In this document: in pieces, positions 1-64,000 of the stretch
Position numbering within the stretch: the stretch's first letter is position 1
How the letters are laid out: each line of letters begins with the position of its first letter
DNA from: Isoetes taiwanensis
Taxonomy: Eukaryota; Streptophyta; Lycopodiopsida; Isoetales; Isoetaceae
Assembly: GCA_021234155.1 (NCBI GenBank)
Contig: JAJEKV010000028.1
Span: 13,468,134-13,532,133 of the forward strand
Direction of reading: 5' to 3'
Length of the DNA stretch: 64,000 nt
Translations under genes and position numbers: made by a program
The notes under the pieces: model-generated
Databases searched by the model: none
Told to the model about the DNA's origin: nothing
Seen by the model: the letters and a program-made list of their open reading frames with translations, nothing else

Positions 1-1500
1 CCTCCTTCGAACCGGTTATCGGCGTCTTCTCACAGCAGCTCTTCTTCTCTTCTCGTTGCTTTCAATCTTCCTCTTTCAATCCTTTTCCTCATACTCTACC
101 ATGATCCCATCTTCCTTTCTACTTCTATTCTCGTTGCTTTCTATCTTCCTCTTTCAATCCTTTTCTTCATACTCTACCCTGATCCTATCTTCCTTTCTAA
201 TCCTTTTATCCATGACTCTAGCATTCAGCTGCCAGATATGGCTTTCACATGTTTTGAAGCGATTTGGAGCACTCTACTGCAAGATTTCGTGGGCATTTGA
301 TCAGGACTTAGTGATTTGAACTCGGATTATGCAGATTGTTTTTGTTTCTTATTTGCACAGTTTTTCTAAGTCATGCATGATTCATCCTATCGGTCTGGTT
401 TTTATGGCTAGGTGGCTCCTGACATATCCTTCTTTAGGATTGGTTACGATGGCTAGGAGGATTCGATGCAGCCATCCCCTCTTGTTGCTTTGGATCATGT
501 GATAGCAGCATGGGCAGGAAGCGATTCTCTGTCTCTTCTTTGTGTTTCTCAGATTTTTTGTGCAGGAGTCGTTTTTCTGGCGGACGGAAGGAGCGGCTTG
601 ATTCCTCTGTTCTGGTTTGGGCCCATTGGTGCCAGGCAGGAGCTCCAGGGCCGCAGATCCGCCATGCAGATCCGCCATTCAGTATCCAGCATCCAGCGCA
701 GCACACCGCCATCCGATTGGCTCAGGGATCTACAATCTGTTCAGCCTACTCATGGGCCTGTTCCGCCATGCAGATCCGAGCTATGGTACAGGGCCATCTG
801 GATTCCGATCCCTATGCACCATAATCAGTTGTAGCTCATGGCATGATAAGTTCTAGCTCAGATCCCCTATTCTTGGACCGCCGTCTGGGCCATCCGTTTG
901 GATTGCCACAGGAAGCTCCTCCGTTCCCTCTTCTTCCGGCCGCTCCACCGTTCCCCCTGCCTCGACTTGCCTGCCCATCTCTCTCGCCTTTGGCTTCTAC
1001 CTGCCTACCGTCTTTCAACCATGTAGTAGCTTCCGGCCTGCCTCCTGTAACAGGCCGCCGCCCTTCTCTGGTTGCAAGCTCCTGCCCACATGGCAGGGCC
1101 ACGTGGTCGCAAGGTAATCCTGCCGGTGTAGATCCCGTGGAGCAGAGGTGGCATCCCCGATTTAAGAAGTGCTCACCTTTTAACGCACCATGGTTTTATA
1201 GAACTCTTGTTAGAATTTAGAATTTGAAATGCATTCTCTTTTCACCCTTTTCTATCCATAATGTATTTGATGCTTCGATCCATGCATTATTTATGCCATC
1301 AATGGTTGAATTCTGCATTTTATCGACACAGACGATTTTTAGTGCCTCATTTTCACAACCTTTGAACGGTTATACTCATAAGCACAGGACATGTAAGAAT
1401 AGTAGCCATCTTAACCGTATCCCCTTACCTTAGCTAACTTTTTTTCTTTTTGACCCTAGCTATCTATCAGTTTTATGCGTTTTTGCGTCGTCTTTCATGT
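1..1500. other. Pyrimidine-rich non-coding repeat DNA
   Basis: No convincing gene. The first ~60 bases are near identical to 9231-9290, which lies just inside the structured repeat unit at 9131-9790, so the window opens inside another, truncated copy of that unit. The plus strand is strongly C/T rich and the short open frames have low-complexity Ser/Phe/Leu composition. A GCCATGCAGATCCG motif occurs at 661 and again near 765, and 840-1150 is GC richer. Nothing else is recognisable. Confidence 0.6.
53..210. repeat. Two-copy tandem repeat, ~78 bp period
   Basis: CTCGTTGCTTTC followed by a T/C-rich stretch starts at about 53 and again at about 131, with only a few substitutions between the copies. 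It explains the repetitive open frame seen here, which is therefore not a gene. Confidence 0.75.
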
Positions 1501-1518
1501 TTAATGGTTTTTTCATAT

Positions 1519-1690
1519 CCCATCGATCCGAGACATCGGATCGCCATTCTAGAATGGGACGAGCATGCATGTTTTGCATGCATGCGGGCGGCGCATGCCC
1601 ATTCTGGTTGGGAGTTCGCTATTTTAGGCGCGTTTCTGCTTCGACTTCTCATCGGCGCTTCCTCTTCTCTCTCAGCAGTACCTTATTCTA
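1519..1690 (+). repeat. Partial structured repeat unit, copy 1
   Basis: The segment opens with hairpin CGATCCGA-GACA-TCGGATCG (1524-1543), then ATTCTAGAATGGGAC, then a GCATGCAT inverted pair, then a T/C-rich tail with CTCATCGGCG. The tail ends in TTATTCTAGAAT, which passes directly into copy 2, so the two are in tandem. The same order recurs at 1685, 2046 and 9151. Non-coding; see the full units. Confidence 0.7.
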
Positions 1691-1865
1691 GAATCCCATC
1701 GATCCGAGACATCGGATCGCCATTCTAGAATGGGACGAGCATGCATGTTTTGCATGCATGCGGCGGCGCATGCCCATTACGGTTGGGAGTTAAGCTAGTT
1801 TAGGCAAGGCGTTTACGCCGACTTCTCATCGGGCGCTTCCTCTTCTCTCAAAGTGATTACCTTAT
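1685..1865 (+). repeat. Partial structured repeat unit, copy 2
   Basis: It repeats the order of copy 1: ATTCTAGAAT (1685-1694), hairpin CGATCCGA/TCGGATCG (1700-1719), ATTCTAGAATGGGAC (1722-1736), the GCATGCAT pair and the CTCATCGGGCG tail. It differs from copy 1 by scattered substitutions and small indels. Confidence 0.7.
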
Positions 1866-2019
1866 TCTCTTTGAATTGTTTCCAGGCAGGGGAGGGGCTT
1901 CTTCCTGCCTGGTTTGGCCAATTTGGCGTTTCTTTCATGCTGTCCTTTCTCGGCCTTTAGCCTTCATCCTGTGACCTTCGTCCTCGATCCTAGTTTGTTA
2001 AGGAAGTCCTTTGGTATTC

Positions 2020-2729
2020 GGGCGGTTTGTTGGTTTTATCGCGAAGTCCCATTCTAGAATCCCATCGATCCGGAGACATCGGATCGCCATTCTAGAATGG
2101 GGACGAGCATGCATATATTTTTGCATGCATGCGGGCGGCGCGATGCCCATTACAGTTGGGAGTTAAGCTATTTTAGGGCGCGTTTGCCGACTTTCTCATC
2201 GGCGTTTCCTCTTCTCTCTCAGCAGTACCTTATTCTCTTTGAACCCACCCTCCCCCCCCTTCTTTGTTATTGTATTTTTATCGCGTGGCACGCGTGTAAT
2301 CAGCCCCTCCACTCTGGGAGGTTTGTTTTGTCTTGTTGTTTTGTTAGTGATGTGCGGTACTGGGTTAGCGGCTGCATCTGTTTTCGACTTTTTCCATTCG
2401 TGGGTTTTGGGGCGATTTTTTATGCCTTTACGTTTGTCTAAGCCCCTTGCCGAAGGCTTATCACTAGGGTTTTTCCTCGAAAACCCGAAAGGGCGGGGTT
2501 TTTTAATCCCGGTGATAAGCTTTCGGCAGGTACACTAGCCTAGTCTCTATTAGCATTGTATTTTGTTGGGGTCCAAATGATATAATTGGATTTTCCCTTT
2601 ATTTTTTATGGGTAGTTCGCATGTGTGCGGCTACCCACTATCCACCATTGTAGAAAATCTGCTGAGATGAATGAGAAGCAAGTCTAAGTCGGGCGGTTTG
2701 TTGGTTTCATGCGAGTCCCATTCTAGAAT
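2020..2729 (+). repeat. Complete structured repeat unit with terminal direct repeats
   Basis: A direct repeat GGGCGGTTTGTTGG...GTCCCATTCTAGAAT flanks the unit (2020-2060 and 2691-2729), giving a ~671 bp period. Inside are, in order: a long terminal hairpin (GTCCCATTCTAGAAT pairing with ATTCTAGAATGGGGAC around CGATCCG/CGGATCG), a GCATGCAT pair, a T/C-rich body, an ~85-nt branched hairpin (2446-2530) and a GGGTAG/CTACCC hairpin (2610-2636). The unit at 9131-9790 has the same order. No reading frame is conserved. The direct repeats could reflect a tandem array or integration of a circular or concatemeric molecule. I do not recognise a named family. Confidence 0.65.
2446..2530 (+). ncRNA. Candidate structured RNA, copy 1
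   Basis: A ~19-bp outer stem (CTTGCCGAAGGCTTATCAC with GTGATAAGCTTTCGGCAGG, two mismatches) encloses GGGTTTT-loop-AAAACCC, then GAAA, then GGGC-GGGG and a T-run closed by CCC. The copy at 9555-9631 keeps the inner sequence and the pairing of the outer stem although the outer sequence differs. This suggests a folded RNA, or selected cruciform DNA. I looked for a hammerhead core (CTGATGA plus GAAA) and found only the GAAA, so I assign no ribozyme class. Expression is unproven. Confidence 0.4.
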
Positions 2730-4640
2730 TATGCATTCTTCATAAAGGGCGCGTGATCCATTGTGGAATAGCGTTTTTCGACATTATTTTCCATGAGGTG
2801 ATAACTTTGTTGAGTCATATTTAGTCTCGCTTTTCTAGCCATCGTTTGTAATAAGATGCTACATTTGCCAGTTTAATCTTGCCATGATTTTCCTTATACG
2901 CACTTGCATTCTCTATTTGCGATCGGTCTTCTTGGATATTGTTGCATTCATCCTCCTAGTTTTGATTGCTTTTCTTTCTCTTTTTGCACTCTTTGATCTA
3001 TGCCTTGTTCATGGTGTTGTTGAACTCGGTTTATTCGTATACGTGATTTTTTTATGCATTTGTGTTTGCTCATCTAGTTGAGGTATATTGCCTCTACAGA
3101 TATTTAGGTCTTTTTTAAAGGAGTTATTGTTCTGAGGCATTTATTTGCAAAGATTTTTGACTAGTATACCATGGGTGGCTTTTACGACCTGTATGTGTTA
3201 TTTGGTTTTGCTTTCTTATCTTGCTAATCTCTTTAGATTCCACCCCAATTTGGGCCCTCCTCACCTTCATCTCCTCTTGACTCTTGGCCATAACCTCTCA
3301 TTTCCCTTCGACCCCACATGCTTCGACTTCTTCATTCGAACCTGGCATCTTATCTCTTTCTATATTTGCGCTTCCTTTTTACTCAGACCCGCGCTGTCTT
3401 CGGCTAGCTATTAAGATCCTCCTTGGTCTAGTACATGTTGTAGTTTTTTGACCTATGCCTTGTTCATGTTGTTGTTGGGACTCGTTGTGTGTATGACAGA
3501 CATTTACTTGTTTTTGCATTTGCTCCATTGTCTTGAGGTCTATTGGGATTTGCACGTATCATCATTTGCTATCTAGGGTGTTATGTGGCTCAGTTCTTGT
3601 TTTCCCGGTGGTTATTTTCTTTGAACTCTATCCCATTGTTATGTTGATAATATGATATCTGGACCCGAAATTTTGCATTTTTATTCTGCATTTGAACATT
3701 TTTCATTTTTAGTTTTTATTTGCACAATGAACCATTCATGTTCTCAATTTTATTCTTGACCTTCCGCTTGATTTAGTACCCACCCAAGTAACCCGGCCAC
3801 GTTCTACCCTAGTTTACTAGAGGTTGTTTCTGCACCAACCTCTACCTAGAACACGATTATTCGTTGTCGCATTCTCCATTGTTCGGCGCTCTCGGTCCTT
3901 GCCACCTCCATTCAGGTGGACCCCTCTCCCATGCGTGCTCCACCTCGGTATGTCATCCCAGTTGTTTAAGATAGTGTGACTTGACTTGTGCCTGCCATCT
4001 CAGTTATTTTAGGTGTTGCTATATGGCTTGTGTTCCAAGTATCCTTTGTGTTGGGGGTTTTTTGCTTGGGGTCAGGTACACGGTTGTTGTTCCCACGTTT
4101 ACTATGGTAAGTCCCTTTGTAGCATTCTTTTACACCTATTGATTTTTAATGGTTGTTCTTATGAGTGATACCAGGGGTTCTCTTCTTGTTCTCCGCTTCT
4201 AACCTGAACCCGATCTTTACACCCTCGCTCTCATATTCTTGTTCCATCCTTGCATAGATCTTATGATCCTCTTTGCTAGGGGCCACCGAATCCTATTTGG
4301 CACCTTGTCGTTTGGCGTTGTGTTCTGGCAATTGTTCTTTTCAGTTTTCGATTTTCTGGCCCTATCATTACCCGTCATTTGTATATGTGCTGTTTAGCTT
4401 TTTCTGGATACGTCGCATCTTGCGTTTGGCACTTCCTTATACTCCTTCAACTTTGACATTCTTCTCTTTGCCATGTTTTTTGCACTTTGTCATGTTTTGC
4501 ATTTGAGAGCTCTTTTGCACCATATTTATCCTTTGAAGCCTATTCACCTCGTTGGTTTAGACTTCATGTAGTATTTTCATATTGTATAGTCTTTCCTTGA
4601 TTTTTCGGTTATGGGGAGCTTCGTTTTGCCCTGTTCACTT
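2730..4640. other. T-rich stretch without recognisable feature
   Basis: Pyrimidine-rich sequence with only short, low-complexity open frames. No protein motif, RNA gene, terminal repeat or long duplication was seen. Confidence 0.5.
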
Positions 4641-6360
4641 GATCATTTCTGCTTTCTGTCGGTATATAATCTGATGTGGTTTTGGGGATTATAGCTTTGT
4701 TCATGTTGTTATTACGGCGATCGTGTTTTACAATTTCTCTGGCCGTTGGGCTCGTCTGTGGTTAATTTCTTGTTGATTTGTTCATTGGCTTGCATTCCTC
4801 TTTTCTCGTATTTATGCTTGGGCTTAAAACATAACTTTGTTGTCTTTTTCGGGGACTTCATTTTTCGCTCGCTATCATTATGCATTGTGCTACCATTATA
4901 CATCATATTTGCTATTTAGTTATATTTGGACACAAATTTCTATTTATCATGTTTTTTCTTCCACCCGCTGGGTGATGCTTTTCTCCACCCTTCGGGTGAT
5001 GCTATCCTCTCTTTTTCATGAATTGTTGATTTTTCCTCATTTCTAATCGCTCACATCAATTTGAGTGCTTGTCGTTGTGCAGCTTGCCGCTTCACCATTA
5101 TGCAGGTTCTTGTTCTCTCGCGTTCACGGTCGTTGGCGCTCCTCTTCGTCTCACCCTCGCTACGTGCTTCGTGACCCGACATAACACTTGGAGGTTTTCG
5201 CGGCGGCTGGGCTTATAGTTTGTGAAGTTACGCCTCATTTTTTCGTTTACGTTGTGCTCCGAATGACCTTTAGTCTCCGTTTCCTTATTGACCTTCCGTT
5301 TGCTCGGTGCTAGTATGTCTACATTCTCTTCTTCAATCTCATCCCTCGTTTGCCAAAGTATGTTTGGCTCATTCTGTTGGTGTTTGTCTTGTATCTGGTA
5401 AGCTTCGAGACGTTGCTTTTTCTGTTATTGGTTGTGGTTGACATTTCATGTTCTTAGTTTGGTCTTTTCAATATTGTTCTTACAACCTTGGGCTGCTTAC
5501 TCACTTTTTGCTAACCCTTTGTTCTTGTTAGCTCCTTGATCATATTACTACCCTCATGAATTCCACTCTCACCTTGGCACTCTTCATATTCATCTTCCTG
5601 TATCTGGTTTATAGTTTGACCTCTTTTCCCGGGTGTTGACGTCGTGTGGCTCTTGATCTTTTTTGTTGTCAACTTTCACGTGGTTTTATGTTGTCTTGTG
5701 GCAGCTACCTCTCGCTTTTTTACCCCCCAGGAGGTCCCCTTATTCCTTCTTTATTTTCCCTTTGGGTTTTTCTTCCGCGCCCCCTCCACCCTCACGGCTT
5801 CTATGGCTCTATTCTGCCTCTACGCGTGGGCGTTGTCTTTCTTTTTCATTGTCTCGCGTTGACGTTTTTATTCGCCCTTCTAAACGAAACCAACTTGCCC
5901 ACGGTCATCCGATTTCCTTAGCTCACTTGCCGTCGCTCGCATGCCCCGTCACTATCCTTCCGCGGCTGATTTCCACCGGTTCTTATCATCTCTTCGATCC
6001 TCTGGCGGCTCTCTTTTTCGCTCCTCTCCTAGCCTATCCGACTGCCCGCGTGTGGGGAGGGATTGTCTTCTCGCTATCGACTTGGATCCATCCCAATATG
6101 GTACACATTATTTCGTCTGGCTGCGGGTTTCGGCATGCGCGGCTCAGCATTTATTCCTAACTTTTTCGGCTTTTTTGCATGGTCCTAAGTTCCTTATGAA
6201 AGTGTTTTCCTCTTAGGTTGTTCTAATGTGTGTCCTTCAGTTGGTTTGAATTTTCTTTAGGAGGATGCGCGAGCATTTAACTTATGGGTGCATTTGCGTG
6301 GTTTTTAACTTGATCATTAGAGGGTTTTCTATCGGGTATGTTTTTGCACATGTATATTGT
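4641..6360. repeat. Large tandem duplication, copy 1
   Basis: From CTGTCGGTATATAATCTG (about 4656) to the ACATGTATATTGTTT end, this segment is repeated at 6858-8095 in the same order with high similarity. A ~470 bp part of it (around 5220-5690) is missing from the second copy. It contains a pair of short hairpins (CCACCCGCTGGGTGATGC and CCACCCTTCGGGTGATGC, near 4960-5005). No gene is supported. Confidence 0.65.
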
Positions 6361-6689
6361 TTTTGGAATATGAGATGAATCTCACTCTGCTAACCTGACG
6401 ACCTTGGCTCTCTTAATATTTACCTTCACTCTCTTATTTTTGTTCCAGACCATTTCGCAGACCTTCTGCACTTCTTTGCTAGGTACTTCTATTTGATGCC
6501 ACCCTCATTTTGCTTCTGGACCTTTTTCGTGACTTTTGACTTTGCACTAGTATGTCTGCCACCTCTGACTTTACCTCATCTCTCCTCTAACTTTACTCGC
6601 TCCAAATGTCCTATTCTTTTCCTTATGACCTCTCATTTAAACACTATCATTTATCTTTTGTTCCACATCCACATCTTGTTTAACAATTG

Positions 6690-8095
6690 GGTTGCATTGC
6701 ATTGATTTGGACACGAATTTCTGTTTATCATGTTTTTTCTTCCACCCGCTGGCTGATGCTTTTCTCCACCCCCCGGGTGATGCTATCCTCTCTTTTTCAT
6801 GAATTGTTGATTTTTTCTCATTTCTTTGTACGTAGTTGTTTGCTCATTCGATCATTTTTCGTATTCTGTTTTCTGTCGGTATATAATCTGATGTGGTTTT
6901 TGGGGATTCTAGCCTTGTTCATGTTGTTATTAAGGCGATCGTGTTGGGCTCTTGTCTATGGTTCTTTTCTTGTTGATTTGTTCATTGGCTTGCATTCCTC
7001 TTTTCTTATATTTATGCTTGGGCTTAAAACATAACTTTGTTGTTTTTTTCGGGGACTTCATTTTTAGCTCGCTATCATTATGCCTTGTGCTACTATTATA
7101 CATCATATTTGCTATTTAGCTATATTTGGACACAGATTTCTGTTTATCATGTTTTTTCTTCCACCCGCTGGGTGATGCTTTTCTCCACCCTCCAGGTGAT
7201 GCTATCCTCTCTTTTTCATGAATTGTTGATTTTTCCTCATTTCTAATCACTCACATCAATTTGAGGGCTTGTCGTTGTGCAGCTTGCCGCTTCACCATTA
7301 TGCACGTTCTTGTTCTCCTTAACTGCTCATGGGTGCCTTCTACATGTTCCAATTCTTCTCGCGCTCACGGTCGTTGGCGATCCTCTTCGTCTCACCCTTG
7401 CCACGTGCTTCGTGCCCGACTCAACACTTGGGAGTTTCGCGGCGGCTGGGCTTATAGTTTATGAACCACCTCTCGCTTATTTCCCCCAGGAGGTCCCCTT
7501 ATTCCTCTTTTATTTTCCCTTTGGGTTTTTCTCCCGCACCCCCTCCACCCTCACGGTTTCTATAGCTATATTCCGCCTCTACGCGTGGACGTTGTCTTTC
7601 TTTTTCATTGTCTCACGTTGATGTTCTTATTCGCCCTTCTAACCGAAACCAACTTGCCCGCGGTCATACGATTTCCTTAGCTCACTTGCCATCGCTCGCA
7701 TGCCCCGTCACTATCCTCCGTCCGGCGGCCCTCTTTTTTCGCTCCTCTCCTTCCTCTCTACGTCCCTTAGCCTATCCGACTCCTCGCGTGTGGGAGGGAT
7801 TGTCTTCTCGCTATCGGCTTGGAATATTTTGCTCGTCGCGGCGGGGTTTCGGCAGCTGCGGCTCGGCATTTCTTCCTCACTTTTCAGGCATTTTTGCATG
7901 GTCATAAGTTACTTATGAAAGTGTTTTCCTCTTCGGTTGTTCTAATGTGTGTCCTTCAGTTGGTTTGAAATTTCTTTAGGAGGATGAGCGAGCATTTGCC
8001 TTTTTTTTTTTTTATTTATGGGTGCATTTGCGTGGTTTTAACTTGATCCTTAGAGGGTTTCTATCGGGTATGTTTTTGTACATGTATATTGTTTG
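6690..8095. repeat. Large tandem duplication, copy 2
   Basis: Matches 4641-6360 with an internal deletion. The block around the hairpin pair (ATTTGGACAC...CATGAATTGTTGATTTTT) occurs three times: 4920-5044, 6708-6824 and 7126-7244. Part of the duplication was therefore itself duplicated. Confidence 0.6.
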
Positions 8096-8689
8096 GCGCT
8101 GTCAATCTCTATCATTGGTATATTTGCTATTTGGGTTTATCTGGATATGATGCATATTGCGTTGGCACCGCCTTGAGATTTTGCGACTTGGGTTTCTATT
8201 GGATCATCTTTCTTTTTATGCTTCTTTTTGTCTTGATGGGGGGGTCTCTTAAGTTGACCATTGTATACAAGAGGTTATATTGGACACATTCTAGTTTTGT
8301 GCATGGTGCTGGTTCTGCCTGATTGTAGTTATCTCGTGAAATCCATTTCTAGCTGTCTATTGAGGGCTTCTTGCACTTATCGTGGATCTTTTTCTCTTTT
8401 GGTATGTTCGTTATATATCATTGGTCATTTGCTATTTAACTTTATCTGGATATGATGCTTATTGTGTTTGGCACCGCATTGAGATTTCGCGACATGGGTT
8501 TCTATTGGATCATTTTTCCTTTTTATGCTTCTCTTTCTCTAGATGTGGAGTGTCTTACGTTGTTGTACACAAGGTGTTATCTTGGGCACATTCTAATGGC
8601 CACTTTTAGTTTGTTTCGTGTTCTTAACGTTTTTATGGTTTTCCATTGATGCTTATCTTTCTCTCGATGTCGCGTTTTTTGTGGACCGT

Positions 8690-9015
8690 TTTTTGTGGGT
8701 AGTGCTGTTTGTTTCCACCGTGATGGTGACGCACATTTCTATTTATCATGTTTTCTTCCCGTTGGGTGACGCGTTTTCTCCACCCTCCGGGTGATGCTAT
8801 ATTCCCACCTCGCGGGTGACGCATATTTCGTTATATATGATTGTTATCCACCCGTTGGGTGATGCTTTTCTCCATACTATGGGTAATGTTATCTCCACCT
8901 GCAGGTGCTGCTGTTTATTTTCACCTCGAGGGTGATGCATATTTCTTTGTACGTAGTTGTTTTCACCCTTTGGGTGATGCTGTTCTCCACCTTATTGGGT
9001 GATGCTCTCTTTTTC
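8690..9015. repeat. Cluster of short CACCC/GGGTG hairpins
   Basis: About nine short palindromes of the form CCACC(C)-N(2-4)-GGGTGATGCT lie 30-60 bases apart, separated by T-rich spacers such as ATATTTC. The central bases vary freely (GTT, TCC, TCGC, TGCA, TCGA, TTT, TTAT), while the arms and the trailing GATGC persist. Relatives occur at 4950-5005, 6745-6785 and 7160-7205. Function unknown. Spacing and arm length do not fit CRISPR. Confidence 0.6.
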
Positions 9016-9130
9016 TGCTACATGTTGGATTTTCTTTAACCATTCACGGGTGTTTTCTTGAGGTCTTTGTGTTGTTGCTTGCAGGTTTTACGCCCTCGGC
9101 TTATAGTTGAGGAAGTTCTCTGGTAGTCGG

Positions 9131-9790
9131 CCGGTTTTGTGTCTCTTGCGAGTCCCTTCCCAGAATAGCATCGATCCGAGCCATCGGATCGCCATTCTGG
9201 GAAGGGACGAGCTACTATATCAGGCCATTTCCTCCTTCGAACCGGTTATCGGCGTCTTCTCACAACAGCTCTTCTTCTCTTCTCGTTGCTTCCCTCCCTT
9301 CCCCCCCTGCTACGTGGGGGCATGAGTTTCCTTTCTCTAACCATTCACGGGTATTTTTTCGGGGTTCTTTGTGTTGCTTGCAGGCTTCCCCGTCTTCTAG
9401 GGTCCTGCTATATTTGTGTTCGCCATCAACCCACCTTTTTCGGTTCTCCAGGCCACACATTCAAGGATTTTGCCGTCTTCTGGGGTCCTGCTATATTTGT
9501 GTTCGCCGTCAACCCATCTCCTTCTGTTTTCCAGGCAACACATTCAAGGTTGTTGGCGACCATTTCTCATTAGGGTTTTCCTCGAAAACCCGAAAGGGCG
9601 GGGTTTTTTATCCCGATGAGAAGTTGTCGCCATTACCCTTCTATATTGCCTGTGCACATTTCTTTTTACGGGGTAGTCCGATATTGTTCCTATGGTCGGC
9701 TACTCCTCTCTATTCTTCAAAACGTTGTATACTGCTGCTGTGTTGAATGACAAGCCGGTTTTGTGTCTCTTGCGAGTCCCTTCCCAGAAT
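9131..9790 (+). repeat. Complete structured repeat unit, diverged copy
   Basis: A 36-bp direct repeat (CCGGTTTTGTGTCTCTTGCG plus AGTCCCTTCCCAGAAT) marks both ends, 9131-9166 and 9755-9790, a 624-bp period. The terminal hairpin is GTCCCTTCCCAGAAT with ATTCTGGGAAGGGAC. It differs from the 2020 copy at several bases, yet every change is matched on the other arm. The inner ~85-nt structure (9555-9631) and a GTAG-CCGA/TCGG-CTAC hairpin (9671-9705) follow in the same order as in the first unit. Confidence 0.65.
9555..9631 (+). ncRNA. Candidate structured RNA, copy 2
   Basis: The outer stem is GGCGAC...TTTCTCAT with ATGAGAAG...GTCGCC, enclosing the same core as the copy at 2446: GGGTTTT-CCTCG-AAAACCC, GAAA, GGGCGGGG, T-run, CCC. 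Relative to copy 1 the inner stem shows A-T to C-G and C-G to T-A replacements that keep pairing. The outer stem is different in sequence but still paired. Confidence 0.4.
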
Positions 9791-9794
9791 GAGG

Positions 9795-10283
9795 GATAAT
9801 TTTACAAAAGAAATCCAAAGGTCAATACTCATGATATACAGAAAAGGAAGAGAGCAATGAAATTAAAGAACTCATAAAGAGATTGCAAAAGAAAATGATA
9901 AGAAAAGCTTTGTTGATGACACAAGTGACATTGAGGATGTATAATGATACAAATAGCATGCAGATGGACATTGTGCAGGGAAATGACATGAATATGACAC
10001 ATAATATTCCTATTGAGAGGCCTGCCAAAAGAGGTAGAAGAACAGAGGCTCAGATCTTGAGAGATGAAAATAGATCAATGCTTGAAATACATGGAAGAAA
10101 TGAACAAGGCAGAAGCAGGAGGTTTCATGCTAATGAAGGAGGGATACATAGTGTTTTGATGTATTGCTTATGAAAAACACAGATTTACCCAAGAACTACT
10201 TTGAAGCAGTAAATGGAAAAGATTCTAAATTATGGTCAGCACTCATGCAAGAGGAAATGGAAGCTTTTAAGAGGACATGAACT
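9795..10283 (+). pseudogene. Copia-type retrotransposon pol fragment
   Basis: Translated pieces in shifting frames resemble the linker between integrase and reverse transcriptase of Ty1/Copia polyproteins. An acidic stretch VDDTSDIEDV lies near 9915. PIERPAKRGRRTEAQ follows near 10010. A frameshift near 10160 leads to PKNYFEAVNGKDSKLW and then MQEEMEAFKR near 10260, which is the typical start of the Copia RT domain. A stop codon follows at once, and the MITE at 10284 cuts the remnant. No LTRs were found. A dead fragment. Confidence 0.6.
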
Positions 10284-10742
10284 TATAACAACCAACACAT
10301 AACTACCAGTAACATTAATTAACACAATCATTGGGTCCAACACATTTAAATTAAAATCCCCCTTAAACCCCCTTTGGTTTGGGTGCATATTCACACGGGG
10401 GGTGACTCCGGGCAACGAGAGCTGTTGGATAGGCATATTCACCCCTTATTCCTTAATCTACACCGTACGTAAAGTTCCTCGTTTGTGGAGTATGCAAGTA
10501 CAAAATTTGCTATACTGTCTAACAAGATTTGCAAAATACTATAAGATTTCAAGCAAAATACTATATGGTGTTGATTTTGTACGTGCAAAATATAATTATA
10601 AGGGCTCTCGCTGCCCTACGTCACCCCCCGTGTGAATATGCACCCAAACCAAAAGGGGTTTAAGGGGGATTTTAATTTAAATGTGTTGGACCCAATGGTT
10701 GTGTTAATTAATGTTAATGGTAGTTATGTGTTGGTTGTTATA
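10284..10742. mobile_element. 459-bp MITE with ~125-bp inverted arms
   Basis: The left arm starts TATAACAACCAACACATAAC. The right arm is its near-perfect reverse complement, ending GTTATGTGTTGGTTGTTATA. The arms extend about 125 bases each, through GGGTCCAACACATTTAAATT to the CACACGGGGGGTGA block, leaving about 210 bp of unrelated centre. It has no coding capacity. The ends can be read with a TA duplication (ends TAACAACC...), which would suit a Tc1/mariner-type MITE, but the exact boundary is ambiguous. It interrupts the Copia remnant. Confidence 0.8.
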
Positions 10743-11129
10743 CTAAAAACAAATTTGGGTCCTTCAGGCCCTAAAAAAAGCATAATATGAAACCTGAGTA
10801 ACTATAATGTTATAGCATAATGTAATTTAATTACATACACTTCACCACAGCATTTAATTGCTAAATGGTATAGATATATAATTTGATTCTTCACCACAGC
10901 ATTGTATCCTGTATATGAATGGCATAAAAACATAATTTGTCTCTTCATCACAAGATCTATTTTCTGGCACGAACACGACCTATTTCAGGTCAGGCCTCGA
11001 AGCAAAAAAATCATAAGACAGACATAGAACTTTGGTTTTGAGTAAAGTGACTTTTGCTGAATAGAGGAAGACTCTAGCAGCAGTGTTGGAGTTCTTAACT
11101 TCCCTTTTTAAAAAGCACACCAATTTCAA
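10743..11129. other. AT-rich gap between MITE and LINE
   Basis: The first bases may continue the Copia remnant, but homology is lost quickly. A TTCACCACAGCATT motif occurs twice (about 10840 and 10891). Nothing else is recognised; it may include 5' sequence of the LINE. Confidence 0.4.
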
Positions 11130-12641
11130 TTGAAGCAATTTGAACATAATATCCAGAATCTATTATTTTGTAGCTCACAGGCTCCAAAACTGACTTCACA
11201 TCCTTTAGTTAAACCAAAATGGTATAAGAAACTGGTCCGAAGCAAGAAAAGGCTCTACATGAGATCTAAGAATGAAATGTTAGGACAGATGTTCATAGAG
11301 AATCCGAGATCCTTCTATTCCATCCTGAAAAAGAAATTCTCTCAGCCAGAACTCTCAATGGAAGATTTGACCCAACTAGTACATTCCTTGTACTACAAAG
11401 AATCTGCAAAAGGGATGCCACCAGAGGCAGTAACAGAAGGATTGTTCACAATTGAGGAAGTAGAGAGCAAACTTTCAGAGATGCAGAATGGCAAGGCAAC
11501 TGACCTGTACGGAATCTCAACAGAGCTATTAAAGTGGGGCGGAGATGAATTGTTAAGAAATGTAACAGATCTTATTAATAAGGCAGTATGCTACGGTCTA
11601 CCAAGAGAATGGAAGGAAAACAAGGTTGTACCAGTTCATAAGTCTGGCAGCAAGAAGGTGAGCACTAATTACAGGACAATTATGGTAGGAAACACCTTTG
11701 CAAAGCTTGTAGGTGGACTGTTGGAACGGAAAATCAGCATATGGGCAGATGAAAAAGGTGTGAGAGCAAAATGCCAAGCAGGATTCCGGAGAGGCCACTG
11801 CACCTTAGATCATGCTTTAACACTGAGAGTGATGATAGAGAGAGCTAAAGGTCCGAGAAAGGTGGTATGCTTGGCATTTGTAGATTTTTCTAAGGCTTTC
11901 GATACAATTCCCCGTGACAAATTAGGTACAAGGATGGAACAAATTGGGGTTCCTATCACGTTAAGAGGTGCGGTAGCAAGACTATATGAAGAGGTGATAG
12001 CTAAGATTTCAGTGGAGATGAAGTCAGAGATTAGGAGCACCATCGGGGTCAGGCAAGGTTGCCCGCTTTCGCCTACATTATTTGGCCTTTACATAGATGA
12101 ATTGGAGACATGGCTCCGAGATAGAAGCATAGAAGGCACCAGGTTGGGAGAATTTGTGGTACAACTGCTTCTTTATGCAGATGATGTGGTACTTATGTCA
12201 GATAATCCGACTGGTCTACAATCTCACCTGGATGCATTAGCATCTTTCTGTGAAGAGAAACAAATGAAAGTCAACTTGGAGAAGACAAAAGTCATGATAT
12301 TTGGCACAGTGCAACGTCCAGATTTCTGGTATAAAGGGGAGACGGTGCAGGTTGTGGAAGTTTATAAATACTTGGGGCTGGAATTCAATTCAAATTACAG
12401 ATGGGCAGAGTGCATTAAGAAGAGGATAGCAGGTGGAAAAGCAGCGCTGTACGGAATGTTGAGAAGATGCCAAAAAGTCTCACTTAACAATTGGGGATTG
12501 AGGAAGATGTTGTTTAAAATATTTGTTCAAACGGTTGTGTTGTATGGTGCGCCTATTTGGGGAGCTCTAATTTACGGAAAAACGATTGGCGACAAGTTGA
12601 GAGTATCCTTAAAACATTCATATGAGAGGAACTTGGGATAA
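11130..12641 (+). CDS. LINE reverse transcriptase
   Basis: This 503-residue frame carries the classic non-LTR RT blocks. The fingers have NYRTIMVGNTFAKL (about residue 180). Motif A is FVDFSKAFDTIPRDKL (about 250), holding the first catalytic Asp. Motif B is IGVRQGCPLSPTLFGLYIDE (about 305), and motif C is LLLYADDVVLMS (about 347), holding the Asp pair. The thumb region KVNLEKTKVMIFG and KYLGLEF follows. About 110 residues of pre-RT sequence are present. An intact element of this kind makes cDNA directly at a nicked target; with no endonuclease and a C-terminal break, this copy is probably inactive. The upstream limit of the true frame is unknown, so the start is arbitrary. Confidence 0.85.
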   Translation: MKQFEHNIQNLLFCSSQAPKLTSHPLVKPKWYKKLVRSKKRLYMRSKNEMLGQMFIENPRSFYSILKKKFSQPELSMEDLTQLVHSLYYKESAKGMPPEAVTEGLFTIEEVESKLSEMQNGKATDLYGISTELLKWGGDELLRNVTDLINKAVCYGLPREWKENKVVPVHKSGSKKVSTNYRTIMVGNTFAKLVGGLLERKISIWADEKGVRAKCQAGFRRGHCTLDHALTLRVMIERAKGPRKVVCLAFVDFSKAFDTIPRDKLGTRMEQIGVPITLRGAVARLYEEVIAKISVEMKSEIRSTIGVRQGCPLSPTLFGLYIDELETWLRDRSIEGTRLGEFVVQLLLYADDVVLMSDNPTGLQSHLDALASFCEEKQMKVNLEKTKVMIFGTVQRPDFWYKGETVQVVEVYKYLGLEFNSNYRWAECIKKRIAGGKAALYGMLRRCQKVSLNNWGLRKMLFKIFVQTVVLYGAPIWGALIYGKTIGDKLRVSLKHSYERNLG

Positions 12642-13300
12642 AGAAACAAACCCCTTATCGCGATCATGTTGGCTGAAGTGGGCTTCATCCCTCTTGAGGC
12701 AGAAGCTCTCTGTATGACAATAAATTATGTAAATAGAGGCAGCCAGATGGATGATGACAGATTACCAAAGATGGCTTTACTTCAATCCGCACAAAAAGGT
12801 TGGTACAAAGAGGTGAAAGATTGGGTCTCCAAATGGGGATTGATGACGCCGACCGGCCAATAATGTAAATTGGAATTAGAGAACTTGTTCAAGAAAAAGT
12901 GCTAAACAAGATGTGGCATAATCCGGGATCAAGGATGAAGATATCTGAGAGAAGAAATAAATCCGATGGTGACATACACAAGCTCAGAATACTTAAATGC
13001 ACACATATCAAGATACAATGGGCACACGATAGCAAAGTCTGAGGACAAGTTCACATCAATTAAGGGTAGAAACAGGAAGGTGGGAAAAGCTCCCGGAGAA
13101 GATCGAGTTTTGCGGTTTGTGTAGATAAGGTTGAAGGCGAGTCACATGTTTTTCTGCACTGCCCACTTTATTCAGACATAAGGAGACGATTTGGCATTGA
13201 TTATCCAAACTTTTACACTCTACTCCAGATAGAACCTAACAGACTAAGCTGCTTCTTTAGAGAAATTGAAAACTTTAAACATTTACATGATTGACATTGT
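12642..13300 (+). pseudogene. Frameshifted LINE C-terminus with zinc-binding cluster
   Basis: After the RT stop, coding similarity continues in other frames: MLAEVGFIPLEAEALC from 12666, and then, after further shifts, FCGLC near 13110 and HVFLHCPLYSDIRRRFG near 13150. The CX2C and HX4C spacing is that of the zinc-binding region found at the end of many plant LINE proteins. At least two frameshifts separate these parts, so the protein cannot be made in one piece. Confidence 0.65.
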
Positions 13301-13369
13301 ATGTTTCTTTTGTCGCTCTATGACCTTTTAGGGTCCTAAAGAGTGTGATCAATATATTTTCATTTTCAT

Positions 13370-13545
13370 TTTGATTAACCAATGGTTTTATTTTGATTAA
13401 CCAATGATATTAACCAATGATATTAACCCATTTGCATTAACCAACCCCATTTGCATTAACCAATTGTTTTATTTTGATTAACCAATGATGTTAACCAATG
13501 GTTTTATTTTGATTAACCAATGATATTAACCAATTGTTGGAATGG
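13370..13545. repeat. ATTAACCAATG tandem repeat
   Basis: The motif ATTAACCAATG, alternating with GGTTTTATTTTG, recurs about nine times directly after the LINE tail. A simple AT-rich array. Confidence 0.75.
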
Positions 13546-13619
13546 TTGGAATGAAATTGTCAATTGTATGTTTTTATTGTTATGTGAGTTGGTAACTTGT
13601 CTAATCTTTTGGTAATTTT

Positions 13620-13960
13620 AGACTTGGATGATTTAGCTGTTGACTTGGCTGCCATATTGCCTGATGACTTGGCTGTTGACTTGGCTGCCACCTTGCCTGC
13701 TGACTTGGCTACTGAATTGCCTGCCACCTTGTCTGTTGACTTGTCTGGCCGACTTGGTGTTGACTTGGCGCCACCTTGCCTCGGGCCGACTTGGCTACTT
13801 GATTTGCTCGCCACTTTGTTCCACGACTTGTCCGTTGACTTACCTGGCTGACTTGGTCGCCACCTTGTCCTGGCGACTTGGCTCTTGATTTGCCCCGCCA
13901 CCTTGTCTGTGACTTGTCGTTGACTTTCTGTTGACTTGTCTGCGTTGACTTACTCGTTGT
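13620..13960. repeat. GACTTGGCTG minisatellite
   Basis: Irregular repeats of TTGACTTGGCTGCCACCTTG and shorter forms fill about 340 bp. They keep frames open on both strands (Asp-Leu-Ala rich on plus, Lys-Ser rich on minus). These frames are a by-product of the repeat, not genes. Confidence 0.75.
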
Positions 13961-14092
13961 TTTGGGCTGGCTGGATTGCTGCTTTGCTAGCAACATCACA
14001 TTGTGCTAATATATGTGAGCAAGTCCGCAAACTTTCAAGTATGTTTTCATGGACATCGCCTTCCAATTCAAACATATTACATCCCACATCTT

Positions 14093-16429
14093 TCATTTCA
14101 AAATTGCATGACACAACCCGGTGGCTATAAATCTGCTAGCGGTCGGCTCATATTCAAGCGGCTCATATTTGTTGTCTCCTACTAGTTTATAAAACTTGCC
14201 TGTCACGACGACTTCCCTCCTCCCAAATTTTTGGCCCCATGGGTCTTTGTAGGCCTTCTCTACAACATGCTTAGGTACAGTGGACTTTAAGATGTAGAAG
14301 TCAACCTTCTCTTTGTTATCTGCTGGAGCAACCACTGCAAAGTTCTCCCCTACATCAATAATATCTGATTTCCACTCAGCATCCCCCTCATAGACTGGCC
14401 CATCCACAAGTGCAGTATCATCTTGAATCCCTGGTCTTAATTCTGAAAAAGTCCAGGTACCTATTCTATCTTTGTTTATGCATTTACTGTACTTACCCAA
14501 CCAACAATCATGACAAAAGCACGAGTAATTCATATGTGCAACTTGAGTAGCATCCTTGGAGTTTACTGGCCTGATGCTATGGAATTTACTAGACCCTGAT
14601 AAAGTAGCACAGTCAAACTGCTCAACTCTGCTTACTTCATCAATCTTTATCTCCCAAAAGTACCTAAAAACAATTAATAATTTGTTACAGTTAGTAATGT
14701 TTACCACAGCAGCACTGGTACAGCAGTCTTCATTAACATATGCAGTACCTATGTTTGTCAGAATCTTTGAAGTGCTCCGTGCAGAATTGAACAACGTCTC
14801 GGGCATTTCTTAAAGGTTTGGAATTTCTTTTCAATATTTCATGGGTGAGTGCTCTCTTCAGAACAGCCCCTGCCCCATCATGCTCCCCTGCAAGGCAACA
14901 AACAACTATCTTTAATGTTTTGCAGATTCCAGCCTTAATGAGACATTGGAATTTACCTTTTCTATGATATGATGCAAAGTAGTTCCAGTGAATTGGAATG
15001 CCTGATACCTTATAAAATCTACCAAGAAAATAGAAATTTCTTGCACCCTTGAACTGAGATGAGCAGCCATCTGACCACATTATATGGTTGTTGTATTTGA
15101 CTTCCTTGTTGGCCAAGTAATCAGCATGCTTGTTAAGACAGTGCTGGACAAACAAGGTGTCATGCTCCCTATCATCCGAAATGTAAAAGTGTGTCTCCTT
15201 GATGATATTCCTATCACCTTTGCATAATGAATTCTCCTCCACCTCTTTTGCAGTTGCATGCCTATAAGTGATGTGCACAAGTATTGTGCATTGGTCATTT
15301 CTCCAATGTAAGCTTTGGATCTTGAAGGTATAGTTTTCAGCGAAATCAATGACAGACACCACTGTGTTTTCTGGGAAAGTGCCTAAACAATCTCTGAATT
15401 GTTTTGCCTGCCATCTAGCCTCATAATTATGGGGAATGAATTCAGTTAAAATATTTTTAGCATATGACATCACATCTGCTGTTGAATTCGTCTTGTATAC
15501 CAGCTTCACAACAGGCTTTGGAACCACCTTTGTCCCACCTTTGCCATCAGGTTCTTTTGCTGATTCATAAACCTAAAAGCAAAGCAATGATTAGTTTAAT
15601 AAATCACAAAAACAGAAAGGAAATGTACATCACCCACCCTATCAAAAGTTTTCCAATCTACTAAATGCCCTGCAGCCTTGCTTAATTCTTTTGGACACAT
15701 AGGTAACTTAGATGGGCCACAAGCAGTGCATTTCAACAACATGCAATTATGAGTATACCACTCATCTGCAATGTCCTTGGAACATACAATTGACCTCCAC
15801 AAATCACTTGAAGATTTGTAGGTCTTAGTATTAGCTTCACACTTTGCTCCAGCACCACAAACAGAACAAGTACAACTACAATCAGCACCATGAATCTTTG
15901 TATCCAACCTAATCTTGTTTAGTGCTTGTCTAACATAATCTAGTCTCATATGATACACACAACAACAAGTCTCCCTGTCCTTTACTTTTCGAACAAATGG
16001 AGGTTTCAGTGCACGAAAAGCTGAGAATAAAACTTCGAATTTTAGATATTCTTTTCGAAAAGTAGCATAAAAAGAACATTGCATTAAAAGTAACAAGTAC
16101 ATTAGTATTGTAAACAAATGAATTATAAACTTAAAAGAAAAAAACCAGCCTCAGTTTCTTCCAAGAAGTGTAGAGCATGCATTATCTTCTTTCCTTTGCC
16201 AAGCCTAATCTTAATAACATGTTTCTTGCATGGTGACACTCGGGTCTGATGAGTCCAAAAATCAATTACTAATTTCTGCTGTTTTCTGCTTAGTTTATCA
16301 GATCTGGTTTTCTTTTTGAACATTGACCATGGGCCATCACCAATTTCTGCTGTTTTTCTCCTCTGAACTGCTGTTGTCACATATCTTCTATTCAAGTTTA
16401 GGCACTTGGAAGTTCCCAAGCAATTAGTG
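14093..16429 (-). pseudogene. TnA transposase, C-terminal part (split by TnB)
   Basis: A minus-strand, intron-containing gene homologous to the TnB transposase. From the C-terminus: exon 14093-14663 (VGENFAVVAPADNKEKVDFY), exon ~14749-14887 (GEHDGAGAV), exon ~14957-15572 with DFAENYTFKIQ and MWSDGCSSQFKG, an exon ~15643-16082 rich in Cys (RETCCCVYH, CSCTCSVCGAG), and RVSPCKKHVIK up to 16429. The presumed catalytic acidic residues lie in DFAENY, WSDG and HDG. The reading frame is cut at 16430 by TnB and resumes at 23616 (see that entry). The last intron's acceptor side is hard to place and may be mutated. No convergent accessory gene is seen to its left, and TnA's own ends were not found. Confidence 0.8.
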
Positions 16430-16435
16430 CCAGGG
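16430..16435. repeat. Likely TnB target-site duplication (left)
   Basis: CCAGGG, repeated at 23610-23615. The empty site reads GTTGT-CCCTGG-CACTAATTG on the minus strand and keeps the TnA coding frame. The length (6, 4 or 2) depends on where the inverted repeat is taken to start. Confidence 0.65.
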
Positions 16436-16464
16436 GGTGTAAATATGATAATGCTACCCAAAAA
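16436..16464 (+). repeat. TnB left terminal inverted repeat
   Basis: GGTGTAAATATGATAATGCT followed by ACCCAAAAA. It pairs with 23581-23609, 28 of 29 positions. Confidence 0.9.
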
Positions 16465-16475
16465 GCACCGTCCGG

Positions 16476-16509
16476 ACAAGTGCTTTAGGTGCTTGAGGTG
16501 CTTTCTACT
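16476..16509 (+). repeat. TnB left subterminal AGTGCTT repeats
   Basis: ACAAGTGCTTTAGGTGCTTG plus AGGTGCTTTC. The same motif lies inside the right end (23537-23577) in the same orientation and, inverted, in a transposase intron (19096-19142). Such arrays often bind transposase; that role is inferred. Confidence 0.65.
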
Positions 16510-16710
16510 CGATGAATTTTCATTCAACAACCTCGGGGGTTGTTACTCCAGAAATAGTATGCATGTTCCGGTTGGGGAGGGATCGATGACATGGATGTCC
16601 CCGCGCGAATTGCCAGAGCAATCCTTATGTTTGGCGGGATCTCAAGTTGGCGGGATTCTTGAGGAAAGTTTTCTTTCTTGGATTGTCATTCTTCCCAAGC
16701 TTCGTTACCA

Positions 16711-19700
16711 TGGCTGAAAATTCACTGGCAATTCTCAATTCTAATTCCAATCCCAATCCCAATCCCAATCCCAATCCCAATCCCAATTCCAGTTTTCCAT
16801 TGCACCTCCATTTTACGGCCAATTCTGAAAGCCTTGATGATCAGAATAGAAGAATTTATCTGGAATTTGAAGCCAACAGGAAAAGATAATCGAGAAAGAG
16901 AATGAAAGAAAGGGAAAAGGAAAACATTCCACCAAACCAGAGGAAGAAAAACAATTGCTTAGTGAAAGAAGATTGCAGGAACTCTCAAAAGAGTTAGATG
17001 ATTCTTTTAATCACATTGTCAGGAACGTTTCTGAGGATTTGGATAAAGGGAAAGTTCTTCAAAGACTTTTCAAGAGAAACAAACATTTGCCATTGGAAGC
17101 AGATGTACCAGATCCCAGGGATATTGCTATAATGAAAACCATGATTGTGAATGTTAGGGAGACAATGCAGGCACAAAAAATGCAAAGAACAACTGATGTC
17201 CTCCAAGCAAGAAAGAGCACCCTTCAAATGGCAGCATCTTCGACAGGAGGGATTAATCAATCTGCAATTTCAAGGGTTCTATCTGTTCCAAGAAAAACTA
17301 TTACCATGGCATTTAGAAGACGTATATTTGCAGAGTGTGAAGCTGGCCCTTGGTCAATATTTGGAAGGAAGAGAAGAAGTGACGCATTTTCAGCTGAAGA
17401 AATATCCACGGTGAGGAAGTTTTGGGATGAAAATACTAGAGTCTCACCTTATAAGAAGCATGTGAGGAAGCATTTGGCTGAAAATGGTGATAAAATTGAT
17501 CATCCTATTCATTTGCTAGAGATTACACAGGTAATAGTTTCGACCAGAAATTTGAAATGTTGTGCACTAATTCTTTCATTCACTTTATAAAATAACTAAA
17601 TTTATTATTGTTATTGTGTTCAGGTACAATTGTACCTTGCTTTCAAGAAGGAACATCCTAATATAAAGATGTCCCAACAGGCTTTTGAAAAACTGAAGCC
17701 AAGCTATGTAAGAAAACTTCAAGAAAGGGAGACTTGTTGTTGCCAATACCATTTGCACTTAGAATTTGCAAGGCAGGCCATCAACAATATGAGGACAGAT
17801 CCTTATGATGTTCATAAGGATTGTAAGTGTCAGTGCAAGGTTTGTGGACCAGGTCTAATCTGCATGGCTAAGGAGAACATCATCAGATCAAGTAGTGATT
17901 ATTGGAGAATGGTGGTCTGCCCAAAGGATGAGAGTGATGAGTAGCATAAGCATGCGTGTCTGATGCAGACTTGTACAAAATGTGGTTTAAAGAAGTGAGT
18001 ACATGGTTTCCTTTGTTTCAAACCTATAATTTTGCTTTCTATTTACCATGTTTGCTATAATGTATTGCAGGCTGCCAACATGTCCTAAGGAGAGGAATAA
18101 GAGCAAGACTTACAATGTGAATTGGAAAGTGTTTGAGAAGGTAATGACTTTCAAATTAGATTGCAAAGTGCATTTAGTGACTTCATTAAATATGATTCAA
18201 TCATATGACTTCCATATCAGGAGCTGATAAATTGGCCTTAACATGGCAGGTAGAAGTCCAAAGAAAGAAGACATTGAAGTCATCTAAGAAACCTCCAGAG
18301 GTTACAAAATTGGCCTACAAATTGGGTAGCCCTTTTGAATTTAATGAGCATGCAAGAAATACTTTGAAATCTTTTGTACCTCATAATTATAGAGCTCATT
18401 GGCAAGCCAAGGAATTCAGGAAATGCTTGGCAACACTTCAAGATGATACCATTGTTTCTGTCATAGATTTTGCTGAGAATTATGGATTTAAGATCCAACA
18501 AGAAGCTCAATCCCGTCATTGGCATACTGACCAGGTGTCAATTCTAGTGCATATAACCTACAGGAGGATGAAAGAGGAAGAAGAAGAAGAAAGAAAAAAG
18601 AAAGAGGAAGAGAACTCATGCAAGAAGAACAAGAACTTGGCCAAAGAAAAAAGGAAACAAAGTCTCCAAGGTATTGTGAAGGAAACTCATTTCTATATTA
18701 GTGATGACAAAACACATGACACAGAATATGTCCAACATTGTCTACAAATGCATGCTGATTGGTTGCAAAGTATTGGAGTTGAATATAAAAAACATGTGTT
18801 TTGGAGTGATGGATGTTCTTCACAATTCAAGTCTTCGAGACCATTCCACTTTCTTGGTAGATTTTATGGAAGAATGGGCAAGGATCTTCTATGGAATTTT
18901 TTTGCTAGCTCACATGGGAAAGGTGAGCATGATGGTGCTGGAGCAGTTATAAAGAGGATAATAACTCAAGAGCAAATGAAGTATAATGGATGGAAACTAC
19001 AGTGTGCAAAGGAGGTAGTTGTTTTTCTTAAATGGCACTTTGAAAATCATTATCAAAAGGTATAATTTTGTAGTGTTTTACAATTTTATTGCAGACATTT
19101 CAGCACTTCAAGCACTTTCCAGCACTTAAAGCACTTGCTGTTCATATTGTTACAGGTATTTCTGGGAGGTAGAGTCTTCAAAGATAGATAGATCAGAAAG
19201 ATTGGAATGCCATACTTTAAAGGGAACTCAATTGCTCCACTGCATAAGACCATGTGACAAGAAGAACTCTTTGAAGGTAGCTTACAGACCTTTGTCATGC
19301 TTTTGCAACTACTGCATTCAATTTAAGTGGGATAAATGCATCAATATGAGTCGAATTGGTTTTTGGGCAACCATTCAGTTGAGGTTGAAGGATCCTATGA
19401 ATACAGGTGACAGCAATGATTTGCAAGAAAATGATGAGTATGATGTTGAGGAAGAAGAAGAGGATGAAGATGATATAATGAGTTCTATGATAGAAGTGGG
19501 TGACAATTTTGCTGTAAATGCTGAAGAAGGGAATGAAGAAGGGGTAGATTTTTATGTACTTAAATGCACTGAAGCAAAGAATACTTTGCTAGAAAATTAT
19601 AAGGATGGATGGGGAAATGTATTCGGGGTCGAAGAAGTTATTGTGACGGGACATTATTACAAACAAATCGATGGTGGTCTAAGGTTTCAACTATTGCAGA

Positions 19701-19843
19701 ACAAACCAGTTGCCAGTGTAAATAGCCATCTTGTTAGACTTTCTAAATTTGACATGATTGCAGATGCAGAAGGCTCAAACTTGTATATCATGGCAGAAGA
19801 CACTTGCCAGCAGATCATGAGTAGTCTTCCACCTGCCTCATAG
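16711..19843 (+). pseudogene. TnB DDE-type transposase
   Basis: Five exons inferred from homology and GT-AG sites: 16711-17530, 17624-17994, 18071-18140, 18250-19059, 19156-19843. The N-terminus has an Asn-Pro repeat, a charged stretch and KTITMAFRRR...WSIFGRKRRSD, probably DNA binding. Exon 2 is Cys-rich (ETCCCQYH, CKCQCKVCGPG, CTKCGLKK) and probably binds zinc. Exon 4 holds the core: VIDFAENYGFKIQ, FWSDGCSSQFKSS and SHGKGEHDGAGAVIKR, with three conserved acidic positions as in DDE/D transposases. The last exon has an acidic loop and VGDNFAVNAE. Defects: a TAG stop at 17942-17944 where TnA has Trp, and a frame change near 16880. I do not recognise a named superfamily. Confidence 0.75.
19096..19142 (-). 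repeat. Internal copy of TnB subterminal motif in an intron
   Basis: Within the last intron of the transposase, CAGCACTTCAAGCACTTTCC then AGCACTTAAAGCACTTG. The reverse complement contains CAAGTGCTTTAAGTGCT, the motif of both subterminal blocks. Confidence 0.6.
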
Positions 19844-20441
19844 AAGGTAATATGTACAACAGTCTGTTCAAAAGAATAAGACACACAAAATTGAGCATCC
19901 CACATATCTGCACTACACATATTTGTTATCACCAGGCCTGCAATGTGTTCAAAGTGATATACACATATCTGCAATGTTAAAAGAGCAAGACACACAAAAT
20001 TGAGCTGAACTGTGAATCTGTTAGCTTAAGGCCTGCAATGTCTTCAAAGTATTGGACAAACTTGAAGCAAGAATAACAAAATAACAAGATAACAAAACAT
20101 AACAGAATTGAGGCAAAGTTTTACTCGTATAGTATTACAAAGTGTTTCACAAAATTGAGGTCTCAGCCTCTATGTCACAGTTTTCACAAAATTGAGGCAT
20201 ATCTGCACTCATATACTATTACAAACAGTTTCACAAAATTGAGGTCTCAGCCTCTATGTCAAGGGTTTCACAAAATTCACATGTATGTACAAGAAGTATT
20301 CTTCTAGGCAATAGTCAAATATTTCTTCATCTGCTCCAACTGATCAGCACTGAAATGTTTCCCAAAACCATCCACTATCCACTTAATCTGACCCTTGCAG
20401 TAAGCTCTAACTAATAAACTCTGATCCTGACCAATTTGTTG

Positions 20442-21065
20442 CTAAAATAGTGCATCCAGAACACCTAGGGATGTTCTTGTAAAAGCCTCTGGCCTAGAAT
20501 TTATCTTCAAAATTGCAGAAACGTCTTCAACCTGTGCAACTTGTCTAATCATTGGAAGCAAATAAGAGTCAAGAATATCATCATGAGGATGGCTTTGGAA
20601 AGTAGGCACCAGGGACATGTATGTCTTGTATACTTCATCATCTGCAAGAACCACATTATTTCCATATTCTGGAAAAGCTTCATACACCTTATGAAGTGGC
20701 TTCATGAATACTGGATTTGCAGATTCGAGTGGCCATTTGAAAGGCATCTCATCACAATATTGTTGGTCCCACACAAATACAAGTTTACCTTTGATAAAAG
20801 GACAGACAACATCAATAACTTCTGCAACATTGAATGCATTCATGGATGACCAAATTGCAAGGTCGAATAGTCTAGAGGCTTCCTTCAAGAATGCGTGAAC
20901 ACCTGGCCTCAACACAACCAATTTGTTAGTGGTTGATGTTCTCAAAAGCTGAGTGCTAAGCCGTCTCAGGTCTTCTCTTATTTGATTGGTTCTTCTATAA
21001 CTCTTAACCAGCACGCCATTGAGATCTAGTATCAACAACTTCTTTTTCATAGGTACAACTTGCAC
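20442..21065 (-). CDS. TnB accessory protein: FCP1-like HAD domain
   Basis: 207 residues, probably the C-terminal exon of the accessory gene. It has the HAD order of FCP1/SCP-type phosphatases. Motif I is LLILDLNGVL (about residue 10). LRPGVHAFLKEA and AIWSSM follow (motif II Ser). A Lys lies in FMKPLHKVYEAFP, and motif IV is VVLADDEVYK. Canonical motif I is DxDx(T/V); here the second Asp is Asn, as in TnC/TnF. I recall the same DLNG form in a plant-wide family of uncharacterised FCP1-like proteins, so this may be ancestral and not a loss. Catalysis is uncertain. The frame is intact. A short run of small exons probably links it to the RING exon at 21363. Confidence 0.7.
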   Translation of the reverse strand: MQVVPMKKKLLILDLNGVLVKSYRRTNQIREDLRRLSTQLLRTSTTNKLVVLRPGVHAFLKEASRLFDLAIWSSMNAFNVAEVIDVVCPFIKGKLVFVWDQQYCDEMPFKWPLESANPVFMKPLHKVYEAFPEYGNNVVLADDEVYKTYMSLVPTFQSHPHDDILDSYLLPMIRQVAQVEDVSAILKINSRPEAFTRTSLGVLDALF

Positions 21066-21362
21066 ATCAGAACACCTAATAAGTTAAATAACATGCAATT
21101 CAGTGAATTATTCAAGAAAAGAGTAAAATTAAAATTAAGAGTAATAACCTCGAAGTTAAATTGCTGAGTTGCAAATCAGTTACAATTGTACTTTGCAACT
21201 CGGTAGACCTGATGTTCAGACAATTAATTAAGTGAATACAGGATCAATAGATCCACAAAAACTTCAAATTAAATTAAAAAGTCATAAACCTGGAAGTTAA
21301 ATTGGAAACAGTTAAATCCTTATCAAGTTGTACTACTTTGTGAATCCCTGAACATTAAAATA

Positions 21363-22793
21363 TCATTTATGAATTAGTGCTCTCAAAGAAATATTTGAAT
21401 TTCCTCTAAGAGCATCCATAATTGCTGCAAAGTTACTATTTGTACCTTCATTGTGTACAGATTTGGCTGCAGCATTACCATCTTGTTCAAAACCTGTATC
21501 TGCACCAGTAGGATCTACATTTGCAACATCTTCAAGGGTGGACCTTATATTCTCCATAATTGTCTTCTCAACACCCTCTTCTTCCCTGTCTTCATTCACA
21601 TCGATGTGCATTCTCCGTCTCAATGGATACTTTCTACCCTCCCCAATTTTTTTCTTGTTCTGCCTGGCCTCAGTCCCTTTTTTCTTGCCAGTCCCAACTT
21701 CAACCCCTTTGGTCTTGCTATTGTCCTTACCTTTCTTCTTCTCAACCATAGCATCCTTGTTTGGTACTGAGTGCTTTTGTTTCTTTCTGGTTGGAGTATC
21801 CAACACACATTCAACTTCACTCTCAACAAGACCTGCATCCGAACCACCTGCCTTCTCATCCCCAATTTTACCACTACTTCTCAATTGCCTTGAACTCAAC
21901 ATCTGAACTTGATCACTTAACTCTGCAAGATCTGGCTCAAAATCAGCATCCCTTGCATGTCTCAGCCTCCTCTTTCTGCTACTAGAAGGGGACTTCAACT
22001 GCTCAGGCTGAACATCAACTAGACCTTCAATATCAGGCCGAGCTGTATTTGATCCCAAATCAGCCCGAGCTGTCTTTGATCCCACATCAGATTTCTTATG
22101 AGTAAATTTAGGATCAAAAGAAGCAACTTGCTCTAATCCTGTTGGAGTACTCATACCAAGTTCAACAAAAAGGTCTTCAGGAATATTACATTCACATTTC
22201 AAACATCTCCCTTCCTTCAACAATGCAGCACACATCACATGATATTCATGTTCACAATCAAGAAGTATGGACATCTTGTATTTATCATGAAAACTTAAAC
22301 CACAAGCAATACAATAACTTTGCAAAAAACCTGGTAGCTTTCTTTTGATGGTGTTGATGCAGAAAGGAGAGTTGGTGATCTGCCTCAGACTTTCAAGGTG
22401 GCTAGCATTTTCTTTTGCTGCATTTAGCTCAACATCATTTTCAGTTATCTGAGCTTCCAATGACTCCTTCTTCACAAGCAGAAGTGGATCTCCAGGTTTG
22501 CAAACAGACTCCAAAGATTCACAGGCATACTCTTCAAACATCAATTTCTTTTCCAATTCTGTGATTTCTAGCTCCAATTCCTTTGTACTAATCAAAGCTC
22601 TCTTCTCGGCAATACTAGACTTAAGCTTTTCCATATTACTTCTTTTTTCAGACAACCTTTTGAAAATTTTATCATTTGATTTCTCATCAGCAGCCAGGTT
22701 AACAACAATATCTTGCATTTCTTTTCCCATCTCAGCCTTTTTTATCTCAAGCTTCTTTAAGTTTTCTGTCACTAACTGCAAGTTATGATTCAA
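21363..22793 (-). CDS. TnB accessory protein: coiled coil and RING-like finger
   Basis: 476 residues open throughout. Residues ~1-130 are heptad-rich Leu/Glu/Lys sequence, a long coiled coil. Residues ~165-205 form a zinc-finger-like cluster: CIACGLSFHDKY, then CEHEYHVMC, then CLKCECN, spacing CX2C-X13-CXHX2HX2C-X8-CX2C, like a RING-type cross-brace. The remainder is basic, low complexity (KKKGKDNSKTKG; KYPLRRR), a likely nuclear tail. A Ulp1 domain, found at this place in TnC/TnF, is absent. RING folds usually recruit ubiquitin or SUMO E2 enzymes; that function is only inferred. The exon joins 22805-23254 by a small intron or frameshift. Confidence 0.65.
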   Translation of the reverse strand: MNHNLQLVTENLKKLEIKKAEMGKEMQDIVVNLAADEKSNDKIFKRLSEKRSNMEKLKSSIAEKRALISTKELELEITELEKKLMFEEYACESLESVCKPGDPLLLVKKESLEAQITENDVELNAAKENASHLESLRQITNSPFCINTIKRKLPGFLQSYCIACGLSFHDKYKMSILLDCEHEYHVMCAALLKEGRCLKCECNIPEDLFVELGMSTPTGLEQVASFDPKFTHKKSDVGSKTARADLGSNTARPDIEGLVDVQPEQLKSPSSSRKRRLRHARDADFEPDLAELSDQVQMLSSRQLRSSGKIGDEKAGGSDAGLVESEVECVLDTPTRKKQKHSVPNKDAMVEKKKGKDNSKTKGVEVGTGKKKGTEARQNKKKIGEGRKYPLRRRMHIDVNEDREEEGVEKTIMENIRSTLEDVANVDPTGADTGFEQDGNAAAKSVHNEGTNSNFAAIMDALRGNSNISLRALIHK

Positions 22794-22804
22794 ATAGGTC
22801 TGAT

Positions 22805-23254
22805 CTAGAATAGGCTTAGGATTTTCTTTTGCAGAAATATCACAATTTCAGCTTTTGCTTTTTGTGGATTTTTTCTCGGCCTGCATTTCTTGTACATCAT
22901 AACCTGTGCACCATATGAAGCCCAATTTATCTGATGACCTACGGGATCAAGCAATCCTTCAGGGCAGTTTTCCCAAACAAAGGCATAAGCAACCTGTTTT
23001 CTAACTTCATTGTTACAAACACCATCTGGGTAAAATACTCTCAATAAGCTTTCCAATTTTCCTCTCAAATGTGGTTGAACAAAATGAACCTTGATTGCAG
23101 ACTTTGAGTTGAAAGGTTCCTGCCAAACGGATTCCCATTGATCCTTTGTAACTTGACTTGTAAGCCAACTGTACTTCAAATGGGGCTGCAGACCCTCGTT
23201 CGACAAACCATGCAAAGCAACAAAATCCTCCGCTGTTACTGCCTCTTCTACCAT
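22805..23254 (-). CDS. TnB accessory protein: N-terminal domain
   Basis: 149 residues from an ATG at 23254, beginning MVEEAVTAEDFVALHG. A globular region includes LESLLRVFYPDGVCNNEVRK and INWASYGAQVM, followed by basic KKCRPRKNPQKAK. It aligns loosely with the N-terminal exon of TnC (FYKHYEIVFG...SPCTEVLLLVHL...VDWDTFKVLA), so the two accessory genes share this end. Function unknown. The next open frame starts 12 bases on in another phase, and coding continuity probably needs a splice or a repaired frameshift near 22830. Confidence 0.6.
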   Translation of the reverse strand: MVEEAVTAEDFVALHGLSNEGLQPHLKYSWLTSQVTKDQWESVWQEPFNSKSAIKVHFVQPHLRGKLESLLRVFYPDGVCNNEVRKQVAYAFVWENCPEGLLDPVGHQINWASYGAQVMMYKKCRPRKNPQKAKAEIVIFLQKKILSLF

Positions 23255-23313
23255 TTCGCTTGATTGACGAAGATCAGTTCCGGATAAACGATCTATGTTG
23301 TGGGCGGGCGAAG

Positions 23314-23500
23314 AAATTGGGAAAAGGATACTCTGCTATAGAAAAGTAGATCAAATTTGGGACATCAAATGATTTAGGAAAAGCTTTAGGCGGCGGAACC
23401 GAGGAAAAGGATACTCTGCTATAGAAAAGTAGATCAAATTTGGGACATCGAATGATTGAGGAAAAGCTTTAGGCGCGGGAACCGAGGTCGAGGTACTAGA
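23314..23500. repeat. ~92-bp tandem duplication upstream of the accessory gene
   Basis: GGAAAAGGATACTCTGCTAT through GGAACCGAGG is present twice in a row between the accessory-gene start (23254) and the right subterminal repeats. It probably lies in the promoter or 5' leader. Confidence 0.7.
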
Positions 23501-23536
23501 AGGTATTTATACCGTGCAGTCACGAATTCTGTCGAC

Positions 23537-23577
23537 CACAAGTGCTTTAGGTGCTTTTAGGTGCTGAGTGCTTTCGC
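23537..23577 (+). repeat. TnB right subterminal AGTGCTT repeats
   Basis: ACAAGTGCTTTAGGTGCTTT, then TAGGTGCTGAGTGCTTTC. It is a direct, not inverted, copy of the left subterminal block. Confidence 0.65.
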
Positions 23578-23580
23578 GTT

Positions 23581-23609
23581 TTTTTGGGTAGCATTACCAT
23601 ATTTACACC
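23581..23609 (-). repeat. TnB right terminal inverted repeat
   Basis: Reverse complement reads GGTGTAAATATGGTAATGCT then ACCCAAAAA, matching the left end with a single difference. Confidence 0.9.
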
Positions 23610-23615
23610 CCAGGG

Positions 23616-24340
23616 ACAACATCATATACCATGGCTGAGGTCCTTGCTGTAAGTACGTCAGTAGATCTGGCATGCTTATGGTTTGCAAGAGAATTCTTGA
23701 GGTTGTTAACTATCTTTCTCATTGTGTCTACTTCTTTCAATTTTAACATTTCAAATTCTGGCAGCAACTTACAAGCACCTTGAAGAACTTCTTTCCTCTC
23801 ATTCTTTGAAACTTTATGACATACCTCATTAGCCTAGTCTGCAATCAACCTCGACAGTTGTTGTTTTCTTCTCTTACTGAAAACATTCTCTTCAAATTCT
23901 TTGTCCTCTTCCTTCAATTCGGCTTCCCTTGCTCTCTTTCTTGCTCTCTGCTTTGCCTTTCTTTTTCAGCAGATTTTTAACAAACGGTGTTTCATATATT
24001 CGCAAATAGTAAACAATACTGAGAATGAAGCACTACATATGAAATAAATTAAGCACTACATAAAACAGATTGCTTAAAAAAAACTGCACATGAAAGAATG
24101 TACCTACTTCTATCTGTGTTTCATATTCTGCAAATAGTAAACAATACTGAGAATGAAGCACTACATATGAAATAAATTAAGCACTACATATCACAGCTTG
24201 CTTAAAAAAAACTGCACATGAAAGAATGTACCTGCTTCCACTGAGTCCTGCATGTGCTGATTTTGGATGTCATGTACATAATCAACACAAGTATCATCAT
24301 ATGTAGGAACGTTTGTATCCTCCACTTCTTCTGCAAATTA
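23616..24340 (-). pseudogene. TnA transposase, N-terminal part
   Basis: It continues the TnA gene beyond TnB. Minus-strand frames read KVFSKRRKQQLSRLI-like sequence near 23880 (written ENVFSKRRKQQLS), CKLLPEFEMLKLKEVDTMRK near 23750 and HARSTDVLTARTSAM near 23650, matching QRTTDVLQARKSTLQM of TnB. An in-frame TAG lies near 23836. An earlier exon around 24235-24335 (EEVEDTNVPTYDD) is followed by a donor site. Some scattered damage; an older copy than TnB. Confidence 0.65.
23987..24232. repeat. ~118/129-bp tandem duplication in a TnA intron
   Basis: GTGTTTCATAT...GCACATGAAAGAATGTACCT occurs at 23987-24104 and again at 24115-24232, nearly identical. It includes a splice-donor-like end, so the exon border may have been duplicated. 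Confidence 0.7.
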
Positions 24341-27300
24341 GGAAACAGAAATTCAAGAACCAAAATAAAATTCCCATGGCATCTTTGAGCACTGATTACG
24401 GGGAGGGCATTCATAGACAAAAGATTGTTGTATAATTTCGAGTATATGGAGTCGACCCATAGACAAAAGATTGTTGTATAGGCTGAGCAATCTTGGAAGC
24501 CAGACGACCACATAGCTCCTTGAATTGGTGGGACTGCTCTTGAAGATTATGCAAACTGGAGAATAGATTGTTTGGATCAAACAGTACTCCATTCCTTGCA
24601 ATGGCCAAACGAAAGAGATCCGCCAATTTACCGCATTGGAAGAATTCTCGAAAAGAAAAACAAGAAAATGTGCATTCTCCCAAACAAAAACATTCTTTGG
24701 GAAATTTGCCCGCCAATTCCAAATTCCAAACACCATCCAAGCAGCTACATACCAGGGATCGCTGACATGGACAACACATCGGCTGATCTTCCTGAATTGG
24801 TTACGGATCGAGCGTTCCGGAGGTTGGAAAATTTTGGCGGGCCTGGGAAAAACAGTGACGGGCGCGAAAACGTCACGATGAAGGACGGTCAGCACCTGTT
24901 AATCACCCTATGTCGCGACATGCTGAATTGTACACCACCAATAAAAAAATACCCTACAACACCTCCTTCAAGACGGCTCAATCTTTAGTACCATCCTTCA
25001 AAAACGGCTCAAACCCTAGCCCAAAATAAAACCCAAAAAATTTTGCCGGAAAAATTGTAAAACATTTCAAAATTTTGCTTTTGGCCGGAAATGGCATATC
25101 ACCGATGGACAAGCTCCCCCAAAAACATTTTAATGTCATATCTTGTATTTTCACTTGGCCTTTAACGTCCATGTATGTGCAACTTCTGAAAACGCCACAG
25201 GTTGATGCATTGCAAGAATGGTCATGATTTGCTTATGTAAATATTTTTGTTGTTGAAATTGTCTAATGACATCATCATCATTGTATTAACTTTGTGTTTG
25301 AAGGATAGAATTTTGTCCTGGCGTTTCAAAGATTCCAACATTGACATGCTCTAGGGGAGGTAAGCATGCACTTTAATAAGCACGCGCTTTAATAATTTTC
25401 TAACGTAATGTCAGCGCCTACAATATGTGCTACATGTACTTGACTGTAGACAAAACAAAAAGTGGGAGAAGGCATAACATTTATTGGTATCACTTTCTTT
25501 TTCAAATTATTGCTTTTGACTTATGTTATGGAAAATAAAAATCATGAAGTTCCTCTACTTCTACTTCATTAAGTGATTGGACATGGACATAGTAAAGGAA
25601 ATATAGCAAGTTCTTAGAAGGCCAAACTGACAACAAATCAAGCCAATCTTTTGCAACTTCATCCTGCCCCTTTTGTAATCTTTTACCTGTAAGGATTTAA
25701 GTCCATGCAGATAGGTCAAGTACAACCAACAAAATCCACTGTCTCCTTTACAAAATCTAGTAAATATAATACTTTACAAAATCTAGTAAATATAATAAGC
25801 CGGATAATGTTCGCAGCTTATGCAATCATAAAAAACACATTGGGAATGTGTTTCGTTGTGTGACAATATCTAGGAGAAAATACAGGTAGATATCAAGATC
25901 GAAAACTTTATTTCCAGAAGCATTCCTTATGATATACAACACTCATAATGCTGCATGCACTCATTACCATAGCAGAAGCATTGATTGTATAATTGATCTT
26001 ATAGTCATATGATGGTAAAAACTTTTACCTTAAGAAGAATAATGTATCTACAGTGTGGTATCCTCTCATATAAGTCGAACAAATTTTTGAATACAATTAC
26101 CCTCAAGTCAAACAAATTTTTTGCCCAAAACTTTCGTTCTTGGACTTGCCATTTTGCGTCTTGCCATCGGAATGCTCATCTGCAACCTCCATTTTATTTT
26201 CCAAGCACATTTCATTTTATAGAAGCTTAGCAATGGCATTATCCTTTAGAATAATCAACAAATCTTCCCCACGAATCTAAAGTATAACTGGAGTTTTTGT
26301 AAGACTACCAATTTAGTATTTACAGTTGCCAAGATATCGAAGTTCGCAGCTGCCCAAGCATGTCAAACTTGTACAACTGGATGCTCTTATGGCCTTGCAC
26401 AAATAATAGCAAAGACAAAGAGCCTGAAAAGAAGGCACATCCATACAACTCAAAGGTCATAGAAAATGGTAGATTGCAAGGATTTGAGCCCTGATATGTC
26501 AATAAAGCAAAACCTTTCACTAAGCTTGCACCTCCTCATATAGCGAGTTAAGAAGATAATAAAAAAAATGGCATGTATGACAAAACTGCTTTGGTAAATC
26601 TAGCAATACCAGTGGCTGCTATATGCTGTTTAGGATCACAATTCGAAAATTGGCTTTGAGCTAGTAAATTAAGCACATACTGCTCGGCAAAAGTATGGCA
26701 GTGTTTAACGAACACAAGTGGGGCATGCAACCAGACCACTTAAGGTTTAAAGCATCAAATAGACCCCCGTAGCATAGCCTTATAGAAGTGAAAGTAAGCT
26801 TGAAGCCCTAGCATGTACAGATGTAACTTGCAACAGCAAAAGGGATAACTATTAGCCAAGCACACCAAATAACAAATTACAAAGAAGCTCCTGAGACCTC
26901 TCTTGTTTGAAGCCAACTACCTGTTCTTAGTGCCAAAGCATGCACGTTTAAATTGCCTGTGCAAAAGTCCTAAAGTCCTAAAGTCTTAGTCCTAAAGTCC
27001 TTAAACATCAAAACCTAAAGTAAGCAAAGATTCAGGAGGCCTGAAGGTTAATAAAAAATATTGAAACATTCTTGTAAAATTGGATATGAGCAAAATGTTT
27101 ATGGAGCTCTAAGTGTGCAGTTATGCATGAAAATATGCATGCCATATATGTGGATTGCATTCTGCATGCCATAAATGTGCATGCTAGTGTGCATGCCATG
27201 TTATAAAAGAATAGATCATAACAATGTGTATGTGCTATATCTACTTTGAAGTGCAATGCAGACGAATACCTTCACCTTCAGACGTTTATTCCTAGTATGC

Positions 27301-29953
27301 CATCCAAGATAGCCTGCAGAAAGTTGAGGGTTACATGCATGATCAAATGATAGAATAAGACTGATAAGACGGCAAATACCAAGTGAAGGATATGAATGTG
27401 TACTTAGAGCCTCTTGTAGAGGAACTTGACATCTTATGGAGGGGAATACATATGTATAGACAACCACACAATTTCATGTTTCATAGAATATTATGTTTCA
27501 CTATTCATGACTAACCCGAACTTGGTGTTGCATCAGGTACAATGTTATCATTCATTATTTATTTTAAACTATTTTCCAACTATATTACAAGATTGAAGTT
27601 GTACTTTGCAGGATTGCAAACTAGTGGAAAATGTGGATGCCCATCATGTGGCAAGGAACTAATGTCTTATAAATCAAAACACCTATCAAAGATGATATAC
27701 ACAAACCATAAAAGTATATACATCACATGTGCCTAAAAGAACAACTCCACGTGATTGGTTGCAAACATAGAATGATCGTGACCTAAATAGTTCTGCACCT
27801 CCACCTGGCATGAAGAGACTATCCATATTTTACAAGTTGGAATAGTAGTCTTAATTGAAGATTGCACATCTCTTGGATCATTAACTTGTGTATAAATATT
27901 GATCTATTGGTCTCCATGGACGTTAAAAATTCTATTCTATTCTATTCTATTCTATTCTATTCTATTTTGTGGGTAAAGTGTCGCATTCATAGGCTCCTCT
28001 TTGCTGCTTTCTTTACATTTTTAACAGTCTGATATTGCTAGTTATCTTATTATGGTATCATTCTTCTAGATTCACACTAGAATGGTTGAGCACAATTGTT
28101 GGTTTGGTTTGCTATTAAGGTTTTCGTGATTTAAATAGCAGTTTCCTTGTATCATCAATTTTTTTTAACAGTCCTAGGATTTGTGCTTCAATGCTAATGG
28201 TCAAAATGTACGAAGTATATATTCAAACATTTTAGAAGACGAATATCACTATATGATAGATTGCCTGAAAAATGAAAACGCTTGAAGATGTAATCTGAAA
28301 CCTAAAGATCTATTGATAGATACATTTATCACTACGAGATAGTAAATATATTTCATTTCATTTGATGGAATCAACCATGCCGTATGCGACTTATACTCTA
28401 TAGATGGAATCTGACCCATAGGAGGTGTCTAACCCATGCCTAATAGCCCATCCCATCTCATACGGTATCTCCCACTAAGTGTTCTAGTCTAGGAATTGTT
28501 TACGTACTCTCTGACGGTCTTGGCCATTAGATCTATATCATAATTATTATTCAGCCATGTTCCATATTTGGTTCTTGCACACGACCCACATTTTATTGGG
28601 ATCTAAGTGTTTTCTATGTATAAAGCACACTAATAACATCATCTATTAAGCCTCTCTCTCTTACCTAGATTAGCAACTCGAATCCGTCAAAACATATCGA
28701 TGATGCCTAATCAAAGAAAATAAGAAACAAAATGAAGAAAATGAATCAACCAAGAGCATGAGCTTTGCTGCCATATCAAATCAGAAAGTCATAATCTTCC
28801 CTAAGATCCACAATAATGGCATCAAAGACTCACGATTGTCCATGGCAAGGTGAGCTTTCCTTGGGTTTGCGAAAGTACCCCTGAGGTAGACTCATGATAT
28901 CAAGAAAGCGTCAAAGCAAATTTGAGCTGAGTCTGTTCTTAGGCCATTTTGCTTCCCGTACGCCACCCTTTTTGGATCAAAATTAGGGCTAACATTAAGA
29001 TTCTTAGGGTGTTGGAAGCACCAAAGATCAGCCAAGGAGTCCCACTTTGTGCTGCACATGAGCTGCGCCGTGTTGGGCAACCCCTTGCCCCTATGTTATT
29101 CATTTAAAGGTTAAATGTTAAAGTCTAAGATTACATGTCCGAGGATGTATTGGTGAGAAATCCATATCCAAATGACTACGTACGATAGCGAGGAATGGCG
29201 CATCCACTGCATGTCAACTATAACGAAGTCGACGACGTGTAATTTGTCATGTAACTTTTCCTGATTAATATATTTTCACATCCTTAAAGATTAATAAATT
29301 TTCACATCCTTAAAAAAATATAATAGGAGGTCAAATATATCATGATAGTGAAACAAGGAAAAACAAATCCATAAGAAGGAACTCGGTGCCTTCACATGGC
29401 ATTAGCAACAATTCATTTGGTATATCATTCAAGGTGGCAAAGATAAATTCTTGAATGAGGACGATTGCATGTGGAATCTATGTAGTAGCAGGTGTATCTA
29501 CAATCTATTGTATTTGAAACCTTGCCTCTCTCAACTGAAACGTCAATCTTATCAACCTGCTTTTAGTAATTCAAACAAGGTAACAATATTGAGCATTCCA
29601 AAGAGAAAAACATAAAACAAGTGCAGACCCAAAGCAAAACGGCCTGAGAACAGACTAGACTATACAAAATGGTTCTCTTTCTTCATTGTTTCATCAGAAC
29701 ACACAATATGAATTCCTGAATATATTCATTCAGCTCAAACAAAAGTATTAAGTACTGATCTCTAGGCTGCTTCTAGTGCTTCTTCAGAATCAGCAAACGT
29801 AACACGTTATCCGTAAAATACAATTGAATGTTAATATGAAAGAAAGAAGATAATACTTTTCAGCTGTCTGCCTGCACTCAGTGGTCGACTGCAAACTTTA
29901 GGAACTAAGTAAATCTTTATCATGCCGCCGAACCAGTCTATTCTATCAATTCT
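24341..29953. other. Non-coding stretch
   Basis: 24350-24900 probably holds the 5' part of TnA (a CATAGACAAAAGATTGTTGT motif occurs twice, 49 bp apart, near 24412 and 24461) and a GC-rich patch near 24830-24900. From 25000 on I see only AT-rich DNA, short frames without family signatures, a TTCTA microsatellite and TGCATGCC-rich sequence near 27120-27195. A short CGCPSCGKEL piece near 27630 is too small to call. Confidence 0.45.
27929..27966. repeat. (TTCTA)n microsatellite
   Basis: About 7.5 perfect copies of TTCTA. Confidence 0.95.
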
Positions 29954-30645
29954 TTAGACGAAATATCTGGCATCCAAATTCACCTGCGTTGGATTACATA
30001 TTCCTGGAAATCCTGAACAAGGCTCCTCATTCATACTAGAAAACATGGCCACCATCATGCTGTGCCATATTTCTTCTTCAGGATCGTGATAATAATTATC
30101 CTTCTCGTACTTGGCTTCAAAGAAAAGATGATCATCTTCATCAGATTCCAATATTTGTGAATTAAGATTAGCATCATCGTTGCCCGATCTGCCAATAAAA
30201 CCGCCTAATCTCTCAGAAACGTCACAGCGATCTTGTTTTGCCATTCAAGAACGCCTGTCTCATACATAAAAGCTAATTTAGAGGCCATCTCCCAACGATG
30301 CCCTTTATTCTTTTCCAGTTCCGGCGATGCCCTTGAACCTGTGTCACAAGCAGCAAAATTGTTAGCCCTAATTCTGCATTCTTCAGGTACGGCCAAAGTT
30401 CCAGTAGCATTCTGTACAGAATACAAATCGCCTGGCGGATTAGAATCGCCATAGCCGGAGCTTGGAGCGGGGCTACATGTGGCCATGGCCGTGATTTTGT
30501 TGTGCATCTTCCGAGCGATCTTATCATAGTCAAGCTGCGTGCAGATATCTTGTAAGGGCCTTTTTTTGCGAATAGGCCGAACTTTAGCTATGGCGATGGA
30601 GTCGATCGCCGGAACAGGCTTGTAGAGTTGCTCCATGGCCGCCAT
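29954..30645 (-). CDS. Possible host gene, unknown function
   Basis: Two overlapping minus-strand frames. The first (30645-30205, 146 residues) starts MAAMEQLYKPVPAIDSIAIA and has a basic motif VRPIRKKRPLQD and a helix-like DYDKIARKMHNKI. The second (30244-29954, 96 residues) is acidic (ESDEDDHLFFEAKYEKD, DPEEEIWHSMM). One shift or splice near 30240 would join them into a ~235-residue protein with a basic N-terminus and an acidic C-terminus. A TATA-like AAATAAATAG lies ~30 bases upstream. Codon use looks gene-like compared with the surrounding DNA. I do not recognise the family. It could be a small nuclear protein, or a degenerate gene. Confidence 0.45.
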
Positions 30646-30673
30646 GGCTGCAGCTGCCCACGGACGATGCCAT

Positions 30674-30686
30674 AGCTATTTATTTT
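30674..30686 (-). promoter_or_regulatory. TATA-like box upstream of 30645
   Basis: Minus strand GAAAATAAATAGC, 29-41 bases before the first ATG of the possible gene. Weak on its own. Confidence 0.3.
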
Positions 30687-30699
30687 CAACCACGGTAGT

Positions 30700-32045
30700 T
30701 TGTGACCGTCCGATACCTACAACTCATCGTGGCCGCAGGTTGATTTACCCGATGTATGTAGTTTTGTAAATAATTGTTTGAATACGTGCGGTTGAAGGAG
30801 CTTCTTTTTGGACTATTTGGACCCTTAAAAGTCCGATTTTTTTTGGGGTAGGGTCCCACTTCTCAAAGGTGCGAATTTTGGGAGCCTTGAAAATGGTAAG
30901 AAGTTAAGAAAAAGAAGAACAAGACAAGAACATTTACAATACGTAAAAAGTCCATGTAGGAGTAGGACGCTTTCAGTTCCCAATTCCAATCAATGAATGC
31001 CACGTGGCAATGTTTCTTTCTTTAGATGCTTAGTGGGCATCATATTCTTTTGGGCTTTATTTTTTTAGGCAACTTATAATGTGGAACGTTTGTCAAATCT
31101 AGAACAACAGCTAAAAATCTGAACCAATTTTCAAATGTAGAAGTTTAGGTGGGGGGATTCTGGCCAAGAAAAAAATGGCTCGCGGTGTCGCACTCGCCAT
31201 TTTTTAATGGTCAAAGTCTCGAGCCCAAGGTCATTCTCCTATCCAACTTCAGAGTAATGAAGGAATTCCACGTGAGTGTTCCAATAAAAGTCCATGGTCC
31301 ATCCGACCCAAATAACAAATTTATACCTTCCTGTCTTTTGATACTGTTTGTTACGAATGACCTGTTCTTCCTGCAAACTCATCAACTTATTAGAAAGTAA
31401 AGCACCACAGGTACTCGATTTACCACCCAACCGGACCAACTAGAAGAGATGTCACCAAGTCAAGCTACTCCACAAGACAAGCTCTCTCTAGCCACCAACC
31501 ACTGGTGTTACATGAACTCCTTCTAATGATATGATCAAGCAAGGAACAAGAAAAGATACTAGAAGGTAAGGCTAGGCACATCAACAACAACATAGGAAGA
31601 AGCCGATCTAGTTGTGCAGTCAACTCAGACCCCTATGCACCTTTCTGGATATAACTTTCACACCGTAAGGAATCTATGGACAACTTTGAGATGTGATATC
31701 TCCGCGACCACAACTCAGAAATTGGCGATCCTTACCTTGTTGGAAAGCCCTTGAAGTCTAGTTTCCAGATCTTGATACGCTTTAAGGGAAAAGCTTAAAG
31801 ACGTATCACTGTTGATGCAATATATGTATTATGGCTAAATTGTGTATTATGGATTTTTGTCCATTGGATTGCAGCACATGTGGGAGCATATTCCCTCCCC
31901 TTAAATCCAGAGCGTACAAACTGAGTCTTTTGCAAGTCAAACTCGCCCTTGTTTACCCGGCCATGAGAGGCACATTATTAAGGCAAAAACCATTACATAA
32001 AAGGGTATTTTCAATGCAATACAGTACAGTAGAAAAAGAACGATG
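30700..32045. other. No recognisable feature
   Basis: Only short shadow frames. 31640-31790 (TTGGAAAGCCC...GTTTCCAGATCTTGAT) has the flavour of retrotransposon leader sequence, but nothing decisive was found. Confidence 0.4.
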
Positions 32046-33161
32046 CTAGGAAAACAATAAGTAGAGCCTGGGGGGAACCCCAGATATCCAATGCCCATGC
32101 CTTACCTGTGTTCCACGTTCGGCCCATGCATAGGAGCCATCGAACACATGCCATTGACTATGACTCCAAGATCCAGTTGTCAATGGCATGCATTCGATGA
32201 TCCTATACATGGCTTTTTCTTCGTTTCCTGGAAACCAACAAACACAATTCGTTAGTGAGCTTGGGGAATTGAACCCCAACGCAATGCCAATGCTCATCCG
32301 AGCATAAGGGAGATCCGGGTGCAGGGGGTCTCCCTTATGCCAAGGGGCCAAAGCCCTCTTCAGCCCTGCAGATGTTAGTAACCAAATGGAAAGCGCAAAG
32401 CATGTACAAGACATAGCATGAAGCAACAGGACTTCACATATTCACAGGCTCAGAGAATGTACATGTGGCCTGGGGCCACGCATATCAAACTGCATAAACA
32501 AGAACACTGCAAACACAATAGAAAGAACAACGCCTAGTTCCTAGGCTGTCCAGATGTAGCCCCCTGATCACAGCATCAAGCTGTCGGATTTCCTGCGTCA
32601 ACAAGCACCTGGCCAAGCTCATGTGAGACCTCAAAGCCTGTAGTTCAGATAACGGGGCACCAAGCTGCTCGCAGGCCACACTGGACATCGCGGAATCGAT
32701 CGCCACATAAAAGCTAGTCAACTGCCTCCTCAGGATGATGAGGGAGGCAACTATTCGATGGGCCTTCGTTCCAACCTGGATGATACTGGTCAAAAATTTC
32801 TTCGCAATAAACATCTGCTCCCCCTCAAGAGCATAAACCTCAGGATTTGGATGGGAATCCTCAATCACAATGTTTATGAAAGATGGATCTATGGTCATAA
32901 CAGGATGACTGGTCTCCCCAAAAGGATTGCCATCGGTCTCCATCCCTATCCTGCAACAACTTGTTACCAATACAAACACATGCTGAAACAAACCAAAACA
33001 CGGACAGAAATAAAGTTGTACATGCAACAACAAAAATAACAGGTTAGCCAACTGCCATCATATGATCCCCGGTGTGGATGGGGATATAATCAACACCATG
33101 GTCAGGGATTTCAATATCAGGGCTGAACGATGGATCATGGATCTCCTGGAAATTGCAGTCC
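32046..33161 (-). pseudogene. Intron-containing gene of unknown function, cut by TnC
   Basis: Minus-strand coding pieces with plausible splice sites. An upstream exon, cut at 33161, reads IHDPSFSPDIEIPDHGVDY. An exon from ~32955 reads METDGNPFGETSHPVM, then SFINIVIEDSHPNPEVYALE and a helical region. An exon near 32365 reads LKRALAPWHKGDPLHPDLPY. After a 17-18 base intron-like gap (or frame change) comes NEEKAMYRIIECMPL...SQWHVFDGSYAWAERG. The repeated DPSF...IE/D...P pattern suggests short linear repeats. I do not recognise the product; it could be a host gene or part of another transposon. Its 5' end is lost at the TnC left end. Confidence 0.4.
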
Positions 33162-33493
33162 AGGGTAAAAGAAAGCTAGGGTGTCTAAAAAAAATGCCCT
33201 TACATTATGTATAATGTAGGGCATGTAGGCACCCGTTTTTGTTATTTTTTTGAATTTTAGTTAGTTGGGATATGTAATGATTAGGAGTAGCCACGTCAGC
33301 AATTCAAAATTATGAGTGGCAGTGGCAACCAGAACGGACCTTCATTGCAATTTTTCAGAGGGAGATTGCGAGGTGTTTCCTGTTTAGGAAAAAAATTTGC
33401 CGCCGTTCCAATTTTTTGTGTTTGTGAGTGAGCAACGAAGTAATTCGACTGTAACTATTCTTCTTCCTCGAAATCCTTGCCTAAATCCAAGCA

Positions 33494-34727
33494 ATGGACG
33501 CCTTTGCCTCCCGGAAGTCACCCAGATTAAACAAAAATTTGAAAATAGTCGATTCTAGCAAGAAAGCCGAAAAAAACAAGAGGAAGGTTCAAACTTCTGA
33601 GGAACCAGGGCCAAAAAGAAGATTTATTTGTGAAGAACCCGCTGTTGTGGAAGCAAAGCATGTAAGATGTGTCAATGCAGATGAAATTTTTCCAGATTTA
33701 CAACAGATAATGGACGAAAGCGTGGGGGCCCAAAGACATCTGGGGTTCAAAGAATCTAGCGTGAAGCCGAGTGGGCGAGAACTTCTACAAACATTATGAA
33801 ATTGTTTTTGGTAAGCGGGGAGGTCACAAATCGCCATGTACCGAAGTACTTTTGCTCGTGCATTTGAACTTCAATTGTGGGTAAAAAGTAGATTGGGATA
33901 CTTTTAAAGTTTTGGCCAAAGATTTGGCAAAGGGATGAGCAAAAGAATCTGCTATTACAGAAGAAATTGGGACCTCTAAATCCACATCCAAGGTTCCTAA
34001 ATTTCAGCAAGGATTTTACCCTAAGGAAGAGCTTGAATTTGCAGAAACTCTGTTGCAGCAGTGTCATGGAGAGTTAATTAGCAGCACATCCAAGGTTGAA
34101 GAACTGAAAATTCAGCAGGCAGAATTACGTGACAATATAAATAAGATTTCAGGAAGAAAGGATGCACATGAAGAGGACCTAGCACAGATACAAGAAGACA
34201 TCAATAGTGTTCTCGACGACGCTAAGCAAAATAAGAGAGACATCAAGACTGTGCAGCAGGAGGTTGACCTTTTAATGAGGGATAGAACCAGGAAGGAAGA
34301 AATGCTGAAGAGAATTCAGGAGCCATTGGAGAAAGCCATTCGGGAAAAGGAGTTATGTGAAAAGAGGATTGCAGAACTTGAGGAGGCAAACAAAGTTCAG
34401 TTTGAGTGCTGCACACGGCTTGATGATATGCATAAGTACATGATGCATTCTGCAGCGATTCTCCTTCAGCCCAAAACAAGCTTAGTGATCTCTCCAGCTG
34501 AAGAAAAATTCATATCTGTGCATGGATGTGTGTTTTGTAGTAATGGCTTTGCTAATAATGAACCTATCCTAGTTGCTCCATGCGAGCATTCATTTCATAT
34601 CTTCTGTTTCTCATATTCTATTTCTACTAGACTATCCTGCCCAAGAGCATGCAAATGGGACGAAAACATTTCAAAGATCTTGGGTGTGTACACTGGAGGT
34701 AAGCAGTATTTCATGATTTATGTTTAA
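33494..34727 (+). pseudogene. TnC accessory protein: N-domain, coiled coil, RING-like finger
   Basis: From the ATG at 33494: a basic start (ASRKSPRLNKNLK), CVNADEIFPDLQQIMDES, then an N-terminal domain continuing in other frames through 33900 (FYKHYEIVFG, SPCTEVLLLVHL, VDWDTFKVLAKDLAKG). Its frameshifts are the reason for calling a pseudogene. From 34053 a clean 224-residue frame gives ~120 residues of coiled coil (VEELKIQQAELRDNINKI) and a finger CVFCSNGFANNEP, CEHSFHIFC, CPRACKW. This is the same CX2C...CXHX2HX2C...CX3C layout as in TnB. A donor GGAGGTAAG ends the exon near 34699. Inferred nuclear; E3-like activity is only a possibility. Confidence 0.65.
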
Positions 34728-35340
34728 TTTGCTGCACCCATGATTACTGCAATGTAGAATCCATTTACATGTAGAATCCATTTACATGTAGATTGCTGCA
34801 CTTAAGGTTTTGCTACAGCATGTAGGAGTGTACTGGTTATTTTATACTTATAGTTCCATGGCTTGCATGTCATACATATATGTGTTTCTTACATACATGT
34901 TGTACATTCACAGTGTAGGGTCCTAGATGTAGAACTTAAATACATAAAATTAGGAGTTGTGTACTGAGTTTTGTGGCAGAACATTTAGAGGTATTTTATG
35001 TAATGTCTGATGTGTACATGTGCATACATTGGAGCACATTCATGTACATTACATGTACATTCCATCTAGATAAATAGCTGTTTACATGTGTATGTACTCA
35101 AAGTACTTCAATGTAGATCAGTTCTAGTAATATGTACAGCTATTGATATGTACGTAGAGCGGTTAGAGACCTGATTAGTTTGAGGCCCGATATCCATCGT
35201 TATGTGATTTATTTTCGAGCTTCAAAGTGCCAAAAAAAAACCGGAAAGAAATTACACCACAGATCAGGTGCGCTTGTTTTCAAATTGTTTTGCATTGTGT
35301 CAGAGGAAGCAATTTCTTATTCTTGGTTCGGTTTTCACAG
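34728..35340. other. TnC intron with TACATGTA-rich sequence
   Basis: AT-rich, with many ACATGTA, TACATGT and GTACAT palindromes between the RING exon and the Lys-rich exon. The same intron is present in TnF (50240-50885). Confidence 0.6.
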
Positions 35341-36289
35341 TTTTGGAGGTTCCAAAGAAAATTGAGGTGCAAGATGTAGCCGAGGGAAAGAAAGCAGTGA
35401 TTGAAGGAAAAAGCAAAATCACTATTCCTGCGGTGATACAGGTTGAGGAGGCTGGCACTTCAGGTCTGCATGGTGACATTCCAGATTATGACGAGGAACT
35501 CGAGAGATTGAGGGAGCAGGCTAAGGCCACATCTTCAAAAGTAAAGGCAGCAGCAGAAAATGTGACTCCAAAGAAGAAGTCCACGCCTAAAAAGCCACAG
35601 AAGAAGACAATTAAAGCAGTAGAAACAGGTAAGATAGCATTTTATTTGATTAAAGACGGCGGTGAGAAGTCCATGACATCCTATGTTTACAGGTCCTAAT
35701 GAAGAGGAATCTTAGAGCATCAAGATGTAGAGCGGGGATACTCTTAAGTTTGTGTCAAATCTTGCTTCCGACATAGTAAAAAAGGCCGAAGTTTCATGAC
35801 AATGAGAAATCGAAGAGGTTGAAGACGAGGATTCTGGACCTAATAAGAATCTGAGTGAGGAAACCAAAAAAGATGGGAAGGAAATGGATACTGACTCCGA
35901 GAAAACAGTGTCAGCAGAGCAGAAGAATGATCTCTACTGGTAACTTGATCTACATATCTTACATTTTTTTTTTACATCTAGTATCCAAGTTAAAAACTTT
36001 AAAATAATATGGATAGTAGTAGACGAATATAGATGATTTGTGTAAATGTACTGGTCATTGAACCCGCATCGCAGATTCGAATCTGAGCCATATGATGTCT
36101 TGCTGAACCGAATGATGAAGCTCAAGAAGGCAAGGATTTTCCCAGGATCTTTGCCTGAAATGGAGTGTTATTTATTTGAACAAGATGTGCTGGACATGGA
36201 TGTGGGAAAATTTTCCAACCGGCATGTGGATATGTATGCCAGGTACTGGACTTTGAACTTGTTCATTTGTATGTGTAGGTCAAGTTAGT
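35341..36289 (+). pseudogene. TnC accessory protein: charged linker exons
   Basis: After an acceptor at TTTTCACAG (35340), exons encode VPKKIEVQDVAEGKKAVIEG, then a Lys-rich run (TPKKKSTPKKPQKKT, near 35570), an acidic Glu/Lys piece to ~35938 (in broken frame near 35700-35800), and from ~36072 RFESEPYDVLLNRMMKLKKA through FPGSLPEMECYLFEQDVLDM. The last piece resembles the lead-in to Ulp1 protease domains. Frames shift between exons, partly by splicing and partly by damage. Confidence 0.55.
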
Positions 36290-36316
36290 AATTTTATCCT
36301 TTTCAACTTATTATAG

Positions 36317-36649
36317 GTACCTGCAGCTCTGTGTTCCAGATGATAAGAAGGCCGACGTCTGGTTCTTCCCACCGGACAGCTTCATGGAATTTGCAGCATG
36401 GACCAAGGCAAGCGAAAAAGATAAATCTATGGCAGCCTCCGAGCGTGGAAGAGATATTGTAAAGGTAGCTCTTACAGGGATAAATTGGTTGAAGTGCAGA
36501 TGGATCATGATTCCAATGCTATGTAGAGTGACTGAACATCACACTTTGGCCATCTTCAACATGGCACTTACTAAGAGTAAGGACACCATCAACATTCAGA
36601 TCTTCAATTCTGCCGAGGACATTGACGTTGACATGCTTGCACTTAAGAG
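36317..36649 (+). CDS. TnC accessory protein: Ulp1-type protease, first half
   Basis: Exon between TTATAG (36316) and GTATTT (36650). It reads YLQLCVPDDKKADVWFFPPD near the start, then WLKCRWIMIPMLCRVTEHHT, LAIFNMAL and INIQIFNSAED. WIMIP followed by a His-containing turn and an IFNS strand matches the WxxIP...H(W)...(Y)DS pattern of C48 (Ulp1/SENP) cysteine proteases. The first His of EHHT is the likely catalytic His; the usual Asp position reads Asn here. The catalytic Cys is in the next exon, now 23 kb away at 59640. Ulp1 enzymes cut SUMO or process SUMO precursors; substrate here unknown. Confidence 0.65.
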
Positions 36650-36717
36650 GTATTTTGTCTTTCACATCTCCTTTTATTAATATTGAGTAGATTGGATACC
36701 ATGTTAGCAGCTTCTTT

Positions 36718-36748
36718 CACACTCACCCCGGTTTTTGGTCCACTGTTG
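36718..36748 (+). repeat. TnD left terminal inverted repeat
   Basis: CACACTCACCCCGG then TTTTTGGTCCACTGTTG; pairs with 59572-59602. Confidence 0.85.
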
Positions 36749-37370
36749 AAAACATCAGTTTTGGTAGGTCTACATGTCCTGTTTTCAAAGAATCCTACAT
36801 GTGGATTTGTGGAGGTATGGTTTTGTTCGATAATGGTGTTCTTTTTTTAGTGGACTAAAACATCCACTGTTGTTTTGTAGTTTCTTCTGTTGTGACATGT
36901 CATTTTATAATACAATCCACTATAGGAAAGAATACTTGAATTTCTACATGTCTAATAATTCTATTGTCACATGTCTTTATAGATGTAGGAAATAATATTT
37001 GATTCTCTACATGTCCTATACTTCCATTCACATGTCTTTATAGTAGTAGGACAGAGTACTTTATTTACTAAGGCATTGTAGGAAAGAATACATGAATTAC
37101 GACATGTGTAATACTTCTATTGTCACATGTCTTTATAGAAGTAGGAAAGCATACTTGATTCTCTACATGTCCTATCCTTCCATATCACGGGTCTTTATAG
37201 TGGTAGGACAGAGTACTTGATTTGCTACATGTGATGCACGTGCATGATCACATGTCCTTATACTAGTTTTCCATGTAAGACAAGTTACTTCAACTACTTC
37301 AATTACTTAACGCCTATTTTTGCATAACAAAACCATCAAGAATTTGATTTGTATTCCTTGAGGGGGTGCA

Positions 37371-37815
37371 GGACCGCTGCAACAAATCCCTAAGCATTAA
37401 TGTCATAGGACCACGCAAGATCCTGACAATATCCTAACATTTTGGATATTGTTAGAGAAAGACCATTAAACCACGCCTACATTTTTGCATAACAAACCAT
37501 TAAGAATTGTGAGATGTATTTCTTTATGGAGGAAAGGACCATTGCAACAAATCCCCAAGCATTAAAATGGCAAGACCATGCAATATCCTAACATTATTCC
37601 CCTATTTTGGATATCGTTAGTGGAACACCATTAAACCGTTCCTACATCTTGGTATAATTTAGACCATTAAGAATTTGAGATGTAATTGTTTATGGGGAAT
37701 AGGACCATTGCAACAAATCCCCAAGCATTATAAAATGGCAAGACTACGCAATATCCTAACATTATCCCCCCATTTTGGATATCATTAGTGGAACACCATT
37801 AAACCATGCCTATAT
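37371..37815. repeat. ~165-bp tandem repeat, three copies
   Basis: Each copy carries ACCATTGCAACAAATCCCCA, GCATTA, CAATATCCTAACAT, TTTTGGATATCGTTAG and ACCATTAAACC. Inside TnD; no coding content. Confidence 0.7.
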
Positions 37816-37894
37816 CTAGTTGGTACTAAGGTTCGCTATAGGCGATCCAATAGTTATCCCGCGTCATCCAATGGTTTTAATTGTATCTAATTTA

Positions 37895-38165
37895 TCTTAT
37901 CCAATGGTTCTTTCTAAGAATGCAATGGTTCTTTGAAAAACAAGATAACTTATTGCACTTAGATGATTTGCACTAAGAATCCAATGGTTTTTTGAAAAAC
38001 AAGATAACTTATTGCATTTAGACGATTTGCACTAAGAATCCAATGGTTCTTTGAAAAACAAGATAACTTATTGCACTTAGACGATTTTCACTAAGAATCC
38101 CATGGTTCTTTGAAAAACAAGATAACTTATTGCACTTAGACGATTTGCACTAAGAATTAGAGATG
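37895..38165. repeat. ~60-bp tandem repeat, four copies
   Basis: CAATGGTTCTTTGAAAAACA, AGATAACTTATTGCACTTAG, ACGATTTGCACTAAGAATC repeat head to tail with few changes. Confidence 0.85.
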
Positions 38166-38779
38166 TAATTGTTGGAGCCATCAAGCAAAATACCACAGCT
38201 AACACCTTAAACCTAAACACAAACTCGGGAAAACCTTGCTCGGGAAAACCTTGCTTCCGAGTCATGTGCATGAAGGTATCAGAGCTCCTCTGCATGGTAA
38301 TCCTCTAAACTAGTGGCTAGACGTTATAGTTTGGCAGCTCCCCAATTCCAAACAATTGCATCAAAATATCTTTGTCATACTTCTGCATAGGAATCCTTTA
38401 AATCGTTGACTAACCTTCCTAAGGAGTATGGATGCAATAGAATTGACAATTCCTATTTGAAACACTTAACTATCCATTTGGCACTACTTAATTTGTTTAT
38501 CTGAAATTATTTTCTCGGTCTAAGACTTAGTGTGATTTATCTAGACGATGGTGAAAATTAGTTGCTCGTGTCCTATCAGGAAAGTTCAGCCTACCGTAAC
38601 CGTAACCTGCTGCAGTCTTATCCACTAACTTTCTTCGTATTTAGATTAGTGGGTAATGCCTAACTATCTAATTCTTTCTCATTGTAACTTCCTTTTTTAA
38701 GATACTTTGTTTGAGGATTTCTCAATATGCTTATGGATGATATTGCATTATGCATATGTAGGTTTTTTGGCGACTATAT

Positions 38780-41640
38780 TGGGTGGAAAGACTATCTCTT
38801 AAGGGCCTTTATTCTTTGGGTCGAATCGCTATACGGAAGGTTTTAGGGCTCGATCTTTCGGCGTCCAACGCCTCCCACTACCTCATGACATTGTGCAAGA
38901 TCACGGTCCAATCGGCTGGGGTATGGCCTCCAAAACGTAAACCCCGCGGCGTTGCTAGGTTATTGTAGGGTTTACGTTATGGAGGTCGAAGTTTTATTCG
39001 ATTGCACTTTTGAGACATGGTCGAGAAGCCGCAGTTGAAAAAAAGAAGCAATAGAAACCCGGCGAAATGGGGTTTGGATTTACCGAGGGCTTTTTCTTAC
39101 CGGTGCTCCTCAGGAGGGCAAATGCCAGTGCCTCCCTTCCCGGAGCCCGGTTTCCCTATCCGACCGTTGAATTCTCCATTCAAGTAACTTGCTTCGAGCA
39201 GGCTCAAAAAAATTCAAGATCTGTCCGGGAGAACATATCAAACCGCAAAGCGTCCTGCAGTCGACCGTGTAGAAACCCAAGTGTTTTGTCGTTCGGGCAG
39301 TACAAAGGCTCCGGAATGGAGATTTGACTTCGCCATATCGTCCGAAACAACGAAATTACCCTAGGGACCAAGTTACATGGTCATTTTTTGCAGCAAAAGA
39401 AACACGAACCCTCTACATGGCAGTATTCTGCACCCTCTGCTAAGGACAATTCACTACGAACATGTTGGACATGAGCTACTTTGGCGCTTCCGGGAGCAGG
39501 GGTGGTCTTCTGCCCACGAAACTTGGTCTCCAGGGTAATGTCGATGTTTCGAGTCCGTTGGCAGAGTCAGATCACAGTTCCGGGGTGGGATAGTTGCCCG
39601 TCCGTGGCCAGGGACCCTCCAGAGAGGACCTTTGGGTCGAACTTCTTCTGGAAGGTTTTAGGGCTCCGTCTTCTGGCGTCAACGCCCTCCCACTACCTCA
39701 TGATATTGTGCAAGATCCTGGTCCAATCTGGCTAGGGTATGGCCTCCAAAACATAAACCCTGTGCAATGCTAGGTTATTGTAGGGTTTACGTTATGGAGG
39801 TCGAGTTTTATTCAGTTGCACCTGAGACATGGTCGAGAAGCTGCAGTTGAAAACAAGAAGCAATAGAAACTGACGAAATGGGGTTTGGATTTACCGAGGC
39901 AGGCTTTCCTACCAGTGCTCCTCCGGGAGGGCAAATGTCAGTGCCTCCCTTCCCGGAGCCCGGTTTCCCTATCCGACCGTTGAATTCTCCATTCAAGTAA
40001 CTTGCTTCGAGCAGGCTCAAAAAAATTCAAGATCTGTCCGGGAGAACATATCAAACCGCAAAGCGTCCTGCAGTCGACCGTGTAGAAACCCAAGTGTTTT
40101 GTCGTTCGGGCAGTACAAAGGCTCCGGAATGGAGATTTGACTTCGCCATATCGTCCGAAACAGCGAAATTACCCTAGGGACCAAGTTACACGGTCATTTT
40201 TTGCAGCAAAAGAAACACGAACCCTCTACATGGCAGTATTCTGCACCCTCTGCTAAGGACAATTCACTACGAACATGTTGGACATGAGCTACTTTGGCGC
40301 TTCCGGGAGCAGGGGTGGTCTTCTGCCCACGAAACTTGGTCTCCAGGGTAATGTCGATGTTTCGAGTCCGTTGGCAGAGTCAGATCACAGTTCCGGGGTG
40401 GGATAGTTGCCCGTCCGTGGCCAGGGACCCTCCAGAGAGGACCTTTGGGTCGAACTTCTTCTGGAAGGTTTTAGGGCTCCGATCTTAAGCGTCAACGCGC
40501 CCTCCTACTACCTCATGACATTGTGCAAGATCCTGGTCCAATCTGGCTAGGGTATGGCCTCCAAAACATAAACCCTGTGCAATGCTAGGTTATTGTAGGG
40601 TTTACGTTATGGAGGTCGAGTTTTATTCGATTGTTTTTGAGACATGGTCGAAGCTGCAGTAAAAAAAGAAGCAATAGAAGCCCGGCGAAATGGGGTTTGG
40701 ATTTATCCTCCTCCCAGTGTCGCAATTAGAAGTCAAGAACACATTTTGTAGTAGCAAATTTTTTTGGAATGATTCGGGATCGCCAATAGATCCAAAGTCT
40801 GTTATTTCAGTTGCCATGGCTCCGCATGCATGTTCGAAAAAGGTACACCAGGTCCCAAGTGCAAGTGACCACGTTTTGGCCTCCATAACGTAAACCCTAC
40901 AATAACCTGGCAAGACACAGGGTTTGCGTTTTGGAGGCCATACCCTAGCTAGATTGGACCAGGATCTTGCACAATGTCATGAGGTAGTGGGAGGGCGTTG
41001 ATGCCAGAAGACGGAGCCCTAAAACCTTCCAGAAGTAGTTTGACCCAAAGGTCCTCTCTGGAGGGTCCCTGGCCACAGACGGGCAATTCTCCCACCCCGG
41101 AACTGTGATCTGACTCTGCCAACGAACTCGAAACATCGACATTACCCTGGAGACCAAGTTTCGTGGGCAGAAGACCACCCCTGCTCCCGGAAGCGCCAAA
41201 GTAGCTCACGTCCAACACGTTCGTAGTGAATTGGCCTTAGCGGAGGGTGCAGAATACTGCCATGTAGAGGGTTCGTGTTTCTTTTGCTGCAAAAAATGAC
41301 CGTGTAACTTGGTCTCTAGGGTAATTTCACTGTTTCAGACGACATGGCGAAGTCGATCTCCATTTAAGTCTTTGTACTTGCCCGAAACGACAAAACACTT
41401 GGGTTTCTACACTGGCCGACAAGCGGGGACACTTTATGGTTTGATATGTTATCCCGCACACATCTTGAATTTTTTGAGCCCGCCGGAAGCAAGTTACTTG
41501 AATGGAGAATTCAATGGTCGGATAGGGAAACCGGGTTCCGGGAAGGGAGGCACTGGCATTTGCCCTCCCGGAGGAGCACTGGTAGGAAAGCCTGCCTCGG
41601 TAACCTTTGTGATGCCAGTCTCCTGGGGTCTGGCCACCTA
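38780..41640. repeat. Direct and inverted ~815-bp repeat block
   Basis: A unit beginning GGCCTCCAAAACGTAAACCC recurs at 38926, 39739 and 40557 (periods about 813 and 818). An inverted copy occupies about 40905-41620, making a large foldback. Each unit starts with a hairpin, CCTCCAAAACGTAAACCC with GGGTTTACGTTATGGAGG. Frames on both strands encode repeated, unrecognised peptides and are not supported as genes. Confidence 0.75.
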
Positions 41641-41642
41641 GG

Positions 41643-43457
41643 CTATAACATGCCACCTAGGCTCCAACATGCCACCTGGGCTCCAACATGCCACCTAGGC
41701 TCCAACATGCCCACCGGGCTCCAACATGCCACGTGAGCTCCAACATGCCAAGTTGGCTCCAACGTGCCACCTACGCTCAAGCATGCCAAGGTGGCTCAAA
41801 TATGCCACCTAGGCTCCAACATGCCAAGGTGGCTTCAACATGCCATGTAGGCTCCAACGTGCCAACTAGGCTCCAACATGCCTCATGAGCTCTAGCATGC
41901 CACCTAGGCTCCAACGTGCCACCTAGGCTCCAACATGCCACCTCGGCTCTAACATGCCAAGGTGGCTCCAACATGCCACCTAGGCTCAAGCGTGCCAAGG
42001 TGGCTCAAACATGCCACCTAGGCTCCAACATGCCACCTACGCTCCAACATGCCACGTGGGCTCCAACATGCCACCTAGCATGCCACCTAGGCTCCAACAT
42101 GCCACCTGGGCTCCAACATGCCAAGTGAGCTCCAACATGCCACGTGAGCTCCAACATGCCAAGGTGGCTCCAACGTGCCACCTAGGCTCAAGCGTGCCAA
42201 GGTGGCTCAAATATGCCACCTAGGCTCCAACATGCCACATAGGCTCCAACATGCCACGTAGGCTCCAACATGCCAACTAGGCTCCAACATGCCTCGTGAG
42301 CTCAAACATGCCACCTAGGCTCCAACGTGCCACCTGGGCTCCAACATGCCACCTAGGCTCAAGCGTGCCAAGGTGGCTCAAACATGCCACCTAGGCTCCA
42401 ACATGCCACATAGGCTCCAACATGCCACATAGGCTCCAACATGCCACCTTAGGCTCCAACATGCCACCTAGCATGCCATCTAGGCTCCAACATGCCTCCA
42501 ACATGCCACGTGAGCTCCAACATGCCAAGGTGGCTCCAACGTGCCACCTAGGCCCAAGCGTGCCAAGGTGGCTCAAATATGCCACCTATGCTCCAACATG
42601 CCACGTAGGCTCCAACATGCCACGTAGGCTCCAACATGCCAACTAGGCTCCAACATGCCACCTAGGCCCAAATATGCCAAGGTGGCTCAAACATGCCACG
42701 TGGGCTCCAACATGCCACCTAGGCTCCAACGTGCCAAGGTGGCCCAAACATGCCACGTGGGTTCCAAAATGCCACCTAGTTGGCTCAAACATGTCACGCT
42801 TGCTCCAACATGCCACCTAGGCTCCAACATGCCACCTAGGCTCCAACATGACACCTAGGCTCCAACATGCCACCTAGGCTCCAACATGCCACCTAGACTC
42901 AGACATGCCAAGGTGGCTCAAACATGCCGCGCAGGCTCCAACATGCCACCTAGGCTAAAACATGCCAAGGTGGCTCAAATATGCCACCTAGGTTCCAACA
43001 TGCTCAAACATGCCTGTGGGCTCCAACATGCCACCTAGGCTAAAACATGCCAAGGTGGCTAAAACATGCCACCTAGTCTCCAACATGTCACATAGTCGCC
43101 AACATGCCACCTAGGCTCCAACATGCCACATAGTCTCCAACTTGCCACCTAGGCTCCAACATGCCACCTAGGCCCAAATATGCCAAGGTGGCTCAAACAT
43201 GCCACGTGGGCTCCAACATGCCACCTAGGCTCCAACGTGCCAAGGTGGCCCAAACATGCATATGCCACATGGGTTCCAACATGCCAACTAGTTGGGTCAA
43301 ACATTCCAAGGTGGCTCAAACATGCCACAAGGGCTCCAACATGCCACCTAGGCTCCAACATGCCACCTAAGATGCCAAGGTGCCTCAAACATGCCACGCG
43401 GGCTCCAACATGCCACCTAGGCTCAAGCATGCCACCTAGGCTCCAACATGCCACCTA
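41643..43457. repeat. 1.8-kb minisatellite, 19-bp unit
   Basis: About 95 variants of GCTCCAACATGCCACCTAG, with sub-types containing AAGGTG, ACGTGAG or ACGTAG. Higher-order blocks are repeated: about 41765-41990 with 42173-42400, and 42650-42780 with 43140-43300. Because 19 is not a multiple of 3, both strands stay open for long stretches; these frames are not genes. Confidence 0.9.
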
Positions 43458-45969
43458 AAGTCGATGTTGTTCGAGGTCTATTAGAAGAGCCAATTTATGG
43501 ATTGCGGGAGATGCCCATTCGTTGCCAGGATCATATGGAGAGGACATTTGAGACAAACTACTTTCCAAAAGGTGTTAAGGGTCCGTCTTCTGGCGTCAAC
43601 ACCGTCCCTCTAAGTGATGATACTATGCAAGATCCTGTCCAAAACGACTAATGATTGTCTACTTCCACACCAGGTCTGTCTCGAAAAAAAAATATGATGC
43701 ATGCCTGTGAGTTAACTGGATCATGCAACGACGGTGGCCGTAAACATTCAAAATCTTCAGAGCACACATTCCATAGCACAGACCCTATTTTTCTTCACTT
43801 TCGTAAAGACCTACAAAGACCTATAAATTCCGGTTGAGGAAAATCGTGTCGACCAAAATCCGAAATCTTGATTTTCTTGGACAGAACGAGAACCGACAAT
43901 TTGGCATGCTGGACGGTTAAATTGCAAAGCTGGACGGACGATTTGCATAGTCTAGCTTTGGCTTGATTACATGTCTAGCTTTGCAATTTAACCGTCACAC
44001 TTAAGTCTAGCATTGGCTTGATTACAAAAAATAATAAACCTATATTGTATATTTTCGATGAAAAGCAATAAAGAAAGCATCCTATTTAACGGTCGTGATG
44101 GGGCGAGATGAACGGCCTAGATTGCGATCTAGGCCCTATCATCCTATTGGTTTGCCATTAACGGGCCAGCCAGTCTGTGTTTTCTTTCCCGCCTTACGCA
44201 ATGGGTGGCTATGGCGATGGCCGGCTATCTGTTTTCTTTCCCGCCCTGCCTAGTTTGCACAGTGCTCCTACTCAATAGGCGGCTATGGTGATGGCCGCCT
44301 ATCTTTTCCCTTTGCTCAGCAAATCCGGCAGCAGGCAGCTATGGCGATGGCAAGCTTTGATTGTTTACAAAAATAAAGATGAATCGGACACTGCTCTAGA
44401 TGCCCAAGCGAACATACAGATCCGTCTTCCAACATGTTTTCAGGTTCCATCAAGTAAATCCGGCATGCTTGTTTATTCTGTAACCAGCATATCTCCTGTA
44501 GATGATATGCACAGGCCATATTTGCGCAGGATGGGATTTGAAATAACAACATTTAGGCGCCTCAGGGCAGATCTTCCAACTGCATCTGGCACTGCATTTA
44601 GACTATGCATCCGGTCTGTTCATGTCCATCTTTTCCATTTGCTTAGCAAATCCGGCAGCGTCCTTGCGACAATCAAGATGCTGATTCAGTTGTTTGTGGC
44701 AGCTCTTAGGTTTCTGCAAAACCTAGCTCTGGAAATAATGCATGTATCTGGTAAGAAAGGCAAACGCCATACTGCTGCTATTCACTTCATGAAGTCGCCT
44801 CCAGCCTAGTATGGCTCTGACGAGTTTCTTTCTGATATTTAGATCCAGCCTAAAATGGCTCTGCCGAGTTTTATTATGCCGTTTAATCTTCATTGGGAGC
44901 GCCTGCAACAGAGGATCATGTTGCTAAACCAGACATACGATTGTAAGAAAGTAAGGAAGTTTTTTGTCTGTTTGATTCTGTATTTGTTTACATATGATCG
45001 TGTGATTTGGTGCCTCTTATGTCCAATGCAGAAGCTCCCTGGATTTTATTTTACTTGAAAATGCTGGCGGATTGGCTATGGTGGATATCCTTTATGGCAG
45101 AAATGCCAGCCGATCTGCATGCCTTTGAAACTCGGATATGGAATGCTAAGGTGCTCATTTTGCATTTCCCTGGGCTAGACGGGCTATTTCTAGGCAGAGC
45201 CTGTTGATTCGTGCAACCTTGCCTGCTGCAGACTCCCATGGCTGCAACCTTAGCTTCTGCAGAGCTATTATTCTCAGGTAATACTATTTTTGTTTTCTTG
45301 TTCTTTATTTCACTTTTTTGTCTTGCATGCCACTGTCCTTTTCATTTTTGAAGCCAAAATTTTCTTGGAGAACTAAGATTCCACAATGAACAGGGCATTC
45401 GGGTATGGCTTGCATATATTTGGATAGCACAGCATATTTTAGTGGAGGGAATAGCTCCAGATCGAGCATTCAAGGAAGCTGACCAGCACAAAGTAATCGG
45501 GTCAATACCCTGGCTAATTGAAACAGTTGCAATCAAATTGATGTTAAAGTGATGTTCCACTTGATTTAATGTTTTTAAAACTTTTGAAATCAATTTAAGT
45601 TGATGTTTTGAACCTTAAGGGAAACCTTGGTTCCCCTGAAAATAATCTTCTGAAATGTTTTGAACTTTAAATGTTTTTGCCTAAGTTAAACCAGTGAAAC
45701 GGAGTCAAAATTTGGATTGCAACTTACAATGCCTTTTATGGACTTGTTTGGGTTCGATTCCCAAAAAGGCTTTTCTAAAATAAATATGAGCAATCAAGAA
45801 TTCAATGATATTGAAGTTATATGAGAAACAAAAATATTTAATATATTGATTTTCAAAATGTGGTTATTTTTTTTAACCACTATTGTTTTTAATTAATTTA
45901 AAAAAAAACTATGTATTGTTAGTAAATTGAAAAAAAGGCCATAGGTAGTTTTATTGATTTTTTTGCAAA
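43458..45969. other. TnD interior without recognised gene
   Basis: Contains inverted and direct CTAGCTTTGCAATTTAACCG pieces (43910-44010), and a GC-richer patch with repeated TTTCCCGCC and GGCTATGGCGATGG (44170-44350). A 174-residue frame at 44285-44809 has no family signature and uses these repeats. Confidence 0.4.
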
Positions 45970-46783
45970 CATTAGGGCGGATTTGGGGTCTGAAAATGGC
46001 CCATATCTTGGATGCCAGAATTCCACGTCATGTTTCTCGCGACCAATGATGTTTGCGCATTTTTTTTCAAAGTCAGTATTAGTTGGCAAGTAGAAAGAGG
46101 AGCAGGCTTACTTGGCATCCACATGGCGAAATTTCATAGGACATGTTTGTGCATTCATTGCAACCACATTAATGGCCCGCATTTTTCGAAAATCGTATCG
46201 CGGACCAAAATAATGGCTACTTTTTCCGGCTTATTGCACATGCCCACATGCACCAACCACCTTATCAAATTTTGGCACCAAGATTTCCATTGTTCACATT
46301 AGCGCCCTTCGTGCATCCTCTCCGCCGGCTCTTCATTTGGAATCCAAGTCTCCAATAGTGTGCGTGTTTTTCGCGGGGCAAGCATAGAGTTAAGCAACAA
46401 CGGCGTAGGCGATGTGCGGACAAGCAAGCGTGACGTTACATGCCATGTTTTTACTACCCAAATTTTCATTCGAAGTTTTCCTACTTTTCAGCTCTTCCCA
46501 TTCATCGTATTGCTCCCTGCCATTCATTCTTACAATTCAACGACCGATCGATCTGACGGTGGAAGGATATCTATCCATAGGCTCGTGGGTGAGAATGCTA
46601 TCCTTAACGAAGGGTGACTATGGAGTTACATCGCCGGAGCGACATTCATACATAATGAATAGGTAGAACTATTGGGTTCAAAATAAATGCTATAGATAGT
46701 ATATTGCAAAAAAAAAAAAGGAAGGGAGGGGGGAAGGGATTTGAAGAGGAGGATATTTGCAAATTTGCACCCTCAATAATACA

Positions 46784-48433
46784 TGGATCACACCATGCTT
46801 AAAATGCATATGCACTTTGTAAATGTGTAGTGAGATTTCGCGTCATGTGATCCTTGCTTCTTTTTTCTTCCCTCTTCTTGATTTATATTCACTCACTGAA
46901 TCAAATATTTTTCTTTGGGCTATATTTATCAGATGTCGAGGATTTGAGACTAGGGAAAAGCATTACTAGCATCGTTGTTGTCTAACATATGGACATAAGA
47001 GACATGCTTTTCCAAGATATACATTCAGGGCAATGGGCATCTAGTTTTACGTTGTAAAGTTGTGGGAGCCGAGCTTGAAAGTCGTCCCATGACCTCTTTT
47101 AAGCGAATTGTGCAAGCCTTATGAGAATGGTGTCCTTGCAATGAAGAAATGTTTGATAAGACGTGCATCCAGGGTTGTTGAAAAAATGAGTTACAAAATA
47201 TTTGCTCCATTAGAGGTGTTTACTAATGCCACGACACAAAAGCTCCAAAGATATATTGTATAAAATGTCGCTTTCATGAGCCTTTGGATCAGTTAACTCA
47301 AAGTGTCACACATGGAAACATTGTTAGGTTTGATAAAATAACATAAAAATCTTATTTAATAAAGCTTTGGTTGTTGGTAAAATGTTGGCTTATTGATTAA
47401 GTGTTTGTATTTTGCTTTGGGACCCTTTTTGAAAAAGTTTAGTTCATAAAACATAATATAACTTGGAATAATACATATTTTATATGCAAATGGGAGACTA
47501 TTGATGAGGGACTTGGTGTTTTTATCTATTGACAACAAACAAGAAAGTGGATCACACCATGCGAATTTAGTATATTCCAACCTTTTAGCTTATACAAAAT
47601 TCGCTTGGTGTGATCTTTTTGGAAAAAGATGACTTCCTATGGTAAAATTACTTTGATTATCTTTTAACAAAAGAAATATATATGTGTCTTATTTGAAGTT
47701 AAGTGTGGATATGTGACGTGCTCATTTATTGATAAAGTGTTTGCTTTTTGAAAAAGGCTAATAACTTTATGTAAGAGTTGGTAAAGTATTTTAGATGCAA
47801 ATAGGATGCTTGATGTGATCCTTCTTAAAAAAAGATATGCTCTTTGAAAAGGACTAATAACTTTATGCACTTAGGGTGGTAAAGCATTAAATGAGAAGGG
47901 GTACTTGTGTTTAATTTAAATTTGACAACAAATAAGAAAGTGGATCACACGATGCGAATTTATTGTGTTCCATTTTTGTTGCATATGTACTATTCGCTTG
48001 GTGTGATCCTTCTTGAAAAATAATATGCTCTTTGAAAAGGGATAATGACTTATATACTTAAGAGTGGTAAAGCATTTTAGATACAAATAGGAATGAGTAC
48101 TTGTGTTTAATTTTAATTTGACAACAAATAAGAAAGTGGATCACACCATGCGAATTTAATTTGTCCCTTTTTTTTGCATATGTATTATTCGCTTGGTGTG
48201 ATCCATCTTGAAAAAAAAAAATAGCTTTCAAGTAAAAGGAAAGAAAGAAATATCATATTTAAAGTGTAAAGTGTTAGTATGTAAAGTGTTGATTTATTAA
48301 AATACTATTTGTTTACGCTAAGTTGTAAGTTCAATATTTGTGTTTCTATTTACTTTTTTATGCAAGGATCACACCAGGCGAATTTCTTATATGCAATTAC
48401 TTCTGCGCATGAAGATTTCGCATCATATGATCC
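46784..48433. repeat. Five copies of a GGATCACACC hairpin
   Basis: Inverted repeats of ~70 bp at 46784-46853, 47549-47615, 47942-48009, 48138-48204 and 48366-48433. Each starts GGATCACACCATGCGAATTT (or a variant) and ends TTCGCTTGGTGTGATCC (or a variant), with unrelated A/T-rich loops. Intervening DNA is also repeated (GACAACAAATAAGAAAGT, TGCTCTTTGAAAAGG). Confidence 0.8.
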
Positions 48434-48684
48434 TCTTTAAACAAGGATGGCTTTGACCTTCAATGTTCATAAATTTTATGAATGTTTGCATATAAGAATG
48501 TCACATATCATATTTTCTTAAAAAATGGTCATCAAATGGATAAGTAGTCAAAGAGTTCTTCTACTACTTAAAGAGTTTCAAGACTCATTTTTGCTATAAT
48601 TTAAATAGCAAAGTAGTCAAAGACTTCTTGTATTAGAGGTATCTAAACACAAACACCATAACCTTTGTACTTCAAGGATTATAT

Positions 48685-48709
48685 AGGGTAAAAGAAAGCT
48701 AGGGTGTCT
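48685..48709 (+). repeat. TnF left terminal inverted repeat
   Basis: Identical to the TnC left end at 33162 and to the complement of 57754-57778. Confidence 0.9.
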
Positions 48710-49018
48710 AAAAAAAATGCCCTTACATTATGTATAATGTAGGGCATGTAGGCACCCGTTTTTGTTATTTTTTTGAATTTTAGTTAGTTGGGATATGTAA
48801 TGATTAGGAGTAGCCACGTCAGCAATTCAAAATTATGAGTGGCAGTGGCAACCAGAACGGACCTTCATTGCAATTTTTCGGAGGGAGATTGCGAAGTGTT
48901 TCCTGTTTAGGAAAAAAATTTGCCGCCGTTCAATTTTACGTGTTTCGAAAGTGATCAACGAAGTAATTCGACCGTAACTATTCTTCTTCCTCGAAATCCT
49001 TGCGAAAAAATCCAAGCA

Positions 49019-51480
49019 ATGGGCGCCTTGCCTCCTCGGGAAGTCACCCGGATTAAACAAAATTTGAAAATAGCCGATTCTAGCAAGAAAGCCGAAAAAA
49101 CAAGAGGAAGGTTCAAACCGAGGAACCGGGGCCAAAAAGAAGACTTATTTGTGAAGAACCCGTTGTTGTGGAAGCAAAGCATGTAAGATGTGTAAATGCG
49201 GATGAAATTTTTCCAGATTTACAACGGATAATGGACGAAAGCAAAGTGGGGGGCCCAAAGACATACTGGGGGTTCAAAGAATCTAGCGTGAAGCCGAGTG
49301 GGTCGAGAACTTCTACAAACATTATGAAATTGTTTTTGATGGCGGGAGGTCACAAATCGCCATGTACCGAAAGTACTTTGCTCGTGCATTTGCCCTTCAA
49401 TTGACAAGTAAAAAAAAGTAGATTGGGATACTTTTTTAAAGTTTTGGCCAAAGATTTGGCAAAGGGAGGAGCAAAAAGAATCGCTATTACAGGAAAGAAA
49501 TTGCGACCTCTAAATCCACATCCAAGGTTCCTAAATTTCAGCAAGGATTTTACCCTAAGGAAGAGCTTGAATTTGCGTAAACTCTGTTAAAGCAGTTGTC
49601 ATGGAGAGTTAATTAGCAAGACATCCAAGGTTGAAGAACTGAAAATCCAGTGATGTAATTACGTGACAATATAAATAAGATTTCGGGGAAGAAAGGATGC
49701 ACATGAAGAGGACCAGTACAGATACAAGAAGACATCAATAGTGTTCTCGGCGACGCCAGCGAGAATAAGAGAGACATCAAGGCTGTGCGGCAAGGGAGGT
49801 AGACCTTTTGATGAGAGATAGAAACAGGAAGGAAGAAATGTCAAGAGAATTCAGGAGCCATTGGAGAAAGCCATTCTGGGAGAAGGAGTTATGTGAAAAG
49901 AGGATTGCAGAACTTGAGGAGGCCCACAAAGTTCGGCTTTTGAGTGCCGCAGACGGCTTGATGATATGCATAAGTACATGATGCATTCCCCGCAGCGATT
50001 CTCCTTCAGCCCAAAACAAGCTTAATGATCTCTCCGGTGAAGAAAAATTCATATCATTGCATGGATGTGTGTTTTGCGGTAATGGCTTTGCTAATAATGA
50101 ACCTATCCTAGTTGCTCCATGCGAGCATTCATTTCATATCTTACGTTTCTCATATTCTATTTCTATTTGGACTATCCGCCCAAGAGCATGCAAATGGGAC
50201 GATAACATTTCAAAGACCTTGGGTGTGTATTAATCGGAGGTAAGCAGTATTTCATGATTTATGTTCAATTTGCTGCACCGTGATTACCGCAATGTAGAAT
50301 CCATTTACATGTAGAATCCATTTACATGTAGATTGTGCACTTAAGGTTTTGCTACAAGCATGTAGGAGTGTCTTGGTTATTTTATACTTATAGTTCCTTG
50401 GCTTGCATGTCATACATATATGTGTTTCTTACATACATGTTGTACATTCACAGGTGTAGGGTCCTAAATGTAGAACTTAAATACATAAAATTAGGAGTTG
50501 TGTAATCGAGTTTTGTGGCGTAACATTTAGAGGTATTTTATGTAATCGTGTGATGTGTACATGTGCATACATTGAGCACATTCATGTACATTACATGTAC
50601 ATTCCATCTGGATAAATAGCTGTTTACATATGTATGTACTCAAAGTACTTCAATGTAGATCGGTTCTAGTAATATGTACGACTATTGATATGTACTGAAG
50701 CGATTTAGAGACCCGATTAGTTTGAGATCGATATCCATTTGTTATGTGATTTATTTTCGAGCTTCAAAGTGCCAAAAACTACGAAAGCAGAAATTACACC
50801 ACAGATCAGTGCTTTGTTTTCAAATTCGATTTGCATTGTGTCGTGGGAAGCAATTTCTTATTCTTGGTTCGGTTTTCACAGTTTTGGAGGTTCCAAAGAA
50901 AATTGAGGTGCAAGATGTAGCCGAGGGAAAGAAAGCGGTGATTGAAGGAAAAAGCAAAATCACTATTCTAGCGGTGATGAGGTTGAGGAGGCGGCACTTC
51001 AGTGCATGGTGACATTCCACATTATGAGCGGGGAACTTCGAGATTGAGGGGGCGAGGCTAAGGCCACATCTTCAAAAGTAAAAGGCAGCAGCTAGAAGAT
51101 GTGACTCAAAGAAGAACTCCACGCCTAAAAAGCCGAAGAAGAAGATAATTGAAGCAAGAGAAAGCAGGTAAGAAAGCATTTTATTTTAGTGTACAAGAAA
51201 TGAGAAATCCATGACATCCTATGTTTCTGTGTCCTAATGAAGAGGAATATTCCGAGCATCAAGATGTAGAGCCCTATACTTTTAAGTTTGTGTCAAAACT
51301 TGCTTCCCGACATAGCAAAGGACATTTGAAATTCCCGACAATGAGAAATCGAAGAGGTTGCGACGCGAGGATTCGGACCTAATAAGAATGAAAGTGAGGA
51401 AACCAAAAAAGTAGGGAAGGAAATGGATACTGACTCCGAGAAAACAGTATCAGCAGAGCAGAAGAATGATCTCTACAGGT
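49019..51480 (+). pseudogene. TnF accessory gene, N-terminal exons (heavily altered)
   Basis: It aligns base by base with TnC 33494-35940: N-domain (CVNADEIFPDLQRIMDES, GGHKSPCTESTLLVHL), coiled coil, finger (CVFCGNGFANNEP near 50070) and Lys-rich linker. Numerous one- to four-base differences break every frame. They are concentrated where TnC has CAG or CTG (see findings), and they fall off sharply after ~51480. Either this half is truly decayed or the sequence here is unreliable. Confidence 0.6.
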
Positions 51481-51599
51481 AACTTGATCTACATTTCTTA
51501 CATTTTTTTTACATCTAGTATCCAAGTTAAAAACTTTAAAATAATATGGATAGTAGTAGACGAATGTAGATGATTTGTGTAAATGTAGTAGTCATTGAA

Positions 51600-52646
51600 C
51601 CCAGGCTGCAGTTCAATACAGGCCATACGATGCCTTGCTGAACCGAATGATGAAGCTCAAGAAGGCAAGGATTTTCCCAGGATCTTTGCCTGAAATGGAG
51701 TGTTATTTATTTGAACAAGATGTGCTGGACATGGATGTGGGGAAATTTTCCAACCGGCATGTGGATATGTATGCCAGGTACTGGACTTTGAACTTGTTCA
51801 TTTGTATGTGTAAGTCAAGTTAGTAATTGTATCCTTTTCAACTTGTTATAGGTACCTGCAGCTCTGTGTTCCAGATGATAAGAAGGCCGACGACGTCCCG
51901 GTTCTTCCCACCGGACAGCTTCATGGAATTTGCAGCATGGGCCAAGGCAAGCGAAAAAGATAAATCTATGGCAGCCTCCGAGCGTGGAAGAGATATTGTA
52001 AAGGTAGCTCTTACAGGGATAAATTGGCTGAAGTGCAGATGGATCATGATTCCAATGCTATGTAGAGTTACTGAACATCACACTTTGGCCATCTTCAACA
52101 TGGCACTTACTAAGAGTAAGAACACCATCAACATTCAGATCTTCAATTCTGCAGAGGGACATTGGCGTTGACATGCTTGCACTTAAGAGGTATTTTGTAT
52201 TTCACATCTCCTTTTATTAATATTGAGTAGATTGGATACCATGTTAGCAGCTTCTTTCATTCATTTGCTACAAAATAGATCCGGTCTTTTTGCGGGCTCC
52301 ATATCCTCACTATGGCACGCGGTTGTGTCGAAAGTGTCCCACTTTTTGAAGCATGGACAAAATCCTTCACCGGTTGTGAAGATTCATAAGTGTCCCTGGC
52401 AGAAAAGATGGGGATTCATGTGGCCTCTATGTTGCAGCTTATATGCAGAAGTTTGTAGACACAGTCGTGTGTGGTAAAACTACCAATGTGAGTGTCTCAC
52501 TTCTTTTGTCTTGCAAACAAATAGTTTTTAATACTTATTATGTAAGTATTGTTGTCACATTTGCAGATTACCCGAAACTGGTTCTTGACAAAGTATGCAT
52601 CGATCGTCGTGATGTTCTCACCCGAAAGCACTACTTCAGGAGTTAG
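51600..52646 (+). pseudogene. TnF Ulp1-type protease exons (disabled)
   Basis: The first half (51600-52188) is almost the same as TnC: LNRMMKLKKARIFPGSLPEM, WIMIPMLCRVTEHHT and IFNSAE. The acceptor before the second half reads GCGGGC where TnC has GCAGGC. In the catalytic exon the Gln-Gln pair is changed (CTGGCAG for CACAGCAG), and one extra A shifts the frame just before the Cys motif, so the peptide reads CPWQKRWGF. Protease activity from this copy is not expected. Confidence 0.7.
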
Positions 52647-52843
52647 ACCACATTCAAATCGCACCCGAACCTATTAGACCACCTGGTACTAATAAATGTT
52701 GCTAAGAAACAGCCTCTCCCTATTGTCAATGCTAAACACTATTTGATTATAAAATACACATTTTTTCATTGAATTTGAATACAATCTCTTTTTATTCAAC
52801 TCCACCATACTTTATTGATAAATTGCATGTTCTTTCATATCAG

Positions 52844-53532
52844 GTGTACAGAAAAGGTTGATAGTGTTTGATATCAATAATGTTTTGGCAAAACAAATAC
52901 ATAGGACTTTGGTATCAGATGATCAGCTAGTTGGAAATTATGACATAATAGGCAAGAAAGTGTTGTTTTTAAGGCCGCACCTAGACGAATTCCTGGAATT
53001 TGTATTTGAACACTTTGAAGTAGGAATATGGTCATCAATAGCTCCATGGAACCTATCAAGAGTAGTGGATAAAATCTTGACAATGACGCAGATAAGGGAC
53101 TTAAGGTTCACCTTCGATGGAAGCCACTATTTGGAGCTGCCTTTCCGGATTGCAGCAAGTGAAGATAAACCTTTGTATCTGAAGCCAATTGAGTTTATAT
53201 ACGAGAAGTATCCAGACAGGAATAACAGCAACACACTAATAGTAGACGACTCCGAGTACAAGATGCTCTTCAATCCCAACGAAAATTGCATATGCCCACC
53301 TTCATGGCAGGAAAGTGATGTTGAAGACACATGTCTCTTGACACTTCTGAAACCATGGCTAGAGGGTTTGTTGATAGCACCAGACCTGCAACAGTATGTG
53401 AAGCAGAATCCTTTACGCAATCCATCCGATGTACTAACAACAGCTGTTTGGAGGCAAATGCTTTCAGAGGGCTACAGGGACAGAGATGGCATGTCCAGGC
53501 TATGGACAAGCTGCAAGAAAGTAACATATTAA
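52844..53532 (+). CDS. TnF accessory protein: FCP1-like HAD domain
   Basis: Last exon, after acceptor TATCAG (52843). It is intact for ~229 residues: QKRLIVFDINNVLAKQ (motif I, Asn at the usual second Asp), LRPHLDEFLEFVFEHFEVG, IWSSIAPWNLSRVVDKI (motif II Ser), KPIEFIYEKYP (Lys) and LIVDDSEYKMLFNP (motif IV Asp pair). A C-terminal tail follows with LEGLLIAPDLQQYVKQNPL. The tail resembles the end of plant FCP1-like proteins as I recall them. Clearly homologous to the TnB domain at 20442 and ~97% like TnC. FCP1/SCP enzymes remove phosphate from Ser in Pol II tails or other proteins; activity here is unproven. Confidence 0.75.
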
Positions 53533-53772
53533 AACAGCAGAATAGTATGTACTGGCTTCACATCGGCTGTGACCAGATTTTGAATGTAAATTAATGTTAA
53601 TATAAAACATGAACAACAGACTTGTATATATTGGCATCATATATGATATGACCAGGTTGTATATCTTGTGATATGTAATACAAGAGTTTTTGTCTCCATA
53701 CATGTTCCACTTTCTGCTTTGTTTCATGAATCAAAAGAAAAGCTATTGATATCCATTATAACAGAACAAGTT

Positions 53773-54322
53773 CACAGACTAGTTTAACTTCTTCATGCAA
53801 CAATTGATGAACATTTTGTACTTTTCGATATACATTGTGCTTGGAAACGAGAAGATATTGTGTGATCTTGAAATTTAAGTATCAAAATGCACTTCAGATT
53901 AAAAATAAGTAAATAAGAAAAAACTTGCAGCAATCGACTATTTTTCTCAACATAACACAGACTAGTTTAACTTCTTCATGCAACAATTGATAAACATTTT
54001 GTACTTTCTGATATACATTGTGCTTGGAAGCGAAGATATTGTGTGATCTTGAAATTTAAGTATCAAAATGCACATCGATTAAAAAATAAGTAAATAAGAA
54101 AAAACTTGCAAACAATCGACTAGTTTTCTCAACATAACTGAGACTAGTTTAACTTCTTCATGCAACAATTGATAAACATTTTGTACTTTATGATATACAT
54201 TTTGCTTGGTCACGAGAAGATATTACGTGATAATTGAAATTGAAGTATCAAAATGCACTTCAGATAAAAAATAAGTAAATAACAAAAAACTTACAAAGAA
54301 TCGACTAGTTTTCTCAACATAA
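53773..54322. repeat. Three ~183-bp tandem repeats between convergent genes
   Basis: CACAGACTAGTTTAACTTCT ... TTTTCTCAACATAA recurs at 53773, 53956 and ~54139. It sits where the two TnF genes meet and may hold both 3' ends. Confidence 0.8.
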
Positions 54323-54570
54323 GAAGAAGATGATGGCAAATATGAAAGTTCCTTTGTACGTAACTTAGTCATGTGCACTCAACAATCTCGGGGTAGGCTT
54401 GATATAAGCATGTCATGCACCTCTCGTGTGATCATATATTTGTGACGTGCCCCTTCAACTTATGCTTGACCTGCCGTGATCGTGAACTTTGCTCCAATTC
54501 TGATTCATTTGGTACCAATACTATTTTGTCATCCAAGCAACTTGTACTTGTGCTTTGTGCCTTGTAGCGG

Positions 54571-57505
54571 TTGATAGTAATGACCGACTATAACCCCATC
54601 ACCAACCAAAGATTCTATTTCCATAGTCGTCAATCACATCTTCCGAAGAATATGCATCTCCTTCACGATAGGGAGGGCCGAAGTATGGAACATTTTCATG
54701 ATTCCCCAGGGCAGCAAAAGATGCAAATATGTCTCCAATTTGGAGTACATCGGATAGTTCTTGCTCATCACCGCATAAAACCAACTAGCTCTTCTTGTTC
54801 ATGGCGACGGGCGAACTAGGCTCCAGCTTATGCGACTTCCATGCACCACAATGCTCGAGATTCTCACATTCTCCCCATCTGAAATTCAAGCAACCATTGC
54901 AAAAACATGGCGAGGGATCTATACATGACAAGTGTTAAATTTGGATTAATAGCGGACACACAATGTATAGCTAGAGTACCAGGCAATGTCTCACAATCTG
55001 AACGAGGGTCCCTGTTAATGTCTTCTGCCATCACCTCCCATATGACTCTGTCCATTTTGCACTTCTTTTGTCTCAGCAAAGTGCAAGCAGAGTTGGCACC
55101 CAAAATCGGAACACCATTCTCTTTCCTTTGCTCGTCTGCTAGGAACCTTTTCTCCAAAGCAGCCTGCCCATCATGTTCTCCTTTTCCATGGCCTGAGCCA
55201 AAATAATTCCACTGCATCCTAATTTTATACCTGTTATAATATTGGGCCACATTCAAATAAAAGGCTCGAGAACACTTAAACTGAGCAGCACACCCATCAG
55301 ACCACATGACATGGTATTTGATGTGGCCAAAACCTTTTTGCATCATCCAAATATGGTGCTTCTTGAGTGCAGCCTGAACAAAGAAAGCATCATGCTTCAT
55401 AACATCGGAAACATACAAATGAACAGTTTTTTTCAGCTCGCCATTGACTTTCATCATGGTTATATGCACCAGAATAGTTATCTGGTCATTGTTCCAATGC
55501 TCGGACTGAACTTCCCTGAATGGCTGCAAAGTGTAGTTCTCTGCAAAGTCCATTACTGACAAAACAGAATCATCCCTCAAATTTTGCACTGATTTCCTGA
55601 ATTGTTTGCTCGCCAACTTTGAAAAGTTGTGAATAGTGAACTTTGTAAGGTCTTTGAAACATCTTGTCAAGCAATGTACACAGAGTCCCGCTTTTCAAGA
55701 ACAAGCTTCAACCTCCTTGAAGTGCCAGCTTTGGAAGGTTCGTTCACGTACTTGTAAACTTGCCATTCAATGTTCTCATTCTGCGACTCTTTCTCCTTAG
55801 GACAGATTTGAATATTTTCAGTGCCACAGTTCTGGCACTCTCCCTTCACACAGTCCAAACTATGCCACTCTTCGCCTTCCTTATCACAGACCGTAGCTCT
55901 CCACATAGCACCAACATTTTGAAATGTTTTAGAAGGAGCTTGGCAGACGCCATTGTTCTCATCTGCTGCACAAACACCACAAGAACATGTACAGTTGGCA
56001 TGAAATTTGCTCCTCAGGACGCTAAAAGCTTTCCTGTATAGATCAGCTTGTTCATGCTTCACGCAAAGCAAAGATGTGTTCTCTCTTTCAACCTTCTCAC
56101 ACACGTGAGGCTTAAGCAGCTCGAACTTTTCGATGCTAATCTTCACTTCGGGGATGTTCATCTTTGAACATCTCATACAATTCACTCGCAAGGAAAAAAA
56201 ATGGCATGTATAAGTAAGATATAAATTAGAACTACTTACTTAATTCAAAGATGTTTGCAGACATTGCATTAGTTCTATGGCACTCAGATCATGATTTGAT
56301 ATACATTCAACTACTATACCACACCATCATACATACCCTGTACATGATATGTACAAATGTATAAATAATGTACTCCAAAGAGTTCCAGATGTACATAAAA
56401 AAACTCAATATGTAACCAGGTGTCACGGTATCATCGTCAGACAGATGTATGTATTTCATACTTTTCTTATGGAAGGAAGTACATTTAAATACTTTTATGT
56501 ATCACCCTATCTTTAAAGACTATCCTGAGAGAGGAAAGGCTTAAAATGTACTATAATGTACTTGGGAACTACAAAAAGCAAGACTATAATAACACAACCG
56601 ACTTTCAACACATTTTCGCCTTATGCCACATTGGATGTAACGGAAGTACATCCAAGTACTTTTCCCCTGTTAAACATAGCCCATTCAAGTACCTCCAAGT
56701 GTAAAATATAATTATTGTAGTTGGATGTACTACAATGTATATCGATACATCCCTTACATGGAATGCAAATAGGATTACTAAACTTATCCGGGATGCACAT
56801 AAGCTAGCTTCTATCAAGCTTGCAAGAAAGAGGATTAAAAGACTTAAAACTGACACTGGGGCATGTCCAAAAAACTGGATTGGAAGTGTCCTTTTCTTCC
56901 CGACATCCCCCGCACTTTGGAGAAGTTTTTTGTGTGGGTTAACCAAAACTCATTTACCAACCGTTTGGTTGATTAGGAAGCATGTCCGCCTGGGTTGCCT
57001 TCCCCGCCGGTGCCCACATATTAGCACCGATAATGACATCCGCTTTCTTCTAATTGCAGCTTTTGTGAGGTTTCTTGCTTGCACTTGAAGAATTTTGGAG
57101 GCTACTCCTTTTTGCACGAGTTTTCCATTCTCACCAACAATCATTGATAACAGGGAATGCTTAGTCGCTAATTTATCATTGCTATTTGCTCTTTTCACTT
57201 CCACGGAGACCTTCCGTATTATATTTTTTAGCATAGTATCCTTGAATTGCTTTATTTGGATTTCCAATGGCGGGGTTCAAAAAGAAGTGCAGCCTTTCAT
57301 CGAGCAGTTTTCCTTCGCTAAAGCTCTCCTTTGCACGGGACGTAAATCTTGAACGATCATATATAAATTTACAAATTTCATCAATCTTACGCTTCATTTT
57401 CTTTGTCACATTCCCGATATTGCAATCTTCTTGCGCCATTTCTGTTCCTTCGTTGTTCATCATGGTTCTTGCGTGGTTTAGGGTTAGCTGGAGGAATTCT
57501 GGCAA
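54571..57505 (-). pseudogene. TnF DDE-type transposase
   Basis: Minus-strand coding segments in N-to-C order. 57505-57182 starts MPEFLQLTLNHARTMMNNEG. 57267-56605 has VASKILQVQARNLTKAAIRR and HKKLLQSAGD. 56191-55667 is the Cys-rich region (CTCSCGVC, CQNCGTENIQIC). 55670-54864 is the core: LSVMDFAENYTLQP, VMWSDGCAAQFKCSRAF and GSGHGKGEHDG. 54784-54571 is a C-terminal piece VLQIGDIFASF. It parallels the TnB/TnA proteins throughout, with an intron full of TACATGTA near 56220-56600. The core is open for 268 residues. Frame changes between segments, and a stop near 56940, suggest it is damaged, though some may be unrecognised introns. Confidence 0.75.
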
Positions 57506-57753
57506 GAAGGAGGGAAATCCTGGAGCTGGGCGAAGTTTTAGCCAGAAAGTGGGAAATTCTCCTAACGTTCAGGCGTTTCTTGGAGTGGTTACAGCGGCGG
57601 GAATTGAAATCTGCTTCATGATTGCGTTTTAATTGACGTGGCAAGTAGTTTCGAAAAAAAAGATTCCATAATATAGCTATTATGTACATACTGAAAAAAC
57701 GGTTATGTATTTGAAATGTGATACATCTCTTACTCTACATTTGGCCAAATGTA

Positions 57754-57778
57754 AGACACCCTAGCTTTCTTTTACCCT
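57754..57778 (-). repeat. TnF right terminal inverted repeat
   Basis: Reads AGACACCCTAGCTTTCTTTT then ACCCT on plus; perfect complement of the left end over 25 bases. Confidence 0.9.
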
Positions 57779-59007
57779 ATAAACCCTTCGCATTGCAAAG
57801 TATAATGTCATTTATTAGCATCTTCGCGGACATTTCCCCTTCCTTATCGGAAGCAATTCATCTCAAGGAACTGTATTTGATTCCGAATGCCTTCATCCTC
57901 TCTCAATCTCTCACAATATCCCAGGAGGCCAGAGTTACCGTCACCACAAAATTGGACTAAACTTGAAACGTCCCGAAATGACGGTTTCTTGCCACTCAAC
58001 GGATCCAATGGATATAAACTGTCATCTGCCCAAATGTCGACACTTTTTGAGCCTGCAAGACGCAACACGTCGAGATCTAAGTTCTTATTTTTTAGACCTC
58101 CTTTTTTGCGATTGAAGACTGGAGCATATTCGTGAGTCGGGTTGGATCCTTATCCACACATCATTTGAGCTTCCATATCGCTGCGTGGATCGCGACGCGG
58201 TAGCGAAATGAAGGCGCATAATTTGTATGCCCCAAAGATAATTCGGCCGCGTGTGAGCCTAACGTCCGCATACTAACCTCGTTTTTTGAAATTTGCAACG
58301 TGCATATGGAAATCGAAAAGTCCATTCTCCTACAATCCATGCTTTTATACATTAAGCAAATTCAAATTTCGAATTGTAGGGGGTGGGAAGCCTGCATTGG
58401 GATGAAGTAAAGATCCCGGTTAATGCTGGGTTCACATGGATGAACTCGCGGTTACCGGCTTAAAACCCGCTGAACTTGGGTCGAGGCAAAAAAATTCAGC
58501 CCCGCTTTTGGAAAATCAGCCCTCGCGAAGATCCAACTTGCGTGGAATGATGCAAATTGAATTTTTAATCAGTCTCGACTCCGCTAGAACTCAATGAGGG
58601 AGGGCCTAAACTTCTCCATGTGAACCACCCATAAGGCGCAGCCGCAGCGCCTCGAAATGAAAGTCTGATACAAAGCTTCAACCTACACATTCAAATTTTG
58701 AAATGTGGAAGGCGGGAAGCTTGTATGGCCATGGCCTCTAAATGAAATAGCGCAAGAATCGGTGACGCGCATGCTTGGTATCTGACAAACCAAGAGACAC
58801 GTGTTGCATCAGTCTGTCTGACAACCAACAGAATTAAATACATATGGCGCAATGAATGCGCGATCCCCCTTATTCCGGGAGAATATTCCAAGTAAATCTG
58901 TACTGATGAGATTTTGGTATCCTAGGTGGCATGGGAAAAAAGGAGCGGAAATATGACGTGGAATGGCTGATAGGAGGCCATTTTGAGACCCCAAATCCGC
59001 CCTAATG
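57779..59007. other. Right arm of TnE
   Basis: No supported gene. Short frames on both strands are unrelated to any motif I know. The last ~90 bp carry the TnE end and the ATTCCACGTCAT motif shared with its left end. Confidence 0.5.
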
Positions 59008-59571
59008 ATAACACTTGAAACAACGTGTCTTTTGTTGATAAAAACAACACTTCTCAACGTCGCTTTTTATTTTCTACGTGTTCTTTTTTTTTACACTTTC
59101 ATTTATAGCATTGTAATTTAATTCTTCACGTGTTGTAATTTAGTTTTTCATGTGGATTTCTTGAAAAATTATGTATGTTTTTTAGGGAAAATAATGTCAA
59201 CTTAAAAAACTACAAGTAGAGAAAAAAAAACAACACGCATAGAAAAGGAAAAAACAACTGTCTGTTTTAGTTTTCCACATGTAAGAATATTCAAATCTAG
59301 ATGTGTTATTTAGAAGACAAACAACGATTGGCTCCTCCAAAAACAATAGTCAAGAAAAAACCACACGTTGACAAAAATCTGCTAAAAACAACAGTGAAAA
59401 AAAGGACACGTTGACCAAAAAACAAAAAGGTGCCAAAAAACCACCGTGGGAAATTTTTGCCAAAAAACCACTGTCTCTTTGTGCAAATCCGGATAAACGG
59501 GCCACGTGGACTTTTGGGGCCATTTTGCTGTTGTTTTTGGCATAAAACAACACTTCCGTACAACTAAAAAA
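59008..59571. other. Right subterminal region of TnD
   Basis: A-rich, with many AACAAC, CACGTTGAC and AAAAAACCAC motifs in loose repetition up to the right inverted repeat. No coding content. Confidence 0.5.
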
Positions 59572-59602
59572 CAACTGTGGACCAAAAATTGGGGTCAGTG
59601 TG
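59572..59602 (-). repeat. TnD right terminal inverted repeat
   Basis: Reverse complement CACACTGACCCCAA then TTTTTGGTCCACAGTTG. Flanked by TTT. Confidence 0.85.
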
Positions 59603-59639
59603 TTTCATTCATTTGCTACAAAATAGATCTGGTCTTTTG

Positions 59640-60048
59640 CAGGCTCTACATCCTCACTATGGCACGCGGTTGTGTCGAGTGTCCCACTTTTTTGAAGCAT
59701 GGACAAAATCCTTCACCAGTTGTGAAGATTCATAAGTGTCCACAGCAGAAAGATGGGGATTCATGTGGCCTCTATGTTGCAGCTTATATGCAGAAGTTTG
59801 TAGACACAATCGTGTGTGGTAAAACTACCAATGTGAGTGTCTCACTTCTTTTGTCTTGCAAACAAATGGTTTTTAATACTTATTATGTAAGTATTGTTGT
59901 CACATTTGCGAGACAACCAAACCGGTTCTTGCCAAAGTATGCGGAGGATCGTCGTGATGTTCTCATCCGAGCACTACTTCAGGAGTTAGACCACATTCAC
60001 ATCGCACCCGAAACCATTAGACCACCTGGTACTAATAAATGTGGCTGA
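59640..60048 (+). CDS. TnC accessory protein: Ulp1-type protease, catalytic half
   Basis: After acceptor TTTTGCAG (59639), the exon reads FLKHGQNPSPVVKIHKCPQQ then KDGDSCGLYVAAYMQKFVD. CPQQKDGDSCGLY is the hallmark of C48 proteases: the Gln pair forms the oxyanion hole and the Cys of SCG is the nucleophile. A donor follows KTTN (59834). The next exon (from ~59910) gives NRFLPKYAEDRRDVLIRALL and ends near TNKCG. The motif is intact here, unlike in TnF. With the first half at 36317-36649 it would make a complete domain, but 22.9 kb of TnD now lies in the intron between them. Confidence 0.75.
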
Positions 60049-60190
60049 GAAACAGCCTATCCCTATTGTCAATGCTAAACACTATTTGATTATAAAATAC
60101 ACATTTTTTCATTGAATTTTAATGAATAAAATCTCTTTTTATTCAACTCCACCATACTTTATTGATAAATTGCATGTTCTTTTATATCAG

Positions 60191-60880
60191 GTGTACAGAA
60201 AAGGTTGATAGTGTTTGATATCAATAATGTTTTGGCAAAACAAATACATAGGACTTTGGTATCAGATGATCAACTAGTTGGAAATTATGAAATAATAAGC
60301 AAAGAAAGTGTTGTTTTTAAGGCCCCACCTAGACGAATTCCTGGAATTTGTATTTGAACACTTTGAAGTAGGAATATGGTCATCAATAGCTCCATGGAAC
60401 CTATCAAGAGTAGTGGATAAAATCTTCACAATGACGCAGATAAGGGACTTAAGGTTCACCTTTGATGGAAGCCACTGTTTGGAGCCGCCTTTCCGGATTG
60501 CAGCATGTGAAGACAAACCTTTGTATCTGAAGCCAATTGAGTTTATATACGAGAAGTATCCAGACAGGAATGACAACAACACACTAATAGTAGACGACTC
60601 CGAGTACAAGATGCTCTTCAATCCCAACGAAAATTGCATATGCCCACCTTCATGGCAGGAAAGTGATGTTGAAGACACAGGTCTCTTGACACTTCTGAAA
60701 CCATGGCTAGAGGGTTTGTTGATAGCACCAGACCTGCAACAGTATGTGAAGCAGAATCCTTTACGCAATCCAACCGATGTACTAACAGCAGCTGTCTGGA
60801 GGCAAATGCTTTCAGAGGGCTACAAGGACAGAGATGGCATGTCCAGGCTATGGACAAGCTGCAAGAAAGTAACATATTGA
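60191..60880 (+). pseudogene. TnC accessory protein: FCP1-like HAD domain, frameshifted
   Basis: The same domain as TnF 52844-53532. The start (KRLIVFDINNVL) is in one frame and the rest (from 60308, LRPHLDEFLEF onward to KPIEFIYEKYP, LIVDDSEYK and LQQYVKQNPL) in another, because one extra base near 60302 (AAGCAAAGAAAG against TnF GGCAAGAAAG) shifts the frame. Other differences from TnF are few substitutions. Confidence 0.75.
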
Positions 60881-60960
60881 AACAGCAGAATAGTATGTAC
60901 TGGCTTCACATCGGCTGGACCAGATTTTGAATGTAATTTAATGTTAACTAGTAAACGGGT

Positions 60961-60977
60961 GCCCGGCGTTGCCGGGC
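60961..60977 (-). other. Helitron 3' terminal hairpin
   Basis: GCCCGGC/GCCGGGC stem with a 3-base loop, nine bases before the terminal CTAG. Confidence 0.85.
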
Positions 60978-61425
60978 ATAAGTAGCAGCGCGTATTTCTA
61001 TAGAGCTTCAATGTAAAATTGATCTTTTATAGGAGTTACAACAATTCTTGACTTAAATATCAGTACATTCAGACACCAACACATACCCCCAATACATATT
61101 ACAATATCTTCAACACATATTACATCACAATATCTTCAACACATATTACATCGTAGATGGGAGGGATATAGCAATTATGACAAGGTTTGAAGGGAAAAAG
61201 GTGGATGCTAAATCCGTGTATGATACAGAAGTGACTAAACATGAGGCAAGTATAGAAAAATGCTAACACATTTTTGTAAAAAGATCAGTCCATAACATTA
61301 AACACCATCAACTTTGAAAATCACAATACAGTTGATCATATCATTAATTTTAACTGCCCTAGATGCAAAATTGTTGTATCCATCAGAATACTTAAAAAGG
61401 ATCATGCATAGATTAGTTCTTTTAT

Positions 61426-62113
61426 TTCTTAGTACCATTCCATTTCATGTGATTCTTCTAGTGCTCGCACTGGCAATCCATATAAGCCCTAGTAATGTAT
61501 ATTGACAATTGATGTAGGCCACATTTGCTATAAAGAAAATAGTCCAGCAAATGCAAAATAGTCGAGTTGAAATGGTCAGAAATTGATTGATATGGAGCAA
61601 TCTGAAACAGTCATGATCAGCTTGCACACTTTAGAGATGACTGATCTAACAGGCAACATAGTCGCCATTTGTCTTTGTAGTGGGACAGATGAATGGAACA
61701 GTGCATTCAGTTTAGAACAATGCATTCAGAAATATAGCACATGTTCTGTCCACCTGCCTGCATCATTCAGTGGGTAGAAACTTCAATGATTTGCATACAA
61801 TGCATTTGGTGTCAATTTAACCAGGGAATAAAAACATCAACATGAGAGAACTCAAGGTCTTGCAATACTTACACGATTGAGGAGCAAATCCATTGTCCAT
61901 TTCTTACGTTCTTAGTACCATTCCATTTCATGTGATTCTTCTAGTGCTCGCACTGGCAATCCATATAAGCCCTAGTAATGTACATGACAATTGATATAAG
62001 CCACATTTGTTATAAAGAAAATAGTCAAGCAAATGCAAAATAGTCTAGTTGAAATGGACAGAAATTGATTGAAATGGAGCAATCTGAAACAGTCATGATC
62101 AGCTGCACACTTC
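61426..62113. repeat. ~206-bp direct repeat, two copies 480 bp apart
   Basis: TTCTTAGTACCATTCCATTT ... GATCAGCTGCACACTT at 61426-61632 and 61909-62113, about 95% alike, inside the Helitron. Confidence 0.85.
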
Positions 62114-62385
62114 CAAGTTCTAACTACTAACACGTTCAATCATTCCTCAGCTACTTCGCCAAGAAAATGAATTCATTGCAAGAGCAAAATATGGAAAACT
62201 GCATCCATTGTCAATTTATTATGGCGGAGAAGCAAAACTGACATACCTGAAGATTTTTGCTGCTGAATCGAGATCTAGACTCAGACCAAATAAGTTTTGG
62301 ATTTAACTTTTCTGCTATGGTAAGAAGTGGCAACATGTGGAAGATACTTTTTCTTTCTTGCCAGAAAGTAAAGATCTGTGGAAAA

Positions 62386-62660
62386 TTAAAACCCCTGAGA
62401 GACTAATGGCCAGATGCTGTCTGCAATACCCATAAATAAGCCATCCATTGTATGAGCAATTGGAAGAAAGGTTTGGAACAATAGTGTTTCCTCATACAGA
62501 TTGCCTTTGACTCCTTTATAGCATCCATTACATATTTGGGAAGAAACGGATCCTTTGTAGCAGAACTCAATAAAAGCCCAACAACTTAATATACTTTGTA
62601 CTGCAGCTTCTTCTTGCTCCACAATCTGCAAAAATATCTGCACCAAACCTGAATCAGAAA
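62386..62660 (-). pseudogene. Possible captured gene fragment in the Helitron
   Basis: After an acceptor-like CTGATTCAG (minus strand, near 62656) a frame reads VQIFLQIVEQEEAAVQSILS. Further on a different frame reads DPFLPKYVMDAIKESKA. Both look protein-like, so a decayed exon captured by the Helitron is plausible. I cannot name the source gene. Confidence 0.25.
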
Positions 62661-62744
62661 GAGTGGAGATTGATATTAACAAAATACTAATTGCAAAAAT
62701 ACAGAACTACAAATGATGTTAGAGAGCAAGCGATGGTAGATATG

Positions 62745-62836
62745 TCATGCACTCAAATCTTATGGAAGATGCCAACGTCAAACCTAATGCAGGCACTCAA
62801 ATCTTATGGAAGATGCCAACGCCAAATCTAATGCAG
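62745..62836. repeat. Short tandem duplication
   Basis: ACTCAAATCTTATGGAAGAT, GCCAACGTCAAACCTAATGC repeated twice, ~43-bp period. Confidence 0.8.
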
Positions 62837-64000
62837 GAACTCCTGCTATGACAATCAAGTGGATAAAAAAAAAAAGAACTATAGCACATCAGATTGCATT
62901 TTCCAGGCATCTTGACGCAAAAGAATGAGCTGGCGTAGGTAGGACAGAAGCAATGGCGTAGGTATAATTAAAAATAGAAACAGAACAACTTTGATTTCCT
63001 GGCAAATCTTGAAGCTACTGCTTGACAATACATATATTAGAAACTCAAAATTTCGAAGAGGTGTGTACCTTCTAATAATTGAAATGGCATTGTCCTTGGA
63101 AATCTTTCATCAGATAGAATGAAGCTGGAGCTATTTTAGTACGTGTTCTGTACAAACAAAGCTTGCACCAATGTCGAAAGTCTCTATTGATGGCAAAACT
63201 TTGCTTTTGGGTCACCCTGGAAAAATGCCATCAGCATCAGCAAACATTTTCTAATTTGCTGGTAATGCCGCTGCCTAAAGACTCTTCATTTTCAAGCTCT
63301 GAAAGAAACCATGGAAGGCAGAGGAAAAGGATGTTGACAACATAAAAACTTGAAACCCTGCTTACCGAGATGCTCCAGCAGAACAGTTCCTCCAACATGC
63401 AATTGGCTCTTACCTCCCCAGCCACCTCTGCATTTTAGTACTCAGCTGTTGACCTGGACCCAAGCGTTACAACACGTCCAAACCCTGCACAGCTTAGTAT
63501 ATAGGAAATAAGAGCTCCAAAACGAAATGCTCACAATGACAATGGCAACAAAATGCTCAACGATTTGCACCTAATCTTTTTCTTCTTCTGATATTTCGAA
63601 GCCTAATCCTTTCAACTAAGTTGCCGCAAAACAACCATAGAGGACGACTTCAGAGAAATCATGGAAGACAGAGGAAAAACCCCGCCATGATCTTCCTGCT
63701 AATTTATGGTAACAGGCCAGAATAATGCCGGCACAAAAGCAACGCAACGGGAGCGGGAAGATGCCGAAAAAGTCAGAAAGGGTAAGTTATGTAGAAAAAC
63801 TGCCGGAAAATGCATTTTGGAGAAAATGAAGAAAGTGCAATCTGCTGAGTCCAGAAGAAGCTGAGGATGAGCGCCAAGTTAATAAATAAGTGCCAGTGCC
63901 TCGACGCCGGATCTGCTGAGCGTTATTTCCCCCATCGGGGAAAGAAACAATTTTGGCCGGAAACCCAAAATTACCAGGTTCACATACTCCATTATTTCGG
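62837..64000. other. Helitron interior without recognised gene
   Basis: Only short frames; a GAAAGAAACCATGGAAGGCA-like segment near 63300 recurs loosely near 63650. Nothing else to report. Confidence 0.4.

What the first reader, a model, noticed from the sequence alone, without database searches (positions are those of the whole stretch)
33494..60880. Transposon accessory protein combining coiled coil, RING-like finger, Ulp1 protease and FCP1-like HAD domain
In TnC and TnF one plus-strand gene runs N-domain, coiled coil, CX2C...CXHX2HX2C...C finger, Lys-rich linker, C48 protease (CPQQKDGDSCG) and HAD domain (LIVDDSEYK), convergent with the transposase. Ulp1 domains are known in some plant transposons, but I know of none fused to a RING-like finger and an FCP1-type domain. 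All three domain types act on protein modification (SUMO/ubiquitin, phosphate), so the element may edit host modification marks or its own transposase. One-protein architecture is inferred from exon order.
Basis: partly seen in the sequence, partly recalled or inferred. Interest (0 to 1): 0.85.

Follow-up and report, generated by a model that had tools for sequence, protein, structure and literature searches.

The report
Transposon accessory protein with RING-HAD domains
A large group of plant jumping genes carries, next to its transposase, an extra gene that seems to join a RING-type zinc finger, sometimes an altered SUMO-protease fold, and a phosphatase-like domain with one catalytic residue replaced, so its product may read or tag host proteins rather than edit them.

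Summary
TnF (48687-57782) is a transposon with 24-bp TIRs and a 4-bp TSD. Its plus-strand accessory gene has eight inferred, phase-compatible exons: N-domain, coiled coil, RING-H2-like finger, Lys-rich linker, Ulp1/C48-like fold, FCP1/NIF-type HAD. It converges with a DDD-type transposase. TnC is a left-end fragment; exons 6-8 and a transposase were not found there. The quoted CPQQKDGDSCG lies only in a third fragment (59737-59769).

In the host genome (probably Isoetes taiwanensis), 42 of 45 listed Ulp1 loci have a HAD exon just downstream (query held both domains). Five families (A, C, D, E, F) pair this transposase type with the accessory; in D, E and F, including a complete element of this window (16435-23610), it is RING-HAD without Ulp1.

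Against 'editing': the HAD has Asn for the second catalytic Asp in 8 of 8 sequences from families A-F (6 of 6 host paralogues keep Asp); the Ulp1 triad is C-H-N in A and more degraded in B and C. I favour an adaptor that binds and ubiquitylates, perhaps working like VANC anti-silencing proteins, since short motifs crowd the noncoding DNA of A and C. Architecture is well supported; function is inferred.

The parts
48687..57782 (.). TnF, whole element: 24-bp TIRs GGGTAAAAGAAAGCTAGGGTGTCT, 4-bp flank TATA on both sides
49019..50239 (+). Accessory gene exon 1 (approximate): N-domain, coiled coil, RING-H2-like finger (about 50066-50230); frame broken in this copy
   Evidence: Pfam zf-RING below cut-off on the TnC and L010 copies
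50882..51167 (+). Exon 2, Lys-rich linker (approximate)
51231..51478 (+). Exon 3, acidic linker (approximate), weakly constrained
51612..51777 (+). Exon 4, start of the C48-like region (approximate)
51852..52189 (+). Exon 5, C48/Ulp1-like, with the His (HHTLAI) and the Asn in place of Asp (FNSAE)
52296..52487 (+). Exon 6, C48/Ulp1-like Cys region; frame broken in TnF (CPWQKRWGFMW)
52567..52685 (+). Exon 7, end of the C48 region; phase-1 donor CTG|GTACTA
52844..53532 (+). Exon 8, FCP1/NIF-type HAD domain, motif I DINN
54700..57465 (-). Transposase gene of TnF (approximate, frame broken); DFAENY 55533-55550, SDGC 55275-55301, GKGEHDG 55167-55187
50442..50695 (.). Cluster of ATGTAC/GTACAT motifs in intron 1
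56340..56730 (.). Cluster of ATGTAC/GTACAT motifs in an apparent intron of the transposase gene
33163..36720 (+). TnC: left-end fragment with TIR and exons 1-5; RING 34527-34652; no exons 6-8 or transposase found
59609..60946 (+). Third fragment (approximate ends): exon 6 (CPQQKDGDSCG 59737-59769), exon 7, HAD exon; no transposase found
16435..23610 (.). Second complete element of the same kind (family E): TIR GGGTGTAAATATG, 4-bp flank CAGG on both sides
20442..23260 (-). Its accessory gene (approximate): N-domain, coiled coil, RING-H2 22313-22194, basic linker, HAD with DLNGVL about 21050-20442; no Ulp1
16958..19294 (+). Its transposase, convergent with the accessory gene

Best explanation
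TnF belongs to a large clan of two-gene cut-and-paste DNA transposons (DDD-type transposase, GGG-starting TIRs, 4-bp TSD, Sola-like in form). The second gene encodes one spliced protein whose conserved core is N-domain, coiled coil, RING-H2-like finger, basic linker and a C-terminal SCP/FCP1-fold HAD domain; in families A to C a C48/Ulp1-like fold sits before the HAD domain. I propose that it works as an adaptor rather than an editor: the coiled coil oligomerises it, the HAD domain (nucleophile Asp, motif II Ser/Thr, motif III Lys and first motif IV Asp kept, acid/base Asp replaced by Asn) and the altered Ulp1 fold hold phosphorylated and SUMO-marked nuclear proteins without efficient turnover, and the RING finger brings a ubiquitin E2. 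Held near the element's noncoding motif clusters, it keeps the element expressed or unsilenced, as VANC proteins do for VANDAL elements. Shown: architecture and order in genomic DNA, selection, residue changes, motif clusters. Inferred: splicing, every binding and catalytic step, and the silencing role.
For: Colinear exons in L001-L006, L008 and L010 and 42 of 45 listed Ulp1 loci with HAD downstream. Phase-compatible junctions in A; phase-1 Ulp1-HAD intron also in B (L013, L021) and in 2 of 4 C copies. dN/dS with CHG-adjacent codons masked: N-domain plus coiled coil 0.07-0.15, RING segment 0.09-0.14, Ulp1 exons 5 and 6 0.08-0.15, HAD 0.28-0.30. HAD matches PF03031 and SCP structures. Asp-x-Asn in 8 of 8 sequences of A-F, Asp-x-Asp in 6 of 6 host paralogues read. 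RING ligand pattern in 6 of 6 chosen sequences. Convergent transposase of the same type beside the accessory in A, C, D, E, F. ATGTAC/GTACAT: 22 in 3.8 kb of TnF noncoding DNA, shuffle mean 3.1, maximum 10 in 500; 62, 34 and 27 against 4.3, 4.0 and 2.3 expected in three family C loci. VANC binds a short motif in noncoding TE DNA (PMC5735166, passages); some VANC genes carry Ulp1 (PMC13317346, passages).
Against: No transcript or protein data. No DNA-binding domain was recognised in the Pfam scans of parts. Homology to Sola or VANC could not be tested. Asn at the HAD +2 position may lower rather than abolish turnover, and Cys-His-Asn triads work in papain-type proteases (recalled), so the family A Ulp1, which is strongly conserved, could be active. 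The motif was picked because it was the most enriched, so the shuffle test is after the fact; it is also above expectation in coding DNA (6, mean 1.4, maximum 8 in 500). Clusters could be transposase sites or by-products of tandem duplication, and are less clear in E and F. RING scores lie below Pfam cut-offs, and E and F matched no RING family well. The family B Ulp1 reading rests on one copy (L021) of an error-prone assembly.
Confidence: 0.4

Rival explanations
1. Editing enzyme: the family A protein removes SUMO and phosphate and adds ubiquitin, on host chromatin proteins or on its transposase.
For: Ulp1 exons in A are under strong purifying selection and keep Cys, His and the Gln before it; HAD keeps the nucleophile Asp, motif II, Lys and motif IV.
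Against: The catalytic-position Asp is Asn in both domains; Ulp1 is further degraded in B (one copy) and C, and absent in D, E, F.
Confidence: 0.2
2. Transposition cofactor: the protein partners the transposase (nuclear import, end pairing, or guarding it from the proteasome) and has no role in silencing.
For: The two genes travel together, convergent, in A, C, D, E and F. Of the 150 NIF/HAD rows listed, host genes included, 14 have one of the 150 listed family F-type transposase rows within 5 kb, and 14 of 14 are convergent (a lower bound, as both lists are cut and only one transposase query was used).
Against: Does not by itself explain the phosphatase and Ulp1 folds or the internal motif clusters.
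Confidence: 0.25
3. Two genes: a RING-Ulp1 gene that ends at the stop after exon 7, and a separate HAD gene.
For: In family A exon 7 can be read on to a stop (NKCG*) in several aligned copies, L010 included; D, E and F HAD frames contain an in-frame ATG before the domain.
Against: A, B and C HAD exons have no start codon before motif I and begin at an acceptor in phase with the exon 7 donor; F and the window E element show acceptor-like sites before the HAD exon too.
Confidence: 0.08
4. Passenger gene capture without function, drifting since insertion.
For: Many copies are frame-broken; exon 3 is nearly neutral.
Against: dN/dS well below 1 in seven of the eight regions tested, and order kept between families at 35-52% HAD identity (A, B, C).
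Confidence: 0.04

Closest known systems
VANC / KIU accessory proteins of VANDAL (Mutator-like) elements of Arabidopsis (PMC5735166, PMC13317346, passages)
   Same: Plant DNA transposon with a transposase gene and a further gene; some VANC copies carry a captured Ulp1 domain; short motifs cluster in noncoding element DNA.
   Different: Different transposase and ends; no RING or HAD mentioned in the passages read; anti-silencing not tested here.
Sola superfamily DNA transposons (PMC10741241, PMC3627910, passages)
   Same: 4-bp TSD, DDD-type transposase, TIRs, size range, reported from moss and not common in flowering plants.
   Different: No sequence comparison with Sola was possible; such an accessory gene is not mentioned in the passages read.
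SCP/FCP1-type HAD phosphatases (PF03031; human CTDSP1)
   Same: Fold and order of motifs I-IV.
   Different: Second Asp of motif I is Asn in 8 of 8 sequences of families A-F.
C48 / Ulp1 SUMO proteases (PF02902)
   Same: Order of His, acidic-position, Gln and Cys segments; L010 passes the Pfam cut-off.
   Different: Asp is Asn in family A; further losses in B and C; absent in D, E, F.

Membership tests
Sola superfamily | 4-bp target site duplication | tested here: met
   7 of 7 elements with both ends found: TATA, TAGA, TACA, GATA, TACT, TATA, CAGG. No end pair was found for D or for three C loci
Sola superfamily | DDD-type transposase core | tested here: inconclusive
   DFAENY, SDGC and GKG[ET]HDG conserved; the AlphaFold model gave no fold match at E 1e-3
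Sola superfamily | Sequence homology to known Sola transposases | not testable with these tools
   No Repbase here; no Pfam match over cut-off
FCP1/NIF HAD (PF03031) | Pfam score over cut-off | tested here: met
   65.5 bits in TnF against 21.8; 50.0 in B and 50.4 in C; 75.9 in D and 76.1 in E
FCP1/NIF HAD (PF03031) | Catalytic motif DxDx[T/V] | tested here: not met
   DxN in 8 of 8 sequences of A-F, 11 of 11 with G and H; motif definition from PMC7281111 passages
C48 / Ulp1 protease (PF02902) | Pfam score over cut-off | tested here: met
   25.8 bits for L010 against 20.7; a composite of close family A exons 20.6; family B no match; family C not scanned; best PDB hits weak, E 0.11-0.43
C48 / Ulp1 protease (PF02902) | His-Asp-Cys triad plus Gln | tested here: not met
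   His-Asn-Cys with Gln in A; His lost in B (one copy); His and Gln lost in C by eye
RING-H2 finger | Eight-ligand pattern C-x2-C..C-x-H-x2-H-x2-C..C-x2/3-C | tested here: met
   6 of 6 chosen sequences of A, D, E, F (pattern written after seeing them) and the window E element; TnF itself fails; C not settled because frames are broken
RING-H2 finger | Pfam RING score over cut-off | tested here: not met
   Best 25.5 bits against 27 in A, 20.6 against 27.3 in D; E only Prok-RING_1 at E 0.059, F none
VANC anti-silencing proteins | Loss of methylation at target elements | not testable with these tools
   No methylation data
VANC anti-silencing proteins | Sequence homology to VANC | not tested
   No VANC sequence was compared

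The most novel reading that the evidence does not exclude
An ancient clan of lycophyte transposons carries its own anti-silencing factor built from mark readers: a phospho-reader made from a disabled CTD phosphatase, a SUMO-reader made from a disabled Ulp1 fold and a RING ubiquitin ligase on one chain, steered by family-specific motif clusters to the element's noncoding DNA. It would be an invention parallel to VANC, tying escape from silencing to transcribing RNA polymerase II.
Probability: 0.2. Interest if true: 0.87.

Novelty: new variant of a known kind. Interest (0 to 1): 0.64.

Why it matters
Transposon accessory proteins with captured host domains are known, and Ulp1 in plant elements is known, but a RING plus FCP1-type HAD protein as the standing partner of a transposase did not appear in the papers listed by my searches (listings only, open-licence papers). 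Its occurrence in five transposon families makes it a system that can be tested. If it counters silencing it would show that plant transposons outside Mutator evolved dedicated anti-silencing factors, with a domain logic (reading or trapping phosphate and SUMO marks while ubiquitylating) that points to defined host targets.

Tried and rejected
Processed copies as transcript evidence: one spliced junction, exon 7-8, was sought genome-wide with up to 3 mismatches, 0 matches; the other junctions were not tried. A possible exon 7-8 fusion at C1028 (L015) turned out to keep a gap of intron size. Viral relatives of the HAD: 130 pattern matches, none confirmed; PHROGs gave nothing useful. Transposase fold search: no match at E 1e-3 or better; top hits include RNase H-like Argonaute and terminase folds but prove nothing. 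The HAD model has low mean pLDDT (56.8) and low TM-scores, yet the 21 best matches are SCP or CTDNEP1 phosphatases. Frame breaks as a sign of dead genes: not relied on, because substitutions between close copies crowd at CHG triplets in most copies. The Ulp1 fold could not be modelled because it is split over exons. A first co-occurrence count used hand-picked rows, one of them family H (14 of 56); I recounted with every listed row (14 of 150).
Full report
Host. G000 has 1,658,258,908 bases in 1110 contigs. The Isoetes taiwanensis paper (PMC8566536, passages) gives 1658.30 Mb in 204 scaffolds plus 909 contigs, from Oxford Nanopore and Illumina reads. I take the host to be that quillwort; no marker gene was compared.

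What is in the window. TnF spans 48687-57782, with 24-bp TIRs and TATA on both sides. Its plus strand carries the accessory gene, its minus strand a transposase; the two converge. TnC (from 33163) has the left TIR and exons 1-5, then diverges near 36.7 kb; exons 6-8 and a transposase were not found there by tblastn. A third piece, about 59.6-60.95 kb, has exons 6-8 only. CPQQKDGDSCG occurs only in that piece (59737-59769), LIVDDSEYK in TnF and in that piece. The joined picture nevertheless matches copies elsewhere.

Copies in the genome. The HAD exon has 156 matches, a lower bound (150 of 4779 candidates scored). I fetched 14 stretches. L001-L005 carry all eight exons in order, L006 all but exon 2, L008 all eight with exon 1 cut at the stretch edge and a longer gap before the HAD exon, and the diverged L010 (HAD 78% identical to the query) all eight, with a frame break in exon 1 and a stop in exon 5. 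L007 has exons 6-8 only, L009 lacks exons 4 and 5 and most of exon 1, and L011-L014 showed only the HAD exon at E 1e-3. Of 45 Ulp1 loci in the listed rows, 42 have a HAD exon downstream on the same strand within 3 kb (HAD rows). The list is cut and the query held both domains, which favours loci with both. The three misses have both Ulp1 exons but no listed HAD row.

One gene. Exon borders in family A fit GT-AG sites with matching phases in most copies aligned; single copies have lost sites. Exon 7 can also be read to a stop, but the HAD exon has no start codon before motif I and begins at an acceptor in phase 1, matching the exon 7 donor. In family B the same phase-1 intron is seen in L013 and L021, and in family C in L017 and L018; in L019 the acceptor AG is changed and in L020 the donor stretch is deleted. 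The spliced exon 7-8 junction was not found in genomic DNA. Transcript evidence is lacking.

Selection. Between L010 and four close copies (L002, L004, L005, L006; comparisons share L010, so they are not independent), with codons next to CHG sites masked, dN/dS is 0.07-0.15 for N-domain plus coiled coil, 0.09-0.14 for the coiled-coil end plus RING, 0.04-0.16 for exon 4, 0.08-0.15 for Ulp1 exons 5 and 6, 0.22-0.35 for exon 7, 0.28-0.30 for HAD, and 0.73-0.91 for the acidic exon 3 (three copies). Unmasked values are mostly higher, all below 1. Exon 2 was not tested.

Other families. A family B HAD query also found family C, 34-37% identical, with open frames mostly of 220-280 residues. Family C keeps the N-domain, coiled coil, Lys-rich stretch, a Ulp1-like stretch, exon 7 and HAD, and the same kind of transposase on the opposite strand; its RING stretch could not be read in one frame. 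No transposase was sought for family B. A genome search with PF03031 showed many further similar open frames at about 65-80 bits, below the canonical host genes. Representatives L022 (D), L023 (E) and L026 (F) have a coiled coil, RING, basic linker and HAD, with too little space for Ulp1, and an N-domain whose likeness to that of A is weak. Their downstream stretches hold the convergent transposase, 34-41% identical to that of TnF in the longest matches. Of the 150 rows listed, host genes included, 14 have one of the 150 transposase rows within 5 kb; 14 of 14 are convergent and none has another orientation. Both lists are cut and the transposase query came from F, so this is a lower bound. The window itself holds a complete family E element at 16435-23610, with CAGG on both sides.

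Element type. All 7 elements with both ends located have 4-bp target duplications: TATA, TAGA, TACA, GATA, TACT, TATA, CAGG, and their ends start with GGG. No end pair was found for D, G or three C loci. The transposase keeps DFAENY, SDGC and GKG[ET]HDG; the shared Asp of HDG suggests a third Asp. This fits the description of Sola elements (DDD, 4-bp TSD, moss; PMC10741241 passages; Sola2 with AT-rich 4-bp TSD, PMC3627910 passages). Homology to Sola could not be tested.

Domains and their catalytic state. HAD: PF03031 at 65.5 bits in TnF, SCP-type structures as best fold matches though the model is of low confidence. Motif I is Asp-x-Asn in 8 of 8 sequences of families A-F, and in 11 of 11 with G and H, whose nature is not established. 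Host paralogues keep Asp-x-Asp in 6 of 6 read; three of these, near-duplicates, were left out of the alignment. [quoted passage not shown] I infer reduced turnover with substrate binding kept. Ulp1: L010 passes the Pfam cut-off (25.8 against 20.7), a composite of close copies scores 20.6, family B has no match; phmmer against PDB gave only weak hits, among them SENP7. In A the residues read His, Asn, Gln, Cys; in B (L021 only) His is Gln; in C, by eye on weak alignments, His and Gln are gone and Cys remains. RING: the ligand pattern, written after seeing them, holds in 6 of 6 chosen sequences, but Pfam scores stay under cut-off.

Motif clusters. ATGTAC or GTACAT occurs 28 times in TnF; 22 lie in 3.8 kb that I took as noncoding (shuffle mean 3.1, maximum 10 in 500), 6 in 5.3 kb of coding DNA (mean 1.4, maximum 8), against 27 in 46.6 kb of other window DNA. 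The motif was chosen as the most enriched one, so the test is after the fact. Family C has 62, 34 and 27 sites against 4.3, 4.0 and 2.3 expected in L017, L018 and L020. Family D has GTATTGGA, with 5 of 7 sites between the listed frames of the two genes; E has AAGCACTT near the ends and inside; F has no clear cluster. In the window E element AAGCACTT occurs 4 times, near both ends and inside, but is not among its commonest 8-mers. In Arabidopsis, VANC21 binds a nine-base motif in noncoding element DNA and VANC causes loss of methylation (PMC5735166 passages), and some VANC genes carry Ulp1 (PMC13317346 passages). This likeness is why I rank an anti-silencing adaptor first. It is an analogy, not a test.

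Caution on sequence quality. CHG triplets make up 12.5% of aligned columns but hold 108 of 249 substitutions in TnF, 31 of 70 in TnC, 85 of 175 in L001, 46 of 112 in L002, 85 of 160 in L003 and 29 of 88 in L005; L006 (40 of 176) and L004 (26 of 150) are nearer to background. This fits base-calling errors at methylated CHG sites, so broken frames and single-copy residue readings should be rechecked. It also hints that the elements are methylated.

Literature. Searches for Ulp1 with transposon, RING finger and FCP1, for Ulp1 accessory genes (15 of 2,525 listed), for FCP1-like or NLI factors in transposons (12 of 88 listed) and for transposase with RING, HAD-like and Ulp1 (2 papers) showed no such protein in titles and abstract starts. 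The library holds open-licence papers only.

Noticed in passing
window 48687-57782, 33163-36720 and L001-L006: Substitutions between close copies crowd at CHG triplets in six of eight copies, which fits nanopore errors at methylated sites and may serve as a crude methylation signal.
   Followed up: partly
L024, L025, L028: Another repeated gene family (G) with a different N-terminal part (FVVIAGQHSMMAMQ, ParB-like by eye, recalled) and an Asp-x-Asn HAD; no transposase match in the L024 plus L032 stretch.
   Followed up: partly
L027: Family H: a further Asp-x-Asn HAD (FDLNGVL) at the end of a longer gene of unknown kind.
   Followed up: no
window 14760-16527, minus strand: Another transposase copy of the same clan, about 45% identical to family F; no HAD exon found beside it by tblastn.
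   Followed up: no
window 41633-43457: Minisatellite of a 19-base unit, about 95 copies.
   Followed up: no
window 37316-38157 and 53773-54322: Tandem arrays of about 165, 59 and 182 bases; the last lies between the two convergent genes of TnF.
   Followed up: no
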